Assembly (NCBI GenBank): GCA_012270555.1
Contig: JAAXIC010000049.1
Coordinates: forward strand, 65,136-129,135
Source: Chloroflexota bacterium
GTDB lineage: Bacteria; Chloroflexota; UBA11872; VXOZ01
Direction: 5' to 3'
Length of the DNA: 64,000 bases
Part shown: positions 1 through 64,000 of the stretch, in pieces
Layout of the letters: every line of letters starts with the position of its first letter
How positions within the stretch are numbered: position 1 is the first letter of the stretch
Made by a program: the position numbers and the translations under genes
Notes under the pieces: model-generated
Database searches by the model: none
Seen by the model: the letters and a program-made list of their open reading frames with translations, nothing else
Told to the model about the DNA's origin: nothing

Positions 1-851
1 GCAATATCACCGACCGCCGCGCCGGCCGGCTTGCGACTGAGATCAACCGTGAACTCTGCGCACTTTTGCGACACATACACGTACCTGAAGTTGAAATCTT
101 CGTCGAGACCGAGTCCGGGCATCGCGCCTTGGTGGTATTCCGTGGCGAGGGTCTTTCGGATCGTGTGACGGATACGGATCCGCAGCACACTGGCGTACCT
201 CCTCTCTCCGCCGAGCCGACGCAAGAGGACGCAGTTCCCATGGCGCAGATAATGAACGGCTTTCTCGCCGAAGCCTCTTTGGTGCTGCAAGGACAAGAAC
301 CCGCGAACTCGCTCCTGCTGCGCGGCGCCGCGAGCCTCCCTGATATTCCTACGCTGCCGCAAATCTATAGGCTTTCCCCGGCCGCGATCGCGGCCTACCC
401 CATGTATCGCGGCCTTGCCAAGCTTGTCGGCATGGAGGTGATCGAGACCGGAGACACCATTTGGGACGAGTTTGAAACCCTGCAGCAAAACTGGGAAGCG
501 TACGACTTCTTCTACTTTCATGTCAAAGCCACCGATACCGCAGGCGAAGATGGTGACTTCAACCGTAAGGTGCAGGTGTTGGAGGAGATCGACAGCCTGA
601 TCCCCGCCTTGCTCCGCCTGCAACCGGAGGTCTTTGTCATCACTGGGGACCACTCCTCTCCCTCTGCGCTGAGCGGACACTCTTGGCATCCGGTTCCCTT
701 CGCTCTCTACAGCACGACGTGCATCAGCGACGAAATCTCGGAGTTTACGGAACGCGCGCTTGTCCGGGGCAGCCTGGGTCGCTTCCCCGCGCAAGATGCG
801 ATGCTTCTGGCTATGGGCCATGCGCAAAAGCTCGCCAAGTACGGCGCGTAG
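1..851 (+). CDS. apgM: 2,3-bisphosphoglycerate-independent phosphoglycerate mutase, archaeal type (5' truncated)
   Basis: The reading frame is open from base 3 and stops at 851, so the N-terminus lies outside the window. It interconverts 3- and 2-phosphoglycerate in glycolysis, in the cytoplasm. Family marks seen: a DRRAGR stretch encoded near base 12, and TGDHSSPSALSGHSWHPVP near the C-terminus, which is the metal- and substrate-binding end of the alkaline-phosphatase fold in the apgM branch (distinct from the long GpmI enzyme). About 282 residues are visible of a usual 400 or so. The last 32 bases overlap the likely selA start, so the two genes may be translationally coupled although their functions are unrelated. 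Confidence 0.88.
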   Translation, partial: NITDRRAGRLATEINRELCALLRHIHVPEVEIFVETESGHRALVVFRGEGLSDRVTDTDPQHTGVPPLSAEPTQEDAVPMAQIMNGFLAEASLVLQGQEPANSLLLRGAASLPDIPTLPQIYRLSPAAIAAYPMYRGLAKLVGMEVIETGDTIWDEFETLQQNWEAYDFFYFHVKATDTAGEDGDFNRKVQVLEEIDSLIPALLRLQPEVFVITGDHSSPSALSGHSWHPVPFALYSTTCISDEISEFTERALVRGSLGRFPAQDAMLLAMGHAQKLAKYGA

Positions 852-2226
852 GGATAGCCTCCGCCGGCTACCCAGTGTAGACCGCTTGCTTCTCACGCCG
901 GCAGTTCAGTCCCTGAATCTCGACCTTCCCCACCCCATGCAGGTCGAATTGGCGCGAGATGTGCTGGCAGCGGCCCGCGCAGAGATCACCACGGGCAAAG
1001 GCGCGCCCTCGCTCGACGAGCTTGCCCAAGACATGCAAAACGCCGCTGCGCGCCTTAGCCTTCCCTCTCTCCGCCCCGTAATCAATGCCACCGGTGTGAT
1101 CCTGCACACGAATCTGGGGCGCGCTCCCTTGAGCCAAGCCGCGATCCAGGCAATGGTGTCAGTCAGCGCCGGCTATAGCAATCTGGAATTCGATCTTGAT
1201 GCGGGTGCGCGCGGCTCCCGGTACACGCATCTCGTTAATGCGCTAACGGCCTCGAGCGGCGCCGAGGACGCGCTGGCGGTCAATAACAACGCCGCCGCAA
1301 TCTTCCTCGTGCTGAGCGCTCTTGCCGCGGGCAAAGAGGTCATTGTCTCTCGTGGCGAAGCGGTCGAAATCGGCGGCGGCTTCCGCATTCCCGATGTCCT
1401 CGCCCAAAGCGGCGCGCGCCTCGTGGAAGTCGGCACAACCAACCGCACGTACGTAGAAGACTTCACCCAAGCGATCACACCGGCAACCGCCGCCGTCTTA
1501 CGCGTGCATTCGAGCAATTTTAGGGTTGTCGGCTTTACCCACGAGCCGGATTTGGCTGAATTGGTGGGAAAAGCTCAGCAGCACGGCATTCCCGTCATCT
1601 ACGACCTCGGCAGCGGCTCACTGCTAGACACAGCGGCCTTTGGCCTTCATCAAGAGCCAACGGTGCAAGAGACACTTGCCGCCGGCTGTGCCGTGGTGAG
1701 TTTCTCCGGAGATAAGCTGCTCGGCGGCCCGCAGGCAGGGTTGATTGTAGGCCAAGGCAATCTTATTGACACCATGAAACGGCATCCGCTCGCGCGTGCC
1801 CTGCGACTCGACAAAGCGACCCTTGCGGGCCTGGAGGCGACGCTGGCGCACTATCGCAAGCAAGAAGCGCTGTCCCACGTTCCGGTCTGGCGGATGATCG
1901 CGGCGCGACCGGACCGGCTGAAGCGGCGCGCGCGCGCCTGGCAACGTGCCATCACTGCCGCGCACGGTCACCTGCTGAGAACTGACATAGTCTCCGGCGA
2001 GTCGGCAATTGGCGGCGGGGCGCTCCCGGGAGAGACTCTGCCAACGTGGGTGCTGCGGTTCTCCTCGGCCGCGCGGTCGTCGGACTGGCTTGCCAAGCAA
2101 CTACGCGTGTCCAATCCGCCCCTCGTCGTACGCATCGAAGAAGATACCGTGATATTGGATCCGCGCACGGTCCTGCCGGAACAGGACAAGGCCGTTACGC
2201 GCGCCTTGACAACTCTCTCAACGTGA
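820..2226 (+). CDS. selA: L-seryl-tRNA(Sec) selenium transferase
   Basis: PLP enzyme that converts seryl-tRNA(Sec) to selenocysteinyl-tRNA(Sec) with selenophosphate. The protein opens with the SelA N-domain (LRRLPSVDRLL), followed by VINATGVILHTNLGRAPLS, and carries the PLP lysine in FSGDKLLGGPQAG (about K299). The length (468 aa) is normal. I chose the ATG at 820 because it leaves a short N-terminus before the conserved LPSVDRLL. An upstream in-frame start at 760 would add residues that are only out-of-frame apgM sequence. No strong ribosome site precedes 820, which fits coupling to apgM. selB, selC and selD are not in the window and I saw no gene here with an in-frame TGA, so use of selenocysteine is inferred from this gene alone. 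Confidence 0.9.
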   Translation: MRKSSPSTARRDSLRRLPSVDRLLLTPAVQSLNLDLPHPMQVELARDVLAAARAEITTGKGAPSLDELAQDMQNAAARLSLPSLRPVINATGVILHTNLGRAPLSQAAIQAMVSVSAGYSNLEFDLDAGARGSRYTHLVNALTASSGAEDALAVNNNAAAIFLVLSALAAGKEVIVSRGEAVEIGGGFRIPDVLAQSGARLVEVGTTNRTYVEDFTQAITPATAAVLRVHSSNFRVVGFTHEPDLAELVGKAQQHGIPVIYDLGSGSLLDTAAFGLHQEPTVQETLAAGCAVVSFSGDKLLGGPQAGLIVGQGNLIDTMKRHPLARALRLDKATLAGLEATLAHYRKQEALSHVPVWRMIAARPDRLKRRARAWQRAITAAHGHLLRTDIVSGESAIGGGALPGETLPTWVLRFSSAARSSDWLAKQLRVSNPPLVVRIEEDTVILDPRTVLPEQDKAVTRALTTLST

Positions 2227-2241
2227 GCGACGTTGCTGCGC

Positions 2242-2247
2242 TATAAT
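2242..2247 (+). promoter_or_regulatory. -10 box for the moaA leader transcript
   Basis: A perfect TATAAT sits just after the selA stop, and the structured leader follows it. No good -35 hexamer lies 16-18 bases upstream; a TTGACA at 2206-2211 is 30 bases away, too far to pair with it. If used, it would start a transcript near 2253 that includes the whole leader. Confidence 0.35.
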
Positions 2248-2254
2248 GAGAACT

Positions 2255-2400
2255 AAGCAGGCGTACGCGCCGGGGTCGGCGGGGCCAAAGCGTTGGATGC
2301 GTTGGGAAGTCCGACCTCCGCAGGAGTGCCAAGCGCACAGGGACACTCCTCATGCCGGTGCATCGTGCGCATGTCCGCAGGATAGCTAATCAATAGAGGT
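2255..2400 (+). promoter_or_regulatory. Structured leader upstream of moaA, candidate molybdenum-cofactor riboswitch
   Basis: The 180-base gap before moaA can fold well. AGGAGTG (2331-2337) pairs with CACTCCT near 2344-2350, CTCC-GCA-GGAG forms a small alternative hairpin, and CATGC pairs with GCATG around 2351-2373. Moco RNA motifs are known in front of moaA in many bacteria and the CGACCTCCGCAGGAG segment looks similar to what I remember of them, but I cannot verify the consensus. What I see is a stable multi-hairpin leader in the right place. That it binds the cofactor is inference. Confidence 0.35.
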
Positions 2401-2408
2401 AGGATTGC

Positions 2409-3407
2409 ATGCAGCCGCTGATCGACAGCTTCGGTCGGCAGATCGAAAACCTGCGCATCTCGATAACGGACCGCTGCAACTTTCGTTGCCGCTACTGCAT
2501 GCCCGAAGAGATGATGCAGTGGGTGCCGCGTGATGAAATCTTAACGTACGAAGAGATCGAGCGGCTTGCCCGGCTTTTTGTCCGCCTTGGCATTCGTGAC
2601 ATTCGCATCACCGGCGGCGAGCCAACGGTGCGCAAAGATCTCCCTTACCTCATCAGCCGCTTGCGCCTGATCGATGACCTGGAGAGCCTCTCGATCACGA
2701 CCAACGGCTTCCGTCTCAAAGCGCTGGCCAAGCCCCTGGCCGAGGCGGGGCTTACGCGCATCAACGTGAGCCTGGATAGTCTCGTGCCGGAGCACTTTGC
2801 CTACATCACGCGCAGAAACGCGCTCAACGCGGTGATGGAAGGCCTAGAGGAACTCGAAAAGTACCCTGCCATTAGCCCAATCAAGCTAAACTGCGTCGGT
2901 ATTCGCGGTTTCACGGAGCGTGAGGTGGTGGCGTTCGCTGAGTTGGCGCGCCGCAAGCCCTACGTGGTGCGCTTCATCGAGTTCATGCCCTTGGACGCGG
3001 ACGGCATCTGGCGGGAAGAGAACGTGCTCACGGGACGTGAAATCCTGGATATGATCAACGAGGCGATGCCTGTCCCGCTGGTGCCCATTCCCACCGACCC
3101 CTCCTCGACCTCGCGCGTCTATCAGTTTGCCGACGGCAATGGTGAAATCGGCTTCATTAATCCCGTGAGTGAGCCATTCTGCGCCACGTGCAACCGCATT
3201 CGCCTCACGGCGGAGGGTATGCTGCGCACCTGCCTCTTCTCTGTGCGTGAGACCGACCTGCGCCTGCCCTTGCGCGATGGCGCTACTGACGACGAGCTTG
3301 AGCACATCATTCGCGCCGCTATCTGGCAGAAGGAGCTCAAGCACCGCATCAACGAGGGCGAGTTCTTCCAGCGCGCCAACCGCACCATGTCCCAGATCGG
3401 CGGCTAG
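2409..3407 (+). CDS. moaA: GTP 3',8-cyclase MoaA
   Basis: Radical-SAM enzyme for the first step of molybdenum cofactor synthesis, GTP to 3',8-cyclo-7,8-dihydro-GTP. The N-terminal cluster motif CNFRCRYC binds the SAM iron-sulfur cluster. The second cluster is in the C-terminal half (CATCNRIRLTAEGMLRTC). The chain ends in the double glycine typical of MoaA (QIGG). The length of 332 aa is normal. A good ribosome site (GAGGTAGGA) precedes the ATG. moaC, moaE and the rest are not nearby. The product would serve the molybdenum hydroxylase at 27.3-31.2 kb. Confidence 0.95.
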   Translation: MQPLIDSFGRQIENLRISITDRCNFRCRYCMPEEMMQWVPRDEILTYEEIERLARLFVRLGIRDIRITGGEPTVRKDLPYLISRLRLIDDLESLSITTNGFRLKALAKPLAEAGLTRINVSLDSLVPEHFAYITRRNALNAVMEGLEELEKYPAISPIKLNCVGIRGFTEREVVAFAELARRKPYVVRFIEFMPLDADGIWREENVLTGREILDMINEAMPVPLVPIPTDPSSTSRVYQFADGNGEIGFINPVSEPFCATCNRIRLTAEGMLRTCLFSVRETDLRLPLRDGATDDELEHIIRAAIWQKELKHRINEGEFFQRANRTMSQIGG

Positions 3408-3826
3408 CTCGGCGTCTCGCTTTTCGCGCTCTTCGGCTATCGTCACGTCGGCCTCTCCGGCAAATCGAGCTTCCGCCACCAACGGCCTCTGAGCCCATCG
3501 GTATCTCTTCTTGCACCCTCAACGGTCGGTTCCTGCCTGCCGGCCCCTGGATTGCGACATCCCATTGCCATCGTGTTCCCAAGACACTACAAGGCATGAG
3601 CATCGAGCGAGAGGCCTAGTGGTCCAACTATTTTGGATTGATGGGTAGCGCAGGTTTGTAACCTGCGCAGTTGTCCTGCGCCGTCGGTGACACTTACCCA
3701 TGATTACAATGTTGTTGGACTACTAGTGCAAAGAGCGCTCCCGCCAAGAACCTTGCAGAACTGTGAAAAATACAGCGCGCAAACACAATAGCGGTATACA
3801 TTTTTTCTCTCTTTTTCCTCATTTAG
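3408..3826. other. Intergenic stretch with a MITE-like repeat
   Basis: I see no convincing gene between moaA and the DUF2089 gene. The interval holds the palindrome-containing element at 3616-3726, and an AT-rich stretch leads into the promoter at 3827. Confidence 0.6.
3616..3726. repeat. MITE-like 111-bp element with terminal inverted repeats and a central family-A palindrome
   Basis: The ends are CTAGTGGTCCAACTA and, read from the other strand, CTAGTAGTCCAACAA: 15-base arms matching at 13 positions, both starting with CTAG. Between them (3648-3668) lies the perfect palindrome GCGCAGGTT-TGT-AACCTGCGC, which recurs elsewhere in the window without these outer arms. There is no open reading frame inside, so any movement would need a transposase in trans. 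Confidence 0.5.
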
Positions 3827-3855
3827 TTGACATCTTCTGTGCGCTCTGCTATAGT
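3827..3855 (+). promoter_or_regulatory. Sigma-70 type promoter for the DUF2089/DUF4097 pair
   Basis: TTGACA (3827-3832) and TATAGT (3850-3855) are separated by 17 bases, with an AT-rich stretch upstream. It lies about 50 bases before the ATG at 3905. This is the clearest housekeeping-type promoter in the window. Confidence 0.75.
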
Positions 3856-3904
3856 TTCTAAAGATGAAGGTTAGAATACCTAAACTGTTCGTGGGAGGCA
3901 TGCC

Positions 3905-4306
3905 ATGCGGAACATCTTGGGTAGTTCCCAGTCGCCGGAAGTGCTTGGGCGCTGCCCCGTATGCTCGAGCGAACTCACCGTACAGCGCTTGCGTTGTTCG
4001 TCGTGCAATGTCGCTCTGGAGGGGGAGTTTCACCTCAATCCGTTCAATCGTCTCTCCTCGGAACAGCAACGCTTCGTAGAGATTTTTCTTGTCGCTCGCG
4101 GCAACATGAGCGAGGTGCAAAAGGAGTTGGGTGTCTCTTACCCCACAGTGCGCGCGCGCCTGGAGGAGATCATCAGTCAACTTGGCCACGAACCGGCCTC
4201 AGGTGAAGCTGCCTTACAAGCTGAGCGTCTCAGCACCCTTCAGGAAGTGGAGAGTGGAGAACTCAGCGTTGAAGAAGCCTTACGCCGCCTGGCAAACAGG
4301 GAGTAG
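3905..4306 (+). CDS. DUF2089 family zinc-ribbon/HTH protein
   Basis: The N-terminal zinc ribbon carries two CxxC pairs (CPVC near residue 18, CSSC near 31). The helical part that follows contains the family signature LSSEQQRFVEIFLVARGNMSEVQ and GVSYPTVRARLEEI, an HTH-like segment. The C-terminus has a SHOCT-like SGELSVEEALRRL helix pair that also begins the next protein. GGGAGG precedes the ATG at 3905, which is why I prefer it to the out-of-frame ATG at 3900. The family is found next to DUF4097 proteins and is thought to be regulatory, but its function is not established. It is co-transcribed with the gene starting 6 bases downstream. Confidence 0.85.
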   Translation: MRNILGSSQSPEVLGRCPVCSSELTVQRLRCSSCNVALEGEFHLNPFNRLSSEQQRFVEIFLVARGNMSEVQKELGVSYPTVRARLEEIISQLGHEPASGEAALQAERLSTLQEVESGELSVEEALRRLANRE

Positions 4307-4311
4307 CAAAA

Positions 4312-5379
4312 ATGGGCGCGGAAGAACGTCTGATACTTGAAATGCTGCGTGAAGGCAAAATCTCGGTAGAAGACGCAGAACGCCTGCTTGGCGCAATCCG
4401 AAACGGCAGCGAGAACACAGACCGTAAAGTTTCGTCGTTTCTGGAAAGTAACTGGTGGGAGGAAATCGAACGCTCTCTCGGCGAGACACTTTCTAAAGTC
4501 GAGGACCGCATCTCACGCGCGGTGACAGACCTGCCGAGAGGGAACATCCGTATGCCCTTGCGGGGCCTCAAACGGAAACGGCAGCGCGAAGAACAGGGCT
4601 ACACGCCTGTGGATCTAGACGATCAATCCTTTGCCATTCCATCTGAGGCGCGCATGGAAGTCGACATCGAAGGCAGCTCGCTCACTGTCGAGGAAGCTCC
4701 GGGAGATGTACAGGTAAGCTTCGACCGGGAGGGTCACGATTGGGAGTGGTCTGTGCTCAAGCTGGACAACACCTATGTGCTTTCCGTTTACGCAAACGCT
4801 GTTTGGGCCAGTGTGCCGAATGTTTCCCTGCGCCTGCCTGCCGTGCAGTCCTTGGCGTGTAGAGTCATCGGTGGTAGCATGTCAGGCCACAACCTCACCT
4901 CGCCGTTGGAAGCTTCAGTCTCAGGCGGAACACTTCAGTTGAGTGAGGTTAGCGGAGCACTTAATTTGGAGTCCGCGGGCGGAGCCATTGGCGTAGCGGG
5001 TAACGTTCCCGCACTTGTCGCTGCCTCCGCTGGTGGACCGGTCTCTCTTCATGGTGAAGTGAAAACACTTGCTGTGAAGGCTGCCGGAGGCGGTGTGAAC
5101 ATCAACCATGCGCTGCTCCAAGAGGGCGACCATCACGTCGAGAGCGCTGGCGGGGGAGTCATGCTCGTGCTCGACGCCGCCTCGGCAGTCTCCATCGAGG
5201 CTGCGGCTGCGGGTGGCGGTGTTGACGTGAATCTCCCAGGAGCATCGGGTGAAGCGCGGAACCGGTACGGCACCGGCCAGTACAGCGGTGCCTTAGGCGA
5301 CGGTACGGCCAAGCTACAATTGCGTAGCAGCGGCGGCAGCATCCGCATCCACGTTTCGGAAGAAGATGGCGCCTCATAG
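4312..5379 (+). CDS. SHOCT-like plus DUF4097 beta-repeat protein
   Basis: The first 30 residues (LEMLREGKISVEDAERLLGAI) are a SHOCT-like helix pair. The rest, from about residue 110, is a run of short beta-strands rich in Gly, Ser and Ala, repeating SAGGxV-type turns, as in DUF4097/LiaG-like right-handed beta proteins. I see no signal peptide or membrane span, so it should be cytoplasmic or act at the inner face of the membrane. It starts 6 bases after the DUF2089 gene with a GGGAG ribosome site. The pair may sense envelope or stress conditions as related LiaG/YvlB systems do, but that is by analogy only. Confidence 0.78.
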   Translation: MGAEERLILEMLREGKISVEDAERLLGAIRNGSENTDRKVSSFLESNWWEEIERSLGETLSKVEDRISRAVTDLPRGNIRMPLRGLKRKRQREEQGYTPVDLDDQSFAIPSEARMEVDIEGSSLTVEEAPGDVQVSFDREGHDWEWSVLKLDNTYVLSVYANAVWASVPNVSLRLPAVQSLACRVIGGSMSGHNLTSPLEASVSGGTLQLSEVSGALNLESAGGAIGVAGNVPALVAASAGGPVSLHGEVKTLAVKAAGGGVNINHALLQEGDHHVESAGGGVMLVLDAASAVSIEAAAAGGGVDVNLPGASGEARNRYGTGQYSGALGDGTAKLQLRSSGGSIRIHVSEEDGAS

Positions 5380-5510
5380 GGAGTCCCGATCAGTAAGAGC
5401 GGCCGGTTTTCTTTCAGGTGCTCTTCTCCCCGCACGTCCAGGACTCTAGGCTACCTCCACTCCCTTCTAGGAGCCCTTTGTACAACCCGTGCCGGTAGAC
5501 GAGAAGAACT

Positions 5511-5543
5511 CCCCTCACCCTAACCCTCTCCCTCAGGAGAGGG
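5511..5543 (-). repeat. Family-B palindromic repeat
   Basis: Copy of a dispersed palindrome with the general form CCCCTCACCC-TAACCCTCTCCC-n-GGAGAGGG. It is paired with an oppositely oriented copy 80 bases downstream (5625-5658), so the two could form one long hairpin between two convergent genes. Confidence 0.8.
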
Positions 5544-5624
5544 AACCTGAAGCCTGGGAAAGGGAGCCTGAGACTGAGAGAGGGAACTGGAGCCGATCCG
5601 ATTCACTTGGCTCCACATTCTGCA

Positions 5625-5658
5625 CCCTCTACCCCCGGGAGAGGGCCGGGGTGAGGGG
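5625..5658 (+). repeat. Family-B palindromic repeat, inverted partner
   Basis: This copy reads CCCTCT, a short loop, then GGGAGAGGG followed by CCGGGGTGAGGGG, in the opposite orientation to the copy at 5511. It lies between the DUF4097 gene and the convergent carboxypeptidase gene, where such a fold could also end transcription from both sides. Confidence 0.8.
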
Positions 5659-5719
5659 AAATTGGTGTCGATCCGGCCCAAGGCCACCTGTTTGGCAGAG
5701 TTACGCAAGGGTCTCCTTC

Positions 5720-6712
5720 TTAGGAACCCACCTGTGCAAAGCCATAGTCCAGCAGGACAGCCGCATCCGTGAAGTGCTGGCTGGAACCTAGCACTACCGC
5801 CAGCAAGTGACGTCCGTCTCGTTCCGCAACCGCGACCAAACAGAATTCGGCGTCAGGAGTCCAGCCCGGCTTGAGGCCATAGGTGCCGGCATACGTCCAC
5901 AGCAAGCTATTCAAATTCCATGGCCCGTACCAACCATGCTCGTCCGTAGCCGTAAATTCGATGCGCTTTTCGCTGACATAGTTAACAATGTCAGGCGTCC
6001 GTTCCAGCGCGTATTTTGCAAGCGCTGCCAGATCATGTGCTGACGAGTAATGCGGCAGCGTATCCTCATCATAGCCGGTTGGATTGCTCAGCTTCGTGTT
6101 CTGCAAGCCAAGCTCCAGTACTTTGGCATTCATGGCTTGCACAAACTCATCGTAGCCGAGCAAACCTTCCGCAACTGCGATTGCCGCATCATTGCCGGAA
6201 TCGAGCATCATGCCGTAGAGCAGTATGTTTAGGGGCACAACTTCGCCGGCCTTCAATCCCATGACATTCGGCTCCGCGCTTGCCGCGCGAGCGGAAACAA
6301 CCACTTTTTGGCTGGGATCGCCATTTTCCAAAGCGACGATAGCCGTGAGTATCTTCGTTGTGCTCGCTGGGGCGCGCTGCTCGTGCTCATTTCGTGCATA
6401 GAGCACTGCCTTGGTAGAAAGATCTACAAGGATCGCAGACTTTGCTGTGAAGTTTTCGAGCGCAGGCGCAGGATTCTCTTCCAGCCAAGCATAGGAGAAG
6501 TGGGGTTCCGGCGGGGATATGGTAGCAACGATTCTTGCGGCAGCCACTGGCGTATTCTCAGCCACCGTAATTATCGGTCCAGATGGCTCCGGGGTAAGCC
6601 GCGTCAGCAGGACTGCGCCCCCTACTGCCACAACCATAGCAATAATCCACACACGAAACGCGGGTCGTCTGCGCGAAGGTGGTGAGGGAGGTTGATACCT
6701 GTACGATCCCAT
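5720..6712 (-). CDS. D-alanyl-D-alanine carboxypeptidase, peptidase S11 (DacA/DacF-like)
   Basis: Trims the terminal D-Ala of peptidoglycan stem peptides on the outside of the membrane. A basic N-terminus and a membrane anchor (about residues 19-38) lead to the S11 domain. The SxxK motif is STTK (S117-K120) and the SxN motif is SGN (172-174). The third motif, normally KTG, reads KPG (281-283) within LKPGWTPDAEF. The C-terminal beta domain of PBP5 is absent, giving a short 330-residue protein. The KPG variant is the only odd point. The fold assignment is secure, but activity on the usual substrate is less certain. Confidence 0.85.
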   Translation of the reverse strand: MGSYRYQPPSPPSRRRPAFRVWIIAMVVAVGGAVLLTRLTPEPSGPIITVAENTPVAAARIVATISPPEPHFSYAWLEENPAPALENFTAKSAILVDLSTKAVLYARNEHEQRAPASTTKILTAIVALENGDPSQKVVVSARAASAEPNVMGLKAGEVVPLNILLYGMMLDSGNDAAIAVAEGLLGYDEFVQAMNAKVLELGLQNTKLSNPTGYDEDTLPHYSSAHDLAALAKYALERTPDIVNYVSEKRIEFTATDEHGWYGPWNLNSLLWTYAGTYGLKPGWTPDAEFCLVAVAERDGRHLLAVVLGSSQHFTDAAVLLDYGFAQVGS

Positions 6713-7046
6713 CCAGCTCGATCTACGCGGTCACACAAGAGATTCTTACAATGTAGCAGCCAAGCCTAGCGGACCAGTTGATCTCTGGGGCGCTCCGAAG
6801 AGACAGTCACCAAGCCTCAAGAGTACGGTCTACTACCATCCGCAAACCGCACACCATAAAAATGCCCAGGCTGAAATGCTTTCTAGCGGCCAAACCAGAA
6901 GGAGCAGGCATTACTGCGACGCGAAGCTAGACACCCGAGGAGCACAATCCTGCGCCCTCAAACAAAGGGTTCTAACCTCAACTAAGAGAGGCCAAACAAG
7001 GCCGCCCGCTGCCGCACTCAAGCAAGAGGCACAAAGCCCCTATAGG
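6713..7046. other. Intergenic stretch without recognised content
   Basis: This is the gap between the carboxypeptidase start and the end of the ABC operon, both on the minus strand. It contains a weak plus-strand open frame of 87 codons (from 6876) that lacks a ribosome site and any recognisable sequence. I see no repeat or clear promoter. Confidence 0.5.
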
Positions 7047-7985
7047 CTATTCAACAAGGCCCGTCCGGTCCACACTCTCCACAAAGTATCGCTGAGTGAA
7101 GAGATAGATGATGAGTGGCGGCATAATCACAAGGAATGACGCGGCCATGATTACGGCCTCGTTAAACTCATCCCCTGCGCCTTGGCCGGCCAGCATCTGC
7201 AACAACGCCGCGCTCAGAATGGAAAGACGTAACGGCAGCGTGAAGTTGTTTTGGTCGAAGAGATAGATCGTCGGCTCGAAGAAGTCATTCCAGTGCCATA
7301 CCAGAGAGAAGAGGAAGACAACAATAATTGCCGGCGTCGCCAAGGGCAGCATAATACGCCAGTAGACACTGAAGGGGCCGGCTCCGTCAATACGAGCCGC
7401 GTCCTCCAACTCATACGGCAAGTTTCTAAAGAACTGTCGGAACACCAGGATGAAGAGCGCGCCTCTGAGGCCATGACCGAAGAGCGCCGGGATCAGGAAG
7501 GGGAAGTACGTGTCCATGAACCCAAGGTTTCGGTAGAGGATGAAGAGAGGCACAATAATGGTCTGCGGCGGCACCAAAAAAGTGAAGAGAACCAGCAAGA
7601 AAAGAATATCGCGCCCCGGAAACGGTATGCGGGCAAAGCCATACGCCACGAATGAGCAGGCTACGGTCTGCAAAATGCCGGAACCAAGCGAAATGATGAT
7701 ACTATTGCGCGCAGCTTGCCAGTAGAGCATGCCGCTTATGGCAAGTTCATAGTTCCGCCAAAAGAATGTGCGCGGTATCCACAGTACGGTAAGGTCGGCC
7801 AAGTCCGCGACTGTCTTGAGCGACGTCGAGAACATGTAAATGACCGGGAAGAGGAAGACAAAGCAGACATTAATCAGGATGATATAGGTGGCAATGCGCA
7901 GGAACACTAATTCCCACCACTTGCGTGAGGTCAGTGCGCCCAATACGCCTGTGCGCTGCCGAATGACGAATACTGAATCTGCCAT
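7047..7985 (-). CDS. Sugar ABC transporter permease, MalG/UgpE type (second pair)
   Basis: Inner-membrane permease of about six helices (312 aa). The cytoplasmic EAA loop is EDAARIDGAGPFSVYWRIMLPLATPA, which docks to the ATPase. It is the last gene of the minus-strand operon and lies 12 bases after the MalF-type partner. No ATP-binding subunit is encoded in the operon, so a shared MsmX-like ATPase elsewhere is expected (inference from how CUT1 systems commonly work). Confidence 0.9.
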   Translation of the reverse strand: MADSVFVIRQRTGVLGALTSRKWWELVFLRIATYIILINVCFVFLFPVIYMFSTSLKTVADLADLTVLWIPRTFFWRNYELAISGMLYWQAARNSIIISLGSGILQTVACSFVAYGFARIPFPGRDILFLLVLFTFLVPPQTIIVPLFILYRNLGFMDTYFPFLIPALFGHGLRGALFILVFRQFFRNLPYELEDAARIDGAGPFSVYWRIMLPLATPAIIVVFLFSLVWHWNDFFEPTIYLFDQNNFTLPLRLSILSAALLQMLAGQGAGDEFNEAVIMAASFLVIMPPLIIYLFTQRYFVESVDRTGLVE

Positions 7986-7997
7986 GCCAGGTACTCC

Positions 7998-8972
7998 CTA
8001 CCGTTCACCAGCGTAGAAGACAAAGCGGCTTGAGATCAGCAAGGCAAGCGCCATGAAAAGGAAAATAGAGGCGAAGTACATCCAGCCCAAGGCCGCCGCA
8101 TAGCCAAGCCGAAAGTCTCGGGTCAGACCCACAGTCTGGATGTATGTAAGCACCTCATTGAACGGGTCCGTGAACGAGTCCACAATCGTATACACCACGT
8201 TGACCAAGATCACCGGTGAAAGCATCGGCAGTGTAATCCGCCAGAAGATCTGCCAGCCGGAGGCACCGTCGGTCTTCGCCGCCTCACGCATCGTAATCGG
8301 CACACTGTGCAGCCCCGCCACAAAGATGAGAATCTGCACGCCGGTACGCCAAAGCACCAAGGTAACACGGTTCACCAGGTCAAGCACCCAATCCGCTATA
8401 GTGCCCTGCAAGTACGTGAATACAACCTCACTCAGGGTCTGCACGCTTACCCCAATGGCCTCCGTGCTCACACCCTCGCCAAAGAGGCGGCGAATAACAA
8501 TCGCCGAACCGATCACCACCGGCATGAAGAGGAGCATGCGGAATATGCCCCGTCCCGGCATCTCCTGTACCACCAGGATTGAAACGAAGAGTGAAAAGAC
8601 GAGGATGATAGGCAGGTCCGAAAGGAGGTTTGCAACCGTCTTGGTAAATAGGGGTAGGAAGTGAATGTCTTCAAGGAAAGGTTCCGCGTAGTTTTCCCAG
8701 CCTATGAATGTTAGTTTGAGTTCGGAACTCGTAATCTTGACGTTGTGAAAGCTAACGTAAAGCGACTGGAACAACGGCCACGCCAAGAAGATCAGGAATC
8801 CCACAATCCACGTGCTGATGTAGAAGTACCCATCCATGGCACGTTGAAACTTATAGGTCAGGCGCACTCCCACCGCCGACAGAATCACGCGAATCGACAA
8901 GATGCACGCCGGGACCACGAAGGCTAGCCCTGTCAGCACGGCCACCCAGAAAAAGTTATCTTCGAATTGCAT
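7998..8972 (-). CDS. Sugar ABC transporter permease, MalF/UgpA type (second pair)
   Basis: 324-residue membrane protein. It begins with a long hydrophobic segment (FFWVAVLTGLAFVVPACIL) and has its EAA loop at EAAKTDGASGWQIFWRITLPMLSPVI. It forms the heterodimeric channel with the gene 12 bases downstream. Six bases separate it from the DUF5696 gene upstream. Compared with ordinary MalF-type subunits it has an extra N-terminal membrane segment. Confidence 0.88.
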   Translation of the reverse strand: MQFEDNFFWVAVLTGLAFVVPACILSIRVILSAVGVRLTYKFQRAMDGYFYISTWIVGFLIFLAWPLFQSLYVSFHNVKITSSELKLTFIGWENYAEPFLEDIHFLPLFTKTVANLLSDLPIILVFSLFVSILVVQEMPGRGIFRMLLFMPVVIGSAIVIRRLFGEGVSTEAIGVSVQTLSEVVFTYLQGTIADWVLDLVNRVTLVLWRTGVQILIFVAGLHSVPITMREAAKTDGASGWQIFWRITLPMLSPVILVNVVYTIVDSFTDPFNEVLTYIQTVGLTRDFRLGYAAALGWMYFASIFLFMALALLISSRFVFYAGER

Positions 8973-8978
8973 GGCGAA

Positions 8979-11429
8979 TTACCTCCGCGGCGGAATAATG
9001 AGATAGTTCTGGCCCTCGACCGTGGTGTCGCCGTCGGTAAAGCGACGCGTATTGTAGTTCACAATAACCCGCGTTCCGTCCTCATACACGGTCTCATAGA
9101 CCCCCTCGGCAATTTGTCTATGGTCTTCCATAAGCTGGTTTACCGTATAGCCCAATTGTCTGATGAAGAGCTCATACTCATCGACGATCTGAGGCTCCCA
9201 ATCAGCAAACCGTGAAGAGTAGAGGCGGTTGTACTGGGTGCGGGTGAGAAGAACACTTGGGCTAGCCGTCAACTCGAATGTGGGCAAGGCGCCATATTCG
9301 ATGGCACGCAAGAACTCATCGCGATCGCTGCGCAGATTACTCTCATCACCCGTGTAGCGCACCAGCCCGTGCACTGCCAATGGGAAGAAGGGGACTGTCT
9401 CCTCGCTGAACACATAGTTATAGCGGTCCAGGGGAACGCGTGTGAAGAAGTCGGCAGTATCGAGCATATAAGCATTCGCGCCCTGGATAACGGCCGTACC
9501 CGTTTCTTCCTTGCTAATCTCAACGATGTCTTTCCACACGTCCACGAACTCTTGGCGGCTTAGTTTGACCCCGCCTTGCTCAGTATCGACCGGCTGCTGC
9601 AGGTTGCGGATCTCAATGAATAAGCCTCCCGCCAGCACAACCAGGAGCGCGGCAGTGGCAATCGGCCGCCACAACGAACCGCCTATGAGTTGGCCGAGAA
9701 TCGCATCACCGGCGCGCCGTGTCCCGATCAAAACAATATAGAGACCAATCCCTATGATCGCAATCAACCCAAGCATCCTGAGCCCGGTGGTGAAACCCGA
9801 CCTTCCTGAAAAGAGGATTGGGTAGTGGTTGAGCGCCACCTTGCCGAAGAAACGGAACTCTACGCCGGCAACTCCATAGTCTTTCATCTTCGCAATATCG
9901 TTAACCGCATAGCGATCGCGGGCAATCTCCGGTCGCAGGAGCTGCACCTCGGTGTGCGGTTCATCCTCCTTGCGCTTGAAGCCCACGTAGTTGGTCGTAA
10001 TCGGCAACCGGTTTGCCCCGCGAATTACGTCCGTCAAGGGGTTGAAGCGGAAGAAGGAGTCGATATTCCTGAAGCCGAACAGATAGTTGTCCTCCAGATA
10101 AAGGGGGATGTTATTGGCATTGGCGTAATTTGAAACCGCGCGCAGCCCCTCGTCGCCGCCAATCTTGCCTTCCGGCGGCAAGCGTTTGGGCAACGACCAG
10201 TCATAGCCATCCTGACTCCAGCCCACCAGCGTAACGCGCAAGTTGTCCAGGCCTCGCTCATCCTTGAGCGTCTTGAGCATTTCCAACGCTTCGTCAAACG
10301 TCGTCATGGTTATGAACTGGTCACGCGGAAACGCTTGGCGCTGCATAGCCATGAAGATGCGGAGATGCAGGAATGGATTTGCTTCTTCCAGCCTTTGCAA
10401 GCCGCGTTCATTCATGAGGTACTCACGATACGTTTTTGCCATGCCGACGTACGTAGCGTCGTAGCCGCGCAAGAACGCATATTTGAGTTCGCGGTCTCCC
10501 TCAACTCGCTCCTGCTCGAACCGCGTCACAAATGACGCGCGCCGCAGCGGGAATGGCGCCTTGCGCCGGAAGATGAACTGGCCGGAAATCCGGTTATAGC
10601 CCAGCGCCGTGTAGCTCAGCGCCGCGCTGATATTCACATCCATGTCACCCTTGGTGACTATGCCCGTGAACGCCGTGTCACCCCGCACGAGACCAAAGAC
10701 GGGCACCGGTATGGGTCCCTGCTGCTGCTCAGGTTCAAACGAGAAGAGCGCAGGACCATAGACTTCTGCCAGGAAGTTATGCCGGTATTCAGGCTGCTCA
10801 GGCCGGAAATGCACGATTGCTCCCGGTCCGTCCGGCACGAAGAGATAGCCCTTCTCTTCGTTGGTAGCCGCGCCGAGAAATGGCAAGATGTCCAAGGTCA
10901 CCAAGAGACGCTCTTCCGTCTCCCGCACGCTATCCTCAGCCACACCAACGACCAGACGGTCGTCTTCCAGCCAAAAGTCGATGGTAAAACCGATATTCAA
11001 CTCTTCGAACAGATAATCCACCTTGATCCCGCCGTCAATGGGAGTGAAGGTCATGTTCGGCTGGTCTGAGATGATGTCGGCCACACGCGTCTGGGTGCGC
11101 ACTTTATCGGTGTACTCGACTATGACAACCGAATTCAGGCGCGCCTTAATGGAATCCGAGACGGCTTCGGGGTTTTCGAGGATTGGAGAACTGCGCCACA
11201 GGCGTCCATTCTCACGGTCATCGAATACGGCCAGTTGCGAATTCGACTTATTCAGAAAGAGCGAAAGGTGCTCGACCTGGCTGACTTGTTCAAATTCCGG
11301 TCCCAATTCCCTAGCCGGATCGTAGGCTGGCGCAGCCATAGCCGGCGCAATCGGCAATACGGTCAAGAGTAGGACCAACGGCACGAAGAACCGTGCGAAA
11401 CGCCACCCTCTAGCGAGTGACAACTTCAT
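8979..11429 (-). CDS. DUF5696 family secreted/membrane protein of the sugar ABC cassette
   Basis: 816 residues with an N-terminal signal (FFVPLVLLLTVLPIAPAMA). A long extracellular region resembles DUF5696 proteins known beside sugar ABC cassettes in Firmicutes such as Paenibacillus. Two membrane helices at about 575-630 (LGLIAIIGIGLYIVL and TAALLVVLAGGLFI) are followed by another 190-residue soluble region, so hydrophobic spans interrupt the domain. I chose the ATG at 11429 because GGGAGGT lies 6 bases before it; a TTG at 11435 is also possible. Its start overlaps the preceding gene by 20 bases. The role is unknown; placement suggests help in substrate capture or breakdown. Confidence 0.78.
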   Translation of the reverse strand: MKLSLARGWRFARFFVPLVLLLTVLPIAPAMAAPAYDPARELGPEFEQVSQVEHLSLFLNKSNSQLAVFDDRENGRLWRSSPILENPEAVSDSIKARLNSVVIVEYTDKVRTQTRVADIISDQPNMTFTPIDGGIKVDYLFEELNIGFTIDFWLEDDRLVVGVAEDSVRETEERLLVTLDILPFLGAATNEEKGYLFVPDGPGAIVHFRPEQPEYRHNFLAEVYGPALFSFEPEQQQGPIPVPVFGLVRGDTAFTGIVTKGDMDVNISAALSYTALGYNRISGQFIFRRKAPFPLRRASFVTRFEQERVEGDRELKYAFLRGYDATYVGMAKTYREYLMNERGLQRLEEANPFLHLRIFMAMQRQAFPRDQFITMTTFDEALEMLKTLKDERGLDNLRVTLVGWSQDGYDWSLPKRLPPEGKIGGDEGLRAVSNYANANNIPLYLEDNYLFGFRNIDSFFRFNPLTDVIRGANRLPITTNYVGFKRKEDEPHTEVQLLRPEIARDRYAVNDIAKMKDYGVAGVEFRFFGKVALNHYPILFSGRSGFTTGLRMLGLIAIIGIGLYIVLIGTRRAGDAILGQLIGGSLWRPIATAALLVVLAGGLFIEIRNLQQPVDTEQGGVKLSRQEFVDVWKDIVEISKEETGTAVIQGANAYMLDTADFFTRVPLDRYNYVFSEETVPFFPLAVHGLVRYTGDESNLRSDRDEFLRAIEYGALPTFELTASPSVLLTRTQYNRLYSSRFADWEPQIVDEYELFIRQLGYTVNQLMEDHRQIAEGVYETVYEDGTRVIVNYNTRRFTDGDTTVEGQNYLIIPPRR

Positions 11430-13545
11430 AGACAACCTCCCAGAGGAAGCGGATCACCCGCGACGACATAAAGTAGCTAAGGGCGGAGATGCCGAATATC
11501 GCAACCATTCCTAAGATATTGAGGAAGCTCACACCCGCGGCTCGCTTGAACTCGAAGTCGTGCACAACCTTGACTTGCAGGTAGAGAAGCACGCCCATCC
11601 ACCAGTACATGGCAGTGTTTGCAAAGCCATACAACGCACTCTCATCCCCGGTAAGAATGTTCGAGACCAAGGCCAAGGGCAAAGCGATAATGATATACGG
11701 CTGCAAGCAGTATGCGGTTGTCGCCGCCACCACTTTCGGCGAACCTTCACCGTAGAAGATTGCGCTCACGCCGTAATTCGCTATCACCCAGACCACGAAG
11801 GGCACAAGAATTCGTGAGACCTCAAGGACAAAGTTGATATCTTCGGGATCTATAGACGAGTAGTGGAAGCTCACCGTATTGAGCGTAAGCATGCGCACAA
11901 TGATGGCGAGACCAAGCATCGTCCACACCGTCCACCACGTCGAATCTTCCCGTAATGCCCAGAAGGTTTCCATTGGGTCACGCAAGACGCCAGCCGCCTG
12001 GCGATATATCTTGTACCACGTACTCTGCTGCTTGAGGATGCCCCGCTGGAAGCCCAACTCAAAAATGCGGCGCGTGCCTCTGGGAATCACTATGATGGCG
12101 CCGATTCCCAAGAGCACGTAGAGCATGAAGAGTCCGAAGTTTGCGCGCATCCACAGGTACCGCGCCTCAGAGTATGCCTTCGCGTATTCGGTCTTATCGT
12201 AGCCCCTGAAGTACTCTACCATCGCGTCCTGGTAGCGCTCCTGTCTGTAGAGCGCCTTGCCGAGAGCGCTATGCGCGAGGTACATGTTCGCATCGAGCTT
12301 GAGAACTTGCTGCCAAAGGTTAGCAGCCTCATCGTATCTGCCGTCCCAGTAGAACTTGCTTGCCGAATGCACCAATCGGGCAAAGAGCGTGGGCCGGTAC
12401 ACCTGAATGTTGTTGCGGATCGCATCCAGGATATACAAGGACCCTGCTTCGTCCGTCACCACACTCGTCGGGTATCCCAGTTGGCCCTGCTGCACTCCCC
12501 TGCCGCCAAACGCCAAGAGGGGCTCACCATCCTGGTCATATTGATAGACTTTCGCCGAGTTGGCATCCACGACCGTGATAATGCCCGCGTCATTGACATT
12601 GACATCAGAGAAGCGTGGAAATTGAGTCCGCCGACCGGCTCCTTCACGCTCGCCGTAGAACTTCAGCGAGTCTTCCTTGAAGAAGCGCATATAAATCGCG
12701 ACTGAGGTTGAGTGGGGGTAGACGTTCACCCCGACCGGACTCAGCTTCTGAAGCTGGTCCTTGACCGCGGTTGCCACCACGGTGTAGAGAAAACCGTCTT
12801 CAGAAAGGTACAGATTAGAGTGCGGCGTGGGCTGGGGCAAGAAGATCTTGCGGCGCTGTTCCTGCGTCGCAAACATACTCACAATCAGCCGGCGCAGACT
12901 GAAGTCCAGACGTGTAGCGCCAAAGAAGCCGCGGAAGTTACCTTCGCCATCCAGCACGATGATGCCGAGGTTGCTCCCGGCCTCCAGCGTGTAGATACGC
13001 CCACTGCGGTCCACCACCAGTTTGCTGGGCGCGAAGGTGTGGTCAATGGGGATTAAGGTCGTCTCAGGCTTGAAGAACTCGTCAACGAAATTCCCCTCGG
13101 GATCCAGTCGGAGAATACGGTTATTGCCAGTATCCGCAACAAATATGTTTCCATCCGGATCGACATAGATGCCCTCGGGCTTGCTCAGGTTACTGACCTC
13201 CATGAGATACTCGCCTTCCCGTGAGAACTTGAGTATCCGGTCATTGCCCGTGTCAGCCAGCCACAGGTTCTCCTCGTGGTCGAGGAACAGATCCGAAGGC
13301 TCCTTGAAGGCGCCGGTCGGCAAGTGTATGCCGTTGATCTCTTTCTCGAAGATGTAAGGGAGCGGCGAAGGCACTCGCTGATCGCGGGGGTCGATCGTAT
13401 AAGACAACTTTGGATCGAGCTCCAAAGCCAGCGCCGTACCGGCAGACGTGAAAACGAGCCAAAGCGCCGCCAGCAACGCCAGCACTGCCTTAAGTCTTGA
13501 CCCTTTATGTCCTAGCATTTTTGCCAATCCCTTACCGCTGCTCAT
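11410..13545 (-). CDS. NHL-repeat, TPR and Yip1-domain membrane protein
   Basis: 711 residues. A signal peptide (about 18-42) is followed by NHL beta-propeller repeats (about 60-390; for example PSDLFLDHEENLWLADTGNDRILKFSREGEYL, cut here by position). A TPR-like helical pair follows (about 400-470, YDEAANLWQQVLKLD), then five or so membrane helices of the Yip1 type to the end. Such proteins accompany DUF5696 and paired permeases in sugar ABC loci of other bacteria, which supports a role in the same uptake system, perhaps a surface sensor or scaffold. Its stop overlaps the DUF5696 start. Confidence 0.8.
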   Translation of the reverse strand: MSSGKGLAKMLGHKGSRLKAVLALLAALWLVFTSAGTALALELDPKLSYTIDPRDQRVPSPLPYIFEKEINGIHLPTGAFKEPSDLFLDHEENLWLADTGNDRILKFSREGEYLMEVSNLSKPEGIYVDPDGNIFVADTGNNRILRLDPEGNFVDEFFKPETTLIPIDHTFAPSKLVVDRSGRIYTLEAGSNLGIIVLDGEGNFRGFFGATRLDFSLRRLIVSMFATQEQRRKIFLPQPTPHSNLYLSEDGFLYTVVATAVKDQLQKLSPVGVNVYPHSTSVAIYMRFFKEDSLKFYGEREGAGRRTQFPRFSDVNVNDAGIITVVDANSAKVYQYDQDGEPLLAFGGRGVQQGQLGYPTSVVTDEAGSLYILDAIRNNIQVYRPTLFARLVHSASKFYWDGRYDEAANLWQQVLKLDANMYLAHSALGKALYRQERYQDAMVEYFRGYDKTEYAKAYSEARYLWMRANFGLFMLYVLLGIGAIIVIPRGTRRIFELGFQRGILKQQSTWYKIYRQAAGVLRDPMETFWALREDSTWWTVWTMLGLAIIVRMLTLNTVSFHYSSIDPEDINFVLEVSRILVPFVVWVIANYGVSAIFYGEGSPKVVAATTAYCLQPYIIIALPLALVSNILTGDESALYGFANTAMYWWMGVLLYLQVKVVHDFEFKRAAGVSFLNILGMVAIFGISALSYFMSSRVIRFLWEVVYEVVTR

Positions 13546-13567
13546 TCAATCCCTCGACGCTATACCG

Positions 13568-14428
13568 TCAGGCCTTAATGCCTGAGTGCGCCATCGTTGC
13601 AATCACGCGCCGCTGTACCAACGTAAACAGTACCACCGGGGGAGTAATCATGATGAACGTAGCGGCTGCATACGCCCCTTGCCGGGCCACGGAGCCCTGA
13701 CTGATCAACGTCTGTAGAGCGATTGGCAAGGTCCGCATCGATTCCGTACGCGTGAACACCAAAGGCGCCCAGATGTCGTTCCACGTACCCACGAAGATGA
13801 TGATTACCAGCGTGGCCCATGCCGGCGTCACCAATGGCATGACGACACGCCAAAAGACAGTCCACTCCGTCGCGCCGTCTATCTTAGCCGATTCAATGAG
13901 CGCCGCCGGTATTTGCTCCATGAACTGCTTCATCAAGAAGAGCGCGTACGGGATAGCCAGGTTGGGGAGCACCAGCGCGAAGTAGGTATCGATGATACCA
14001 AGCTGGTAGACCACCAGGTACCGCGGGATCGCCGTCACTTGCGGCGTAAACATGAGCGCCGCGATGACCACGATGAAGATGGCATGACGCCCGGGGAAGT
14101 TGTGCTTTGCCAGAGGATAGGCACCCAAGCTCGCCAGCAACACGCCGCCAAGCACCGTGCAAAAGGCCACGAAGACACTATTGAAGATGTACCGGATAAA
14201 CGGCACGTTGAGAGAATACGTCGCGATCAGCAGGTCCTGAAAATTGCGCAACGTAGGATTCCGCACGATGAATCGCGGCGGAAAGAGAAAGAGCTCGTCA
14301 ATTGGTTTGAGAGCATGCGACACGACGAAGATCAGCGGCAAGGACATGAACGCGGCAAGAATGGTCAAGGCCGCGATGGTCGTAAACTCACCGCTTGTAA
14401 TCTTGAATTTGCCAACTCGAATAATCAT
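13568..14428 (-). CDS. Sugar ABC transporter permease, MalG/UgpE type (first pair)
   Basis: 286-residue CUT1-family permease with six hydrophobic segments and the EAA loop ESAKIDGATEWTVFWRVVMPLVTPA. It lies 21 bases downstream of its MalF-type partner. With the second pair at 7.0-9.0 kb the operon has two complete heterodimeric channels, so either two substrates are imported or the four subunits act with the single binding protein. Confidence 0.9.
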   Translation of the reverse strand: MIIRVGKFKITSGEFTTIAALTILAAFMSLPLIFVVSHALKPIDELFLFPPRFIVRNPTLRNFQDLLIATYSLNVPFIRYIFNSVFVAFCTVLGGVLLASLGAYPLAKHNFPGRHAIFIVVIAALMFTPQVTAIPRYLVVYQLGIIDTYFALVLPNLAIPYALFLMKQFMEQIPAALIESAKIDGATEWTVFWRVVMPLVTPAWATLVIIIFVGTWNDIWAPLVFTRTESMRTLPIALQTLISQGSVARQGAYAAATFIMITPPVVLFTLVQRRVIATMAHSGIKA

Positions 14429-14449
14429 CTACCGTTTCCCCTTCCTTGG

Positions 14450-15415
14450 CTATTCATCCTTGGTGGAGAGCAGACGCAAGGCGCCTTGCCCTATACCAAA
14501 GGTAATGATGAAGAGTATCACGGCAATTGCAGCCGCATAACCCATTTCAAACCGGATAAATGCGTAGTCATACAGGTGCGACAGGATCATATGCGCCGCG
14601 TACAACGGACTGGGAAGACCCGCCAGCGAGAGCGAAATCTCAAAGCCCGCAGAGAACATGAGCACCACCGCGTTGATAACGCCAAAGAGCATCTGTGGTT
14701 TCATGGATGGCAGCGTGATGTACCACATTTCCTGGAGTGGATGCGCGATTCCGTCTACCTTCCCGGCCTCATAGAGTTCCGTATTGACGGTCTGCAGGCC
14801 GGCAAGGAACACGAGGAAGTTGTTGCCCATACTCATCCATAACATGACGAACATGATCACCGGCAACATAGTCCGCTGGTCGATGAGCCACAGGAACGGT
14901 TCCTGGATGAAGCCCATGCGCATCAGGAAGTAGTTCATGTACCCATAGCGGTCACCGGAAAAGACAATGCGCCATACCACCGCCATCGCGATGGCACTCG
15001 TCAGCGAAGGCGCGTAGAACGCCAGCGCGTAGATTGTGCGCACCCGGATCTGGTTAATGAACCACGCCAGTAGGAACGACGCCGTCAGGCTAACCGGACC
15101 CGTAATTAAAGCAAAGAACAGCGTGTTACGGATCGACAAGACGAAAATGTCATCCTCGAGGAACAACAAACGATAGTTTGACCAGCCGATGATGCGGGGC
15201 GCCTCCAGCATATTGAAATAGGTAAAGCTCAGCCAGATGGCCACTCCTACAGGGATGATCAAGAAGGCGAAGAAGAAGATCATGTATGGCAGCAAGAAGG
15301 CATACGACACACCATATTGCGCCAGGAGCCGTTGCAGGCCTGTTTTCGGCTCTGCCACCGCTCGCGGTTGGGTCGTGACCTCCGCGCCCGGGCCGCTACT
15401 CTTGACTTCGGCCAT
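14450..15415 (-). CDS. Sugar ABC transporter permease, MalF/UgpA type (first pair)
   Basis: 321 residues with a 35-residue polar N-terminus, then six membrane helices. The EAA loop is EAGKVDGIAHPLQEMWYITLPSMKPQ. The start codon overlaps the stop of the binding-protein gene by one base (TAATG), a sign of coupled translation. This is the first channel subunit of the operon. Confidence 0.9.
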   Translation of the reverse strand: MAEVKSSGPGAEVTTQPRAVAEPKTGLQRLLAQYGVSYAFLLPYMIFFFAFLIIPVGVAIWLSFTYFNMLEAPRIIGWSNYRLLFLEDDIFVLSIRNTLFFALITGPVSLTASFLLAWFINQIRVRTIYALAFYAPSLTSAIAMAVVWRIVFSGDRYGYMNYFLMRMGFIQEPFLWLIDQRTMLPVIMFVMLWMSMGNNFLVFLAGLQTVNTELYEAGKVDGIAHPLQEMWYITLPSMKPQMLFGVINAVVLMFSAGFEISLSLAGLPSPLYAAHMILSHLYDYAFIRFEMGYAAAIAVILFIITFGIGQGALRLLSTKDE

Positions 15416-18400
15416 TATTCCAGACCTCCTTTCGTCTTCGTGAGATCAACCGGCAGTCCGAACTCCTCGCGCTTGCGAATGAGTTCACGGTCGATTTGCT
15501 TAACCGCTTCTTCTAGGGCTTCACGGGCGTTCCACCCTTGAAGCACCACACGATTCCAGGCATTGATGATGTGACGCGGCGTAAAGTAGCCGCCCAACGT
15601 TACCGGCTGCTCCTTGAACCAGCGCCATTGCTCCTGGATAGATTCGATATCCTTCTGCGGGAACGGGAGCTGGTTTAGGGCTTTGACGTTGGCCGTATTC
15701 CAGCGCGCCTCCGTGCCGATCAAGGCCTCGAGCTCTTCACCGAAGCGCGCCTGGGCCCCCGTAGACGTCCACCATTTCGCCCACTCCCAGGCCTTGTCTT
15801 TTTTATCCGAATTATCCATGATCACAACGGCTTGACCATAGCCGCCCGAGGTACGGTCTACCTGTCCGTCCGGACGGCGTTTACCGGGCAGCGGCAGCAT
15901 TTCCCAGCGGCCCTCAAGCTCCGGCGCCGCAACGGATAAGAGAATGTACGTAAAGAACCCGGAGACGCCAATCGGCATCTCACCCGTACGCATGCGGTTA
16001 TAGAAGTCCGCCTGCTGGGTAATCTTATAGTTTGTATAGAGCTCCGTCCACTCACGGAAACCGGCCAGGGCTTCCGGCGAGTCAAGGGCGCTCAGTCCTC
16101 TATCCGTATAGAAGTCTCCGCCGTTTTGGTAGAGGAACGGCAGGAAGCCCGGCACAAGGGACTCAGCCAAGCCGTAGATACCGCCGCCCGCGGACACGCC
16201 TACCGGCGGGAAGAAAAAGTCCATTCCGCGCTGCTGCAGCAACCAGATCATGTTATATAGGTCCTGCCATGTGTCGGGGGGAGTCAGTCCCAACTCAGTG
16301 AAGATGTCCGTACGGTAGAACATCATCAAGAAGTCCTGCGTTTCCGGTATTGCGTAGTCTCCGCCCTCCCAACGGAAGGGCAGCAGCGCCCCTGGTCGGA
16401 ATCGCGTCGTCACCTCCTGATAATCCACGAACTCATTCATATTGGCGACGCCGTTGCGAATAGCAAACTCCACCGGCACGTCGGGCAACACACCGGTCGC
16501 GACGTCCGGGGTCACGCCGCTCGCCACTGACAGGAGCAACACGTTCACCGAACCCGCGCTAAGCTGCGCCGGCGGGAACACCTGCAGGTTTACGGCGATG
16601 CCGCTCGCCGGGGTGAAATCATCTTCGGTCATGTCCTTCATGATCATGCCCCACTCACGACCACGCGCCACCCACACCGTGATGGTGTTGTCGTCATCAC
16701 CGTAAATCGAGCCGACACCGTAGTAGTTGCGGACGAACGAACTCAGGAAGTTCATGAAGCCGGCCCAACCCTTGAGAAAGATGTTGGCCTTGCCGACCGG
16801 CAATTCCATCTCAGGATTGGTGATCAAAAGATAGTCAAGCCAGAGCGGGTGCTCGCGCAGGTAGAGGAGCCACTGCGAAAGCCGTCCCTGGCTTGCACTG
16901 AGGTCGCTCAGGCGGCGCGACATGCTCTCTGGGTCGCGCGCCATGTCCTCCAACTGGAACGCGACTTCGCCCAAGACATTGGCCACGTTCGGCTTCACGC
17001 CGTTGTTGACCATGGTCATATGGTCCACTTGCTCTCTAAGCAACTCATAGTTCGAAACCAAGCGCGGCACCAAGGTTGGAATGCGCGAGGTGAGATCGAA
17101 CTCCATGTACGGGTCAGGATTGACACCCGTAATCATCGTAATCTCGCGCACCATGATCGACAGGTCGGTCACCACCTTATTAATGGCGCGAATAGTCTCC
17201 GCGGAGGGACCGACGGTGACCTCCATCGTCAGTGTATGTTTACCCTTAGTGAAATAGAACAAATAGGGCTCACCCTCACCTGACTGATCACCAAATGGCA
17301 CAATACGCCAATCTCTATCCTTGTCAGGCGTAAAGAGGAAGCTATTGAGCTCCTGGAACGGGACTTTGCCGTCGATAAGAATCCGCCGCGCGGAAGGCAA
17401 GAAGCTTGCGTAAGCTTGCCAGCGTCGCCAGGCAATCTTATAGAGTCCGTCCTCCGGCACCTCGAATTCCCACGTGGCCGCCTGCAGAGCGCGGCGCCAG
17501 CGAAATGAACCGTAGGCATTCAACCGCACGTAGCCGGCGGAATATGGATCGACCATCGGGCCGGACGTGTACTCCATGCGGATGGTGGCTTCCGTTCGCT
17601 CCACGGGAAGCTCAGCCTGGTGGCGGATGAGGGTCTCGCTCGCATTCTTATAGCCCTGCTCCTGATACATTGCGTAAACTTCCGCATACGTCGGCGGCCG
17701 AGACGGCGAAACCAGGCGCAAGCTGCGGATGGCCATCGGTTCACGCACGGTGATGAGGCGGAGCACGTGCTCGCCTTCAGTCAAGTAGAAGTCGAACGGC
17801 CAGGGATACATGCCGTCGCCGTCGACGATGCGCACGGTCTCCCATCGTGGATCCTCGAACTGGCCGGGACGACGGTCATTTCCTTGATTATCGGTAGTCG
17901 GCAGACCCTTGTCCTGCCAGAAGCGGACAAAGACCACGCGCCGCGCTTCTTGGAACGGATACTCACCGTCTATTTGGATACGCCGCTGGATGGAGGCGCG
18001 CTTACCGGGCAAGGGATAGTATTCGAGTTCGATATTGTAGAGACCGGTCTTGGGTACATTGATCTTCCACTCCATCCACTCGGTCTCTTCCTGCCAGTTG
18101 ATGATTTCGCCGGTCTTGCCGCCAAGTTCACTGAGAATTTCCGGTTCATAGCCGCGGTACCGAATGATGTTCGTGTGGTCGATCGGGACCTCAATGTCCT
18201 GAACCCACTCGTAACCGTTCTTTGCGTAGGTCTCGAGAGTCTCGGCGTAGTTGTCCTCAAGCTTCACTTCGATCACGCCGGTGGCGTGCGTAATAAAAGT
18301 ACCCTTCTCCTCCCCTTCCTCTTCTTCCGCATCTGTGTTCTGGGTACTCTGCTGCGCATACACCGCGGCAGACGTGGCGGTAGGAATGGAAATAGTCAGC

Positions 18401-18516
18401 AGCATCACGGCGAGACCGATATTGGTCCAGATGGACCATACTCGCAAGTTGCGCAGCGCGCTGAACATTCCGCCTGCTGCCTGAAGGCTATTACTTGTTC
18501 TCTTCAGGATACTCAT
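15415..18516 (-). CDS. Extracellular solute-binding protein fused to N-terminal carbohydrate-binding-like domains
   Basis: 1033 residues, more than twice the usual length. A signal segment or anchor (about 28-50) is followed by two beta-rich modules (about 80-290 and 320-450). Both contain a pattern like WEFEVPEDGLYKI...RRILIDGKVPF, typical of beta-sandwich glycan-binding folds. A helical linker (about 480-600) leads to a family-1 sugar-binding domain (about 600-1033; MMFYRTDIFTELGLTPPDTWQDLY). There is no lipobox cysteine, so the N-terminal helix probably anchors it. It is the first gene of the operon, with an AAGGTGGGA ribosome site. The ligand is unknown, likely a complex polysaccharide or its oligomers. 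Confidence 0.85.
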   Translation of the reverse strand: MSILKRTSNSLQAAGGMFSALRNLRVWSIWTNIGLAVMLLTISIPTATSAAVYAQQSTQNTDAEEEEGEEKGTFITHATGVIEVKLEDNYAETLETYAKNGYEWVQDIEVPIDHTNIIRYRGYEPEILSELGGKTGEIINWQEETEWMEWKINVPKTGLYNIELEYYPLPGKRASIQRRIQIDGEYPFQEARRVVFVRFWQDKGLPTTDNQGNDRRPGQFEDPRWETVRIVDGDGMYPWPFDFYLTEGEHVLRLITVREPMAIRSLRLVSPSRPPTYAEVYAMYQEQGYKNASETLIRHQAELPVERTEATIRMEYTSGPMVDPYSAGYVRLNAYGSFRWRRALQAATWEFEVPEDGLYKIAWRRWQAYASFLPSARRILIDGKVPFQELNSFLFTPDKDRDWRIVPFGDQSGEGEPYLFYFTKGKHTLTMEVTVGPSAETIRAINKVVTDLSIMVREITMITGVNPDPYMEFDLTSRIPTLVPRLVSNYELLREQVDHMTMVNNGVKPNVANVLGEVAFQLEDMARDPESMSRRLSDLSASQGRLSQWLLYLREHPLWLDYLLITNPEMELPVGKANIFLKGWAGFMNFLSSFVRNYYGVGSIYGDDDNTITVWVARGREWGMIMKDMTEDDFTPASGIAVNLQVFPPAQLSAGSVNVLLLSVASGVTPDVATGVLPDVPVEFAIRNGVANMNEFVDYQEVTTRFRPGALLPFRWEGGDYAIPETQDFLMMFYRTDIFTELGLTPPDTWQDLYNMIWLLQQRGMDFFFPPVGVSAGGGIYGLAESLVPGFLPFLYQNGGDFYTDRGLSALDSPEALAGFREWTELYTNYKITQQADFYNRMRTGEMPIGVSGFFTYILLSVAAPELEGRWEMLPLPGKRRPDGQVDRTSGGYGQAVVIMDNSDKKDKAWEWAKWWTSTGAQARFGEELEALIGTEARWNTANVKALNQLPFPQKDIESIQEQWRWFKEQPVTLGGYFTPRHIINAWNRVVLQGWNAREALEEAVKQIDRELIRKREEFGLPVDLTKTKGGLE

Positions 18517-18727
18517 CAGTTCCCACCTTCACGCTAAGATCGATTTCGACCCGAGCCACAAGCTCTGTGGCTCCCGAATTATATTCCTGTTCCACCACTG
18601 TCAAACATCCCAGCCACCCCTCGCACCATATTACAGTGTACCCTAGCACACGATTTTCTCTATCGTCAAGTAACCGAGATTACCTATTGTTAGCATGTTG
18701 GCATTTCGGTAGAGTGATTTCTCCATC

Positions 18728-19732
18728 TTAGACTGAGGCATCGAGCGCGACGCGGAACCCAATCGCTTGCGTATGATACCCTCCGGGGTACCCCCTACTC
18801 GCGCACCGTGCATTCTGCTTGGAGTCCCGCCAGCAGCCGCCGCGCACCACCCGATAGCGTCCGTATTCCTCCACTTGAGACGCAATCACCTCACTGCCCG
18901 CGGAATCGGGATACGTGCCTATGAAAGAAGCCGTCCACTCCGCGACATTTCCGGCCATGTCCAAAACCCCATAGGGGCTGACGCCGTCGGGGTAGACCCC
19001 CACGGGTGTGGGCGCCGCTATACCACCCTCCCACACATTAGCACACGTGTACTGGAACGAATCTCCCCAGGGAAAGAGCCTGCCGTCGGTGCCGCGCGCC
19101 GCTTTCTCCCATTCCTCTTCCGTAGGCAAGCGGAAGGGACGGCCTGTTTCATTTGCCAGCCAATCACAGTATCCAACCGCTTCTTCCCAGGTCACACCCT
19201 GTACCGGTCGGTTCTGTAGCCACGGATCGATGTTCGTGCCCTCCCAGTAGTCACGGGGAGGAGCGCCGCCGGAAAGCACAAAGGAGTGGAATTCAGAATT
19301 CGTGACGAGAAACCTACCAATTAAGAATGCTGGGAGTTCAATCGTCCGCTCCGGCGTTTCCATCAATACAGCACCCCGTGCCGTTCGATGCAGCGCTTCT
19401 TCGTCAGCGTCGCCGGCATCAGCTTCTTCCAGTATCTGATCAACCGCGTCGGCCGCAGTACCCATAGTGAACGCGCCAGCCGGAACACGAGCCAGCATGG
19501 GCTCGAACGTGCGAATGCGTGGGTCGCCAAGAAAGGAGAGGGCCTTGCCTACGGAAATACGCTCCGTAACACTGTATTGATTTGGCGTGGCAACCATGCG
19601 CACCAAATCAATGAGCGCAATTTGCTTTTCGCGCTCGCTCAGCATCAAGAGCGCGCCGTGAATGCGCTCCTGCACGTTGCTTTGCAGGTCCGCCCAAATC
19701 TCCTGACCGAGACGTTCCTCTGTAATCGCCAC
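18728..19732 (-). CDS. Formylglycine-generating-enzyme-fold (SUMF1) protein
   Basis: A helical N-terminal region of about 100 residues precedes a full FGE-sulfatase domain: MVRIPAG-like RVPAGAFTMGT, FLIGRFLVTNSEF, PVQGVTWEEAVGYCDWL, RLPTEEEWEKAARG, NVAEWTASF and RVVRGGCW. True FGE oxidases need a cysteine pair spaced as in RGGSxxCxxxxC. Here the cysteines fall at different places (GGCW and ARCASR), so FGE activity toward the sulfatases in this window is possible but not shown. I chose the GTG at 19732, preceded by GGAG at 9 bases. A TTG at 19789 would add 19 residues. It could equally be a member of the EgtB/PvdO-like part of this fold family. Confidence 0.78.
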   Translation of the reverse strand: MAITEERLGQEIWADLQSNVQERIHGALLMLSEREKQIALIDLVRMVATPNQYSVTERISVGKALSFLGDPRIRTFEPMLARVPAGAFTMGTAADAVDQILEEADAGDADEEALHRTARGAVLMETPERTIELPAFLIGRFLVTNSEFHSFVLSGGAPPRDYWEGTNIDPWLQNRPVQGVTWEEAVGYCDWLANETGRPFRLPTEEEWEKAARGTDGRLFPWGDSFQYTCANVWEGGIAAPTPVGVYPDGVSPYGVLDMAGNVAEWTASFIGTYPDSAGSEVIASQVEEYGRYRVVRGGCWRDSKQNARCASRGYPGGYHTQAIGFRVALDASV

Positions 19733-19826
19733 GTGTGATGTCTCCGTACTTGCTAACCCCAATGTTCTACCTTGGCGCAGTATACACAACGAATGGCCTT
19801 TGCATCACCGCGCCGTCTCTCTATCC

Positions 19827-20255
19827 TTATGCTTCAGAGCGCATTCGTGCCCGCTTTGCGGCCAGTCCTGATACTACCCAGCGGAGCAATGCGAGGAGCG
19901 TCCCGGCATCATCGCGCAGCCCGCTAGCACTGAGCCCTGCCGTCCTGTGCGCGTCCGTTCGGGGGCCGGCACTTCTCTGCCGCAGCAGGACGTGCAAAAC
20001 TACGCCTACAACCGCCACCCAACCCAGCCGGCGGAAACCCGGCAACCTGCTGCCGGGCACCCGCACCGGCATGCGACCAAATCCGGCCTCCTGCGCCAGT
20101 GCCTGCGTATACGCTGGCGGCATGTGACGGCGCCGCAGGATAGTCCCAAGGACTACGGCATATCCGGGCAGCCGGCCGCTCAAACCTTGCAGGCGGTTGC
20201 GCAACGAATGCGGCAACGTGGGGTGAGTGTCTGCTCGTGCGCGCAAAGAAGGCAT
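19827..20255 (-). CDS. Possible small protein of unknown function
   Basis: 142-codon frame with an ATG and the ribosome site AAGGTGG 7 bases before it. The middle contains one hydrophobic segment (WVAVVGVVLHVLL) and the sequence is rich in arginine and leucine. The codon pattern in that part looks protein-like. I recognise no family. It would be the gene before the FGE-fold protein, about 95 bases upstream on the same strand. The alternative is that this is non-coding, since other open frames overlap it on both strands. Confidence 0.35.
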   Translation of the reverse strand: MPSLRARADTHPTLPHSLRNRLQGLSGRLPGYAVVLGTILRRRHMPPAYTQALAQEAGFGRMPVRVPGSRLPGFRRLGWVAVVGVVLHVLLRQRSAGPRTDAHRTAGLSASGLRDDAGTLLALLRWVVSGLAAKRARMRSEA

Positions 20256-20721
20256 AGCTTCACCACCTTATGTCGAATCCGACAACGAGTTCGACCAGCA
20301 CGCGGAAAACCGCTTTCGCTGCGAAACTCTCGCTACCTTAACTAAACGAAGGTAGTTGCGCGCGCTTCGGCTTTGCAACGGAGATACTCTCGGCACCCCG
20401 GGCCTTTAGCGCAGCGACAGGCACAGTGCTGCCTGAACCGATTCGCAGTTCCCCCAATTCAAGTTGCAGTGTGCTGCGCCAATGAGAGCGCACTGTGCAC
20501 ACCGCACGCACCTTAGCCACATATTACTTAATGGCATGTGCGCATGGCAAGATTCCAGCCTGCAATTCTTATCTCGTTCTAAGGAACGGTGCCGAATCCT
20601 TAGAGCATAAAGCCCGAGTATCGATCCAGCACAATGCAGCATGAGCAAAACCTAGGCCGACGGTGAGCGGTCATTGCCTTCTTCTCCGCCTTGCTTAATC
20701 CTGCCCGCTGGGCAAAAAGGG
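20256..20721. other. Intergenic stretch without recognised content
   Basis: Between the possible small gene and the Fic gene I see no repeat from the window's known families, no RNA gene and no convincing coding frame. Confidence 0.45.
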
Positions 20722-22272
20722 TCACGCTTGTTCAACGACGATTTCAAGCCAGCCGCGCAACGCTACGCTAAGAGCGTTTGTGACCCACGTTTCAAAGCGG
20801 GATTCCAGTTTTGCTACGTCCGCTTTGTCGGCGATAGTAAGCAGAAACGGTTCGTCGCTGCACACTCTTGACTCACGCTCACCTTTCTCTTCTTCACCCT
20901 CATGCGTATCGTCGCTCGCGGGCGGATTGGGGTAGTCGAACCGCACAAAGCTCGTGGCCGCCATGACTCCAGTCAGGCCGCGGCCGATGCTGTGTATGGA
21001 GACAACGAAGAGCATCATCGGGCTGCGTGACGCTACCACTTCGTTCGATTCATTCTTACGCAGCGTAGCCCGTACAAAGTAGCGCGGCTCCTGGAAGTTT
21101 ATCCAGTGGCCAGCATCCCTGCCGGTCTCGAGCACCTCACGATGGTAGTAGTATTCGTTGCGTTCAGCCGGCCCGCCCAGCAAGAGTTGAGGGGTCACAT
21201 TCCACTCCATACGCTCAGCCAGTTGGTGAGCAATCCGCTCAGTTTCTGCCTCAAGCACCGCCGCCGCGCACTCCCTAAGCTTTAGCGCGACACCCTGCAC
21301 CGAGCGTAATTCAGTTTCCCGTTCTCGCTGCTTGCTCTGAAACCTATCCGAAAAGAACCCGATGACCTCGTCTATGGTGTCCACGTGCGGAACATGGCCG
21401 TGCTCGACGCTTAACGCTTTGAGCAGCGTTTCTCGCTCCAGTCTGACCAAGAGGCGGACGAACGGCGAGAGGTCTCCGGCATCCGCCTTTTCCAGCGCGG
21501 CGATGTATGCGGGCCGATCGTCACGGGTAATGACGATCGGCAGGAAGTCTGTTCTCACCAAGTGCCAAGTCAACAAGGCACGGACCACCCGGCCATTGCC
21601 GTCTTCGAACGGGTGTATCTGGGCAAAGCAGTGATGAAGCCAAGCGGCAACTGCCAGGGGATGTCTTGTGCCCTCATAGGACTGATACCAGTCAGTCAGA
21701 TTATCGAGTTCGCTCTCGACCTGTTCTGGCGGGCAATACTCATGCACAACCCCATCGGGTCTCGTTGGATTGTTAGGCCACTGCTTGAACTGCCCATGGT
21801 GCAAGGGTATATCCACAAGCTTTCCCAAATGGTTAATTCCCTTATGGGTCTTCTGATTCCGCGTGATCGCCTCATGGAGTCTTCTAATGAAAGTCTTACT
21901 TAGCGGGAGCGAGTCCTCGATCCAACCGTAGATCAGGTCGATTGCCATCCGGTGGTCGCGAAGAGTAGTAATGGTATCTCCAATTGTCCGATTGGAAAGG
22001 TCGTCCGCAACGAATTCACTCTCAAAGCCTCTTTCTATCAGAGTCTGCGTAATCCCGCGGTCAAGTTCATAGAGCCCCTCGATAATGCCCGTCTCAATCG
22101 CCCAACTCCGTGCCAACTCCTCGTTGAACTTCTCGTATGCCGTTGGGTTGGAGTCTTCAACACTTTCCTTAACATCCAACCACCGCTCATTCAGCCCATC
22201 GATCTCAGCGAAGTCTATGTCGATTCCTGCCTCATCTAGAGGCTTGATTGGTGACCATCTGATTGCTTGCAC
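20722..22272 (-). CDS. Fic family protein (class II, self-inhibited AMP-transferase type)
   Basis: Fic proteins usually transfer AMP from ATP to a hydroxyl of a target protein. The complete active-site loop HPFEDGNGR is at residues 220-228. Before it, TGIIEG (61-66) fits the inhibitory pattern (S/T)xxxE(G/N), placing it among Fic proteins that block their own ATP site with an N-terminal helix. After the Fic core lies a 230-residue C-terminal part of unknown type. The start is a GTG directed by a near-perfect ribosome site (AAGGAGG, 10 bases before). No antitoxin-like partner is adjacent. Confidence 0.9.
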   Translation of the reverse strand: MQAIRWSPIKPLDEAGIDIDFAEIDGLNERWLDVKESVEDSNPTAYEKFNEELARSWAIETGIIEGLYELDRGITQTLIERGFESEFVADDLSNRTIGDTITTLRDHRMAIDLIYGWIEDSLPLSKTFIRRLHEAITRNQKTHKGINHLGKLVDIPLHHGQFKQWPNNPTRPDGVVHEYCPPEQVESELDNLTDWYQSYEGTRHPLAVAAWLHHCFAQIHPFEDGNGRVVRALLTWHLVRTDFLPIVITRDDRPAYIAALEKADAGDLSPFVRLLVRLERETLLKALSVEHGHVPHVDTIDEVIGFFSDRFQSKQRERETELRSVQGVALKLRECAAAVLEAETERIAHQLAERMEWNVTPQLLLGGPAERNEYYYHREVLETGRDAGHWINFQEPRYFVRATLRKNESNEVVASRSPMMLFVVSIHSIGRGLTGVMAATSFVRFDYPNPPASDDTHEGEEEKGERESRVCSDEPFLLTIADKADVAKLESRFETWVTNALSVALRGWLEIVVEQA

Positions 22273-22325
22273 TGGGACATCACCTCCTTAAATGGGTCTC
22301 AGAGAATCACGGCAGCCAAGATGCG

Positions 22326-23195
22326 CTATTCCGCCGAGTCTGCATTGGTCGATTCTTCCACGCTGCCCTCAGGGGGCACGCCAGGTGGAGAAGGCAGCCG
22401 GTACGTACAGACACTGTTGAAATCGCAGTAGTGGCAAACGTCCGGATCGGGCTCCCGTATTTGCCAGAAGGGGCGGAAGTCCGCGGTGCGGATACCTGCG
22501 GCTACGGCATTCACCCGCTCCACGTACTGCTCGAGGTGCTCCTGCTCATACTTGAACTCGAGCCGCTGGTACGAAATCTCCTCGCCTTTGACCATCACGT
22601 CGAGGCGAACCGGAGGCAGCATGGTGGCTAAGGGCAGTTGTCCGGGCCGCTGGCGCGCGCCCAATCGGAGGGCGTTGTAGCCGAGGCTGTAGGTGAGCAA
22701 CTGAATGTCGTGCGCCAGGTAATCCGCGGGAAAGGGTGAAGCCGCGGTCTTGTGGTCGATCACCGTGCCGTCCTGGTCGACCAAGTCAACGTAGCCAACC
22801 ATCGGCACGTCCACGCCGGGCACATTAAAGGAAAATCGCTCTTCGATCAGATGGGGACGAATGTGCGGCGCCACTTCATCCAGATAGTATTCGACCAGGT
22901 CGTAGCCCAGTTCGCGCAAATCCTCTATCTCCGCGCGTCCCTCCTCGTCCAATTCGTGTAGGGTAGCGTCGAGCGCGTCGTCGAGAACGTCGAACGCGGC
23001 TTCCACATCAAGGGCCTTACCGTCTCGTTTCTCCTTATAGAACATCTCGATGACCGTATGCACTGCGCTACCGAGAAGTTGCGCCGCCGTGCTCGGCACC
23101 CGGATGCGCTCGTTGTACCGCAGGTGGTACATTTGCGGGCACCGCTCGTAGGTGCGGATGCTGCTAGGCGAGAGTCGGCGCAGCGGGCGTGCCAT
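22326..23195 (-). CDS. PD-(D/E)XK nuclease with Cas4/AddB-like cysteine cluster
   Basis: 289 residues. The nuclease core shows GYVDLVD...VIDHKT (D-x(n)-D-x-K), with an H in GSAVHTVIE. An N-terminal cysteine (YERCPQMYHLRY) and three C-terminal ones (CHYCDFNSVC) would bind an iron-sulfur cluster as in Cas4 and AddB. No cas genes or CRISPR repeats are nearby, so a role in general DNA repair is more likely than adaptation. It ends 53 bases before the Fic start and begins 9 bases after the next gene's stop, so it may share a transcript. Confidence 0.82.
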   Translation of the reverse strand: MARPLRRLSPSSIRTYERCPQMYHLRYNERIRVPSTAAQLLGSAVHTVIEMFYKEKRDGKALDVEAAFDVLDDALDATLHELDEEGRAEIEDLRELGYDLVEYYLDEVAPHIRPHLIEERFSFNVPGVDVPMVGYVDLVDQDGTVIDHKTAASPFPADYLAHDIQLLTYSLGYNALRLGARQRPGQLPLATMLPPVRLDVMVKGEEISYQRLEFKYEQEHLEQYVERVNAVAAGIRTADFRPFWQIREPDPDVCHYCDFNSVCTYRLPSPPGVPPEGSVEESTNADSAE

Positions 23196-23204
23196 GATGT
23201 TCCT

Positions 23205-24200
23205 CTAGCCGATTGCGCGGGGCAAGCCCACGTCAAGCATCGTCAGCAGTCCGGCAGGGGCAGCCGCCACGCGCGGCACCATGTTGGCGACCATGGACCA
23301 CGTCGCCTGATCGCCGTGGGTGCCGCCCACCACCTCCACATGCATCGGCGGGTTGGCTTCAATTATTATGCTGTCTTGGCTTGCCGCGGCGGCCATGCTC
23401 ATGGTGAGATCCAGCATAAGCTCGCGCCCTTCACTGGCGCCTTGGACAGTTTGGTGAATACCGGCCACTTGTCCCGCAACGATGTCGAAATCCTCGGTCG
23501 CGATGCGTTCCTCGGCACAGACCGGCTCAATAGTCTCCTGGGCAGCGGGAATCTCCCAACCCAGGCCGGCGGCAATAAGATGGAAAGACTCCAGCAGCCC
23601 TACGTGTCCAATCTCGCCCCGCGCCGCCAGTTGGCGAAAGTTCGCCGGCTCCATACCCGATCCGATCTTTTGCTGCAATGCGAGGCGCCGCTCTCGCGCG
23701 GCCACGACCCTTCGAGATTCAATGCGCCGGATGTCGCTGCACACAGCCGTGGCTACGAGCACCAGCGTATCCATCACGAAGCCGGGATTCACGCCGGTGC
23801 CCAGAATGGTGACTCCGCACTCGCGCGCCTTGGCATCGATCTCGTGTGCGAGTTCAGGATGACGCAGCCAGGGGTACGCCAATTCTTCGCAGGTACTGAC
23901 TACGTCGCAGCCGGCTTCCGCAATCTCTTTTAATTGATCCACCACGTCTGGAATGTGCGAGCCGGTCGCCTGCAAGACCAAGTCGACCGGGTGCGAGCGC
24001 AGCACATCGTCAAGGGAAGCCGCGATCGGAACTCCCAACGGAGTGTCCGCGCCGAGGAGTTCTCCCAGATCTCGCCCAACTTTAGCGGGATCCACATCTA
24101 TCGCGCCGACCACGTGCAATTGAGAGCGACCCAAGGCAGTTTGCGCAATGCCGCAACCCACCGCTCCCAATCCCATTTGCACGACACGAATCGCTTCCAC
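23205..24200 (-). CDS. Dihydrodipicolinate reductase-like NAD(P)-dependent dehydrogenase
   Basis: Rossmann domain at the start (VVQMGLGAVGCGIAQ), then the GVNPGFVMDTLV segment shared with 2,4-diaminopentanoate dehydrogenases and related DapB-N proteins. 331 residues from the GTG at 24200, which has GGAG 9 bases before it and puts the nucleotide-binding glycine loop at the usual place; the longer frame to 24275 adds unrelated residues. The substrate is likely an amino acid or amine but cannot be fixed from the sequence. It lies 9 bases upstream of the nuclease gene. Confidence 0.78.
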   Translation of the reverse strand: MEAIRVVQMGLGAVGCGIAQTALGRSQLHVVGAIDVDPAKVGRDLGELLGADTPLGVPIAASLDDVLRSHPVDLVLQATGSHIPDVVDQLKEIAEAGCDVVSTCEELAYPWLRHPELAHEIDAKARECGVTILGTGVNPGFVMDTLVLVATAVCSDIRRIESRRVVAARERRLALQQKIGSGMEPANFRQLAARGEIGHVGLLESFHLIAAGLGWEIPAAQETIEPVCAEERIATEDFDIVAGQVAGIHQTVQGASEGRELMLDLTMSMAAAASQDSIIIEANPPMHVEVVGGTHGDQATWSMVANMVPRVAAAPAGLLTMLDVGLPRAIG

Positions 24201-24405
24201 GGTCTCGCACTCCTCATAGAATGGTATGTATTGCGCCTGTCCAAGAGATTGGCCGGCATCGGACGATCTAACCAAGCGATATTACAACCATTCAAGGTAG
24301 CCTAGCCAGTCGTTCAAGCGCCAATGCCCAGGAAAGCTTCTACGCCAACACTTCTGACCGATACTTAACGAACTTCCACTACCCGCACTGTCCAAACCTA
24401 GCGCG

Positions 24406-25293
24406 CTAATCGATTGAGAAGAGTCGTCTGAGTGTGCGCGCCACAGCTTCGTTGTCATCGTTGTGTGTGTATTCATCAGCAGCGTCGCGGGCTGCCTGTG
24501 TCGCGTTGCCCACGGCTACACCCAGTCCCGCAAATTGCAGCATCTCGATGTCATTTACGTCGTCGCCGAACGCTACTACCTGTGGCGGTTCAATGCCGAG
24601 ATGCGTGCAGAGCCACGTGAGCGCCGTTGCCTTCGATGTATTGGGACCTAAGATTTCGAGCGCGCTCTGCCCGTCCCGCACGAAGGAGCTAGACTCACGG
24701 CCGCGCCAGAAGACCAGCGTGTAAGCGAACCCGGTGGCCCGCAACGCTTCCGCCAGGCTTTGCATCTCTTCGTCCGTGCCCCAGTGCACGATTTCAATCG
24801 GGTCGGGCAGATCTGTGACGGTATTGAGGTCAACGTAGAGCGACTCGAGTTCCGGACGACGTTTAAGAGCGGCTTGCGGCCCTCTGTGGGCGCGCCAATC
24901 GCCGTCGAAGAGCATGTGATCTCCGGCAGCCGCATTCTCATAGATAGTTGATTGCAAGCCAAGGCGGCGTGCCTCCTCCACCGCGCGCCACGCCCACTCA
25001 CTCGGTAGATAACTCTCGTACGTGATAGCGCCAGTGTGGTCGCGGATCACCGCGCCGTTGCTGAGTATCAAGTAGAGCGGTATTTCAAGCAACCCGGGCA
25101 AAAAACTCGCAATGATGTAGCGCCTGCCGGTTGCCAACGCCACATGCACGCCTTGCGAGGCAAGTTTCTGGAGCGTCGCTTTCGTATTGGGAGTGACGCC
25201 CCCTTGCGCATCGAGAAGCGTACCGTCAACGTCTAGGGCAATCAATCGGTACGGATTGTCACCTGGCTTAGCGGTTGTTTTCTCCGAGGTCAT
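24406..25293 (-). CDS. Cof-type HAD-IIB hydrolase
   Basis: Cytoplasmic sugar-phosphate or flavin-phosphate phosphatase family. Motif I is DVDGTLLD (nucleophile D21, acid D23), motif II ATGRR, and motif IV GDDVNDIEML. The 295-residue length and the cap between motifs II and III fit the Cof group. It ends with a usual VARTLRRLF helix. It lies 9 bases after the FmdB gene on the same strand. The substrate is not predictable from sequence. Confidence 0.9.
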   Translation of the reverse strand: MTSEKTTAKPGDNPYRLIALDVDGTLLDAQGGVTPNTKATLQKLASQGVHVALATGRRYIIASFLPGLLEIPLYLILSNGAVIRDHTGAITYESYLPSEWAWRAVEEARRLGLQSTIYENAAAGDHMLFDGDWRAHRGPQAALKRRPELESLYVDLNTVTDLPDPIEIVHWGTDEEMQSLAEALRATGFAYTLVFWRGRESSSFVRDGQSALEILGPNTSKATALTWLCTHLGIEPPQVVAFGDDVNDIEMLQFAGLGVAVGNATQAARDAADEYTHNDDNEAVARTLRRLFSID

Positions 25294-25302
25294 TGCACTC
25301 TT

Positions 25303-25662
25303 TCACAGTGGCAAGTCGTCAGTGTCGCCGGAGCCGGCCAGAGCATCGTCGTCAGGGACCTTGCCCGACTCCAAGTCCCGCACCATGTCCTCATACTCGC
25401 CGGGCAACTCCTCGCCGGATTCTTCCCCCATGGTACGCGCCAGCCGACCGAGGGCACGCGGATCGCTCTCATCAAAGCTATCCATAAATGTAGGGTCTTC
25501 AAGCGAGACACCGGCACGGTGCACCGCCACACGTGAAACCATGCGTTCCAAGTCTGACGAAGAACAGTGCGGACACGTTGGTTCCAGAACTTGGGAAAAG
25601 CTTCGGAAGAAGTGCGTCGACGGCTTATTACAGTCGAGGCAATGATATTCGTAGGTGGGCAT
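25303..25662 (-). CDS. FmdB family zinc-ribbon protein
   Basis: 119 residues. The N-terminal ribbon MPTYEYHCLDC...CPHCSSSDLERM is the FmdB signature with two CxxC pairs. The C-terminal 70 residues are acidic and low in complexity. These small proteins are often called regulators, but their function is not settled. It is probably co-transcribed with the HAD gene that follows closely. Confidence 0.88.
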   Translation of the reverse strand: MPTYEYHCLDCNKPSTHFFRSFSQVLEPTCPHCSSSDLERMVSRVAVHRAGVSLEDPTFMDSFDESDPRALGRLARTMGEESGEELPGEYEDMVRDLESGKVPDDDALAGSGDTDDLPL

Positions 25663-26050
25663 ACGCTTACCTCAAGCCATGCCTGCCGGAAGCCTTACAA
25701 CGTCACCTTGACCTAAAGGACGCAGCGCTGACAGAAGAGCAGCACAGCATCTAGCGCACACGTCGTCGCAGCCCTTGCGCAATGTACCTCTAGCGGCATG
25801 CTGCATTCGGCTGCATGATTTGCTTGGCGCTATGAGAATTACCCCATAGTGACGCAACCGCCTCCCAGGATTGCGCCCTTCGCATTCCTGACAGCGTTTC
25901 TAATCGCATTGCCATCATCTTGAATGCCGACTACGGCTGACCGAATGCGGTTCAAGTCTAATTGAACTCGTGCCATACAATGCTGCGGCAGCGCATGTGC
26001 GCTACCGCAGCCCAACTCTTTCGACGGCAATGCCCCTACATCGGAGAACT
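25663..26050. other. Intergenic stretch after the glutamine synthetase gene
   Basis: I see no gene here. A two-part hairpin (GCTGCGG at 25982-25988 with CCGCAGC at 26005-26011, inner GCGCA/TGCGC) lies downstream of the glnII stop and may slow or end its transcript. It has no run of T, so I hold this loosely. Confidence 0.4.
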
Positions 26051-27055
26051 CTATGCGGACGCAGCGCCGCAAACCGTGTTCAAGATCAACCCCGTGACCT
26101 TATACGGATCCATATTGGCGTTCGGCCGCCGATCCTCGATGTAGCCCTTTTGATCCACGTCTACCTGCCAAGGAATGCGCACCGAGGCGCCTCTATCCGA
26201 AACTCCGTAGCGGAATTCCTTGTAGGAGCACGTTTCATGAAGACCCGTCAGGCGCAATTCAATGCGATCGCCGTAGTTGGCAATGTGCTCATCATGATTG
26301 CTTTTCAGCGCTTCGGCTGCCGCAATACACGCGTCATAGTTTTCCCGCATTTGCCGTGTAGAGAAGTTCGTGTGCGCGCCCGCGCCATTCCAATCGCCAA
26401 GTACAGGCTTTGGGTCTAAACGCGCGCTCACGTTGTATTTCTCGCCAATGCGGTAGAGCAGCCAGCGAGCGAGCCACACCTCGTCGGCAACCTCGGGCGC
26501 GCCGATTGGACCGATTTGGAACTCCCACTGCGCCGGCATCACTTCCGCATTGATTCCGGAAATCATCAGCCCCGCTTCCAAGCACGCATCCATGTGGTCC
26601 TCAACGACCGGACGCCCAAACACTTCATCAGAGCCTACGCCGCAGTAGTAGCCGCCCTGAGGCGCTGGAAATCCGTTCTCCGGCCATCCCAGAGGCTTGA
26701 TGCCGTCAAAGAATGTGTATTCCTGCTCAATGCCGAACCACATGTCGAAATCCGCGTACCTTTCGGCGGCTGCCGCGCAAGCAGCCCTGGTGTTTGTAGG
26801 GTGGGGGGATAGGTCTGTCAACAGCACTTCACACATGACCAGCTTATTGTTGCCGCCGCGGATGGGATCGGGAACGGAATACACCGGACGCAGGACACAG
26901 TCCGAGTCATCGCCGGCCGCTTGATTCGTGCTGGAACCGTCAAAACCCCAAATTGGGGGCTCTTCACCCTCCGGGACAATCTTCCCTTTTGAGCGCAGCT
27001 TGGATGTCGGCTCCGATCCGTCCACCCAAATGTATTCCGCTTTGTAAAACCCCAT
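26051..27055 (-). CDS. glnII: Type II (eukaryote-like) glutamine synthetase
   Basis: Makes glutamine from glutamate, ammonia and ATP. At 334 residues it is far shorter than the 450-470 of bacterial type I, and the sequence is GSII-like: WGFDGSSTNQA near residue 38, WFGIEQEYTFFD near 106, GINAEVMPAQWEFQIGP, and GDWNGAGAHTNFST. It starts with a clean ribosome site (GGAGGAAACA-ATG). GSII occurs in rhizobia, actinobacteria and some other bacteria, usually beside a type I enzyme. No glnB, amtB or regulator is next to it. It is divergent from the molybdenum hydroxylase operon. Confidence 0.93.
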   Translation of the reverse strand: MGFYKAEYIWVDGSEPTSKLRSKGKIVPEGEEPPIWGFDGSSTNQAAGDDSDCVLRPVYSVPDPIRGGNNKLVMCEVLLTDLSPHPTNTRAACAAAAERYADFDMWFGIEQEYTFFDGIKPLGWPENGFPAPQGGYYCGVGSDEVFGRPVVEDHMDACLEAGLMISGINAEVMPAQWEFQIGPIGAPEVADEVWLARWLLYRIGEKYNVSARLDPKPVLGDWNGAGAHTNFSTRQMRENYDACIAAAEALKSNHDEHIANYGDRIELRLTGLHETCSYKEFRYGVSDRGASVRIPWQVDVDQKGYIEDRRPNANMDPYKVTGLILNTVCGAASA

Positions 27056-27343
27056 TGTTTCCTCCTAAGGATTGCTCTATGCCTGAGCGATGAGGCTGCC
27101 ACATCATTGCTCGCTAGGGCACTTCTATACCAACGCTCTATAATACATCGCTCTAAGAGATTCCGCCAGTTTGCAGCCTTGAAAACTCGTCCGCAACAGA
27201 AGGAGTTCTATTCAACGTGTGCCGAAGATACTTTTGCGCTCAACGTGCATTGTGGTATGGTATCTACGAACATTTACTTGAAAGAGTACACCTCATCTTT
27301 TTGTTTCGCTGCCATACCATTTAGTCTGGAGGAAACACGACGC

Positions 27344-28222
27344 GTGAGACGCTTTGACTATGCTGCGCCAACCCAAGTTTTCGAAGCCTGTGCTTTGCTG
27401 GCCGACCGCGGCGACGAGGCGCGGGTCTTGGCGGGCGGCACAGACCTGATCGTGCAGATGAGAGAGCGCGACCGTAGAGTCCCCCTCATCGTCAGTCTAC
27501 GCAACCTTGCAGAACTCAAGGGTATCAGCCAAAGCGCCGACGGTTCGCTGACTATCGGCGCGATGGCTACCGGTAATGAAGTGCACCACAGTGCGCTCGT
27601 CCAGAATCACGCCTTCTTCATTAGTGAAGGGGCCGAACTGCTCGGCTCTATTCAGATTCGCAATCGCGGTACGCTGGGCGGCAACGTGGGCAATGCAGCC
27701 CCGAGCGCCGATGCCGCGCCGCCGTTGGTCGCTGCCAACGCGACGGCCAGCCTCGTAGGAACCAAGGGAAAGCGCGACGTCCCCGTAGGCGACCTTATGA
27801 CGGGTCCCGGGCAACTGGCCCTCGAACCCGGTGAATTGATTCAGTCTTTCACCGTACCGGCTGCACCGGCCCACACTGGCACACGCTACGTGCGTCACGT
27901 GCCCCGGCGCGAAATGGACATCGCCGTGGTCGGGATTGCGGCCCAAGTCACACTTGAAGACGACCTAGCTACTATTAAGGATGCGAGCGTGGTGCTTTCC
28001 GCCGTGGCTCCTACCTGGCCTCATGCGACGACCGCCGAGCAGGCACTGCGCGGTCAGTCGGTTAACGATACAACGCTGGCGAACGCCGGTGAGGCCGCTG
28101 CGGCTGATTCCCGCCCGATTTCCGATGTGCGTGCTTCAGCCGAATACCGCCGCATGATGGTTGACGTCTATACACGGCGCGCGCTCGCCACCGCTATCGA
28201 GCGGGCCAGAGCGGCAGTTTGA
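27344..28222 (+). CDS. Molybdenum hydroxylase FAD-binding subunit (CoxM/XdhB type)
   Basis: 292 residues. FAD-binding marks are VLAGGTDLI near residue 30 and IRNRGTLGGNVGNAAPSADAAP near 105. The start is the GTG at 27344, with GGAGG upstream; an open frame reaching back to 27107 lacks family similarity. It passes electrons from the iron-sulfur subunit to its acceptor. It is the first gene of a three-subunit operon in the order M-S-L, as in form II CoxMSL-type and xanthine dehydrogenase-like enzymes. Confidence 0.9.
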   Translation: MRRFDYAAPTQVFEACALLADRGDEARVLAGGTDLIVQMRERDRRVPLIVSLRNLAELKGISQSADGSLTIGAMATGNEVHHSALVQNHAFFISEGAELLGSIQIRNRGTLGGNVGNAAPSADAAPPLVAANATASLVGTKGKRDVPVGDLMTGPGQLALEPGELIQSFTVPAAPAHTGTRYVRHVPRREMDIAVVGIAAQVTLEDDLATIKDASVVLSAVAPTWPHATTAEQALRGQSVNDTTLANAGEAAAADSRPISDVRASAEYRRMMVDVYTRRALATAIERARAAV

Positions 28223-28268
28223 AAACATACCTTACAGCTTAGAGACACTTCTGGAGGCAGCAAGAGCG

Positions 28269-28793
28269 ATGGACTATCCGTTGCAACTAACGGTGAACGG
28301 CGTACCGGTGAAGCGCATCGTCGAGCCGCAGGTGCGGCTGCTCGACTTCCTGCGCGAGGACTTGGGCCTTACCGGCGCGAAAGAAGGGTGCGGCACCGGC
28401 GACTGCGGCGCGTGTACCGTCCTCATCGACGGCGATCCGCACCACTCTTGCTTGACCCTGGCTGTGGAAGCCGAGGGCGCGGCGGTAACCACCGTCGAGG
28501 GGCTGGTAACCGACGATAGGCTCAACGAGGTACAGTCCGCGTTTGTCAGCGAAGGCGCTACGCAGTGCGGAATCTGCACTCCCGGATTTGTGGTCATGGC
28601 CACAGCGTACTTGCGCGACAATCCCAATCCCACTGACGATGAGTTGCGCATGGGCATCGCCGGCAATCTCTGCCGCTGCACAGGCTATGAGACCATCGTG
28701 ACTGCATTGCACTCGGTCATTGATGGTAAAGTTGAACGCATTGAAGTGGCGCCCGAGCCACTGGAACTCGTGCCGGAACCCGAAGGGGAATAG
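28269..28793 (+). CDS. Molybdenum hydroxylase 2Fe-2S subunit (CoxS/XdhC-like small subunit)
   Basis: 174 residues with two [2Fe-2S] sites. The plant-ferredoxin type is GCGTGDCGACTVL with a distal C in HHSC; the second, in the helical domain, is TQCGICTPG and GNLCRCTGY. The ATG at 28269 follows GGAGG and gives the usual N-terminus (LTVNGVPV). An acidic tail of about 20 residues rich in Glu and Pro is extra. It lies 46 bases after the FAD subunit gene. Confidence 0.93.
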   Translation: MDYPLQLTVNGVPVKRIVEPQVRLLDFLREDLGLTGAKEGCGTGDCGACTVLIDGDPHHSCLTLAVEAEGAAVTTVEGLVTDDRLNEVQSAFVSEGATQCGICTPGFVVMATAYLRDNPNPTDDELRMGIAGNLCRCTGYETIVTALHSVIDGKVERIEVAPEPLELVPEPEGE

Positions 28794-28861
28794 TGTTGGG
28801 CCCGCTGCGGCCAAGCGCCTTCCCTACCCTGTAGACGAAGCAATCGCGAGGAGGAGAGAAC

Positions 28862-31195
28862 ATGGCAAAGGTGGTCGAACGCCCACAAGAGAAGACTGCA
28901 CTGCGCGTTGCCAACAAGCCGGTCAGCCGGATTGACGGCATAGAAAACGTCACAGGCGCCGCCAAGTTTGGCGCGGACTTCTCTCTACCCGGTATGCTGT
29001 GGGGCGCAATCCTGCGGAGCCCGCACGCCCACGCCCGCATCAGGAGTATTGATTACTCTAAGGCGCTGGAGGCACACGGGGTAGTGACGGTCGCAACTGC
29101 TGCTGACTTTGATGACGACGTAGTGGAACCGACCTCTCGCCCGCACAACGTCTTTGCCGGCGAAACTGCACTCTACCTCGGCGAAGCGGTGGCTGCCGTT
29201 GCCGCCGTCACTATGGAAGACGCGGAAGCGGCGCTGGAGCTCATCGAAGTAGACTACGAACCCTTGCCCCATGTGCTGGACCCACTACGCGCCATGGAGC
29301 CGGACTCGCCCGTCATTCGCCACGGCGACGGCGGTGAGATCGACCGTACGGAAATGTCGTTCCACTCCTCTGTCGCGTCTTCTGCCGAGGACCTGGAAGA
29401 GTCCGGCAATGTCTCATCGCAGGTGCAGTTCGGGCGCGGCGATGTCGAGGAAGGCTTTGCGGAAGCGGACGTCATAAAGGAAGGCCGCTTTACGGCAGCC
29501 ATGGTCCACCAGACATATCTTGAGCCCCATGCGGCGCTGGCCCATTTCACGCCTGCCGGCGACATGAGGATGTGGGTGACGTCCCAGGGCCAATTCTATG
29601 TGCGGGATACCGTGGCGCGCTTACTCAAGCTGCCGGCCCACAAGGTCATCGTGCAAGGCACCGCCATCGGCGGTGGCTTCGGCGGCAAGATGACGCTGCT
29701 TGCTCCGATTCCAGCGATACTCTCCAAGAAAGCGCGAAAGCCCGTAAAGGTCGTGTGGAGTCGAAGCGAAGAACTCGTCGCTGCCAATCCGGCACCGGGT
29801 TCCGTAATCGACGTGAAGATCGGCGCGAAGCGAGACGGCACTATTACCGCCCTGCAGGGCCGCGTGGTTATGGACACCGGCGCCTATCCCGGCTCTCCCA
29901 TGTCCACGGCGACTATGCTCTTGGGAAGCTGTTACGTCTTCCCCAACATGGAGCTTGAAGGCTTTGAGGTTCTTACCAATAAGGTAAGCGTTGGCGCGTA
30001 TCGCGCGCCGGGCGCGCCGAACTCCGCGCACGCGATTGAGAACGTGATGAACTGGGTTGCGCATGAGATTGGCATGGACCCAATCGATTTTCGGCTAAAG
30101 AACGCGATTGGCGAAGGCGACCGTTGGCCGAACGGCCAGCCCCTACCGAACGTTGGCGCGGTAGAAGTGCTGGAAGCCATGAAAGATCATCCGGTCTGGG
30201 GCACGCCCTTGGCACAGGGAAGCAATGGCAATCCCCGCGGCCGAGGGGCAGCCATCGGCTGCTGGTCCGGCGGCGCGGGTGGTTCCGCGGCCACGATCAA
30301 GCTTGAAGCGGACGGTTCGTTCAGCGTCCTCGTCGGCACCATCAACCTTACCGGCAATACCACGTCTATAGCACAGGTCGCCGCTGAAGAATTGCGCGTG
30401 CCGCTGGAATACGTGAGCGTGCACCAAGGCGATACCAATGAAGCGCCCTTTGGCCCCGTGGCGGGCGGCAGCCAGGTCACGTATACGATGAGCCTTTCGG
30501 CCGCTGCCGCCGCGCAAGATGTGCTCCGCCAGATGAAGTCGGTCGCCGCGCAGCGCCTTGGCGCGGACCCCGACGACATTGAATTCGATGAGGGCAAGAT
30601 GTGGGCCCAGAGCGATCCGGATCGTTATGTCACGTACCGCCGCATCTCCGATGAGGCCGTCGGTTCCGCGAACGGTCCAATCATCGGCACCGGGCACGGC
30701 AAGCCAGCGCGCGGCAATCCCGGCTTTGCCGGTACCATTGCCGACGTTGAGGTGGATACCGAGACCGGCCTGGTCACCATCCTCAATCTGGTGGGTGTGC
30801 AGGATGCCGGTTTTGCCATCAACCCGCTCTCCGTGAAGGGCCAGATCCAAGGTGGCACCATCCAGGGTGTAGGCTACGCCTTGCTGGAGGAGATCGTCTA
30901 CGACGAAGACGGCCGCGTGCAAAATGCCGGTCTCCTCGACTATCGCCTGCCTACCGCGGCGGACGTGCCAGACGTGGACGCCGTAATCGTTGAGAAGCAC
31001 AATCCCTACGGCTGGAAAGGCACGCGCATCGTGGGCGAGCCCAGCATCGTCCCGCCGGGCGCCGCCATTACGAGCGCTATCAGCGACGCCCTTGGCATTC
31101 CGCTGCACAACATGCCGCTGACGCCGGAGCGCATTGTGATGGCGCTGCGCGACGCCAAGGCGAACGGCCGCTCCAACGGGAATCCTGCCGGATAA
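28862..31195 (+). CDS. Molybdenum hydroxylase large subunit (CoxL/XdhA-like, not form I CO dehydrogenase)
   Basis: 777 residues that bind the molybdopterin cofactor. Marks: GGGFGGKM in the cofactor-binding region, and the active-site loop VGAYRAPGAP, which lacks the CSFR of form I CO dehydrogenase and resembles the AYRGAGR type of form II/xanthine dehydrogenase-like enzymes. The catalytic glutamate is in RIVGEPSIVPPGAAI near the C-terminus. The substrate is probably an aldehyde, N-heterocycle or similar compound. It starts with AGGAGAGAAC-ATG and ends before a strong hairpin. MoaA at 2.4 kb would feed its cofactor. Confidence 0.9.
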   Translation: MAKVVERPQEKTALRVANKPVSRIDGIENVTGAAKFGADFSLPGMLWGAILRSPHAHARIRSIDYSKALEAHGVVTVATAADFDDDVVEPTSRPHNVFAGETALYLGEAVAAVAAVTMEDAEAALELIEVDYEPLPHVLDPLRAMEPDSPVIRHGDGGEIDRTEMSFHSSVASSAEDLEESGNVSSQVQFGRGDVEEGFAEADVIKEGRFTAAMVHQTYLEPHAALAHFTPAGDMRMWVTSQGQFYVRDTVARLLKLPAHKVIVQGTAIGGGFGGKMTLLAPIPAILSKKARKPVKVVWSRSEELVAANPAPGSVIDVKIGAKRDGTITALQGRVVMDTGAYPGSPMSTATMLLGSCYVFPNMELEGFEVLTNKVSVGAYRAPGAPNSAHAIENVMNWVAHEIGMDPIDFRLKNAIGEGDRWPNGQPLPNVGAVEVLEAMKDHPVWGTPLAQGSNGNPRGRGAAIGCWSGGAGGSAATIKLEADGSFSVLVGTINLTGNTTSIAQVAAEELRVPLEYVSVHQGDTNEAPFGPVAGGSQVTYTMSLSAAAAAQDVLRQMKSVAAQRLGADPDDIEFDEGKMWAQSDPDRYVTYRRISDEAVGSANGPIIGTGHGKPARGNPGFAGTIADVEVDTETGLVTILNLVGVQDAGFAINPLSVKGQIQGGTIQGVGYALLEEIVYDEDGRVQNAGLLDYRLPTAADVPDVDAVIVEKHNPYGWKGTRIVGEPSIVPPGAAITSAISDALGIPLHNMPLTPERIVMALRDAKANGRSNGNPAG

Positions 31196-31217
31196 CTATA
31201 AGCACATTGCAAGAGTT

Positions 31218-31251
31218 AAGAGGGGCGTCAGATGAGTGCGACGCCCCTCTT
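31218..31251 (+). terminator. Hairpin terminator after the molybdenum hydroxylase operon
   Basis: A perfect 12-bp stem (AAGAGGGGCGTC with GACGCCCCTCTT) around a 10-base loop lies 23 bases after the large-subunit stop. The T-run is weak (TCTGATT), so efficiency is uncertain. Confidence 0.6.
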
Positions 31252-31315
31252 CTGATTAGTGCTGATAAGTTGCGTGGGTATCCGCCAGCGCGCACCCTTT
31301 AGCGAACGCGACAGT

Positions 31316-31349
31316 CCCCTCTCCCTCTGGAGAGGGCTAGGGTGAGGGG
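31316..31349 (+). repeat. Family-B palindromic repeat
   Basis: This copy reads CCCCTCTCCCTCTGGAGAGG followed by GCTAGGGTGAGGGG. It sits in the gap upstream of the first Gfo/Idh/MocA gene. Confidence 0.8.
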
Positions 31350-31435
31350 AAGTTCTGTGGGATTTAGGTCCCTTCTTAGAGTGCTGCAATGGCATCGCAG
31401 GGATACCCTCCGTAGAGTTACCGAGAGGTAAGCCT

Positions 31436-32539
31436 ATGCAACAGCTCCAAGTCGGCTTTGTAGGTCTCCATCGCGGCGGCGCGCTCTTGCGCGCCATGGC
31501 CGCGCACCCACGCGTTGAAGTTGCAGCTCTTTGTGATCTAAAGGAAGAGCTTCTCGCCACTGTGGCCGGAGACTTCAACCTACCTGATAGTGCGCTCTAC
31601 ACGGCATTCGACGAATTCGTCAACGCTGCGCTGGATATCGTCGTGATCGCCACGCCCATCGAGTTGCACGCGGCACAGACCATTGCCGCCATGGAGAGCG
31701 GCAAGCACGTGCTCTGTGAACAGACCGTAGCCTACACTTTGGACGAGTGTGCGGCGGTCATTGCCGCCCAAGAGCGCACCGGCAATGTCTACATGATGGT
31801 GGAGAATCACTGCTACTTTCATTACATCCGCGAGTGGCGCAAACTCATCGCGCGCGGGGACCTCGGCACGCTCTTCTATGCGGAGGCGGACTACATTCAC
31901 GAGATCGCACACTTGCTGCGCGACCCCGACACCGGCACGCCTAAGTGGCGGCTGACGCGCCCGCCGATTTGGTATTGCGCGCACCCGCTGGGGCCGTTAC
32001 TCACGCTCATGGACGACCGCATCGTAAAGGCCACTGGCGCGTCCGCCGGCAGGAACATCTTCCCGGAAGAAGAGGACTTAGGCCACTTGGATATGGAAGT
32101 TGGGCTCTTTCACACTGAGAAGGGCAGCGTCATCAAAATTCAGCGTAGCCAGGTAGCGCTCCGGCATCCGCAGTTGGCCTTTTCCTCGCTCTACGGCACC
32201 AAGGGGTTCATTGAGAACGGTCGCTACGTTGAAAACCGCGGTACAAGCGGGCGCGCTTCAACCGGACGTTACTTTAACGTAGATACGATGTCCAAACAGT
32301 CCGGGGCGCAGGAGATCGACTGCCCGTTGGTGGATCCCAACGCGCCGCCGGAGGCTCTTCTCGGCGGCCATGGTACGTCCGAGTACTTCCTGGTGCAGGA
32401 CTTCATTGACGCAATCGACAACAACACAAAGGCCCCCATCGACGCCGTACGCGCCGTGGAGTTCACAGCCCCTGGCATCATCGCCCACGAGGCTGCCATG
32501 CAAGGCGGCGTCTGGCTCGACGTGCCGCAGTTCCGCTAG
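31436..32539 (+). CDS. Gfo/Idh/MocA family oxidoreductase, copy 1
   Basis: 367 residues. The N-terminal NAD(P)-binding fold starts LQVGFVGLHRGG, with VIATPIELHA and VLCEQTVAYTL; the catalytic-fold beta domain follows. The family's usual EKP at the end of the fifth strand reads EQT here, so the lysine often used for cofactor and substrate binding is missing. The same change is present in copy 2. GAGAGGT precedes the ATG. The protein is about 80 per cent similar by eye to copy 2 and both precede two paired sulfatases, so it probably oxidises or epimerises a sugar released from a sulfated glycan (inference). Confidence 0.85.
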   Translation: MQQLQVGFVGLHRGGALLRAMAAHPRVEVAALCDLKEELLATVAGDFNLPDSALYTAFDEFVNAALDIVVIATPIELHAAQTIAAMESGKHVLCEQTVAYTLDECAAVIAAQERTGNVYMMVENHCYFHYIREWRKLIARGDLGTLFYAEADYIHEIAHLLRDPDTGTPKWRLTRPPIWYCAHPLGPLLTLMDDRIVKATGASAGRNIFPEEEDLGHLDMEVGLFHTEKGSVIKIQRSQVALRHPQLAFSSLYGTKGFIENGRYVENRGTSGRASTGRYFNVDTMSKQSGAQEIDCPLVDPNAPPEALLGGHGTSEYFLVQDFIDAIDNNTKAPIDAVRAVEFTAPGIIAHEAAMQGGVWLDVPQFR

Positions 32540-32629
32540 CGAATTGCTAATTGGGCTATCCTGCCACAAGTCGAAAGACTGACTGACGGATTGGATCGCA
32601 TTGGGCGTCTGCAACGCCTCACATCAGAG

Positions 32630-32720
32630 TAGCACGGGGGCTTGCCCCCAATGCTGTCGCATTAAGATCAAGAAAGTTCGCTCATCGGGCGCGCTCTGCC
32701 CCTCTCTCCCTGGGGAGAGA
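32630..32720 (+). repeat. Composite repeat (family D plus family-B end)
   Basis: The stretch CGGGGGCTTGCCCCCAATGC, TGTCGCATTAAGAT and GCTCATCGGGCGCGCTCTGCC leads directly into a family-B palindrome (CCTCTCTCCCTGGGGAGAG). The same order of parts recurs at 35622-35784 and, inverted, at 51889-51996. Confidence 0.7.
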
Positions 32721-32793
32721 AGCTGTATCCGTCCATAGGTCTCGAAATTCCACTTCAGAGTTCTGTTTAGGAAAGATGCCGAAAGGAATGCTC

Positions 32794-33882
32794 ATGGGCA
32801 AATTGCAGGTTGGGTTTGTCGGTCTGCGCCGCGGCGGCGGTCTCGTGCGCGCCTTGGCCGCGCATCCACGTGTTGAAGTTGCCGCACTCTGCGACCTGAA
32901 AGAAGAGACCCTCACGGAGATGGCCCCTGACTATGGTCTGAGCGACGACCGGCTCTTCACCGCCTTTGACGACTTCGTCAACGCTGCGCTCGATATTGTC
33001 GTAATCGCAACGCCTATCGAGTTTCACGCAGCGCAGTCGATCGCTGCTCTGGAGAGCGGCAAGCACGTGCTCTGCGAGCAGACCGTGGCCTACACGCTGG
33101 ACGAATGCGCAGCCGTCATTGCCGCCCAGGAGCGCACCGGCAACGTCTATATGATGGCGGAGAACTACTGCTACTTTCACTACATACTAGAGTGGCGAAA
33201 ACTCGTCGCGCGGGGCACTCTTGGCAAACTCTTCTATGCGGAAGCAGAGTATGTTCACGAAATCGCCGACCTGCTGCGCGACCCGGAAACCGGCACCCCC
33301 AAATGGCGGCTGCCGCGCGCGCCCATTTGGTACTGCGCCCACACGCTCGGCCCGGTGCTCACGCTCATGGACGACCGCATCGTCAAAGCAACCGGCGCGT
33401 CCGCCGGCAGGAACATGCATCCTGAAGAAAAGGACTTGGGACACCTGGACATGGAAGTGGGGCTGTTCCAAACCGAGAAAGGCAACGTGGTCAAGATTCT
33501 GCGCAGCCAGGTGGCGCACCGGCACCCGCATTCGGTCTACTACACGCTGTACGGCACCAAGGGCTTCATCGAGAACGGCCGGCACATCGAGGCCGGAGCC
33601 TCAACCGGACGCTACTTTAATGTAGATACCATGACCAAGCAGACGGGAGCAGAGGAGATTGCGTGTCCGACCGTGGATCGGAACGCGCCGCCAGAGGCCC
33701 TGCAAGGGGGTCACGGCACTTCCGAGTACTTCATGGTGAAAGACTTCATCGCCGCCATCGACAACAACACAAAGGTCCCCATTGACGCCGTCCGCGCAGT
33801 GGAGTTCACCGCTCCTGGCATCGTCGCCCACGAGGCGGCCATGCAGGGCGGCGTGTGGCTGGACGTGCCGCAGTTCCGGTAG
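32794..33882 (+). CDS. Gfo/Idh/MocA family oxidoreductase, copy 2
   Basis: Close paralogue of the gene ending at 32539: the same LQVGFVGLRRGG opening, the same ALDIVVIATPIEFHAAQ, CEQTVAYTLDE and C-terminal GGVWLDVPQFR. Of three ATGs I chose 32794 because AAAGGA lies 6 bases before it and the protein then lines up with copy 1 at its first residue; 32776 would add six residues. About 362 residues. The pair looks like a tandem gene duplication that has diverged, mainly in residues 225-260. Both keep the EQT variant in place of EKP. Confidence 0.85.
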   Translation: MGKLQVGFVGLRRGGGLVRALAAHPRVEVAALCDLKEETLTEMAPDYGLSDDRLFTAFDDFVNAALDIVVIATPIEFHAAQSIAALESGKHVLCEQTVAYTLDECAAVIAAQERTGNVYMMAENYCYFHYILEWRKLVARGTLGKLFYAEAEYVHEIADLLRDPETGTPKWRLPRAPIWYCAHTLGPVLTLMDDRIVKATGASAGRNMHPEEKDLGHLDMEVGLFQTEKGNVVKILRSQVAHRHPHSVYYTLYGTKGFIENGRHIEAGASTGRYFNVDTMTKQTGAEEIACPTVDRNAPPEALQGGHGTSEYFMVKDFIAAIDNNTKVPIDAVRAVEFTAPGIVAHEAAMQGGVWLDVPQFR

Positions 33883-33937
33883 GATTCCCTAGACACTATG
33901 CAGTACCATGCGAGACAGTCGGCGCACGCTCGAGCCC

Positions 33938-33961
33938 GGTAGCGCAGGTTTGTAACCTGTG
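33938..33961. repeat. Family-A palindrome
   Basis: GGTAGCGCAGGTTTGTAACC with a slightly changed right arm (CTGTG). It is 45 bases before a second copy. Confidence 0.75.
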
Positions 33962-33982
33962 AATGCCTGCCTCTTGCAGCCC

Positions 33983-34007
33983 GGTAGCGTAGGTTTGCAA
34001 CCTGCGC
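33983..34007. repeat. Family-A palindrome
   Basis: GGTAGCGTAGGTTTGCAACC then TGCGC, the second of two neighbouring copies in the gap between the oxidoreductase pair and the sulfatase pair. Confidence 0.75.
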
Positions 34008-34152
34008 AAGTCAGCCGGCAACGATCCCCCCATAGTGTGACTCTTGATGGGACTTTCAGATAACGAGAGGCCAGGAAACATTGTGCCGAATTCTAGAGGC
34101 GATAGGTGTACCTCGTGCACGCACGAACAGGCGATAGACTGAGGAATGACGT

Positions 34153-35568
34153 ATGACAACCAACAACCGTCCGAACATCCTGCACATCATGGTCGACCAG
34201 ATGCGCTACGACGTCTTGGGTGTCAACGGCAGTCCGATCTGCCGCACGCCGACGCTTGATCGGCTTGCGCATGAAGGCATCAACTATGCCGAAACCTATA
34301 CACCCGCAGGCATCTGCTCGCCTGCGCGCGCTTCCATGGTAACCGGGCGCTACTCCCACAATCACGGCATCTACAACAACTGCCACATGGATGACTCCAT
34401 CCTCGTGGAGTTGCCGCCGGATGAACTGACCTACAGCGAGCTCTTGAATGGAATCGGTTACCGGCTGGGACACGTCGGCAAGTGGCACATCGGCCGCGAG
34501 AACGGTCCCAAGACCCGTGGCTTTCACGACGTAGGCGCACAGGGCATCGCCGACTACCGGCGGGGCCTCGGCCTGCCTTTGCGTCCGCCCACGCCGCCCG
34601 ACGCAGTCTACGCCACCTATCCCAACGAGAAGTTTCTCATCTCCGGCACGGAGCAGTTGCCGGAAGAGGGCAACCTGATGTACTACTTCGCGGAGGAGGG
34701 CATACGTCTCTTGCGCGAGTACGAGGACAAGCAGCCCTTCTACCTGCGTGTCGACTTCAACGGACCGCACCACCCCTACGTCGTCCCGGAGCCGTGGGCC
34801 TCGCTCTATGACCCACAGCAGATCCCGCCGTGGCCGAATTTCTACGATAGCCTGGAGAACAAGCCGGAGGTCCACACCCGGCACAAGTACCACCGGGGCG
34901 TGCAGGACCTCACGTGGGAGGACTGGCAGCCAGCCGTCGCCAAGTACTTTGGGTATGTCAGCTTCCTCGATGCGCTCTTCGCCAAGTTGCTGCAAACGCT
35001 TGACGACCTCGGCATCAGAGATGACACGCTTGTCATATTCAACACCGACCACGGTGACTTCACCGGCAGCCACGGCCAATTCAACAAAGGGCCGCTGCTC
35101 TACCAGGAGGTCTACCACATTCCCATGCTCATGCGCTGGCCGGGCCAAATACCCGCCGGGACTACCACCACGCATTTCACCAGCCTCATCGACATCATGC
35201 CGACCATACTGCAAGCCACAGATCTGCCAATACCGGAGAACCTGGACGGCAAAGCGCTCCAACCACTGTGGAAAGACCCACAGCATGCGGCCTGGCGGGA
35301 CGTGATGGGCTGCGAGTTCCACGCTGACGAATGCGGGATGTTCTCGTCGCGCCTCATTCGTCACAAGCACTACAAATTCGTGTACAATCCCCATGCTTCA
35401 GACGAGCTCTACGACCTGGAGCGCGATCCCGCCGAGTTGGATAACCGGTTCAACGACCCGGCGTATGCGGAGATCCGGCACGACCTGCAGCGCCGCCTGC
35501 TGGTGTGGATGAACGAGACTACCGATCCCTGGCGGCACTGGGCGGCAAAGTGGCTGCCGCTCACGTAA
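34153..35568 (+). CDS. Cys-type sulfatase, copy 1
   Basis: 471 residues, alkaline-phosphatase fold. The modification site is CSPAR (C55) inside TPAGICSPARASMVTGR, so the cysteine must become formylglycine for activity. Metal ligands are visible in HIMVDQMRYD and NTDHGDFTGSHG. I see no clear signal peptide, so a cytoplasmic enzyme or an unusual export route is likely. TGAGGA precedes the ATG. It removes sulfate from a small sulfated molecule or sugar. Its near copy follows at 35899. Confidence 0.93.
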   Translation: MTTNNRPNILHIMVDQMRYDVLGVNGSPICRTPTLDRLAHEGINYAETYTPAGICSPARASMVTGRYSHNHGIYNNCHMDDSILVELPPDELTYSELLNGIGYRLGHVGKWHIGRENGPKTRGFHDVGAQGIADYRRGLGLPLRPPTPPDAVYATYPNEKFLISGTEQLPEEGNLMYYFAEEGIRLLREYEDKQPFYLRVDFNGPHHPYVVPEPWASLYDPQQIPPWPNFYDSLENKPEVHTRHKYHRGVQDLTWEDWQPAVAKYFGYVSFLDALFAKLLQTLDDLGIRDDTLVIFNTDHGDFTGSHGQFNKGPLLYQEVYHIPMLMRWPGQIPAGTTTTHFTSLIDIMPTILQATDLPIPENLDGKALQPLWKDPQHAAWRDVMGCEFHADECGMFSSRLIRHKHYKFVYNPHASDELYDLERDPAELDNRFNDPAYAEIRHDLQRRLLVWMNETTDPWRHWAAKWLPLT

Positions 35569-35898
35569 CACTCGCCACCGGCCAGGCCCGCAAGTCAATT
35601 GGAGAGTTAGGACTAAGCGAGCCGTACCGCAGGGGCTTGTCACCAACGCCGTCGCATCTAAAGTTAAGACGGAACGCTCATTAGGCACGCTCTGCCCCCC
35701 AATGCTGTCGCTTTGGGGTCAAGCGGTACGCTCATTAGGGGCGCTCTGCCCCCTCTCCCGCTGGGAGAGGGCCGGGGTGAGGGGAAATGGCGGACGCCAC
35801 CCACAGCCAACGAAATGCGGGTAGACCGGAGACATGGTCTTTGCGGTGAAGAGTGAAACTGAACAACGTGCAATCACGGGAGAAATGAGGGAAAACGC
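35569..35898. other. Intergenic gap between the two sulfatases, holding duplicated and composite repeats
   Basis: The first 70 bases after the stop match the 70 bases after sulfatase copy 2 (37315 onward), both including AAGTCAATTGGAGA and GAAGCGAGCCGTA or a near form. The rest is the composite repeat at 35622-35784. I see no gene. Confidence 0.6.
35622..35784 (+). repeat. Composite repeat with internal partial duplication
   Basis: The order is GCAGGGGCTTGTCACCAACG, CCGTCGCATCTAAAGTTAAG, CGCTCATTAGGCACGCTCTG, then a repeated CCAATGCTGTCGCTTTGGGG and CGCTCATTAGGGGCGCTCTG, ending in a family-B palindrome (35749-35784, CCCTCTCCCGCTGGGAGAGG then GCCGGGGTGAGGGG). The middle block occurs twice, so the element has partly duplicated within itself. 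Confidence 0.7.
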
Positions 35899-37314
35899 AT
35901 GGCAACCACAAAACGTCCCAACATTCTCCATATCATGGTCGACCAAATGCGGTTTGACATGGTGGGCGTGAATGGCAGTCCCATCTGCCGCACTCCTACC
36001 TTGGATCGTCTTGCGAATGAAGGAATCAACTATGCCGAGGCCTACACGCCGGCCGGCATCTGCTCGCCGGCGCGGGCATCCATGGTAACCGGGCGCTACC
36101 CCCACAATAACGGCATCTACAACAACTGCAGTCAGGGAGAAACCATCCGAGAGGAGTTGCCTGCCGAGGAAATCACCTACAGTGAACTCCTGAATGAAGC
36201 CAGTTACCGGCTGGGCCACGTGGGTAAATGGCACATCGGCCGCGAAAACGGGCCTAAGAAGCGTGGCTTTCACGACGTGGGCGCGGAGAGCATTGCCGAC
36301 TATCGGCGGCAACTTGGCCTGCCCGTGCAACCACCGACCCCACCGGACGCGCTCTATGCCTACTACCCTAACGATGAGTTCCTCATATCCGGCACCGAAC
36401 AGCTACCCGAAGAGGGAAACCAGATGTACTACTTCGCAGAAGAGGGCATGCGCCTCCTCCGCGAGTATGCAGACAAACAGCCGTTCTATCTGCGCGTAGA
36501 CTTCAACGGCCCTCACCATCCGTACGTCGTGCCGGAGCCCTGGGCCTCTATGTATGACCCGCAGCAGATTCCGCCGTGGCCCAATTTCCACGATACTTTC
36601 GAGAACAAGCCGCAGGTGCACATTCGGCACAAGTTCCACCGGGGCGTGCAGGATTTCACCTGGGAGGACTGGCAACCGGCCGTCGCCAAGTATTTCGGGT
36701 ACGTGAGTTTCCTCGATGCACTGTTTGCCAAGCTGCTGCAAACGCTCGACGACCTGGGCATCCGGGATGACACGCTCGTCATTTACAATACGGACCACGG
36801 CGATTTCACTGGTAGCCACGGCCAATTCAACAAGGGCCCTCTGCTCTATCAGGAGGTCTACCACATTCCTCTCATCATGCGCTGGCCGGATCAGATACCC
36901 GCGGGTGTCACCACCTCACATTTCACCAGCCTCATCGACATCATGCCCACGATACTGCAGGCCGCCGACCTCCCCATTCCAGACAATCTCGACGGTGAAG
37001 CGTTGCAGCCGTTGTGGAGCGACCCCCAGGACCCGGAGTGGCGGGAGGTCTTGGGCTGCGAGTTCCATGGCGATGAAGTAGGGCTCTTCTCATCGCGCTT
37101 AATCCGCTATAAGCACTACAAATTCGTGTACAATCCGCACGCCATCGATGAGCTCTACGACTTGGAAAGTGATCCCTACGAGTTGGTAAACCGCTGCGAT
37201 GATCCAGCCTATAAAGACATTCGTCACGACCTGCTGCGACGCTTTATGGTCTGGATGAACGAGACTCAAGATCCCTGGCGCCGCTGGGCAGGAAAGTGGC
37301 TGCCGCTCACGTAG
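35899..37314 (+). CDS. Cys-type sulfatase, copy 2
   Basis: 471 residues, exactly the length of copy 1 and colinear with it throughout (by eye about 80 per cent identical). The catalytic site is again CSPAR in TPAGICSPARASMVTGRY. Differences cluster in residues 76-90 and the last third. It has its own GAGGGAAAAC ribosome site. Like copy 1 it shows no signal peptide. With the two oxidoreductases this makes an A-A-B-B gene order. Confidence 0.93.
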   Translation: MATTKRPNILHIMVDQMRFDMVGVNGSPICRTPTLDRLANEGINYAEAYTPAGICSPARASMVTGRYPHNNGIYNNCSQGETIREELPAEEITYSELLNEASYRLGHVGKWHIGRENGPKKRGFHDVGAESIADYRRQLGLPVQPPTPPDALYAYYPNDEFLISGTEQLPEEGNQMYYFAEEGMRLLREYADKQPFYLRVDFNGPHHPYVVPEPWASMYDPQQIPPWPNFHDTFENKPQVHIRHKFHRGVQDFTWEDWQPAVAKYFGYVSFLDALFAKLLQTLDDLGIRDDTLVIYNTDHGDFTGSHGQFNKGPLLYQEVYHIPLIMRWPDQIPAGVTTSHFTSLIDIMPTILQAADLPIPDNLDGEALQPLWSDPQDPEWREVLGCEFHGDEVGLFSSRLIRYKHYKFVYNPHAIDELYDLESDPYELVNRCDDPAYKDIRHDLLRRFMVWMNETQDPWRRWAGKWLPLT

Positions 37315-37684
37315 CGCAAGCCGCCAGCCAGGCACGAAAGTCAATTGGAGAAAGAGAAACGAAGCGAGCCGTAGCGCGGGGTTTGTCATCCGTAACCTTC
37401 CGTTGCGCAGTGACCTGCCCCAAAGACGCGGGTTCGCACGGGACGTGCGCGCAACCTGCGCTACCCGCAAGACTCCGTCGCACGGAGGGCTGACCATCTG
37501 GGAACGCGGGCGTCTCGCCCGCATCAGCAAGACCCGTCGCGCAGGGGGCCTGACCCTCTTCTGCCAATCGCGGGAAGGTCCTAGTGACGTGGGATACATA
37601 GTAAACTGAGAACACTGGCGGCCGGTGCGATAGACACCGTCATCCAATCTCCTCAAGTCCACCGACGCCAACCGGCCACGAACA
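37315..37684. other. Intergenic gap with degenerate family-A sequence
   Basis: I see no gene. The start repeats the sequence after sulfatase copy 1. A degenerate, extended form of the family-A palindrome spans about 37370-37466 (GTAGCGCGGGGTTTGTCATC ... GCGCAACCTGCGCTACC). Confidence 0.5.
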
Positions 37685-39076
37685 ATGACAGAATCGCGGA
37701 AAACAAGCACACCTGCCGACATGGCGCTCAGCGCGCCGCGAGCGCGAGCAATGCTCGAGAATCTGGATAGGCTTGCGCTCTACGATGGTATTCTTACCAA
37801 CCCCGTCGGGCAGAGCTACTGCGCCATGCTGCGGTGTGTGGCGGCGGGAGAGCCGCCACACCAGTTTGTCGCAGCCGCTGCCAAACTGAGCGGTTTGCTC
37901 GCGCAGCACAGCGAACGCCCCGCGTGGCGGGCGGATAGCGATGCCTGGCAGCACTTTCTGGTTCAACAGATAGTTGAGGCTGAGAACGCATTCACGCAAA
38001 GTGCCGCACTCGCCGGGCCTAACGGCTTAAGTGCTGCCCTGCGATCACTAGCGGAAGAAGACCTCTCAATCCTCCAACGACTGTTCGACCTCAACGCCGC
38101 GGCTTGGCGGACGTTAGTGCGTCATCTCGAACTGGATGAGACACTGCCCTATCTGGCCTGGGATAACTTTTCTTCTCCAAGTCCATCCGACAACGATAGG
38201 CACGAGCAAGACTTACGCGAGAGACTATCATCACTGCAAGACTGGCGGGAAGCCGTTCCCTTGCTTGCCGCCCACTACCGCCAGCACGGTACCGGAGACT
38301 TCGCCCGTTACAGCGCATTTCGCTGGGTGCATGCCGCTCTTGGCGGGCGCTTGCAAGGCATTGCCCGTCCCGATCCCATACGACTGGAAGAGCTCATTGG
38401 CGACGAGCGGCAGCGGAGCCTCTTGATGCAGAATACCGAGCATCTCCTCGCCGGCTACCGGGCAAATAATGTGCTCCTCTGCGGGGATCGCGGCACCGGC
38501 AAGTCGTCCTCCATCAAAGCGTTGTTGCACCGCTACCGCGATCAAGGGCTCCGCCTCATTGAAGTGGCTAAGGACGACCTGGGCGACTTCCACCACATCG
38601 TGGAGACACTGCAGGAGAGACCGCAATCCTTCGTAGTCTTCGTCGATGATCTTTCCTTCGAGCCTCACGAGACCGATTACAAAGCGCTAAAGGCTGTGTT
38701 GGAGGGCAGTGTGGCGGCGCAACCGCGTAACGTCGTCATCTACGCCACGTCGAACCGCAGCCATCTCATTCGCGAGAACTTCTCCGACCGGGCGGGAATC
38801 CTGGAGGGCGAGGTGCACCCCAAAGAGACATTGCAGGAGACCTTTTCCCTCAGCGACCGCTTTGGCATCCGCATCGCGTTTGTTTCCCCGACACAGGCGC
38901 AGTATCTCGAGATTGTAAGGGCACTTGCCGAGCAACGATGCCTTGCCATCGATCATGCCGACCTGCGCGCCCGCGCCATCACCTGGGCCCAACAGCAGAA
39001 CGGCTTTTCCGGCCGCACGGCGCGTCAATTCGTTGACTTCTTAGAAGGCGACCTGGGCAAGAGTAGAGCGCCGTAG
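37685..39076 (+). CDS. DUF815 family AAA-type ATPase
   Basis: 463 residues. After 240 residues of helical sequence without known motifs comes a P-loop ATPase domain: Walker A GDRGTGKSS (267-275), Walker B FVVFVDDLSFE (about 317-327), and the sensor-like VIYATSNRSHLI typical of DUF815. There is no membrane segment. The function of the family is unknown. It stands between the sulfatases and a sugar-binding lipoprotein with gaps of more than 300 bases on both sides, so it need not belong to the sugar system. Confidence 0.85.
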   Translation: MTESRKTSTPADMALSAPRARAMLENLDRLALYDGILTNPVGQSYCAMLRCVAAGEPPHQFVAAAAKLSGLLAQHSERPAWRADSDAWQHFLVQQIVEAENAFTQSAALAGPNGLSAALRSLAEEDLSILQRLFDLNAAAWRTLVRHLELDETLPYLAWDNFSSPSPSDNDRHEQDLRERLSSLQDWREAVPLLAAHYRQHGTGDFARYSAFRWVHAALGGRLQGIARPDPIRLEELIGDERQRSLLMQNTEHLLAGYRANNVLLCGDRGTGKSSSIKALLHRYRDQGLRLIEVAKDDLGDFHHIVETLQERPQSFVVFVDDLSFEPHETDYKALKAVLEGSVAAQPRNVVIYATSNRSHLIRENFSDRAGILEGEVHPKETLQETFSLSDRFGIRIAFVSPTQAQYLEIVRALAEQRCLAIDHADLRARAITWAQQQNGFSGRTARQFVDFLEGDLGKSRAP

Positions 39077-39136
39077 GCAACCCTTTGTATAAGACTAGAA
39101 GCTATTTCATGAATCGGCTCGATGTGCCGATGCGTG

Positions 39137-39198
39137 CTTCGACAAGCTCAGCACGAACGGATTTACGTCTTTTCCGTTCGCCCTGAGCCTGTCGAAGG
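39137..39198. repeat. Family-C palindromic repeat
   Basis: The arms CTTCGACAAGCTCAGCACGA-ACGG and CCGTTCGCCCTGAGCCTGTC-GAAG pair with three mismatches around a 13-base loop. Similar elements are at 48265-48319 and 50886-50959. The sequence resembles a widespread intergenic repeat seen in many bacteria. Confidence 0.75.
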
Positions 39199-39403
39199 GC
39201 AAGTCTGCGTTGTAGGAAGCAGTAGCGTCAGTCACGCTCTCCACTCCGACCGATGATTTCACTCCCAAATGGACGACTTGCCTCTATACTCTTGACAGCC
39301 ACAAGTGCGGAATCTACACTGACAACGACAGCGAGAGAGGGTACGAAAGCCTAATCATCGCTGGAGGATATTCAACGTCTGAGTGCACACAGGAGGCAGT
39401 GTG

Positions 39404-40795
39404 ATGTCTACCTACCACGTCACGAGGCGACGCCTGATGGGCGCCGGCGCCACCCTTGGCGTTGCCGGTCTGCTTGCCGCTTGCGGGCAAGCGCAGATGA
39501 CCGGTGAAGCCGCGCCAGCGGAAGAGACCACCACAGAAGAGGCGAAACCGGAAACGATGGAAGTGGTGAACATCGTATATGCATCGCCGGAAAGCCCGGC
39601 GCGGCAGGAGAAGGAAATCGCCATCTTCAATGACTTCAACGACCAACACGACAACATTCAGGTCGAGGTCGCCGGTCAGGCCGGCGGCTGGCGCGGAGTA
39701 TATGAGAAGTTCATGACAGCCCACGCCGGCGGCGTAACTATCGACTTTGTGCACAACGGCTGGCTCACGTGGGACCGCATGTTCCAGGCGGAGGCCATTC
39801 TTGATTTGACCGAGTTCTTCAAAGCCGACAGGCTCGTACCGGCAGAGTTGTACATCGAATCGTCGCTGTTCGAGTGGGTGCTCGACGGTGTGTTGGGCGG
39901 CATGCCCATCAGCACGTCTTCCGATGCCATGGCCTACAACAAGGACATGTTCGCCGAGGCGGGCCTGCAAGAGCCGCCGGTGGACGTGAACGCCAAGTGG
40001 TGGAACATGGATACGTTCCTCGAGTACGCGCAGAAGTTGACCGGCGACGGGCAGTTCGGCTTTGGCGGCAGCTTGGGCGGCGGCAACGCGGCCGGCGAGA
40101 CTACCGGCACCTACTTCGGTCAGGGCCCGTGGGACGACGACAAGAAGGTCGCCTTCATTAACTCGCCCGGCATCATGCAGGGGCTTGAATTCTGGCGGGA
40201 CGTAACCGAGGTCAAGTACCACGTGCAGCCCAACGCGGACGAAGCCAACGAGCTCAAGGGCGGCCAGCGCATGAATACCTTCGTCACCGGCAAGATCGGC
40301 ATGCAGGTATCCTTCATCAACCAGGACACGAACTTCAACTGGGCGGCCGGCACGTTACCCTACGACGGTGACGGTCCCAGCCGCTCGGCCCGCATCTCAA
40401 ACCACGGCCTGCAGATTGGCAATGCAGGGACGGAAGAGGCCGTGTGGACGGTGTTCACGTGGTTCATGACACCGGAGAACGCCGGACGCTTCCCGCGCAC
40501 GGCCGGACATGTGGTCTCTCCGTTCCTGGATCCGGCGTATTCTGAGGTTTCCCAGGAAGTGTTCCGCAACCAGCTTGGCATTGACCCCAAAGCGTACTTC
40601 CTCCAAGCGCAACAGACCCGACCCCACGGTTGGGGCATGCTGAAGTACAGCGCCTGGGAGAATATCCGCAATGAGGCGCGCCCGCGCTACCGCGAGCAAT
40701 ACCAACTGGGTCAAATCGACACACGCGAGTACGCGGATTGGTTCCAAAAGCTGATCACCGACGAGATGGCTGCGTATTTCTCGGGTGAAGGCTAG
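39404..40795 (+). CDS. Extracellular solute-binding lipoprotein, family 1 (sugar)
   Basis: 463 residues. The N-terminus has paired arginines (TRRRLMG), a hydrophobic stretch and the lipobox LAAC, so the protein is probably Tat-exported and lipid-anchored. A Glu-rich linker follows, then the family-1 binding domain (IAIFNDFNDQHDNIQVEV near 75). The ATG at 39404 follows AGGAGG by 7 bases. No permease gene is next to it, and a strong terminator follows, so it is an orphan binding protein. It could deliver its sugar to one of the two permease pairs at 7-15 kb or to a channel outside the window. Confidence 0.9.
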   Translation: MSTYHVTRRRLMGAGATLGVAGLLAACGQAQMTGEAAPAEETTTEEAKPETMEVVNIVYASPESPARQEKEIAIFNDFNDQHDNIQVEVAGQAGGWRGVYEKFMTAHAGGVTIDFVHNGWLTWDRMFQAEAILDLTEFFKADRLVPAELYIESSLFEWVLDGVLGGMPISTSSDAMAYNKDMFAEAGLQEPPVDVNAKWWNMDTFLEYAQKLTGDGQFGFGGSLGGGNAAGETTGTYFGQGPWDDDKKVAFINSPGIMQGLEFWRDVTEVKYHVQPNADEANELKGGQRMNTFVTGKIGMQVSFINQDTNFNWAAGTLPYDGDGPSRSARISNHGLQIGNAGTEEAVWTVFTWFMTPENAGRFPRTAGHVVSPFLDPAYSEVSQEVFRNQLGIDPKAYFLQAQQTRPHGWGMLKYSAWENIRNEARPRYREQYQLGQIDTREYADWFQKLITDEMAAYFSGEG

Positions 40796-40830
40796 CGGAA
40801 GAGGCAACCAGTAGCTAAGTGGAGACTGGA

Positions 40831-40867
40831 AGGCGGGGTCGGAGTCTACCGACCCCGCCTTCGTTTT
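40831..40867 (+). terminator. Intrinsic terminator after the binding-protein gene
   Basis: A perfect 12-bp stem (AGGCGGGGTCGG with CCGACCCCGCCT) around a six-base loop, followed by TCGTTTTT. It closes the transcript of the lipoprotein gene. Confidence 0.88.
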
Positions 40868-41039
40868 TCCAAAATGCTCCGTTGGCAGGCCGCCAATTGA
40901 CTCTCCTCCAATCCACGCACCTGCGAACTGAACGGCTGAATCCTGTAAAGTAAGTCTAGCCGACTCTGTGAATTCTGAATGGCGATGCCACGTCACTGCA
41001 TGCCATCGCCTGAATGTGAAGAAGAGAGAACTGCATTGC

Positions 41040-42524
41040 ATGCCCCCTGCTAAGCCCAACATACTGCTCATCACTACAGACCAGCAACGGTTCGACACCA
41101 TTGGAGTCGCCAAACCGCCGTTCTTACGTACGCCGCACATTGATCTGCTGGGCTACCAAGGCGTGCAGTTTACGCGTGCTTACGCCGATTGCCCGCTCTG
41201 TGTGCCGGCACGCGTCGGCATCATGACGGGCACACAGGTCTTTACCCACGGTGTAGCCAACAACGATCAGACCTCAAATGTGATGGGAAGGGAAGGGACG
41301 CTGCCTACCTACTTGCGCGCGTGCGGCTATCAGACTGCCGCCATCGGCAAGATGCACTTTGGCCCCCAAAGGGTGCGCCACGGGTTCGAAGAAATGCTCC
41401 TCCCCGATGACTACTATCGCGCAATGCGCCACTCCGGCGGCGCGCGGCAACCGATGCACCACGGGATCGGGCAAAACGAACTCTATCCCACTCTGGCTAC
41501 GGTACCGGAAAGTCTCACCCTGACTTCCTGGATTGCCGAGCAGTGCGTAGAATACATCCTCGTGCGCCGCGACCCGACACTGCCGTTCTTTCTCTGGTGC
41601 TCGTTCGCCAAGCCGCACCCGCCGCTCGATGCGCCGGAGCCGTACTACTCCATGTATCAGAACAGCCCGATTCCCGCGCCGGCCGTCGGCGCGTGGCGCG
41701 AGGGCGAAGACTGCCCCATTTCGTTCGACCGTCAAGCCCAGCGGCGCGCTTTCGACTCCATACCGGAAGAAGCGATTCACGCGGCGCGCGCCGTCTATTA
41801 CGGACTGATTACACAAATAGACAACGTGATCGGTCGCCTTATCAGCGCCCTGGAGGACTGCGGCCTCTTCAACGACACCTTCATCATGTTTGCCTCCGAT
41901 CACGGCGAGATGCTCGGCGACCACCGCAACGGCGCCAAGACGTTCTTCTATGAACCCTCCTCCCACGTGCCGTTCATCCTGCGCATGCCGCAAAGCTGGG
42001 ATAATCGCCGCCACGGCACGATAGTGGATGCTCCGATTACGCATGCGGACATCTTGCCGACGCTCGTATCGGTAGCGGGAGGCGAGCCGCCGAGCGATAC
42101 GGACGGTCAGGACCTGGTCGCGCTGGCACAGGGCGAGCTTGAACATCCCCGCCGCTATTTGGAAGGGATGAGCGGTCCACGCTGGCCGCAGGCAGAACGC
42201 ATCCCGTGCGTCTATCTGGCAATTACGGACGGGCAGTGGAAGTACATTTGGTACCCTGAGGGTCCCACGGAGCACCTCTTCAATCTTGCTGACGATCCGG
42301 CGGAGTTGCACAATCTGGCCCACGAATCCCGCTATGCGGCCAAGAAACAGGAACTGCAAGGCGAGTTGATAGCAAGGCACCGAGAACGAGAATCGGTCTA
42401 CCTGGAAGAGGGCAAACTTCCGGTGCGAGAACCACAGGTCGAGACCACTGCCGACCGCCGCAATACGGCGACCAATCACGCCGGCTTCCGCACGGAATAC
42501 AGCGACGCCGACGTTCGTCACTAA
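41040..42524 (+). CDS. Cys-type sulfatase, divergent type
   Basis: 494 residues. The formylglycine site is CVPAR (C54) in ADCPLCVPARVGIMTG, with metal-site sequences ITTDQQRFD and ASDHGEMLGDHRNGAKTFFYE. It is clearly a different sulfatase subfamily from the pair at 34-37 kb. The ATG at 41040 starts PAKPNILLITTDQQ in register with the family. An open frame back to 40968 has no family sequence. The ribosome site (GAAGAGAGA) is weak and distant. No signal peptide is visible. Confidence 0.92.
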   Translation: MPPAKPNILLITTDQQRFDTIGVAKPPFLRTPHIDLLGYQGVQFTRAYADCPLCVPARVGIMTGTQVFTHGVANNDQTSNVMGREGTLPTYLRACGYQTAAIGKMHFGPQRVRHGFEEMLLPDDYYRAMRHSGGARQPMHHGIGQNELYPTLATVPESLTLTSWIAEQCVEYILVRRDPTLPFFLWCSFAKPHPPLDAPEPYYSMYQNSPIPAPAVGAWREGEDCPISFDRQAQRRAFDSIPEEAIHAARAVYYGLITQIDNVIGRLISALEDCGLFNDTFIMFASDHGEMLGDHRNGAKTFFYEPSSHVPFILRMPQSWDNRRHGTIVDAPITHADILPTLVSVAGGEPPSDTDGQDLVALAQGELEHPRRYLEGMSGPRWPQAERIPCVYLAITDGQWKYIWYPEGPTEHLFNLADDPAELHNLAHESRYAAKKQELQGELIARHRERESVYLEEGKLPVREPQVETTADRRNTATNHAGFRTEYSDADVRH

Positions 42525-42829
42525 GCACGCACACTCGATGGTAAGGGCGTCGGTAGCGCAGGTTTGCAACCTGCGCCCGCTCCCGCGCTATCGGAAAGTA
42601 ACGCCACGGACAATTGCCCGCCATTTACATTGGACTACAGACGAGGCGGCACGCACCGCCCTGTAAGGGTACAATAGCCCCGTGCGCCAAAGTGTAAGGA
42701 AAAGCGAAAGGCAGCACAGCACCGCGTGGGAACAGAGTTGCCGTACGTGAAGACGAGAAGCAAGCGCAGCTCTCCTCCTCCCAGGCTAGAGTATGAGTAA
42801 CGTCTATACCGCAGACAAAGGAGCACGTC
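42525..42829. other. Intergenic gap with a family-A palindrome
   Basis: Apart from the palindrome at 42552-42576 I see nothing recognisable in this 305-base gap. Confidence 0.5.
42552..42576. repeat. Family-A palindrome
   Basis: GGTAGCGCAGGTTTGCAACC then TGCGC, with a perfect GCGCAGGTT/AACCTGCGC stem, 27 bases after the sulfatase stop. Confidence 0.8.
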
Positions 42830-43666
42830 ATGCCGAGCAACTTACTCGAAGTCTTTACAAACTGTTACGGCCGTTACGGGGTGCGCGCGGCGATTGATCT
42901 TGCGCCGCAGGCGGGCATCACGCACCTCGAACTCGCCATGAAACAGCACGGCGGTGTGCTGGAAATCCCCGAAGACGTCGTCGCCAGTGAAAAACTCGGC
43001 GACGAGGGGATACAGAATCTCAAGCGGGAGCTCGACGCTAATGGCCTGACCGTGATCAGCGCCAATGGCTCCGACAATCTCATGGATCCTGATGGGTTTG
43101 CGCGTATAGCGGAGCGCATGCGCCTGGCGGCACTCATTGGCGCCAAGTTCTTCGTCGGCTTGGGCGGGGAACCGGCAGAAGAAGACCGGAAAGACTTCTT
43201 TGACAAGATGGGGGCCATCGGCGACGTGGCGGCGAGTCACGGGCTTACCATTGCCCTCGAAACACACCCCGGCATCACGCAAAACGCAGACGCAATCCTC
43301 GATACCATGCAAGCCCTGCAGCATGATGCCATCCGCATCAACTTCGATACCGGCAACATCCTGTTCTACAACGAAGGCGCCGACGTATACGCACATCTAG
43401 AGGCCGTAATGGACTACGTGGTGCACATGCACCTCAAGGACAGCCGCGGCGGCTACCGGGACTGGTACTTCACGGCCATGGGCGACGGCGGCGCCGTTGA
43501 CTTTGCGCGCATCGGCGAGATTACCAACAATGCGGGGTTCTTTGGCCCCTATAGCCTCGAGATCGAGGGCATTCGTGGGGAGCCGGAGCCAACGTTGGAG
43601 CAGCGGCACGAGCGGGTCGTCCGCAGCGTGGAACACTTGCGGTCCGTTGGATTCCTCTCCAACTGA
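42830..43666 (+). CDS. Sugar phosphate isomerase/epimerase (xylose-isomerase-like TIM barrel)
   Basis: 278 residues of the AP-endonuclease-2/xylose-isomerase-like fold. Visible marks: LELAMKQHGG, ALETHPGITQNADAIL, INFDTGNILFYNEG and VHMHLKDSRGG carry the metal-binding Glu, Asp and His, and FGPYSLEIEGI the last Glu. It probably isomerises or epimerises a keto-sugar. AAAGGAG precedes the ATG. It fits the neighbouring sulfatase and oxidoreductase genes as part of glycan sugar conversion. Confidence 0.87.
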   Translation: MPSNLLEVFTNCYGRYGVRAAIDLAPQAGITHLELAMKQHGGVLEIPEDVVASEKLGDEGIQNLKRELDANGLTVISANGSDNLMDPDGFARIAERMRLAALIGAKFFVGLGGEPAEEDRKDFFDKMGAIGDVAASHGLTIALETHPGITQNADAILDTMQALQHDAIRINFDTGNILFYNEGADVYAHLEAVMDYVVHMHLKDSRGGYRDWYFTAMGDGGAVDFARIGEITNNAGFFGPYSLEIEGIRGEPEPTLEQRHERVVRSVEHLRSVGFLSN

Positions 43667-43779
43667 ACACCTGCCCACAACTGTAAGCCGTTTGTGGGTA
43701 AAGAGGACTCTCTAGCGAGAGTTCCGCGCAAATGACTACGGTCCTTGGTGCAGTATGCGGTCAACAACCTGCGGATGCC

Positions 43780-45969
43780 CTAGGCCGTAGGCGTGTGCTC
43801 CAGCCATTTATCGAGAAATGGGAATGACTCTTTGGCGTAAATCTCGTGCCTGCCTTTAAACACGCCCAGCACACAACGGTCGCCGAGGCCAAGCCGCGCG
43901 TAGTGGGTGTGAAGCCGCGCAAACTCTACCTCTGCCTCCTTGTAATAGACCGCTCGATCTTGCGTGCCCTGTTCGATGAAAAGCGGACGGGGACAGATGA
44001 GAGACCCGAGATCAGCGTCGGAGAATTCCAAGAGTTGACCGAGGTAGTACTGATGGAATTCGTCCGTCGTCACGTAGGCGCGGTAGTGTTCGGACTCTAC
44101 ATTGAGCTTTCGCGTGCGTTCATTGAAAAAAGCTGAGACCACCGCCACCTTTATGCGTGGTTCCAGCGGCGTAAGCCACAGGGTCATGGTGCCGCCTTGT
44201 GAAAGACCGTAGAAGCCGATGCGCTCCGGATCGACTTCCGGCAGCGATTGCAAGTAATCGATCACCTTCATTTCGCGCCAGATCTCCAAGCCCATCAAGC
44301 GTTTGCCGACCACAATTGCCTTGTTATGTAAACGCACACGCCGCGGCGTGCCATTGATGCAGTGCGGCGCAAAAACCACGTAGCCCCGTTCCGCCAAGCG
44401 CCGGCCGTAGCGATGGTAGGCATCGTCTTCCCCCAATAGGCCGGCAACGGCTTGTACCGCTCCGCCGAGCCCGTGCTGCGTCACCACGGCAGCCCGCGGC
44501 GCAGTGATGCCCTTGGGCACCAACAGATAGCCAAACAGCCGCACACCGGGTAGCATGCCCAGCGTAACGGCATAGACCGTATGATCGGGCCGATCCGCCA
44601 CCACGCGGCGTTCAGGGTCGAGGGGCACCTGTTCCTCTGCCGGCGGCAGCCCGCCCATCATCGCCAACCAGGCCTCGCGGTTCGCCGCTACAGACTCCGT
44701 GTAGGCCTCCGCGCTGGCGTAGTCGCGCTGCCAACGCGCTTCACGCACCCCGTATGCCTGGTCAGCCAGCGCGTCCAAGTAGCGATCGTGTTGGGCGTTA
44801 GTGTCATCACGCATGGCCTGGATGGCAGCCTGGTCCACAAAAACCGGCGGGGGCGGCGTGGCATTCCCGACGCCGGTCGCCGCATCCCGCTTGGGCGGCT
44901 GGCCGTCATTCAGCCAGCGGTCGAGAAACGCGAAAGACTCCACACCATGAATCTCATGCGGACCGTCAAACTCACCCCATTCGCAGCGCTCACCGATGTC
45001 CAGGCGCTCGTAAATCTCCTTCAACGGGAAGAACTCCTCACGCGCGGTCTCGATGTAGTAGGAACTATCCTTCTGCCCGTGCTCGATCATCACGGGACGC
45101 GGGCAAATGAGCGACGCCAGATCGTAGTCGGAAAACTCGGTGAGGAAATCCGGCTCGAAGTACGACTGTTCGCTGGTGTTTATGAAGGGTCGATAGTGAG
45201 GCGATGCTACAAGCTGCTTCTTGGTGCGCTCGTTGTAGAAAGCCGAGATGATGGTGGCGCGGATGCGTGGTTCGAGCGGTGGAAACCACAGCGCCATCTT
45301 GCCGCCTTGGGAGAGCCCGTAGAAACCGATGCGCTCATTGTCTACCTCAGGCAGCGTTTCCAGCAGGTCAACCGCCCGCATCTCCCGCCAGATTTCCATG
45401 CCCATGAGCGTGCGCCCCACAAGCAGGGCCTTATTGTGCAGGCGGTTGCGCCAGTCAACAAAGTTAATACAGTGGGGAGCAAGCACGACATAGCCCCGCT
45501 CCGCTAACCGCTGACCGTACTTATGGTAGGCATCATCCTCCTCAACCAGACCCGCTATGGAGTGCGGCGTACCGCCCATACCGTGCTGACAAATGATTGC
45601 TGGTCGCGGGGCCTCAACGCGCTTAGGCACTAACAGATGGGCAAAGGAACGAACCTCAGGCAACGTCCCAAACGTGACCGCGTATACAGTGTGGTCGGCG
45701 CGCTCAGCCACCACGTGCCGCTCCGGCTCAAGCGGCACGCGCCCCTCCTCCGTGGGCCAAATCCCAAGCATTGCGCGCCAGTGCTCGCGGTTTGGCGTAA
45801 CCGATTCCGCGTATGCCCGCAGGCTCCCATAGTCACGCCGCCACTTGGCTTGACGCCACTCGTACGCCTGAATAGCGAGCGAATCCAGATACCGCTCCAG
45901 TTGCGCCGCTTGGTCCCAGCGCACAGCCTCCACCGCATTAGATGAAACAAACTCTGGTTCTATCGACAC
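43780..45969 (-). CDS. Tandem-duplicated alpha/beta hydrolase (acetyl esterase/dienelactone hydrolase type)
   Basis: 729 residues made of two like halves about 370 residues apart. Each has QHGMGG or QHGLGG (oxyanion), the nucleophile GFYGLSQGG (S220 and S590), ICPRP followed by an acid (HGQKD, QGTQD) and a late His (GPHEIHG, GRHEIYA). The halves are joined by a Pro-rich linker (near 360-380). Both triads appear intact. The GTG at 45969 follows AAGGAG by 7 bases. There is no signal peptide. It may remove acyl groups from sugars handled by the sulfatase cluster. It is on the opposite strand to its neighbours. Confidence 0.87.
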   Translation of the reverse strand: MSIEPEFVSSNAVEAVRWDQAAQLERYLDSLAIQAYEWRQAKWRRDYGSLRAYAESVTPNREHWRAMLGIWPTEEGRVPLEPERHVVAERADHTVYAVTFGTLPEVRSFAHLLVPKRVEAPRPAIICQHGMGGTPHSIAGLVEEDDAYHKYGQRLAERGYVVLAPHCINFVDWRNRLHNKALLVGRTLMGMEIWREMRAVDLLETLPEVDNERIGFYGLSQGGKMALWFPPLEPRIRATIISAFYNERTKKQLVASPHYRPFINTSEQSYFEPDFLTEFSDYDLASLICPRPVMIEHGQKDSSYYIETAREEFFPLKEIYERLDIGERCEWGEFDGPHEIHGVESFAFLDRWLNDGQPPKRDAATGVGNATPPPPVFVDQAAIQAMRDDTNAQHDRYLDALADQAYGVREARWQRDYASAEAYTESVAANREAWLAMMGGLPPAEEQVPLDPERRVVADRPDHTVYAVTLGMLPGVRLFGYLLVPKGITAPRAAVVTQHGLGGAVQAVAGLLGEDDAYHRYGRRLAERGYVVFAPHCINGTPRRVRLHNKAIVVGKRLMGLEIWREMKVIDYLQSLPEVDPERIGFYGLSQGGTMTLWLTPLEPRIKVAVVSAFFNERTRKLNVESEHYRAYVTTDEFHQYYLGQLLEFSDADLGSLICPRPLFIEQGTQDRAVYYKEAEVEFARLHTHYARLGLGDRCVLGVFKGRHEIYAKESFPFLDKWLEHTPTA

Positions 45970-46327
45970 CAACTGGCTCCTTCCTGCGAAAGCAGTTCAA
46001 TGGATTGTGCCTTCCAAGGGGTGATTCTTTCTATTAGCCCTGCGCTAGCCTACTCGCCTAGAAGGTAAAGAGCTACGCAGGCACGGACTTCCAGTCGCGC
46101 ATTGGCCAAGAAAGGCTAGTCTTCAAGAGACTTTCGTACTTAAGCAGGCGCGTCAATGGTACCTGCGGAGCCGTCTTGAGGAGAGGGCAAGAACGGATTT
46201 AGTGAAGTTGTGGAGCATTGTAGAAACAGCCGGCGGTTTCAGCGTGCGTGCTCCTCAACGCTATTCGCCAAGCGCTAGGACAGAGACCAAGACTCACGCC
46301 TATTGGCATTGCAAGCTTGGTTGGGCG
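45970..46327. other. Intergenic stretch without recognised content
   Basis: Upstream of the tandem esterase and downstream of the small protein that follows, both on the minus strand. I see no repeat family member and no gene here. Confidence 0.5.
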
Positions 46328-46756
46328 TTACTCACTCGACTCAGCGTTGCGCAGAAAGCGCTCGATTGCCTGGGCGGCAAGTTGATTCGTCGTGACACCG
46401 CGCCGTTTCGCTTCCTGCTCCAGCCGTTGCATCAGCCAGGCGTCTTCCAGGGCAAGCGTCCGCTGCCCCTCAGCGCTGGGTGCGGCTTGGGGGGCAGCCG
46501 GCTGATCCTGGACCACAATCACCTGATCGGTGTTCTCCACCACGTGTCCGCGCCGGCTCTGCGTGAGCGAGCGCCACTTCTCCTCGGTCATGGGTCGTCC
46601 CCACGCCTGCTCGACTCGGGAGCGCGTAATCTCCAGCCGTTTACCCTCGATGGTCAGCCACGGCCCGTTCTGGTGCAGCACGCCCCCGGTCACGTCGGCG
46701 AGCACAGAGGCAAGTTCGAGATTCGGGGCACTCAATTGGATGGTGATACTCGCCAT
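46328..46756 (-). CDS. Uncharacterised protein with an RHH-like C-terminal helix pair
   Basis: 142 residues. The N-terminal 75 (ITIQLSAPNLELASVLADVT) look beta-alpha and unassigned. An Ala/Pro-rich linker follows, then TLALEDAWLMQRLEQEAKRRGVTTNQLAAQAIERFL, which resembles a ribbon-helix-helix or other small DNA-binding domain. The ATG has a good ribosome site (CGAGGAGAAAAATCGTT). I do not recognise the family. It could be an antitoxin-like or regulatory protein but has no toxin beside it. Confidence 0.6.
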   Translation of the reverse strand: MASITIQLSAPNLELASVLADVTGGVLHQNGPWLTIEGKRLEITRSRVEQAWGRPMTEEKWRSLTQSRRGHVVENTDQVIVVQDQPAAPQAAPSAEGQRTLALEDAWLMQRLEQEAKRRGVTTNQLAAQAIERFLRNAESSE

Positions 46757-47065
46757 AACGATTTTTCTCCTCGCGCGAGGCGTTACGTCAGTACCTTTAA
46801 CTATTAGACCATACGGTCAAAAGACGTACAAGCGAATACTCACCCACCTTGTGCTTGCTTCGCTGCCGTTCCGACACGACCGCGCCTTGACCATCCGCCG
46901 TCGCGTCGGTTACGCTCAGTGCCGTAGTCTGGTGGCAGAGTTTTTTTCTCTCGCCGAAATGGTATTCCTCACCGAGTCATGGATAGGGACTGTGCTGTAT
47001 TGCGCGCGCTCGCAGCGGCAGTCCTGCATCTATCGAACTTCCGTAAGCAGAGAAAGGATGCGCCA
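46757..47065. other. Divergent intergenic region
   Basis: 309 bases between the small minus-strand gene and the oxidoreductase; no repeat or RNA gene seen. It should carry promoters for both directions, but I see no strong pair of boxes. Confidence 0.45.
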
Positions 47066-48202
47066 GTGCAAGACATAAACGTTGCCCTCGTCGGCCATCG
47101 CTTTATGGGCAAGGCTCACACGCACGCCTACCGCGACGTGAATCTCTTCTTCCCTTCCGTCCCCTATCGGCCGCGGCTCAAAGTGATCGCCGGGCGCGAC
47201 CCCGCAGCCGTGCAAGAAGCCGCGGACCTACTTGGCTGGGAAGAGTCATCAACCGACTGGCAAGAAGCCGTCACACGCGATGACATTGATCTGGTTGACG
47301 TTGCCACGCCGAACTACCTGCACGCCGACGTGGCTATTACCGCCGCGGAGGCCGGCAAGCAAGTAATCTGCGAAAAGCCGCTGGCGGTGACCGTCCCACA
47401 GGCGCGCGCAATGGTAGCAGCGGTTGAGAAAGCCGGGGTGCGCAATACCATTTGCTTTCACTTTCGGCGTTACCCGGCCGTGCGTCTGGCAAGAAAACTC
47501 ATTGAAGATGGTGAATTGGGCGACATCTACCACTTTCGCGGCTGGTTCCTGGCTGAGCGGTTCGCCGATCCGGCCACACCCCTCGGCTGGCGCATGCAGC
47601 AGGAGCTCGCCGGATTTGGGGTCTTTGGGGATCTCGGCTCGCATGTGCTCGACATCGCGCGCTTCCTGCTGGGCGACGTCCGCAGCGTTTGCGGGAACTT
47701 TGCCACCTACATCAAAGAACGTCCCACGCCCGAGGGCGGCAGCGGTACCGTGACCGTTGACGACTGCGCGCAAGTCCTCATGCAGTTTGCCAACGGCGCG
47801 CAGGGCATCTTGGAAGTGACCAAGCTGGCGCGCGGCAACAAGAACAACTTCGGCTTTGAGGTCAACGGCAGTAAGGGCTCCATCCGTTTCTACTTTGAAC
47901 GGCTGAACGAATTACAGTACTACTGCGGTGACGATCCGGGGCCGCTCACGGGGTTCCGCACCATCCATGCCTCTGACTCTGTGCAGCACGATTACATGCA
48001 CGGCTACTGGCCGGCCGCCGCCCATAGCATCGGGTACGGCGAAGCGTTCATTCACATCGTCAAGGACTTCTTGGAAGCACTGGGCAGCGGGGAGCCCATG
48101 AGTCCCGACTTCGTCGACGGGCTGCGCGTGCAGGAGATCATGGAAGCCGTCGGTACGTCGGTGCAAGACCGGGGATGGGCGGACGTGGCCTCGCCTGGTT
48201 AG
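47066..48202 (+). CDS. Gfo/Idh/MocA family oxidoreductase, canonical type
   Basis: 378 residues. The Rossmann start is INVALVGHRFMGKAHTHAY, the conserved CEKPLAV has the normal EKP, and FHFRRYPAVRLARKLI and GDLGSHVLDIARFL match sugar dehydrogenases of the family. The GTG at 47066 follows AAAGGA. It differs from the two copies at 31-34 kb, which have EQT instead of EKP. It should oxidise or epimerise a sugar or inositol with NAD(P), in the same island as the PLP lyase and KDG kinase. Confidence 0.9.
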   Translation: MQDINVALVGHRFMGKAHTHAYRDVNLFFPSVPYRPRLKVIAGRDPAAVQEAADLLGWEESSTDWQEAVTRDDIDLVDVATPNYLHADVAITAAEAGKQVICEKPLAVTVPQARAMVAAVEKAGVRNTICFHFRRYPAVRLARKLIEDGELGDIYHFRGWFLAERFADPATPLGWRMQQELAGFGVFGDLGSHVLDIARFLLGDVRSVCGNFATYIKERPTPEGGSGTVTVDDCAQVLMQFANGAQGILEVTKLARGNKNNFGFEVNGSKGSIRFYFERLNELQYYCGDDPGPLTGFRTIHASDSVQHDYMHGYWPAAAHSIGYGEAFIHIVKDFLEALGSGEPMSPDFVDGLRVQEIMEAVGTSVQDRGWADVASPG

Positions 48203-48548
48203 CTCCGCATCTATCGGCGCACGCACGCCTAGCCGAGCAATCGAAGAATTGGCGAATTGGAGAACTCTCCGTTCGTACTGAGGGCTGCGCGCAGCCCCTG
48301 TCGAAGTATGAACGGAGAGCAACGCGCCAATGACACCGGATGCTCATTTGGAGACTAATCCCTAGACAAGCATGGAAAGCGTAGTTTCCGTTCTCTGATC
48401 TCCTATGGTCTTCTTGGAAGAAGGCAGGGGTGTGCTCTCAGCAGTATCTGGCCCCCCCTAAACGAACGGCTATTTTTGCGGCGTGGTACCCTAACTACGA
48501 TTAAGATTGAACCCATGAATCCCTAGCAAATTGCGGAGAGGTAACGCA
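48203..48548. other. Intergenic gap with a family-C palindrome
   Basis: I see no gene in this 346-base gap. It holds the palindrome at 48265-48319 and then AT-rich sequence leading to the creatininase gene. Confidence 0.5.
48265..48319. repeat. Family-C palindromic repeat
   Basis: CTCTCCGTTCGTACTGAGGG pairs with the region ending in AAGTATGAACGGAGAG, with an inner GGGCTGC/GCAGCCC stem. It is related to the copy at 39137 through CCGTTCG, CTGAG and CTGTCGAAG. Confidence 0.7.
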
Positions 48549-49397
48549 ATGTACACCAGGTCCTATAACGGCACGAACAAGAAAGTCTTCTGGCAAGAGA
48601 TGTGGCGGCACGAGCTCTATGAAGCGCTTAAGCATGATCCTGTCGTTATCATCCCGGTGGGGTCAATCGAGCAGCACGGTCCTCACAGCCCGACCGACAT
48701 TGACATCAGCATCCCGTACTACCTCGCCGCTGAAGCCGCCACGCGCACCGACGACTACCCCATCATCGTGGCACCGCCGGTCTGGACCGGTTTCACGCAC
48801 TTCAACATGGGGCATATTGGCACAATTACGGTCACGTTGGAAACGTACATCGCGGTGCTCTGCGATGTTTGCCGCAGCATCAAGGCGAATGGGTTCGAGC
48901 GCATGATCATGCTCAACGGCCACGGCGGCAATGTGGCCCCGACGCAGACGACCTCAGTGAAGCTCGCCCAGGAGGACATCTGGTCGCTCCACGTTACGTA
49001 TTTCCACATGGTGGAAGATGAACTCAAGGAGTGGGGCGACAGCGACGACTCCATCGGCCACGGCGGCGAGTGGGAGACCTCGCTGCAGCTCTACCTGCGC
49101 GGCCACATGGTGGACCTGGACAAGCGCACGCCAAACGGTCTGGCGCCCTGGTTCCGCGATCCGGTGGTGGGCAAATTCGCCAAGTGGCCGGAACGACGCC
49201 GGGAAGCCGACGAAGGCGTGATGGGCGATCCTTTTGTAGCCAGCGCCGAGAAAGGCGAGCGTATCTTCAACCTCGCCGTGGAACGCCTCATCTTGGCCTG
49301 CAACGAATTGCACAACTACCCGGTACGCGGCTACTTCGATCGCGGCAGCGACGCGACCCTCGGGCCGCTCTCGCCGGACGCCACGCCGCCACGCTAG
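48549..49397 (+). CDS. Creatininase family amidohydrolase
   Basis: 282 residues. Metal ligands of the family are visible: VGSIEQHGPHSPTDID (Glu, His, Asp), LNGHGGN and HGGEWETS (Glu). The ATG at 48549 follows GGAGAGG. Members hydrolyse cyclic or linear amides such as creatinine or formamidopyrimidines, and are common in marine Chloroflexota-type genomes. It lies 46 bases before the PLP lyase and in the same direction, so the two may be co-transcribed. An amide on an amino sugar or its acid is a plausible substrate, though this is inference. Confidence 0.9.
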   Translation: MYTRSYNGTNKKVFWQEMWRHELYEALKHDPVVIIPVGSIEQHGPHSPTDIDISIPYYLAAEAATRTDDYPIIVAPPVWTGFTHFNMGHIGTITVTLETYIAVLCDVCRSIKANGFERMIMLNGHGGNVAPTQTTSVKLAQEDIWSLHVTYFHMVEDELKEWGDSDDSIGHGGEWETSLQLYLRGHMVDLDKRTPNGLAPWFRDPVVGKFAKWPERRREADEGVMGDPFVASAEKGERIFNLAVERLILACNELHNYPVRGYFDRGSDATLGPLSPDATPPR

Positions 49398-49443
49398 CAG
49401 ATCGGCAACTTACTTACCCTAAAGTAACCGTAAGGAATTTGAA

Positions 49444-50826
49444 ATGCCCACATTCTCCACCAAAGAAGCGGCCGCTAAGCTCGGCCTATCTCAAGTGCGG
49501 ATAAATAGGATTGCCAACGAAAATGGAGGGGTCGGCAGTCGAGATCCACAGACGGGGCACTGGCAGTTTAGTAGTGATGACCTCAAGCGCATTGCCGCAG
49601 TCTCGCCCAAGGCCCGTTTGACAGAAGACCTCGGTGACTTTTACCAAGACCTAGGCGTAAAGCGCGTCATCAATGCGGCCGGAACGCTCACGCGCCTCGG
49701 CGGCACGCCGATGGACGACGACGTACTCGACGCCATGCGCGAAGCGGCGCAGTGGAGCGTGCGTATCGAGGAACTGCAAGAGGCGGCGGGGAACTATCTC
49801 GCCGAGGTCACCGGCGCGGAAGCTGGCTACGTCACCGCCGGCGCAGCGGCAGGCTTGCTGGTCGGCACAGCCGCCTGCCTGGCGGGCCTCGACATTCACA
49901 AGATGAATCTCCTGCCGGATACCGACGCCATTCCCAACGAGGTCATCATCCAACGCCTCCACCGGAACGCCTACGACCATGCTTTGCGCACGGCGGGGGC
50001 GAAATTCGTTGAGGTCGGACATATCGGTCACCCGACCGGAGGCTATACCGAGCCGTGGCATATTGAGACTGCGATTAACGAACGCACGGTTGCCGTACAC
50101 TGGGTCGCTATGCCGGTGGAGGGCGCCGTGAGCTTGGAAGATACCGTTGCCGTCGCCCACAAGCACAACGTGCCGGTCATTGTGGACGCGGCCGGTGGGT
50201 TGCCGCCCGCCGAGAATTTGCAGGGCTATATCGCTACGGGAGCCGACCTTGTCTCTTTCTCCGGCGGCAAGGCGATTCAGGGACCGCAGGCCTCCGGCAT
50301 CCTCGTGGGTCGCCGCGACCTCATTCAATCTGTGGCGCTGCAGCATCAGGACATGGATGTGATGGTGGAAACGTGGACGTTGCGCGAGCAACTGCTTGGT
50401 AGCGGTCGCCTGCTCGGTCCGCCGCTGCAAGGCATCGGCCGCCCGATGAAGGTAGGCAAAGAAGAGATCGCCGGCCTGCTGGCAGCGGTGAAGAAGTACG
50501 TTAGCCGCGACCACACCGCCGCGCGCCAAGAGTGGCTCCGCCGTCTGGAAGCAATCGCCGCCGATCTCAGCGAAGTTGCCGGCGTTTCTACCGAAGTAGT
50601 AGGGCGCGACGGTGCCTCCTATCCCACGCTGCGCGTCTCATTGAACGAATCCGTGCACGGTGTCTCAGCAATTGATTTAGTGAACCGCCTGTTCGACGAC
50701 GATCCGGCCATTGCCGTCAGCCAGTACGGCTCCTTGGAAGGCAGCGTCACCATCAACCCGCTCAACCTGGACGGCGACAAGCCTCAGCTCGTCGCGGCCC
50801 GCATCCGTTCCATCGTCTCGCCGTAG
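49444..50826 (+). CDS. SelA/DgaE-like PLP-dependent lyase with N-terminal HTH-like segment
   Basis: 460 residues. Residues 1-60 look like an excisionase-type helix-turn-helix (FSTKEAAAKLGLSQVRINRI then a wing with WQFSSDDLKRI). From about 65 on comes the SelA-like fold of the D-glucosaminate-6-phosphate ammonia-lyase group: RVINAAGTLTRLGGTPMD, EVTGAEAGYVTAGAA, VIVDAAGGLPP and the PLP lysine in SFSGGKAIQGPQ (K276). It differs from the true SelA at 820-2226 in having GGK and lacking the HTNLGR motif. A likely role is elimination of ammonia or water from an amino- or hydroxy-acid sugar. TAAGGA precedes the ATG. Confidence 0.83.
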   Translation: MPTFSTKEAAAKLGLSQVRINRIANENGGVGSRDPQTGHWQFSSDDLKRIAAVSPKARLTEDLGDFYQDLGVKRVINAAGTLTRLGGTPMDDDVLDAMREAAQWSVRIEELQEAAGNYLAEVTGAEAGYVTAGAAAGLLVGTAACLAGLDIHKMNLLPDTDAIPNEVIIQRLHRNAYDHALRTAGAKFVEVGHIGHPTGGYTEPWHIETAINERTVAVHWVAMPVEGAVSLEDTVAVAHKHNVPVIVDAAGGLPPAENLQGYIATGADLVSFSGGKAIQGPQASGILVGRRDLIQSVALQHQDMDVMVETWTLREQLLGSGRLLGPPLQGIGRPMKVGKEEIAGLLAAVKKYVSRDHTAARQEWLRRLEAIAADLSEVAGVSTEVVGRDGASYPTLRVSLNESVHGVSAIDLVNRLFDDDPAIAVSQYGSLEGSVTINPLNLDGDKPQLVAARIRSIVSP

Positions 50827-50885
50827 GAGCAACAACTGAGGGCTTGCTCTGTTTAGGTAGCACTCGGAATTTTGACACCTTTCCA

Positions 50886-50959
50886 AAGTCCGTTCATGGT
50901 TCGACAAGGGCTTTCGTAAAGCCCAGGCTTCGCGAAGCCCACTCACCACGAACGGACTT
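50886..50959. repeat. Family-C palindromic repeat with two inner hairpins
   Basis: The outer arms AAGTCCGTTC and GAACGGACTT are perfect. Inside are GGGCTTT-CGTA-AAGCCC and GGCTTCGCGAAGCC, so the element can fold as a three-way structure. TTCGACAAG links it to the copy at 39137. Confidence 0.72.
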
Positions 50960-51014
50960 GTGCTTGGCCGGAATGCTGAGAGGAGCTTGTAGTTTGTGTT
51001 GAGGTCATTACGGC

Positions 51015-51674
51015 ATGCGACTCCGTGACTTCGGCGCAGACGGCCAACGCTTTGCCGGAATAATTGGCTTGCGCCGGAACAAGCTGCTTTTCACGGTGCC
51101 TGATCCAAGCTATGCGCAAGAAGCGGAGAATGGCGCACACGTCCTTCCTCTCTGGGGCATCGGCGGCATGTGCGACGCGGGCGAATCGTGGCAGGACGCC
51201 GCTCAGCGCCACGGTGAAGCCGAGACCGACTGCGAAGTGCGGCTCTTTTCCAGCCGCGAAACCTACTATCTCAACGTGAAGAGCGACATCTTTGCCGTAG
51301 ACGTAGACGATGTACCGGCGCCCGCCCTGCTCTATGCCGCGGCCTACCGACCGCCGGACAATCCCTACGGCGACCTGCAAACGATTTACGGCGCGGAGTA
51401 CTTCGCCCACGTGCGGGGCACGCCCCGGCCTGGCGAGGACGCTGCCGCGCTTATTGCCCTCGGCCAGCCGTTGCTCGTGGCCGCGGCCCAGCAGCCGCTA
51501 ACGTTGGACAACCTGCTCCAAGCGGGAGCAGAGCTTTTCCCCAATCCGGACTATCCTCCGCTCGAGCCGACCGCATCCATCACGCCGCTCGGCACGCCAA
51601 ACTTCATGCTGCACGTGCTTGACGCCGGACACTGGTGGCAAACGCTCTCTTTGGCCGACCTGCCGCTGCTCTAG
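51015..51674 (+). CDS. Nudix-like protein with degenerate Nudix box
   Basis: 219 residues. GMCDAGESWQDAAQRHGEAE has the spacing of a Nudix box (G-x5-E-x7-R-x4-E), but the central REUxEE is changed to RHGEAE, so one of the usual metal-binding glutamates is absent. The rest, including the C-terminal NFMLHVLDAGHWWQTLSLADLP, is not recognised. It starts with an ATG without a strong ribosome site, downstream of the PLP lyase after a repeat. It could be a Nudix relative that no longer hydrolyses nucleotides, or a different fold. Confidence 0.5.
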   Translation: MRLRDFGADGQRFAGIIGLRRNKLLFTVPDPSYAQEAENGAHVLPLWGIGGMCDAGESWQDAAQRHGEAETDCEVRLFSSRETYYLNVKSDIFAVDVDDVPAPALLYAAAYRPPDNPYGDLQTIYGAEYFAHVRGTPRPGEDAAALIALGQPLLVAAAQQPLTLDNLLQAGAELFPNPDYPPLEPTASITPLGTPNFMLHVLDAGHWWQTLSLADLPLL

Positions 51675-51818
51675 ACGCTGGGCGCTCGGCGCCGGGCCGC
51701 AGATAGCGGGCATTACGGGCCAAGCCCAGCCCAAGCCTCAATAGAGAGAAGCGGGGAACAAGCCCCAATGTCGTCACATTAAACTAAAGTGGCAATGAAT
51801 ACCGCGCCTCACGTCCCC

Positions 51819-51838
51819 GGTAGCGTAGGTTTGCAACC
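51819..51838. repeat. Family-A palindrome, truncated
   Basis: GGTAGCGTAGGTTTGCAACC, followed by CCGTATC instead of the usual TGCGC, so the right arm is partly lost. Confidence 0.7.
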
Positions 51839-51888
51839 CCGTATCGAGTACGGGGCAGGCTCTGCGCCCGCCTGTCGGCGCCTGCCAT

Positions 51889-51996
51889 TTCCCCTCACCC
51901 CGGCCCTCTCCCCAAGGAGAGGGGGCAGAGCGCGCCCAATGAGCGTACCGTCTTAATCTTTATGCGACAGCATTGGGAACAAGCCCCCCGCGCTAC
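51889..51996 (-). repeat. Composite repeat, inverted copy
   Basis: Read on the other strand it gives GTAGCGCGGGGGGCTTGTTC, CCAATGCTGTCGCATAAAG, ACGGTACGCTCATTGGGCGC, GCTCTGCCCCCTCTCCTTGG, and the family-B end, the same order as at 32630 and 35622. Confidence 0.75.
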
Positions 51997-52043
51997 TTCC
52001 GGTTCCCTCCCCCCGGGGAACGGAAGACTCTTGCTCATCCAGT

Positions 52044-52079
52044 CCCCTCTCCCCGCGGGAGAGGGCTAGGGTGAGGGGG
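52044..52079 (+). repeat. Family-B palindromic repeat
   Basis: CCCCTCTCCCCGCGGGAGAG then GGCTAGGGTGAGGGGG, between the convergent Nudix-like and KDG kinase genes, 5 bases from the kinase stop. Confidence 0.8.
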
Positions 52080-52084
52080 TTCCG

Positions 52085-53038
52085 TCAAGGCAGCATGTCC
52101 GATTTCTGTTCCCAGGCGGCAAGCGCAGCCTCTACCTCGCTCTTCTCCGGCAAGCTGGCGATAGCACCCCGGCCTCGTACCTTGAGTCCGGCCATGACCA
52201 TGCCCAAGCGCGCTGCTTCCAGCGGCGGCATGTTCTCCACCAGCCCGTGCAAGAACGCGCCATTGAATGCGTCACCGGCGCCGGTCGTGTCGACCACATG
52301 CGACACAGTGAAGGCAGGCACCATCCCCGTTCCATCTTCCGTGCTCAGGTAAACGCCGGCTGCGCCCAGCTTGACCGCTACCGCATACGCGCCAAAGCCA
52401 CGCAGGTAGTCTGCCGTTTCCTCCGCAGTTGCCAAGCCGAACAACTGCTCCGACTCCTCAGGTCCGCTCGGCAGGGCGATGTCCACGTGGGGCAGAAGTT
52501 CTTCAGCCGCGGCCCGCGCCTCCGCCGCCGACCACAGCGCCGGCCGCAGATTGGGGTCGAACGAAACACACACATGCGCCTCATTCGCAATGCGCGCCGC
52601 CGCCAGTGCGGTCGCCCGCGCCGACTCCGAAATTGCCTGGGCGATGCCGCTGATGTGCAGCACCCTTGCCTGTGCGATGTAGTCGGGATCCAAGTCCGCA
52701 GGGGTCATGGTGCTGGGCGCGCTGCCGGCCCGGTAGTACGTAAAATCGCGTTCGCCGTGCCCGTAGATGGAGATGAAATAAATGCCGTTACGCCCCTCCA
52801 CGCGCTTTACGTGTGACGTGTCGATGCCCAAGTTCTCCCAGCCATTTAGCAAATACTTCTGAAAGGGATCATTGCCGACGCGCGAGAGAAAGCCGCACGA
52901 GCTGCCCAGCCGAGACGCCGCCGCCAGCAGGTTGAGCGCATCACCGGCAAAGGCTTTCTGCACCTGCTCCGCCTCTGCCAGCGGCTCTTCAGCAAAGAAC
53001 TCCACCATGCACTCGCCCAGCGAGAGAATGTCAGGCAT
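52085..53038 (-). CDS. kdgK: 2-keto-3-deoxygluconate kinase-like PfkB sugar kinase
   Basis: 317 residues. The PfkB start ILSLGECMVEFF, the substrate region GDALNLLAAASRLG, and the C-terminal ATP and anion-hole motif DTTGAGDAFNGAF are all present. The GxGE-like start and NIYFISIYGHGERDFTYYRAGSA-type segment (here starting GIYFISI) favour 2-keto-3-deoxygluconate kinase over fructokinase. I chose the ATG at 53038 because GGAAGGG lies 6 bases before it; a longer frame to 53113 adds unrelated residues. It lies next to a KDPG aldolase on the same strand, which supports the role. The reaction gives KDPG for the aldolase. Confidence 0.85.
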   Translation of the reverse strand: MPDILSLGECMVEFFAEEPLAEAEQVQKAFAGDALNLLAAASRLGSSCGFLSRVGNDPFQKYLLNGWENLGIDTSHVKRVEGRNGIYFISIYGHGERDFTYYRAGSAPSTMTPADLDPDYIAQARVLHISGIAQAISESARATALAAARIANEAHVCVSFDPNLRPALWSAAEARAAAEELLPHVDIALPSGPEESEQLFGLATAEETADYLRGFGAYAVAVKLGAAGVYLSTEDGTGMVPAFTVSHVVDTTGAGDAFNGAFLHGLVENMPPLEAARLGMVMAGLKVRGRGAIASLPEKSEVEAALAAWEQKSDMLP

Positions 53039-53133
53039 GTTCGACCCTTCCCAATCGCCAATTCGCATTACCATCAAGAGGCCGTTGCGCGGCCCTGCCA
53101 AACAGTTCCGCATGGGCCGTATCGGCCCCGGTT

Positions 53134-53168
53134 CCCCTCACCCCAACCCTCTCCCACAGGGAGAGGGG
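53134..53168 (-). repeat. Family-B palindromic repeat
   Basis: CCCCTCACCCCAACCCTCTC, a CACA loop, then GGGAGAGGGGG, in the gap between the aldolase and kinase genes of the same strand. Confidence 0.8.
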
Positions 53169-53265
53169 GCTTCTCGCTTGTAGGCTTGGGTAGTGCAAAG
53201 GTCTTCGCTAGGAAGGACCCACTCGTAGACCATCGGCGGCAACAAACTGCCAAACGTCACGGAGC

Positions 53266-53898
53266 CTACAGTTCCTCTACAAACCGTCGCGCAAAGTCTG
53301 TGAGGCCCACATAGTCCCCAGCCGCAATGAGCGACGGCGGCATGAGGCCGGAACCCAGCGCTACGTTCGCCGCGCCTGCCTCCAAGTAGGTGCGGTAATT
53401 CTCAAATCCGATACCTCCGGAAGCCACGATGGAAATGTCGGGGAGCGGTCCCAGCACGGACTTGACGTAGCTCGGCCCGCCGACGCTATCGATGGGAAAG
53501 ACCTTCACCATGTCCGAGCCTGACTCGTGGACATCGAGGATTTCAGTCGGTGTCAGACCGGCCATGATGCAGGGCACGTCCGCCTCGTGCGCTTGCGCCA
53601 CGAGCGCGGGCCGGTTCACCGGTCCCACGACGAACTGCGCGCCGGCCGCCAGCGCCTCCCTCGCCTGTACTCCGGTAGTCACAGTGCCTGCACCCACCAG
53701 GCAATTGGCGGGCTTCTCCGCCGCAACCGCTTCAATCACGGCTGCGGCGTCCGGCACCGTAAACGTAATCTCAACGAGCCGGATGCCCGCGGCATACAGC
53801 GCCTGCGCGGTCCGCACCGCCTCCTCAGCGGTCTTGGTGCGCACCACGGCGGTTAGCTTGGCCTCATATAGATCATTCAGCAGCGCCGCACGGCTCAT
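53266..53898 (-). CDS. eda: 2-keto-3-deoxy-6-phosphogluconate aldolase
   Basis: Splits KDPG into pyruvate and glyceraldehyde 3-phosphate, or its relative KDPGal. 210 residues of the TIM-barrel family: TAVVRTKTAEEAV, VEITFTVPDA, VGAGTVTTG, and the Schiff-base lysine in SDMVKVFPIDSVGG. The ATG at 53898 follows TAAGGAG. It precedes the KDG kinase gene on the same strand with a 230-base gap, so the two form the lower end of an Entner-Doudoroff-type route for uronic or amino-sugar acids. Confidence 0.9.
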   Translation of the reverse strand: MSRAALLNDLYEAKLTAVVRTKTAEEAVRTAQALYAAGIRLVEITFTVPDAAAVIEAVAAEKPANCLVGAGTVTTGVQAREALAAGAQFVVGPVNRPALVAQAHEADVPCIMAGLTPTEILDVHESGSDMVKVFPIDSVGGPSYVKSVLGPLPDISIVASGGIGFENYRTYLEAGAANVALGSGLMPPSLIAAGDYVGLTDFARRFVEEL

Positions 53899-54131
53899 TG
53901 CATTCTCCTTAGCCACGCCTTACCCTATCCACGATTTCGTTGCCCTCCACCCGGAAGGTAGACTGGAAGCCGCAAACCAAGAGTCAGTTCATGTAGTATA
54001 ATCGTAAATGCAAGACCTCCTCTTGAGCTTAGAATCAGTCTAGCATTACACTAAAGAAGATGCGCCATCCGCATCTTCTACCTTGACCCGTTTGTTCGTT
54101 CTTGCTGCGTTCTGCTGCGCCTGCCGGTGCT

Positions 54132-55136
54132 ATGCCCACTCGCTACTCCTCAAGCATGCCACTTCGAGAAATCCTACAACGTGTAACCAACGCTCCCGCT
54201 TTGCAGTCATACTCCGCCTTATTGTCGCGGATTCCGACACCAACGGGTCTGCAAGGGACGGCCCTGTGTGTACTTCTCATGGCAGCCTGCGCCCAGACGG
54301 GCTCTGAACAGATGACGTTTGGGCGCACCATTCCGCCTGCCACAACCGTGCCGACACCATCTGTGCCCGCGCCCATACCCGCTGCGAGCGCTGCGCCAAC
54401 AGTTGCCGTACCCACGGCAACCCCTTACCCCACACCGGACCTCAGCGGGCTTCCCTATGAGGTTCTCGCCCAAGAGGTCGTGCGCGGCAGCCCGGACATA
54501 CCTGCCGTCGCGTTCACGCTCGACGGTGGCGCTATTGCCGCCTACACTCCCGAAATATTGGAGATATTGCGTGAGCACCAGGTACGCATCACGATCTTCA
54601 TTACCGGGCAGTTCGCCGAACGCCACCCTGAACTCGTCCTCGAGATGATCGACGACGGGCACGAAATCGGCAACCACTCGTACGCGCACCCTGAATTCAC
54701 GAAGCTGAGCGATGACTCCATCCGCGCGGAACTCACCCGCACAGAGGAAATCATAAAGGACGTAGCGGGAGTGAGCACCAAACCCTGGTTTCGCTTCCCC
54801 TATGGCGCGCGCAATCACCATGTCCGCCGTGTAGTAGCCCATGAAGGCTACCAGAGCATCTATTGGACAATCGACACCATTGACTGGCGGGATGACGCCA
54901 CACCTGCCTTGGTCAAGCAGCGCATCCGCGACCGCCTAGGGAATGGTGTCATCATACTCGCGCATCTCGGTAGCAGGCATACTGTGGAAGCGCTCCCAGA
55001 CATCTTGACTGAGCTCAGGGAGCAAGGCTATCAGATTGTAAAAGTCTCTGAGCTCTTGTATCCGCCGCCACAAATACAGCCAACTCCCACTATCGTCGTA
55101 GAGCCTACCCCCACCGTTGTGCTCTCCAGCCCTTGA
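54132..55136 (+). CDS. NodB-type polysaccharide deacetylase-like lipoprotein
   Basis: About 334 residues. An N-terminal lipoprotein signal (ALCVLLMAAC) and a Pro/Thr/Ala-rich linker lead to a NodB homology domain: FTLDGG (motif 1), HSYAHPEF (motif 2), RFPYGARN (motif 3) and VIILAHLGS (late His). In motif 1 (usually TFDDG) the second Asp, a metal ligand, is Gly here, while the two His ligands remain. Activity on N-acetyl sugars is thus uncertain. The start is not clear: no ribosome site marks 54132, and a TTG at 54102 or an ATG at 54156 is possible. A Pro-rich tail ends the protein. It lies just before the trp T-box. Confidence 0.82.
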   Translation: MPTRYSSSMPLREILQRVTNAPALQSYSALLSRIPTPTGLQGTALCVLLMAACAQTGSEQMTFGRTIPPATTVPTPSVPAPIPAASAAPTVAVPTATPYPTPDLSGLPYEVLAQEVVRGSPDIPAVAFTLDGGAIAAYTPEILEILREHQVRITIFITGQFAERHPELVLEMIDDGHEIGNHSYAHPEFTKLSDDSIRAELTRTEEIIKDVAGVSTKPWFRFPYGARNHHVRRVVAHEGYQSIYWTIDTIDWRDDATPALVKQRIRDRLGNGVIILAHLGSRHTVEALPDILTELREQGYQIVKVSELLYPPPQIQPTPTIVVEPTPTVVLSSP

Positions 55137-55182
55137 CAGCGTGCAGAGGCTGCCGTAGAATACAATTCACAATTGAATACGG

Positions 55183-55500
55183 AAAAGGCGACGATCAGGA
55201 AGAGTACGCTGCTAAGGCGGCCTCCAGAGAGCCGGGAAACGGTGGGATCCCGGTGGTGCGCGGTCAGCGGAATGGGCCTGGGAGCTGTGACCTGAAAGGT
55301 GGCTTGTGCGTAGGCGGGTATGCTGCCCGCACGTGCAGTTGCCGATTAGGCGTCAACGGAACCCCTACCGTAGACTTTGGGGCAAGCATGAAACCATGCA
55401 ATTGGGGAGTGCTTGAGGAAATTAAGCGGGCTGCGCATGCAGCCAAGAAGGGTGGCACCGCGAGACGTGTTCTCGTCCCTTTGGGGACGAGATTTTTGCT
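55183..55500 (+). promoter_or_regulatory. T-box riboswitch, tryptophan-specific
   Basis: Leader of the trp operon. Stem I shows GACGATCAGGAAGAGTACG, CAGAGAGCCGG and GGTGGG elements, then GGAATGGGCC, where TGG (55273-55275) is the likely specifier codon for Trp. The T-box itself, AAGGGTGGCACCGCG, is at 55448-55462. Its TGGC would pair with the GCCA end of uncharged tRNA-Trp, matching the G discriminator base of that tRNA. AAGGG can pair with CCCTT (55477-55481) to form the antiterminator. Uncharged tRNA-Trp should allow read-through into trpE. Confidence 0.93.
55471..55497 (+). terminator. T-box terminator of the trp operon
   Basis: A perfect 9-bp stem TCTCGTCCC/GGGACGAGA (55471-55479 and 55484-55492) with a four-base loop, followed by TTTTT. 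Its left arm overlaps the antiterminator pairing region, as required for T-box control. Confidence 0.92.
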
Positions 55501-55531
55501 TTAAGCGCATGGTCTGAACTAAGGAAAGACG

Positions 55532-57052
55532 ATGGCAGTAATACAAACCACGCCGGGTGCCGTATTTTCGGGTATTCAGCCGGACCTCAACGAAGTCCGC
55601 ACGCTGGCGGCGCAGGGTCTGACGGTACCCATTTCCCGCACCATTCCCGCAGACCTGGAAACGCCGGTCTCCGCCTACCTCAAGATCGCGCAAGGTGACT
55701 ACTCTTTCTTGCTCGAGAGCGTGCAAGGCAGCGAAAGTCTCGGACGCTACTCGTTCATCGGCACGAATGCTTCCAAGGTCATTCGCATGGACGAGGGCAC
55801 GGCAACCCTCACGCAGATTGGTGAGAGAGAAACGCGCACGTACGCCGGTCCACTGAAACTGCTGGAAGAGGAACTGGCCAAGACTAATCTCGCCGTGATG
55901 CCCGGTCTGCCGCGCTTTCAAGGCGGCGCCGTCGGCTATCTGAGCTACGACACCGTGCGCTACTTTGAGCCACGCGTGCCGCTGCCGGCGGAGAATGCGC
56001 TGCCGGTGCCGGAAGCGATCTTCATGTTTACCGATAACCTCATTATGTTCGACCACGTCAAGCACAGCCTTACCATCATTGCTTATGTCTCTCCCCACGG
56101 GGACGTGGCTGAGAACTATGACGTGGCAGTTGCAGCGATCGAGGATATCAATGCCAGGCTCCGAACTACCGTACCAACAGTGCGCGGCACGGGAAATCCC
56201 GGCGTGGCAACGCCAAACATGACCGAACCAGAGCACCACGAGATGGTGCGGGCCGCCAAAGAATACATCGCCGCGGGCGACATTATACAAGCCGTGCTGG
56301 GGCTGCGTTGGTCGCGCTCCTTGGGCGTGCACCCCTACTCGGTCTACCGCGCGCTGCGCATGATCAACCCCTCACCGTACATGTACTACTTGAACCTTGA
56401 GGACGTGCAAATCGTCGGCGCCTCGCCTGAGATGTTGGTACGGGTGGAAGGCTCCCATGTCACCACGCGGCCTATTGCCGGTACCCGCCGGCGCGGCAGC
56501 ACGCCGGAAGAAGACGCGGCCCTGGCCGAAGAACTCCTTGCCAGCGCGAAAGAACGCGCCGAACACATCATGCTCGTCGACCTGGGTCGGAACGATCTCG
56601 GCCGCGTGTGCCGCCCCGGCTCGGTCCACGTGCCCACCCTGATGGTGGTGGAAGAGTTCTCCCACGTGATGCACATCGTCTCTCAAGTAGAAGGGGAACT
56701 CCTGCCGGACAAGACGGCGTTCGACGCGCTGCGCTCGTGCTTCCCGGCGGGCACGCTTTCCGGCGCGCCCAAGGTGCGGGCCATGGAGATCATCTCCGAA
56801 CTCGAAGGTACTACGCGAGGACCGTATGGCGGCGCCGTCGGCTATTTCGATTATTCCGGCAACATGGACATGGCGATTACCATCCGCACCATGACCGTGC
56901 AAGACAACACAGCCTACATCCAAGCCGGTGGCGGCATCGTGGCGGATTCCGATCCCGAAGAGGAGTACGAAGAGGTGTGCAACAAGGCCGCGTCAACCAT
57001 GCGGGCCATTGACGTTGCGGAGGAGATGGAACGTGATCTTCATGCTGGATAA
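55532..57052 (+). CDS. trpE: Anthranilate synthase component I
   Basis: Makes anthranilate from chorismate using ammonia supplied by TrpG. 506 residues. The feedback site LLES (60-63) in YSFLLESVQGSESLGRYSFIG points to inhibition by tryptophan. The chorismate-binding domain includes PIAGTRRRG, HIMLVDLGRNDLGRV and FPAGTLSGAPKVRAM. First gene after the T-box. It overlaps trpG by 20 bases. Confidence 0.97.
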   Translation: MAVIQTTPGAVFSGIQPDLNEVRTLAAQGLTVPISRTIPADLETPVSAYLKIAQGDYSFLLESVQGSESLGRYSFIGTNASKVIRMDEGTATLTQIGERETRTYAGPLKLLEEELAKTNLAVMPGLPRFQGGAVGYLSYDTVRYFEPRVPLPAENALPVPEAIFMFTDNLIMFDHVKHSLTIIAYVSPHGDVAENYDVAVAAIEDINARLRTTVPTVRGTGNPGVATPNMTEPEHHEMVRAAKEYIAAGDIIQAVLGLRWSRSLGVHPYSVYRALRMINPSPYMYYLNLEDVQIVGASPEMLVRVEGSHVTTRPIAGTRRRGSTPEEDAALAEELLASAKERAEHIMLVDLGRNDLGRVCRPGSVHVPTLMVVEEFSHVMHIVSQVEGELLPDKTAFDALRSCFPAGTLSGAPKVRAMEIISELEGTTRGPYGGAVGYFDYSGNMDMAITIRTMTVQDNTAYIQAGGGIVADSDPEEEYEEVCNKAASTMRAIDVAEEMERDLHAG

Positions 57053-57653
57053 CTACGACTCGTTTACCTACAATCTGGTGCAGTACATGGGCGAGCTCGG
57101 CGCCGAGATGGAAGTAGCGCGCAATGATAAGACGACAGTCGAGGAAGTCATGGCTAGCCAGCCTGACGGGATCGTCGTCTCGCCGGGGCCGTGCACGCCT
57201 AACGAAGCCGGCATCTCGAACGACCTCATCGCCCAGGCCGCGGGCAAGATACCGCTGCTCGGCGTCTGCCTCGGCCACCAGTGCATCGGTCAGGTGTTTG
57301 GCGGCAACGTGATACGGGCGGAAACGCTCATGCACGGCAAGACGTCAATGATCCATCACCAGGACAGTGGCATTTTCGCCGGACTGGAGAACCCATTCGT
57401 GGCCACGCGTTACCATTCACTGATCATCGATCCGGAGAGCATGCCGTCGGTTCTCGACGTAACGGCACGGGCAGACGACGGCACGATCATGAGTGTGCGC
57501 CACAGGCAACATGCGATTTACGGCGTCCAATTCCATCCAGAATCAATCCTGACCACGGAAGGGAAGCGGCTACTCCAGAATTTTCTCAATATCGTCGAGC
57601 AGAATCGCACACAGGAAACGCAAGCGGCTGCCGCGCACAAGGGGGCAGAGTGA
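57033..57653 (+). CDS. trpG: Anthranilate synthase component II (glutamine amidotransferase)
   Basis: 206 residues. Class I amidotransferase: catalytic Cys in LGVCLGHQCIG, and His and Glu in GVQFHPESIL. The start is the GTG at 57033, giving the family-typical IFMLDNYDSFTYNLVQY. A GGAGGAGATGGA ribosome site lies inside the end of trpE, so translation is coupled. An ATG three codons later is an alternative. Confidence 0.95.
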   Translation: MIFMLDNYDSFTYNLVQYMGELGAEMEVARNDKTTVEEVMASQPDGIVVSPGPCTPNEAGISNDLIAQAAGKIPLLGVCLGHQCIGQVFGGNVIRAETLMHGKTSMIHHQDSGIFAGLENPFVATRYHSLIIDPESMPSVLDVTARADDGTIMSVRHRQHAIYGVQFHPESILTTEGKRLLQNFLNIVEQNRTQETQAAAAHKGAE

Positions 57654-58669
57654 TGATTGTTGAAGCGACCATCAAAGCTACTGAGGGCGCATCGCTTTCT
57701 CGTGATGAAGCGGCCCAAGTAATGACCGAGATCATGGATGCGGCGTGCACGCCGGCGCAGTTCGGCGCGTTCGTCACGGCGCTCCGCATTAAAGGAGAAT
57801 CCGCTGATGAAATCGCCGGATGCCTGGCCGTGATGCGCGACAAAGCGCTGCCGGTCACGGTCAGTCAGCCCGTGGCCGATACCTGCGGCACCGGCGGCGA
57901 CGGTGTCGGTACCTTCAATATTTCAACTGCCAATGCCATTGTCTTGGCGGCGGCAGGCCAGCCCGTAGCTAAGCACGGCAATCGCGCTATGAGCAGCGCC
58001 TGCGGCAGCGCCGACGTGCTGGAGGCGCTGGGTGTGCAAATCGAGCTGGGGCCGGACGCGGTGGCGCAGTGCATCGAGCAGGTCGGCATCGGCTTCATGT
58101 TCGCACAAGCCTACCATCCGGCGATGAAATTCGCCGCGCCGCTGCGCCGCGAAATCGGCATTCGTACGATCTTCAACATTCTCGGCCCGCTGACGAACCC
58201 CGCCGGAGCCGGCTATCGCGTGTTCGGTGTCGCTGACCCAAGTCTTGCGGACGACATTGCCCAGGCGCTGAGCGCGCTTGGTGTGCGCCGCGCGCTCGTC
58301 GTCCACGGCGAGGCCGACGGTGTTGACGAAATCTCCATTAGCGGCCCCACGTCGGTAACCGAGTGGGACGGCAGCAGTGTAAAGAGCTACCATCTGGAGC
58401 CGAAGGACTTTGGCTTGGACGAGGCGCCAGTGAGCGAAATTGCCGGCGGCTCGGTGGAGGAGAATGCGCAATACGTGCGCGACGTGCTGGCCGGCAAGCC
58501 GGGCCCGCGCCGCGACGTGGTGGTCATGAATGCCGCTGCCGGCCTCGTGGTCAGCGGCAGAGCGAGCGACTGGAAAGAAGGCGCGGCGCAAGCCGCCGCC
58601 GCTATCGACAACGGCCAGGCCGCCGCTAAACTGGAAGCCTTTGCAAGCCTGAGTCAGAGTCTTGCCTGA
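57653..58669 (+). CDS. trpD: Anthranilate phosphoribosyltransferase
   Basis: 338 residues. Substrate sites: DTCGTGGDGVGTFNISTA (PRPP binding), KHGNRAMSS and the ILGPLTNPA segment. The ATG overlaps the trpG stop by one base (TGATG). An open frame running back to 57281 belongs to trpG's other frame. It joins anthranilate and PRPP. Confidence 0.97.
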   Translation: MIVEATIKATEGASLSRDEAAQVMTEIMDAACTPAQFGAFVTALRIKGESADEIAGCLAVMRDKALPVTVSQPVADTCGTGGDGVGTFNISTANAIVLAAAGQPVAKHGNRAMSSACGSADVLEALGVQIELGPDAVAQCIEQVGIGFMFAQAYHPAMKFAAPLRREIGIRTIFNILGPLTNPAGAGYRVFGVADPSLADDIAQALSALGVRRALVVHGEADGVDEISISGPTSVTEWDGSSVKSYHLEPKDFGLDEAPVSEIAGGSVEENAQYVRDVLAGKPGPRRDVVVMNAAAGLVVSGRASDWKEGAAQAAAAIDNGQAAAKLEAFASLSQSLA

Positions 58670-58715
58670 TACCGTATCCGAATGGATTTACCAGTAAACA
58701 AGGCCCTGCATTTAT

Positions 58716-58749
58716 CCCCTCTCCCTGAGGGAGAGGGTTAGGGTGAGGG
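58716..58749 (+). repeat. Family-B palindromic repeat inside the trp operon
   Basis: CCCCTCTCCCTGAGGGAGAG then GGTTAGGGTGAGGG, in the 129-base gap between trpD and trpC. A strong hairpin here may change the relative amounts of mRNA upstream and downstream. Confidence 0.8.
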
Positions 58750-58798
58750 TGAAGCAACCAGAAAAGTCTGAGTTGAAGGGGTACTTGGAACCACACAC

Positions 58799-59665
58799 AT
58801 GATTCTCGATACCATCCTGCAGCATAAAGAACGTGAGTTGGCGGAGCGTCAAGCCGCAGTGCCGCTGCGCGCTCTGGAGCAGAGAGCAGAAGCAATGGGC
58901 CCGCCGCGCGATTTCGCGGCGGCATTGCGTCAAGACGGCATTCGGCTGATCGCCGAGATCAAGCGAGCGTCGCCATCCAAAGGCGTTTTTGCGCCTGATC
59001 TTGATCCGCCGGTGCTGGCACAGATATATGCGGACAACGGCGCTAGTGCCCTTTCGGTACTTACGGACGAGCGGTTCTTCCAGGGTTCGCTTGCCGACCT
59101 CCAAGCCGCGCGCGCTGCCGTGAACATTCCTGCATTGCGCAAGGACTTCACTACCGACGAGTACCACATCGTCGAAGCCCGTGCCGCGGGCGCCGACGCG
59201 GTGCTCCTCATCGTTGCCGCCCTGCCGCAGCCCCGCTTGCGGGCGCTGCTCCGCTGCGCTCAGGAATGGGACATGGCCGCCATCGTGGAAGTGCATACGG
59301 CGGAGGAAACCGCTCTAGCCTTGGAGATAGACGCTGAGATCATTGGCATCAACAACCGCAACCTACATACCTTCGAAACCACATTGGAAACGACTGCCGC
59401 ACTCCGCGAGATCATCCCAACCGACCACTTGGTAGTCAGCGAGAGCGGCATCCATACAACCGCCGATGTGGCAAAGCTCCACGCCTGGAACGTAGACGCT
59501 ATGTTGATTGGCGAAGCATTGGTGACTGCACCGGACACGGCAGCCAAAGTTGCGTCACTTGTTGCTGCCGCAGAATTGCCGACGGTTGATTCCGCTTCCA
59601 GCGATAGCGATTCACCCTCCGTCATTCCGGCGCAGGCCGGAATCCAGAGTGAGGCAACCGAATGA
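58799..59665 (+). CDS. trpC: Indole-3-glycerol phosphate synthase with repeat-encoded C-terminal tail
   Basis: 288 residues, about 20 longer than usual. The barrel shows IAEIKRASPSKGV, ALSVLTDERFFQGS, PALRKDFTTDEYHI, AIVEVHTAEE, IGINNRNLHTFETTLE and VSESGIHT with normal catalytic lysines and glutamates. After the usual end (near residue 262) comes a tail, ASSDSDSPSVIPAQAGIQ, whose last part is encoded by a palindromic repeat (59620-59647). The tail has no place in the barrel. The stop overlaps the trpF start (ATGA). Confidence 0.95.
   Translation: MILDTILQHKERELAERQAAVPLRALEQRAEAMGPPRDFAAALRQDGIRLIAEIKRASPSKGVFAPDLDPPVLAQIYADNGASALSVLTDERFFQGSLADLQAARAAVNIPALRKDFTTDEYHIVEARAAGADAVLLIVAALPQPRLRALLRCAQEWDMAAIVEVHTAEETALALEIDAEIIGINNRNLHTFETTLETTAALREIIPTDHLVVSESGIHTTADVAKLHAWNVDAMLIGEALVTAPDTAAKVASLVAAAELPTVDSASSDSDSPSVIPAQAGIQSEATE
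59620..59647. repeat. Palindromic repeat encoding VIPAQAGIQ inside trpC
   Basis: CGTCATTCCGGCGCAGGCCG then GAATCCAG, with the perfect stem ATTCCGGC/GCCGGAAT around a four-base loop. It resembles the widespread GTCATTCCCGCGAAAGCGGG-type intergenic repeat. In the trpC frame it yields the peptide VIPAQAGIQ. Confidence 0.8.
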
Positions 59666-60339
59666 AATCGTCCGCAGACTCCCCTGACGCCAACAATCGC
59701 ATAGCGCAAGGCTTCGCTGCGCCCAAAGTGAAAATCGACGGCATCATGGCACTGGCCGACGCGCGCGCTGCGGTGGCGCATGGCGCGGACTTTATCGGTT
59801 TTGTGTTTGTCAAGGGTAGACGTCGATGCATGACCATGGACGACACGCGCGACATCATTCGCAGTCTTGGCTCCACATGTCCGCCGGCAGTGGGTCTCTT
59901 TGTTAACGAGGATGCCGCGACCGTGCGCCATGTTGTAGCGGAATGCGGACTTCAGTACGTGCAGTTGTGCGGAGCGGAGACGCCGGACTACTGCACCGAG
60001 TTAGGGCTACTGCATTGGAAAGTTATAAACTTGCATTCCGCCGACGACTACGCACGCATGCCCCCTTACGTGGAGGCCGCGGGATTTGTGCTGGAGGGCG
60101 CCGACAATGGGCCCGGCGGCACCGGCCAGACCTGGGATTGGAGTCTGGCAAGCGCCGCGCCGCGCGACCGCCCATTCTTTATCGCAGGGGGGCTTACCCC
60201 TGACAATGTACGTTCTGCCGTTGCCCAGGTGCAGCCCTGGGGAGTGGACGTCAGCAGCGGTGTTGAGACAAATGGCAAGAAAGACCCCGACAAGATTGCC
60301 GCATTCATCCACCACGCGAGAGATGCCTCGTTACCGTGA
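59662..60339 (+). CDS. trpF: Phosphoribosylanthranilate isomerase-like protein with changed catalytic residues
   Basis: 225 residues. Placement, length and several motifs fit TrpF: GADFIGFVF, AVGLFVNED, AGGLTPDNV and DVSSGVETN. The usual KICGIT, whose Cys is the catalytic base, reads KIDGIM (Asp). LLD before the GGxGxTFDW loop, whose Asp is the catalytic acid, reads VLE before GPGGTGQTWDW (Glu). QLHG reads QLCG. The chain is intact and sits in the operon, so it is not a decayed gene; either it works with swapped acid/base groups or another enzyme does this step. The ATG overlaps the trpC stop. Confidence 0.85.
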   Translation: MKSSADSPDANNRIAQGFAAPKVKIDGIMALADARAAVAHGADFIGFVFVKGRRRCMTMDDTRDIIRSLGSTCPPAVGLFVNEDAATVRHVVAECGLQYVQLCGAETPDYCTELGLLHWKVINLHSADDYARMPPYVEAAGFVLEGADNGPGGTGQTWDWSLASAAPRDRPFFIAGGLTPDNVRSAVAQVQPWGVDVSSGVETNGKKDPDKIAAFIHHARDASLP

Positions 60340-60350
60340 GAGGAAGCACA

Positions 60351-60560
60351 ATGAAACGGCTTGAAGAGTTGGTTCAGGAGTTGCCGCCGGAGTTGCAGCA
60401 GGAAGTCTACGACTTTGCACGCTTTCTGCTGGAAACGAAAGCCAAGCCGCGCCGCAAGGGAAAGCTGCGCCTCACCTGGGCCGGAGCGCTCGCCGAGTAT
60501 CGTGACCAGTACACTTCTCTTGATCTGCAACGCAAGGCGCTCGAATGGTGGGGAGACTGA
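60351..60560 (+). CDS. DUF2281 family antitoxin-like protein
   Basis: 69 residues. The N-terminal helix pair RLEELVQELPPELQQEVYDFARFLLE is the DUF2281 signature, found in partners of VapC-type toxins. The basic middle (KAKPRRKGKLRL) may bind the toxin or DNA. The ATG at 60351 follows GAGGAAG and is 11 bases after trpF. The stop overlaps the toxin start (TGATG). No promoter of its own is visible. Confidence 0.85.
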   Translation: MKRLEELVQELPPELQQEVYDFARFLLETKAKPRRKGKLRLTWAGALAEYRDQYTSLDLQRKALEWWGD

Positions 60561-60964
60561 TGTACCTTGTCGATTCAAATGTATGGCTAGAACTCTTGCT
60601 AAACCAGGAAAGAGCAGAAGAAGTTCGAGATTTCTTTGGCACAATGGAGCCGAATCTACTGGCACTGACAGATTTTACTCTTTATTCGCTCGGTATCATT
60701 CTAACGCGGCTTGGAAAGGACCAGGCGTTCTCTGACTTTACTGTAGACACGCTTGAACGGGGAGAAGTCACCAGTCTTCGGCTAAACATTGCTGACATGC
60801 GAGATCTGCTGGCCGTGGGACAACAGTTTCGACTTGATTTTGACGATGCCTATCAATACCTCGCCGCTGAGAAACACGGCTTCGTGCTCGTGAGTTTTGA
60901 TTCGGATTTTGATCGAACAGATCGTGGAAGAAAGACTCCTAAGCAGATCATCACAGAATTGTAA
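60560..60964 (+). CDS. PIN-domain (VapC-like) ribonuclease toxin
   Basis: 134 residues. The acidic PIN residues are visible as [10 protein letters not shown] (Asp, Asn and Glu), [16 protein letters not shown] (Asp) and VSFDSDFDR (Asp). It would be a metal-dependent RNase restrained by the DUF2281 protein encoded directly before it. The ATG at 60560 overlaps that gene's stop by one base. The pair lies inside the trp operon, 20 bases before trpS. Confidence 0.88.
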
Positions 60965-60983
60965 ACCAGAAGGAAAGAGGACT

Positions 60984-62054
60984 GTGGCAAGACCACCCCA
61001 AAAACGCATTCTCACCGGCATGCGCACCACCGGCGCCGCGCATCTCGGTCACTACGCCGGCGCGCTGCGCAACTGGGTCGAAATGCAGGGCGAGTACGAG
61101 TGTTACTTCCTGCTCGCCGACGTGCAGGCCTTCAGCACGCACTTCGACGATCCGCAGCGCATCGTAGAGTCAGTGCACGAAATGGTGCTCGACTGGTTGG
61201 CGGTTGGGCTCAATCCGACGAAACAGTCGAACATTCACTTTGTGTTGCAGAGTCAGATACAGGATCTGACGGAACTGACGACCTACTTCTCCATGCTCAC
61301 GCCGATGGCCTACGTGGAACGCAATCCCACCATCAAGAACGAACGCGCGCAGTATGGCGAGCGTGCGGGCAATCTCGGCTTCTACAACTACCCGGTATCC
61401 CAGGCCGCCGACGTCCTGCTCTTCACGCCGCCGCCGCCGCACGTCGACGGTGACGAACTCTGCGTACCGGTGGGTGAAGACCAACTGCCTCTGCTCGAAC
61501 TCACCAACGACATCGCGGGCTGGTTCAACCGCACGTACGACCGCGTCTTTCTGGAGTGCACGCACCGCTTGAGCGAGGTGCCGCGCCTCATGGGCACCGA
61601 CGGCCAAGCCAAGATGAGCAAGAGCCTGGGGAACGTAATCCTCCTCAGCGACGACGCGGACACGGTGCAGAAGAAAGTCATGAGCATGTACACCGACCCC
61701 ACACGGCTGCGCGCCACGGATCCCGGCCACGTGGAAGGCAACCCGGTATTCATGTACCACGACGCCTTCAACCCGGACGTTGCTGAAGTAGACGAATTGA
61801 AAGACCGCTACCGCAAGGGCCGCGTCGGCGACGTGGAGGTCAAGCGGCGGCTCTTCACTGCACTCAACGCAATGCTGGACCCCATTAGAGAACGTCGTGA
61901 AGCGTTTGCTAACGACCCCGACATTGTGCAGGAAGTCTTGCGCAGCGGCATCGAGCAAACGCGCGCCGTGGGCGGCGAAACCATGGACCACGTCCGCGCC
62001 GCCATGTATATAGACTATGCAAACCTGCTGGCGACACCGACGGCAACCGGTTAG
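60984..62054 (+). CDS. trpS: Tryptophanyl-tRNA synthetase
   Basis: 356 residues. Class I signature sequences: [12 protein letters not shown] (HIGH type) and AKMSKSLGN (KMSKS). The middle has QAADVLLF and [15 protein letters not shown], which contribute to the Trp pocket. The GTG at 60984 follows AAGGAAAGAGG. Its presence in the operon ties tRNA-Trp charging to the tRNA-Trp sensing T-box upstream. Confidence 0.95.
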
Positions 62055-62142
62055 ATGCAGGTTTCATCATGTATGTTTATCAAGATTTCGTACCGCGCTG
62101 CGCCTCGTACGCTGGGCGGCATACTGCAATAGGAGCGCTTGA

Positions 62143-63342
62143 ATGGCTACATCACCATCACTCACCGTACGGGGACAATTCGGTGACTACGGCGGGCGTT
62201 ACGTGCCGGAGACCGTGATTCCGGCGCTGGAAGAATTGGAAGAAGCCTACGCCGGCCTTGCCGATGACACCGCGTTTCAAGACGAACTCGATGTTCTGTT
62301 GGACCGCTATGTAGGTCGCCCCACGCCCATTTACCACGCGGCCCGCCTGAGCGCAGAAATCGGCGGCGCGCAGATGTATCTCAAGCGGGAAGACCTGGCG
62401 CACACCGGCGCACACAAGATCAACAATGCCCTCGGCCAGGCGTTGCTCGCAAAGCGCATCGGGCGCACCCGCATCATCGCCGAGACTGGCGCGGGGCAGC
62501 ACGGCGTCGCCACCGCTGCCGCGTGCGCCATGCTCGGTCTGGAGTGCATCGTCTACATGGGCGAGGTTGACGTGCACCGCCAGACGCTCAACGTCTTTCG
62601 CATGAAGCTGCTCGGCGCCACCGTAATACCGGTAATGTCCGGCAGCCGCACGCTCAAGGATGCCATCAACGAGACCATTCGCGACTGGGTCACCAACGTT
62701 GAGACCACCCATTATATCATCGGCTCCGTGGTGGGGCCGCACCCGTATCCCACCATCGTGCGCGACCTCCAGAGCATCATCGGCAGGGAGGCCCGCGAGC
62801 AGTGCTTGGCGCAGTTTGGGCGCTTGCCTGATGTAGTGGTGGCCTGCGTGGGCGGCGGCAGCAACGCCATTGGCATCTTCCATCCCTTTGTAGACGACAC
62901 AGAAGTGCGCCTGGTGGGTGTGGAAGCCGCCGGGCACGGCATCGAGAGCGGCGAGCACGCCGCCACGCTGGTGGCCGGCACGCCCGGCACCCTCCACGGC
63001 GCGAAGAGCTACTTGCTGCAAGACGACGAGGGCCAGATCTACGAGCCACATAGCATCTCCGCCGGACTGGACTACCCCGGCGTCGGCCCCGAACACAGTT
63101 ACTTGAAAGACCTGGGGCGGGCGGAGTATGTGGGCGTGACGGACGAGCAGGCGCTGGAAGGCTTCCAGCATCTTTGTCGAACTGAGGGCATCATACCTGC
63201 CTTGGAGCCCGCACACGCCATGTACCATGCCGCGCAATTGGCGAGTGCACTCCCGCAGGATCAGATTGTGCTGATCAACCTCTCCGGCCGGGGTGACAAA
63301 GACATGACCATCGTCGCCGAGGGATTGGGGGTGGAGCTGTGA
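62143..63342 (+). CDS. trpB: Tryptophan synthase beta chain
   Basis: 399 residues, major TrpB1 type. The PLP lysine is in [13 protein letters not shown], the phosphate loop in [10 protein letters not shown], and a Ser near the C-terminus in NLSGRGDKD. It starts [19 protein letters not shown] as usual. GGAGCGCTTGA precedes the ATG. It couples with TrpA, whose start overlaps its stop. Confidence 0.97.
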
Positions 63343-64000
63343 GCGGACCAATTCAAGGACACCGCCTCGCTGCAACCTTCGCCCAAACGAAAGCGGAGAA
63401 CCGCGCAGCGCTCATCACGTTTGCCACCGTTGGGTATCCCACACCGGCGGATACCGCCGACGTCGTGCGCGCGCTCCTGGCAGGCGGTTCGGACGTCGTC
63501 GAACTCGGCATACCCTTCTCCGATCCACTCGCCGATGGCGCGACGATACAGCACGCGTCGCAGATTGCGCTGGAGCAAGGCACCACGCTCAAGATGGCTT
63601 TCAACCTGGTGCGCGACCTGCGGTCCGAGGGTGTTGAGACTCCGCTCGTCTTCATGGGTTATTACAACCCCTTCCTGCACTACGGACTGGAACGGGTCGT
63701 GAAAGAAGCGGCCGAAATAGGCCTCGACGGCTTCATCGTGCCAGACCTGCCGCCGGAGGAAGGACAGGAATTCGGCCGCCTTGCTAGGGCCCACGACCTC
63801 GACCTGATACCGCTCCTGGCGCCCACCAGCACCGAATCGCGTATCCAGGCCAACGTCCAGGCCGGCAGCGGCTTTGTCTACTGTGTCTCTCTCATCGGCG
63901 TGACCGGCGCGCGCGAGCAACTCTCCGCCACGTTGCCGGAATTCCTAGGCCGCGTGCGGAAACACACCGACTTGCCCTTGGCAGTAGGCTTTGGCGTGTC
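63339..64000 (+). CDS. trpA: Tryptophan synthase alpha chain (3' truncated)
   Basis: 220 residues are visible, to the window edge. The catalytic Glu is in [18 protein letters not shown] and the Asp in [11 protein letters not shown]. The start is the GTG at 63339, overlapping the trpB stop (GTGA). The last visible part, [21 protein letters not shown], fits the usual helix before the C-terminal glycine loops. Confidence 0.95.

Follow-up and report, generated by a model that had tools for sequence, protein, structure and literature searches.

Bacterial MITEs named in the available portion of one survey (PMC3733652) include RUP, NEMIS, Nezha and ERIC, and the same portion already records GTAG REPs together with their RAYTs, Chloroflexi included. 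A target of YTAR is given for IS5 in the part of PMC10359306 that was accessible. A literature search, in sources partly available as text, returned no description of a shell element with CTAG ends. Positions 3616-3726 of the window, the whole 64,000-nucleotide stretch of Chloroflexota DNA analysed here, very probably hold a non-autonomous MITE of this kind, which has arms of about 32 bp, inserts into CTAG, shows CTAG at both ends and carries a GTAG REP as its cargo (Table 1).

The preliminary description of this DNA had placed the element at exactly these coordinates, and direct reading finds CTAG at both ends, outer 15-base arms paired at 13 of 15 bases and a perfect inner palindrome, all as described. 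Taken to 32 bp, the arms match at 25 of 32 positions, whereas 5000 dinucleotide shuffles of the 111-base sequence averaged 8.6 (sd 2.4) and never exceeded 18. At its inner end, the left arm runs into the GTAG-tagged palindrome, GCGCAGGTT-TGT-AACCTGCGC with perfect 9-bp arms. A folding z of -6.5 was obtained for the 131 bases around the copy. The copy lies between a gene that we read from the ORF list as moaA-like (ORF end 3407) and a small gene (start 3905); the ORF list holds no complete reading frame within it, one minus-strand ORF overlapping its tail only. Elsewhere in the window, the sole Rfam match is a T-box leader (55182-55483, RF00230, 101.7 bits), and a second dispersed palindromic repeat, CCCTCTCCC ... 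GGGAGAGGG, occurs at 5509-5660, 31310, 35745, 51889, 53132 and 58711.

Table 1. Positions in the window of the CTAG-ended element, its parts and the solo copies of its inner palindrome.
Feature	Position	Strand	Remark
Complete CTAG-ended copy, very probably a MITE, 111 bp	3616..3726	+	Architecture shared with copies elsewhere in the genome and genus
Left CTAG	3616..3619		Putatively one copy of a duplicated CTAG target, or CTAG with TA duplication
Right CTAG, putative target copy	3723..3726		Read directly
Left terminal arm, 32 bp, CTAGTGGTCCAACTATTTTGGATTGATGGGTA	3616..3647	+	25/32 complementary to right arm
Right terminal arm, 32 bp, reverse complement CTAGTAGTCCAACAACATTGTAATCATGGGTA	3695..3726	-	
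Cargo: family-A GTAG-tagged REP palindrome	3645..3668	+	Same palindrome flanks the RAYT gene in L147
Interior, REP to right arm	3669..3694	+	Second inverted REP here in copies of 163-190 bp
Solo family-A REP, without shell	33939..33962	+	
Solo family-A REP, without shell	33984..34007	+	
Solo family-A REP, without shell	42553..42576	+	

Full-length copies, which the preliminary description had proposed to look for, were found both in the genome of origin (G000, 3.18 Mb, 97% complete) and in its congeners. Further copies in the former lie on contigs C12, C17 (two), C20, C23, C32 and C35, and a reading of C30 added one more; CTAG is present at both ends in seven of the copies in this genome, the window copy included, and one end is altered on C23 and C35. 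Matches to the whole element occur in all six genomes of the genus, weakly in G005, which nonetheless has a copy with both its ends. The 13-base end pattern CTAGTRGTYCRAC has 50 exact matches in these six genomes as compared with 10 for its reversed control. Copies in the genus are 98-234 bp long, with one further copy of 85 bp in which the REP is nearly lost. In the longer copies, L060 and L133 among them, two different REPs stand inverted to each other with GTAG outward, and only these long copies have the two inverted REPs of a REPIN, the window copy keeping one intact REP. With its terminal inverted repeats, its lack of coding capacity, its length of less than about 300 bp and its several dispersed copies, the element has the features of a MITE. 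Variation in the cargo includes the replacement of the REP loop by a second hairpin, CGCACGGGACGTGCG, in L002, L004, L046, L077 and L079, identical in the own genome and in congeners. A common repeat, CCTTCGACAGGCTCAGGA, lies with its variants inside the loop of the REP cargo in L040, L042, L131 and L133, making three nested repeats.

The inner palindrome has a distribution of its own. It had been noted to occur alone elsewhere in the window, and this is borne out by the three solo copies of Table 1, which stand without outer arms; a more diverged copy lies near 51814. The conserved arm is likewise missing beside the palindrome in all 20 palindrome-centred loci of the own genome (L009 to L028), a test with three mismatches having been left unused for these loci since it also fires by chance. 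In the congener G003, a 188-aa frame (L147) that matches the REP-associated tyrosine transposase family (NCBIfam NF047646, E 2.4e-23, above the cut-off) is flanked on both sides by the inner palindrome in inverted orientation; no RAYT was found beside a REP of this kind in the own genome. Because the palindrome occurs solo without arms and flanks a RAYT, it is an independent GTAG REP, and it is the inner palindrome only that combines the GTAG tag, the hairpin, high copy number and the flanked RAYT (in G003). Where it stands by itself, therefore, the palindrome is a solo REP rather than a fragment, and the element consists of a MITE shell with a REP inside. The cargo is accordingly a separate non-autonomous repeat of the kind moved by RAYTs (HUH tyrosine transposases), the long copies carrying a REPIN-like pair. 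The shell may have gained this cargo by insertion of a REP, which would then have been replaced lineage by lineage. Other GTAG-type palindromes, also inverted, flank Y1 genes in L138, L139, L140, L142, L144, L145, L146 and L148; the genus thus holds several REP/RAYT systems, L145 being in the own genome.

To look for empty sites, the two flanks of each of ten copies were fused across a single CTAG and the joints were queried against the genus. The joint aligned in a relative for six of the ten copies, cleanly in five and with a gap in one (L004, in G004). An exact CTAG stands at the empty sites of L135 (in G001) and L104 (in the own genome), the latter site being empty also in G001 with TCAG; the remaining empty sites read CTAA (L040, in G001), CTGG (L006, in G001) and CCGG (L002, in G004). 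The site of L134 is occupied by other repeats in the own genome, those of L003 and L133 aligned on one side, and L114 had no joint-spanning match among the genomes of the genus. At the window locus, none of the five congeners has a counterpart copy, but the entire intergenic stretch differs in all five, so that none offers a clean empty site. The check for empty sites that accompanied the preliminary description therefore succeeded for six of ten other copies and failed for the window copy itself. Filled sites with orthologous flanks are shared by L002 and L046 (G001), L135 and L105 (G005), and L060 and L128 (G001), indicating that these insertions were inherited; G001, with 95-96% identity around moaA, lacks the L040 insertion that the own genome carries, indicating that some insertions are young. 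Several contigs of G006 (L199, L217, L228, L239, L241 and others) break off within a copy, which is what long repeats that are near-identical and recently active should cause. The miniature transposon of 111 bases is genuine and was recently mobile, and of the two options left by the preliminary description, a complete mobile form or a chance nesting, the former is supported by the full-length copies and by the empty sites of sister copies.

The arms of the shell extend well beyond the genus. A scan of contigs of GTDB representatives for the arm pattern, in which about 0.5 matches would be expected by chance on our own estimate, gave 44 stretches. Twenty of these are in Chloroflexota-type MAGs, including relatives of the window, SAR202 and one Dehalococcoidia record; another 20 are in records titled Proteobacteria, Gammaproteobacteria, Oceanospirillales or Woeseiaceae; and the remainder are one in Entotheonella and three in Opitutales. 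The Opitutales matches, which in each of three genomes fall at the beginning of one shared open coding frame and have no partner end, are taken as vertical or chance and were dropped. A shorter pattern matched in all 13 follow-up genomes, as compared with six matches of its reversed control in all 13 together; G008 and G018 have one match each, which is not above the control. The arm consensus is nearly identical across phyla: CTAGTGGTTCAACAACATTGTATTGATGGGTA in the window genus (16 copies), CTAGTAGTTCAACAGCATTGTATTGATGGGTT in SAR202 (1 copy), CTAGTAGTTCAACCAGATTGTATTGATGGGTT in the RHO bins (2 copies) and CTAGTGGTCCAACAAGTTGGTATTGATGGGTT in the proteobacterial long form (2 copies). As cargo, the window genus has a GTAG REP, SAR202 and the RHO bins have CGTC-type hairpins (the tag is our reading), and the proteobacterial copies of 267-270 bp have two long hairpins. 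By this sequence comparison, the 32-bp arms are homologous between Chloroflexota and proteobacterial MAGs, and the hairpin cargo is specific to each lineage. Errors in binning, though possible for single contigs, are insufficient to account for this pattern, since different cargo is found on many contigs.

The element would be moved in trans by a DDE transposase that duplicates a 4-bp CTAG, most likely one similar to that of IS5, with its YTAR target. In G005, an IS5-type element of 1189 bp (DDE_Tnp_1/DUF772) is present in four near-identical copies (L149, L154, L157 and L159) with CTAG or TTAG on both sides, and an enzyme with a YTAR target thus exists in the genus, which favours an IS5-like DDE enzyme as the mover; the terminal repeats of this element, GAAAGGTCTGAACAAC, differ from the MITE arms. 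The CTAG ends of the copies, with empty sites that read CTAG, CTAG and CTAA and also CTGG, CCGG and TCAG, make a 4-bp YTAR duplication a candidate. A transposase sharing the ends of the shell, envisaged in the preliminary description, did not emerge from any of the places searched. PF13546 (IS701-type) and PF13358 (IS630-type, DDE_3) had no match in the six genomes of the genus, and the 14 matches to PF01609 (IS4/IS5-type), in five of the six genomes and none in the own genome, all lack shell ends. Between solitary ends and distant partners, whether in the genus or in other MAGs, there were only truncated copies or frames of ordinary appearance, and plasmids and phages gave short chance-like matches or none (in IMG/VR, none for the arm pattern and two chance-like ones for the shorter pattern). 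A spacing of 797 bp seen in both L204 and L227 was set aside, since the two contigs are almost identical and inspection by eye showed no transposase-like frame. An autonomous partner is not required of every MITE, and we infer that the mover is most likely an IS5-type DDE transposase that is absent today or unrecognised.

Two other classes of enzyme may be weighed against the IS5-like one. Enzymes of the IS630/Tc1 type prefer to duplicate TA within a CTAG target, and a palindromic CTAG with a central TA fits such an enzyme equally well; because CTAG is palindromic, duplication of the four bases and duplication of TA are inseparable. The absence of DDE_3 from all six genomes makes this alternative unlikely. 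It is distinctly improbable that the CTAG arms are sites of a tyrosine (HUH) transposase of the TIRYT/RAYT type, by which one class of enzyme would move both shell and cargo. In its favour are the GTAG REP that forms the cargo and the TIR-flanked tyrosine transposases and degenerate GTAG units joined to unrelated stem-loops that are described in the accessible part of PMC3733652. Against it, the CTAG arm is found, within two mismatches, in none of the 11 Y1 loci of the genus, and other genomes carry the arms around cargo that is not of the GTAG type. Moreover, Y1 enzymes make no target duplication, whereas the inserts have CTAG on both sides and the empty sites have single CTAG-like 4-mers. 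An IS5-like DDE enzyme thus remains the favoured mover of the shell.

Many copies in proteobacterial MAGs are reduced to a 37-bp form, CTAGTGGTCCAACAAGSTTGTATTGATGGACCACTAG, with unrelated flanks. The junction of this form lies at the point where the two arms share TTGATGG and TTGTTGG (L300 has TTGTTGG there), and the differences between arm subfamilies are preserved within G009 (L271 versus L286 and L287). Further deletions (28, 29 and 57 bp) are seen as well. The 37-bp form may be the product of a deletion that joined two imperfect heptamers of the arms, TTGATGG and TTGTTGG, in the manner of nearly precise excision; alternatively, it may itself be a mobile minimal form. Nearly precise excision of Tn10 leaves a short remnant after deletion between short direct repeats within the terminal inverted repeats.

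After the removal of five of 52 rows, namely the nested artefacts L288 (61 bp), L271 (61 bp) and L182 (125 bp) and the orthologue duplicates L128 and L183, 47 copies with intact CTAG at both ends were compared with the 424 other CTAGs in the same loci. In 27 of the 47 copies, the TAG of the element is the stop of a frame of 100 codons or more, as compared with 106 of the 424 controls (Fisher p 1e-5), an excess that becomes smaller (p 0.037) when controls inside frames of at least 200 codons are left out; at a threshold of 200 codons, 26 of 47 copies and 64 of 424 controls lie on a TAG stop. The 37-bp form is on a TAG stop in 13 of 15 copies, and both of its ends serve as stops of two convergent frames in 7 of the 15, an arrangement absent from all 32 longer copies and present in 5 of 424 controls. 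Pfam matches reach near the C-terminal end of several adjoining frames (aldo/keto reductase, AIM24, amidohydrolase, MtrB/PioB), with further matches to HAD hydrolase and AsnC regulator, and in L307 (G006) the convergent frames on either side of the 37-bp unit both match MatE; in one tested set, five of ten adjoining frames had no Pfam match. A 105-codon frame that ends at the window copy is counted among the 27 but is probably no gene, and no stop-codon position is therefore claimed for the window copy.

Because the end of the element is CTAG, TAG is kept after insertion. Copies at gene ends may thus be the ones kept, each CTAG end re-supplying a TAG stop so that the protein would be left untruncated and a 3' hairpin added. 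The excess at stop codons fits targeting and selection alike, and the two cannot be told apart. A broader proposal, that shells across phyla home to CTAG at gene ends and convergent stops, re-supply TAG, take up the REP or hairpin of their host and install 3' hairpins between convergent genes, is offered tentatively and is doubtful as a whole.

It is very improbable that the element is instead a structural or regulatory RNA or DNA element under selection, such as a bidirectional terminator or 3'-end stabiliser, with no transposon involved. Strong folding and the placement of 37-bp copies at stop codons and between convergent frames would suit such a role, but the precise empty sites, presence and absence among congeners and CTAG at both ends would not; moreover, 18 of the 32 longer copies lie away from gene ends, and no T-tract terminator was found within 3300-4000. 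A regulatory or terminator role may be a secondary use of the transposon. Chance nesting of two palindromes, the other option of the preliminary description, is excluded by the recurrence of the same nesting in many dispersed copies of six genomes and by arm pairing above that of the shuffles, and nothing was found in its favour.

The locus thus presents two classes of non-autonomous repeat stacked as shell and cargo, the shell homologous across phyla and the cargo local, and this stacking is a natural test of the joint spread of REPs and MITEs. The excess at TAG stops, which in the 37-bp form takes in convergent ends, suggests a way for a transposon to multiply in gene-dense genomes while leaving genes intact, and the copies at stop codons provide concrete sites for testing an effect on transcription termination.

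Compared with known systems, the element is like the MITEs RUP, NEMIS, Nezha and ERIC in being small, non-coding and dispersed, with terminal inverted repeats and empty sites. Unlike them, its shell carries a foreign REP or REPIN that varies by lineage, has arms conserved between Chloroflexota and proteobacterial MAGs, and shows both an excess at TAG stops and a recurrent 37-bp deletion form. The inner palindrome resembles GTAG REPs and REPINs in its tag and hairpin, its many solo copies and its inverted placement around a RAYT; unlike the usual GTAG REPs, it lies here inside a CTAG-ended shell, the solo REP being without CTAG ends. With the IS5 group, of which L149 is the local example, the element may share a 4-bp YTAR target that includes CTAG, and it differs from L149 in its terminal repeats. 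Finally, the 37-bp form is like the product of nearly precise Tn10 excision in being a short remnant with a deletion between short direct repeats within inverted arms; unlike in Tn10, it is the remnants only that are seen, in proteobacterial MAGs, and the process is inferred from them.

Follow-up and report, generated by a model that had tools for sequence, protein, structure and literature searches.

For sponge Chloroflexi, a breakdown of sulfated glycosaminoglycans that runs through KDG kinase and KDPG aldolase has been proposed (PMC6306507), and haloarchaeal chitin clusters have been predicted to convert glucosamine to glucosaminate, which is then handled by a DgaE homologue (PMC12343721). 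DGL (PDB 7lc0/7lce), a characterised relative of the lyase described below, uses His163 as its proton donor (PMC9529869). We compared these systems with a locus at positions 31436-53898 of a 64,000-nucleotide stretch of Chloroflexota DNA (hereafter, the window), whose source genome probably comes from a marine sponge. An earlier note had read this locus as a possible undescribed catabolic island for a sulfated amino- or uronic-acid glycan; since related routes have already been proposed, "undescribed" does not hold in part. The window genome shares KDG kinase, KDPG aldolase and sulfatases with the sponge-Chloroflexi uronate/glycosaminoglycan route, but uronate isomerase and altronate enzymes belong to that route, and UxaC scores below cut-off here. 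A supply of KDG from uronates was rejected on this ground; a PF04962 match has no uronate genes nearby and looks IolB-like.

Pfam and NCBIfam scans recovered every family that had been named at the locus, with corrections: three sulfatases, an esterase, three Gfo/Idh/MocA proteins, a xylose-isomerase-like TIM barrel, a creatininase-family protein, a SelA/DgaE-family PLP protein, a PfkB kinase and a KDPG/KHG aldolase, with position 53898 being an internal ATG of the aldolase ORF. Genes are spaced 113-1093 bp apart, except for the creatininase-family gene and the lyase gene (46 bp), and the kinase and aldolase genes lie on the opposite strand, converging on the lyase. The wide intergenic distances argue against a tight operon, as gaps of 200-400 bp do against a single operon.

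The lyase (49444-50826, + strand) is a SelA-fold PLP ammonia-lyase-like protein carrying the motif SGGKxxxGPQxSG, in which the PLP lysine, Lys276 of SGGK, is invariant across 25 sequences; residues 1-60 form an HTH-like extension that is also present in one congener. It has the SelA-type fold family and the PLP lysine in common with DGL, and ammonia elimination from a D-amino acid would be expected in both, with an aldolase nearby; DGL, however, carries SGAKxxxAPTSG and belongs to a system with a PTS, whereas the window locus has a KDG kinase and an amide-hydrolase partner. The protein had been called a DgaE-like ammonia lyase, and an identity with DgaE could not be upheld: its best family models, TIGR01437 and NF047797, give 219.3 and 239.9 bits (219 against a cut-off of 600), the columns of DGL His162 and His163 hold Pro and Val, and those of the phosphate-binding Arg301, Arg332 and Arg346 hold Thr, Ser and Leu, so that the PLP lysine alone is kept. 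By its sequence, the lyase is a member of an uncharacterised SGGKxxxGPQxSG branch and not a known glucosaminate lyase. Databases label this branch "DgaE family" or "selenocysteine synthase", labels that the loss of the DgaE substrate-binding residues and the pairing with amide hydrolases correct. Loss of the three arginines fits an unphosphorylated substrate with a kinase acting afterwards. The Natrarchaeobius chitin/glucosamine pathway (PMC12343721), a gene-cluster prediction as here, likewise leads from glucosaminate through a DgaE homologue to the Entner-Doudoroff pathway, but places phosphorylation before the lyase; in the window the phosphate site is lost and the kinase could act after it.

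The preceding gene (48546-49397, + strand) encodes a creatininase-family metal amide hydrolase that passes the PF02633 cut-off (194 bits) and retains the metal-site motifs GSIEQHGPH, DIDIS, NGHGGN and HGGEWETS. It shares family fold and metal-site motifs with creatininase, MftE and IolN but differs from them in its partner gene, and it misses the equivalog cut-offs of all three (creatininase TIGR04448, 86.8 against 235 bits; MftE, 110 against 172; IolN, 89 against 245). Creatinine degradation was rejected because of the missed creatininase cut-off. A Thermotoga-type inositol pathway, consisting of Gfo/Idh, creatininase-like IolN and an IolO-like isomerase, was also rejected, as the IolN, IolG and IolO equivalog cut-offs are far missed and in other loci the unit comprises only creatininase and lyase. 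Downstream, a PfkB-type KDG kinase-like protein (KdgK; 52085-53038, - strand) belongs to the PfkB fold family (PF00294, 214.8 bits) and misses the KDG kinase equivalog NF040938 (182.4 bits, cut-off 400), while the KDPG/KHG aldolase (Eda; 53266-53898, - strand; PF01081) exceeds the TIGR01182 cut-off (178.5 against 156 bits).

Three Gfo/Idh/MocA proteins account for the sugar oxidoreductases of the earlier note, although two of them look like GH109-type NAD-dependent glycosidases instead. GfoA (31436-32539, + strand; PF01408, 60.8 bits; motifs MMxEN, HxLGP and GGHG) has EQT in place of the catalytic EKP, and its tandem duplicate GfoB (32776-33882, + strand) aligns end to end with the GH109 structure 6t2b and partially with 2ixa. 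Like those enzymes, both lack the EKP lysine and have the EN..Y, HxLGP and GGHG blocks, but the similarity is only about 60 bits and the GH109 model PF21252 is missed (20.3 bits, cut-off 27). The third protein, Lgdh (47066-48202, + strand), keeps an intact EKP motif and is nearest to levoglucosan dehydrogenase (373 bits, cut-off 650). A xylose-isomerase-like TIM-barrel sugar isomerase/epimerase (42830-43666, + strand; PF01261, 102 bits) has only weak PDB matches, and a tandem AXE1-like alpha/beta hydrolase, the esterase (43780-45972, - strand), has two domains with GLSQGG in each.

All three S1 sulfatases score 158-174 bits against PF00884 and carry a C-x-P-x-R formylglycine motif. Sulf1 (34153-35568, + strand; C55-S-P-A-R) and its tandem duplicate Sulf2 (35899-37314, + strand; C55-S-P-A-R) were found along with Sulf3 (41043-42524, + strand; CVPAR); the solved structure nearest to Sulf1 is an exo-2S-iota-carrageenan sulfatase (226.6 bits). 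For Sulf3 it is BT1918 (S1_46, PDB 7oz8), a GlcNAc-3-O-sulfatase acting on 3-O-sulfo-GlcNAc, which aligns over the full length (34% identity over 476 columns); BT1918 is periplasmic in Bacteroides, whereas Sulf3 has no signal peptide. None was found in Sulf1 or Sulf2 either, which makes desulfation as an extracellular glycan step unlikely. Among the window ORFs scanned, no polysaccharide lyase or glycoside hydrolase passed its Pfam cut-off, so that the secreted enzyme which would mark a polysaccharide-degrading island was not found among them, and the genome has no heparinase II/III.

Across genomes, the full gene set co-occurs within a single genus only; beyond it, the association that recurs is that of lyase with amide hydrolase. 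An amide hydrolase lies within 2.5 kb of the lyase in 39 of 80 branch loci, usually in the same orientation and at a distance of tens of bp: a deacetylase-family amidohydrolase in 20, a D-aminoacylase in 11 and a creatininase in 8. Thermomicrobia-type loci also have the creatininase-lyase pair (50-55% identity), with no sugar-acid genes evident near it. KDG kinase and KDPG aldolase adjoin branch members in three lineages outside the genus (L072/L086/L102, L074 and L107), one of them Acidimicrobiaceae, and RidA and sugar ABC genes accompany these loci. Haloarchaeal branch members adjoin heparinase-like lyase, GH20, PIG-L deacetylase and AXE1-like genes, and one member from the same class as the window has a GH3 gene some 15 bp away that is closest to beta-N-acetylhexosaminidase. 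The kinase/aldolase lineages and the haloarchaeal contexts make a sugar-acid role for the lyase plausible. To this extent the earlier reading is supported, with a hexosamine or sugar acid as plausible substrate, while DgaE identity, wide co-occurrence of the full set and extracellular glycan desulfation are not. A literature search on the SelA-like/creatininase pair and cog3964 found nothing useful.

We tentatively favour, at somewhat less than even confidence, a non-phosphorylative route in the cytoplasm by which a small hexosamine, probably carrying sulfate and acyl groups (or a D-amino acid like it), would be broken down to a 2-keto-3-deoxy acid, with the amide hydrolase and the uncharacterised PLP ammonia-lyase as its core; we infer the substrates, the order of steps and the sharing of one pathway by all genes. 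Imported sulfated amino-sugar mono- or oligosaccharides would be trimmed beforehand of sulfate, glycoside and O-acyl groups by the cytoplasmic sulfatases, the GH109-like proteins and the AXE1-like esterase. The creatininase-family enzyme would then act on a small imported 2-amino acid by removing its acyl group or opening its lactam; the likeliest such substrate would be an N-acylated hexosaminate produced by Lgdh. The amino acid so freed, D-configured and beta-hydroxylated, would lose ammonia through the PLP enzyme and become an unphosphorylated 2-keto-3-deoxy acid, for example KDG, which KdgK would phosphorylate and Eda cleave to pyruvate and triose phosphate. Amide-hydrolase pairing, the kinase/aldolase lineages, the haloarchaeal contexts, the GH3 neighbour, the lost arginines and the likenesses of GfoB to GH109 and Sulf3 to BT1918 speak for this scheme; the one-genus set with its synteny into housekeeping genes, the strand of KdgK and Eda and their separate module in another Chloroflexota family, the bare thermomicrobial pairs, the D-amino-acid neighbourhoods of other branch members and paralogues, the wide gaps and a NagB-like deaminase encoded elsewhere in the genome, which gives glucosamine another route, speak against it. 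A bolder and rather doubtful extension is that the SGGKxxxGPQxSG branch comprises widespread unnamed ammonia-lyases whose substrates are 2-amino sugar acids without phosphate (or other beta-hydroxy D-amino acids). Each would form a two-gene unit with an amide hydrolase, whose family varies (creatininase, D-aminoacylase or deacetylase-type amidohydrolase), and in sponge Chloroflexota, Acidobacteriota, Acidimicrobiaceae and haloarchaea these units would provide an oxidative way around NagA/NagB for N-acylated hexosamines. The branch's loss of the DgaE residues and its pairing with amide hydrolases offer a short, testable hypothesis of how sponge symbionts and haloarchaea may dismantle sulfated or acetylated amino sugars.

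It is also quite possible that the locus holds no single pathway, and that independent genes (sulfatases, sugar oxidoreductases, KdgK-Eda, DUF815 and the solute-binding protein) are clustered by descent in one genus, with creatininase and lyase as the only functional unit. The set is syntenic in other genomes of the genus, but the synteny runs on into unrelated and housekeeping genes (trpE, polysaccharide deacetylase and xdh), so that gene order alone is no proof of a functional island. In keeping with this, the genome's approximately 20 sulfatases are spread across its contigs, KdgK and Eda form a separate module near enolase and without a lyase in another Chloroflexota family (G041), the gaps are wide and the strands mixed, and sulfatase, Gfo/Idh, XylI and esterase genes never accompany a creatininase-type lyase outside the genus. 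Such independence is harder to reconcile with KdgK and Eda joining distinct branch members in three other lineages, and with haloarchaeal loci that again bring together AXE1-like, XylI-like, Gfo/Idh and lyase genes. Far less probable, indeed very improbable, is the original proposal that a sulfated glycan feeds a glucosaminate(-6-phosphate) pathway of the DgaE type: DgaE models are the best family matches of the lyase, and kinase and aldolase are adjacent, but the scores fall far short of the curated cut-offs, both histidines and the three arginines are absent, neither a PTS nor a polysaccharide-degrading enzyme was found within the window, and the sulfatases lack signal peptides.

Unlikely, though supported by several neighbourhoods, is a D-amino-acid ammonia-lyase acting, for instance, on D-serine or D-threonine that peptides or N-acyl-D-amino acids supply, with the creatininase-family protein as the liberating amidase and the nearby sugar genes incidental. 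DGL, too, has a D-amino acid as the substrate of its elimination, and the closest homologue of the window creatininase outside the genus lies near an Amidohydro_3 gene. Anaerolineae branch members sit beside N-acyl-D-amino-acid-deacylase-like, MlrC-type peptidase (M81) and Opp/Dpp peptide transporter genes, and a paralogue of the lyase in the same genome (C14) adjoins an M55 D-aminopeptidase and a D-serine-dehydratase-like gene, all of which point to D-amino acids. That paralogue, however, groups with DGL and apart from the window branch in a tree with long branches, and such a substrate does not readily explain why other branch members lie among KDG kinase/aldolase and glycan-lyase genes.

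Several features had been absent from the earlier note, namely the GfoA/GfoB and Sulf1/Sulf2 duplications and three further genes. An ABC solute-binding protein (39383-40795, + strand; PF01547, 67.9 bits) with a Tat/lipoprotein-like N-terminus has no permease beside it, and a DUF815 AAA ATPase (37685-39076, + strand; PF05673, 318 bits) is probably unrelated to the pathway. Finally, orf51015 (51015-51674, + strand), which falls into no family, is conserved across the genus.

The gene families that the earlier note had named between 31436 and 53898 were all found there by scanning the main ORFs against Pfam and ten key ORFs against NCBIfam, and its observation of the gene set was correct; a DUF815 ATPase and a solute-binding lipoprotein, absent from its list, also sit within the interval. 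Two Gfo/Idh/MocA genes (GfoA/GfoB) and two S1 sulfatase genes (Sulf1/Sulf2) are tandem duplicates, and the PfkB-type KDG kinase-like gene (KdgK, 52085-53038) and the KDPG/KHG aldolase gene (Eda, 53266-53898) lie on the minus strand. Gaps between genes span 113-1093 bp, except for the 46 bp separating a creatininase-family amide hydrolase (48546-49397, plus strand) from a SelA-fold, PLP ammonia-lyase-like protein (49444-50826, plus strand). The esterase (43780-45972) comprises two AXE1-like domains in tandem, each with a GLSQGG nucleophile motif. A weak ORF without a family (46202-46807) is probably not a real gene, because its identity in congeners (51-61%) is far below that of its neighbours (85-95%). 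The genome itself (window on contig C15) is 3.18 Mb and 97% complete; among named genomes, those closest to it are Chloroflexota metagenome bins, and several of these bear sample names that point to sponge studies.

Congeners keep the order GfoA/GfoB, Sulf1/Sulf2, DUF815, lipoprotein, third sulfatase (Sulf3), xylose-isomerase-like, esterase, a further Gfo/Idh/MocA gene (Lgdh), creatininase, lyase, orf51015, KdgK and Eda, with small losses, but the flanking xdh and trp genes are kept too; molybdenum hydroxylase genes (27107-31195; FAD, 2Fe-2S and Mo subunits) are retained upstream of the cluster. Co-occurrence holds within the genus, but neighbourhood comparison showed the full set nowhere beyond it: the island is restricted to one genus. 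Among the relatives searched (61 genomes each for creatininase, Eda and KdgK; 101 for the lyase), creatininase adjoins the lyase in the genus only, and KdgK/Eda do so only in the genus and one other genome, G055 (locus L074). A wider collection yields the creatininase-lyase pair again, in five Thermomicrobia-type loci (lyase identity 50-55%), with no sugar-acid genes evident around them.

The lyase, previously described as DgaE-like, is other than DgaE, the known glucosaminate ammonia-lyase (DGL). DgaE models are its best NCBIfam matches, yet fall far under their cut-offs (219/600 and 240/385 bits). An alignment to Salmonella DGL (7lc0) shows the PLP lysine retained. Pro and Val occupy the columns of His162 and His163, the latter being the demonstrated proton donor (PMC9529869), and Thr, Ser and Leu replace Arg301, Arg332 and Arg346, the arginines close to the modelled position of the substrate phosphate. 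The DgaE name was dropped on these scores and replacements. Instead, SGGKxxxGPQxSG at the PLP lysine marks a large branch, including this lyase, that ranges over Chloroflexota, Acidobacteriota, Actinomycetota, Planctomycetota, Gemmatimonadota, Latescibacterota and haloarchaea. Residues 1-60 (49444-49623) look helix-turn-helix-like by eye; this extension is strongly diverged in one congener (G002) and missing in three (G001, G003, G004), although the lyase proper is 85-97% identical. The genome encodes four SelA-fold proteins besides a true SelA (L-seryl-tRNA(Sec) selenium transferase; 760-2226, 466 bits), which lies upstream of a MoaA-like gene.

Most useful is the finding that amide hydrolases are tied to this uncharacterised PLP lyase across the branch, lying within 2.5 kb of the lyase in 39 of 80 named loci; this count is not a probability, since the loci are interrelated. 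The partners (8 creatininases, 11 D-aminoacylase-like proteins and 20 deacetylase-type amidohydrolases) mostly share the lyase's strand at a distance of tens to a few hundred bp, and just one further locus has its nearest match beyond 2.5 kb; the L085 amidohydrolase scores 360 bits against the NF006689 cut-off of 371. RidA is near the lyase in nine loci, which fits an enamine/imine product.

That the branch acts on sugar acids is plausible. Acidimicrobiaceae members adjoin KDG kinase and KDPG aldolase, with RidA, sugar ABC, SDR and mandelate-racemase genes; kinase and aldolase likewise accompany members at L074 and L107; in haloarchaea the lyase shares its loci with heparinase-like, GH20, PIG-L deacetylase, AXE1-like, XylI-like and Gfo/Idh genes; and in G006 a GH3 gene closest to beta-N-acetylhexosaminidase lies ~15 bp from the lyase. 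Alternatively, the branch may act on D-amino acids, as suggested by D-aminoacylase-like, M81 and Opp genes at Anaerolineae loci and by a paralogue on contig C14 of the same genome that has an M55 D-aminopeptidase gene and a D-serine-dehydratase-like gene for neighbours; in the tree, however, this paralogue clusters with DGL. The readings would meet in chemistry, N-acetyl-D-glucosaminate being an N-acyl-D-amino acid bearing a beta-hydroxyl. The earlier interpretation gains partial support: its sugar-acid end (lyase, kinase, aldolase) is plausible and is found again in other lineages, whereas the DgaE assignment fell and the island proved genus-confined. Candidate loci for glycosaminoglycan-like degradation are two islands of haloarchaea, L055 and L062: both have GH20, heparinase II/III-like proteins and a SelA-fold lyase, and L062 also has D-aminoacylase and PIG-L deacetylase.

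Extracellular glycan breakdown was not borne out, no signal peptide being apparent at the N-termini of Sulf1, Sulf2 or Sulf3. For Sulf3 the nearest solved structure is 7oz8 (294 bits, 34% identity), which is BT1918, an S1_46 sulfatase acting on 3-O-sulfated GlcNAc (PMC10154620; PMC10154612); those nearest to Sulf1 are exo-2S-iota-carrageenan sulfatases. The genome encodes a NagB-like deaminase; it held no heparinase II/III and no UxaC match above cut-off. GfoA and GfoB share blocks that have a catalytic role in GH109, with EQT replacing EKP, and GfoB aligns end to end with the GH109 structure 6t2b. Related proposals have been published for sponge Chloroflexi (PMC6306507) and haloarchaea (PMC12343721). 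Elsewhere in the window (7050-18516), a DUF5696 protein (8982-11435) is flanked by two ABC sugar-transporter permease sets, together with a 1033-aa solute-binding protein.

Follow-up and report, generated by a model that had tools for sequence, protein, structure and literature searches.

A VapBC-like DUF2281-PIN gene pair in a T-box tryptophan operon of Chloroflexota, probably a captured and eroding passenger

The tryptophan operon examined here carries a predicted toxin-antitoxin gene pair between trpF and trpS. The pair is probably a low-GC cassette that was captured in the ancestor of the genus, or earlier, and that now persists as an eroding passenger whose tryptophan-linked expression is incidental. 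The evidence base for this reading is five informative genomes of the genus, in metagenome-derived assemblies.

A gene pair within a T-box transcription unit

The window, the whole 64,000-nucleotide stretch of DNA that was analysed, comes from a metagenome-assembled genome of 3.18 Mb in 56 contigs (G000; other genomes of the genus are G001 to G005). On its plus strand lie, in order, a T-box, trpE, trpG, trpD, trpC, trpF, a DUF2281 gene, a PIN gene, trpS, trpB and trpA:

55133-55161, plus strand: sigma-70-like promoter, TTGACA-17-TAGAAT, matching 11 of 12 consensus positions, directly 5' of the T-box
55182-55483, plus strand: T-box leader RNA (Rfam RF00230, 101.7 bits against a gathering score of 93), also found in G001, G002 and G003
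55273-55275, plus strand: probable specifier codon UGG (Trp) in the specifier loop GAA-UGG-GCC, kept in G000-G003, with the register inferred from the trp context
55453-55456, plus strand: UGGC bulge of the T-box, able to pair with the GCCA 3' end of tRNA-Trp
55471-55492, plus strand: strong leader terminator hairpin of 9 pairs followed by a T run, TTTTTGCTTT
55532-60339, plus strand: trpE, trpG, trpD, trpC and trpF (Pfam matches), the upstream genes of the T-box transcription unit
60351-60560, plus strand: DUF2281 antitoxin-like gene, 69 aa (PF10047, E=5.5e-17, above the Pfam cut-off), at a site also occupied in G001-G004
60560-60964, plus strand: PIN-domain toxin-like gene, 134 aa (PF01850, E=2.8e-14, above the Pfam cut-off), present in G001 and G002 but not in G003 or G004
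60984-62054, plus strand: trpS, tryptophanyl-tRNA synthetase (PF00579, E=7.1e-52), with the start codon GTG
62143-64000, plus strand: trpB (PF00291) and trpA, the latter assigned from its ORF translation and position and extending beyond the window end

The promoter hexamers are identical and have the same placement in G001, G002 and G003. The G004 contig stops within the operon, and the comparison of promoter and T-box covers G000-G003. The genome's own tRNA-Trp, with anticodon CCA and the 3' end GCCA, fits both the T-box specifier and the bulge.

The genes at the junction are closely packed. The trpF stop codon occupies 60337-60339, and the DUF2281 gene, preceded by the ribosome-binding site AGAGGAAG, starts 11 bases downstream. 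The antitoxin TGA stop and the PIN ATG start share one base (TGATG), and the gap from the PIN stop to the trpS GTG at 60984 is 19 bases. A sequence-only reading of this DNA had placed the pair 11 bases after trpF and 20 before trpS; its gene coordinates, the tight spacing and the first figure stand, and the second is corrected by one base.

A consensus scan of the plus strand from 58632 to trpS found zero sigma-70 consensus sites matching at least 9 of 12 positions, in keeping with the earlier remark that the pair has no visible promoter of its own. No convincing terminator was found on the plus strand of the trpF-trpS interval, where the sole candidate, at 60875-60892, is a weak hairpin such as chance would produce. 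Since no convincing promoter or terminator separates trpF from trpS, co-transcription under the T-box is the default reading. Control of the DUF2281-PIN pair by the T-box and tRNA-Trp, as part of the trp operon, is well supported by these sequence features. With promoter, T-box and terminator all preceding trpE, the pair very probably belongs to a single transcription unit, as was anticipated when its expression was proposed to follow the T-box, and its Trp-linked expression is probably real.

Two repeat-like features were noted among the upstream genes. The 3' end of trpC (window 59620-59650) contains an interspersed-repeat-like stretch with the translation SVIPAQAGIQ, and a similar stretch occurs in G003; the trpD-trpC spacer (window 58715-58750) holds a GGGAGAGGG-type palindrome.

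Identity of the DUF2281-PIN module

Domain matches and gene order identify the pair as a DUF2281-PIN module, a VapBC-like type II toxin-antitoxin system with predicted toxin and antitoxin roles. The scan of a PIN alignment against 84,980 species genomes recovered at least 80 loci in many bacterial phyla and several archaea, and identity to the PIN protein outside the genus is 45-64% among the matches listed. A DUF2281 partner lies directly upstream in 77 of the 80 PIN homologues listed, and the other three begin at contig edges. Each of the 54 DUF2281 proteins that were scanned has a PF10047 match, and a second domain does not recur consistently among them. Judged from these loci, DUF2281-PIN is a widespread, well-bounded two-gene module in Bacteria and Archaea. 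The VapBC-like identity proposed at first sight is thereby upheld: both Pfam matches exceed their cut-offs, the genes overlap by one base, the toxin has a PIN fold, and DUF2281 precedes PIN in nearly all the homologues listed. A lone DUF2281 antitoxin of the same kind, with no PIN gene downstream and an unrelated ORF adjoining, was seen in another genome of the phylum (L057:374-604).

AlphaFold models the window PIN protein very confidently (pLDDT 97), and among its nearest solved folds in the PDB, VapC toxins and further PIN proteins predominate (best E=6.6e-06, TM-score 0.79). For the antitoxin, model confidence is low (pLDDT 72). The pair shares the PIN fold, its nearest solved structures and the antitoxin-toxin order with VapBC systems such as Mycobacterium VapC, FitAB and Shigella VapBC. 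However, it falls short of the cut-offs of the curated NCBIfam models, with 27 bits for VapB (cut-off 60) and 15.9 bits for VapC (cut-off 73.6), it has Ser in place of the catalytic Glu, and no DNA-binding domain is recognised in the antitoxin by Pfam. Because the active site is unusual and the curated cut-offs are not reached, the pair is called VapBC-like rather than VapBC.

Comparable systems have been characterized in Synechocystis sp. PCC 6803, where the pairs ssl2138/sll1092 and ssr8013/slr8014 join the same two families, DUF2281 (COG5559) and PIN, with the antitoxin gene first (PMC4963859). These toxins arrest the growth of E. coli, their partners relieve the arrest, and Slr8014 degrades lpp mRNA (PMC4963859). 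Unlike the window pair, the Synechocystis pairs are described neither as T-box-controlled nor as members of an amino acid operon (PMC4963859). Other origins and roles were also considered and set aside: the pair has no plasmid match and no PADLOC match to an anti-phage system, and at E<=0.001 the PIN protein matches no viral fold.

The PIN active site

Residues D5, N7, E11, D93, D96, Y98, S112, D114, F117 and P127 are invariant across 76 PIN homologues. The position of the canonical second catalytic acid, a Glu, corresponds by alignment reading to Ser43, and Ser occupies it in 73 of the 76. Five residues before Ser43, position 38 is acidic in 75 of the 76 homologues (D in 59, E in 16). In the secondary structure of the model, D38 lies at the start of the helix that follows the second strand, near the expected place of the missing Glu, and it may take over the role of that residue. 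A PIN subfamily with a shifted acidic residue, spread over Bacteria and Archaea, deserves structural and biochemical study.

Presence and loss of the toxin within the genus

The genus sample comprises six genomes, of which five (G000-G004) are informative; G005, at 69% completeness and with trpF and trpS undetectable, was left out. Examination of the trpF-trpS junction in relatives had been set as a check on whether the pair is conserved, and it proved informative: the DUF2281 gene lies between trpF and trpS in all five genomes, and the PIN gene accompanies it in three (G000, G001 and G002). Recurrence of the pair at an identical junction in G001 and G002 speaks against a chance arrangement. 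The PIN gene is absent from the trp site of G003 and G004, and no homologue of the window PIN was found elsewhere in these two genomes.

The two toxin-less junctions differ from one another. The toxin gene of G004 is replaced by 503 bp of other DNA with a 3' remnant, a 41-bp stretch that matches G001 at 83% identity (E=0.007) and covers the toxin end and the trpS leader; the translated comparison of this remnant with G001 includes KIPKQVIARF followed by the stop. G003 instead has 948 bp of tandem-repeat-rich DNA directly after the antitoxin stop, in which no toxin-gene remnant was found; toxin loss is inferred for this genome because an antitoxin of this kind is constantly paired with PIN elsewhere. 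In a tree, G004 clusters with G000, separate from G003. Since the replacement DNAs and junctions differ and G004 groups with G000 rather than with G003, the toxin appears to have been lost at least twice. The congeners are probably all metagenome-assembled, so that repeat-related misassembly at these two junctions is conceivable, although both lie within contigs.

Erosion of the toxin seems to extend beyond the genus. A single in-frame stop interrupts 5 of the 80 listed toxin genes while the antitoxin stays open (L094, L101, L144, L146 and L161), and on this count toxin loss seems common in the DUF2281-PIN family. For L101 (Thermus brockianus) and L144 (a deltaproteobacterial MAG), the stop is a TAG at the same conserved Gln16 codon.

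The PIN gene has a GC3 of 0.44 against 0.66-0.79 in the trp genes, a composition that fits a foreign origin. A recent insertion in this strain only is ruled out by the same junction in G001 and G002 and by the antitoxin in G003 and G004. The initial suggestion that the pair may just be a recent insertion is therefore half right: a passenger fits better than a functional circuit, and its arrival dates to the genus ancestor or before.

T-box trp operons in the class

Other genomes of the class carry a T-box upstream of trpE and lack the pair. The T-box match exceeds the gathering score in G021; in G022, G012, G007, G009 and G016 matches at E<=6.3e-11, below the gathering score, precede trpE. The T-box trp arrangement is thus general in the class and would predate the arrival of the pair. 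In other families of the class the pair was not found in trp operons, and no DUF2281 protein was found outside the genus among 41 class genomes, which rules out the pair as a general part of the trp operon of the class. A T-box upstream of trpE, as in the window operon, was already known in Chloroflexi from Dehalococcoides (PMC2494555). The window operon differs in holding a toxin-antitoxin pair, of which no report within a T-box trp operon was found in the open-licence full-text literature.

At the trpF-trpB junction of their T-box trp operons, two further families in the class carry a gene for a putative lipoprotein of about 340-390 aa, which has no Pfam match:

L174:7740-8765, plus strand: putative lipoprotein gene at the trpF-trpB junction, other family of the class
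L177:4013-5197, minus strand: putative lipoprotein gene at the trpF-trpB junction, other family of the class

Because these two families hold an additional gene there, the trp junction seems to acquire extra genes repeatedly.

Selection and recombination

Both genes are constrained where they are present. Pairwise omega is 0.04-0.09 for the antitoxin, with the near-identical G001-G002 pair left out, and about 0.15 for the toxin; given these low values, the pair is not pure junk. Over a tract of about 1.1 kb spanning the trpF end, the pair and the trpS start, the otherwise diverged G001 and G002 are 97-100% identical (L028:6990-8030 against the corresponding part of L029), and upstream of this tract their trpF sequences are about 65-83% identical. 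This pattern points to recent interspecies homologous recombination across the pair. The exchanged tract could reflect selection for the pair, but it is not proof of such selection because other mosaic patches occur in the operon.

Origin and fate of the pair

In the most probable history, a DUF2281-PIN module would have been captured, in the genus ancestor or earlier, by a trp operon already controlled by a T-box, and the pair would have been transcribed as part of that operon ever since. When tRNA-Trp is charged, the leader would terminate and the whole unit would stay low; when it is uncharged, read-through would raise the trp enzymes, the antitoxin, the toxin and TrpS together. The antitoxin would be made first and be translationally coupled to the toxin, holding the PIN RNase inactive, and free toxin would arise only upon antitoxin degradation. 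With this order of synthesis and the coupling through the overlapping start, the toxin should stay neutralised, although a very severe lack of Trp might tip the balance between the two. Trp-responsive expression would then be a consequence of location rather than a selected function, and the toxin would be dispensable.

The foremost alternative, which is unlikely, is an adaptive circuit in which the PIN RNase answers uncharged tRNA-Trp through the T-box, so that on tryptophan starvation translation is slowed or a specific tRNA is cut. Several observations are consistent with it. The T-box unit includes the pair, purifying selection acts on each gene where it is present, and Mycobacterium tuberculosis has VapC toxins that cut tRNA-Trp (PMC6118392). 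Moreover, Trp accounts for 3 of 69 antitoxin residues, two of them just before the stop, and for 1 of 134 toxin residues, and Trp shortage could thus reduce the antitoxin more than the toxin. However, the overlapping start couples toxin synthesis to antitoxin synthesis, and Trp43 and Trp66 are invariant in 54 antitoxins that are mostly distant from trp genes. As these residues are family-wide, they did not arise for the trp operon, and a Trp-rich antitoxin as an adaptation to that operon is ruled out.

The genomic context of the module elsewhere argues in the same direction. Among the matches listed, 79 loci lie outside the genus, and a trp operon surrounds the pair in none of them; a distant trpB-like match (33% identity) lies about 2.6 kb downstream of the module in L103. 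Among the outside loci, 14 with a closely spaced upstream neighbour gave no Rfam match. With the trp setting confined to congeneric loci among these matches, an association with trp genes or T-boxes elsewhere is ruled out for the module. Within the genus, the toxin is missing from two of five congeners, and since the toxin is the dispensable part, a selected circuit from starvation to RNase is unsupported. The link between starvation and an RNase, which the sequence-only reading had put forward, is accordingly not supported as a selected feature: the toxin was lost at least twice in five lineages, the trp setting is lacking at the outside loci listed, and T-box trp operons in other families do without the pair.

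A second, rather improbable account has the antitoxin acquiring an independent function, perhaps as a small regulator or as an anti-toxin against incoming PIN genes, for which the operon keeps it while the toxin is shed. The antitoxin is intact in G003 and G004, which have no cognate PIN in the genome, and lone DUF2281 proteins of the same kind exist elsewhere (L057). Its private changes, counted as nonsynonymous to synonymous, are 13:12 in G003 and 5:10 in G004, below the neutral expectation of 2.7:1, and the C-terminal half is almost unchanged in G003. These branch counts suggest constraint on the orphan antitoxins, but the numbers are small and recent toxin losses would yield the same counts. 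Furthermore, the G004 antitoxin is altered at conserved positions (F25N and E10K).

More doubtful still is the view of the pair as a toxin-antitoxin RNase under an amino-acid-specific T-box, in which uncharged tRNA would raise enzymes, synthetase and a conditional RNase from one transcript and the Trp-rich antitoxin would serve as a second Trp sensor at translation. Least probable of all is a constitutive or autoregulated promoter of the pair's own inside trpF, with the T-box of little effect: own promoters are common among toxin-antitoxin pairs, and 25 of 77 listed pairs follow an oppositely oriented gene by rough gene calls, so that such copies must have one, but the plus-strand scan for sigma-70 consensus sites came back empty, the 11-base gap is too short for a promoter, which would have to lie inside trpF, and the antitoxin has no recognised DNA-binding domain.

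Significance

If transcription of the pair follows the T-box, the locus would offer a natural example of a toxin-antitoxin module controlled by a tRNA-sensing riboswitch, a case of which no report was found in the open-licence literature. The locus also provides a comparative series at one site, with the pair in three species, the antitoxin alone in two, and neither gene in other families that have the T-box operon. This series can be used to ask how essential operons capture modules and why antitoxins outlive their toxins.
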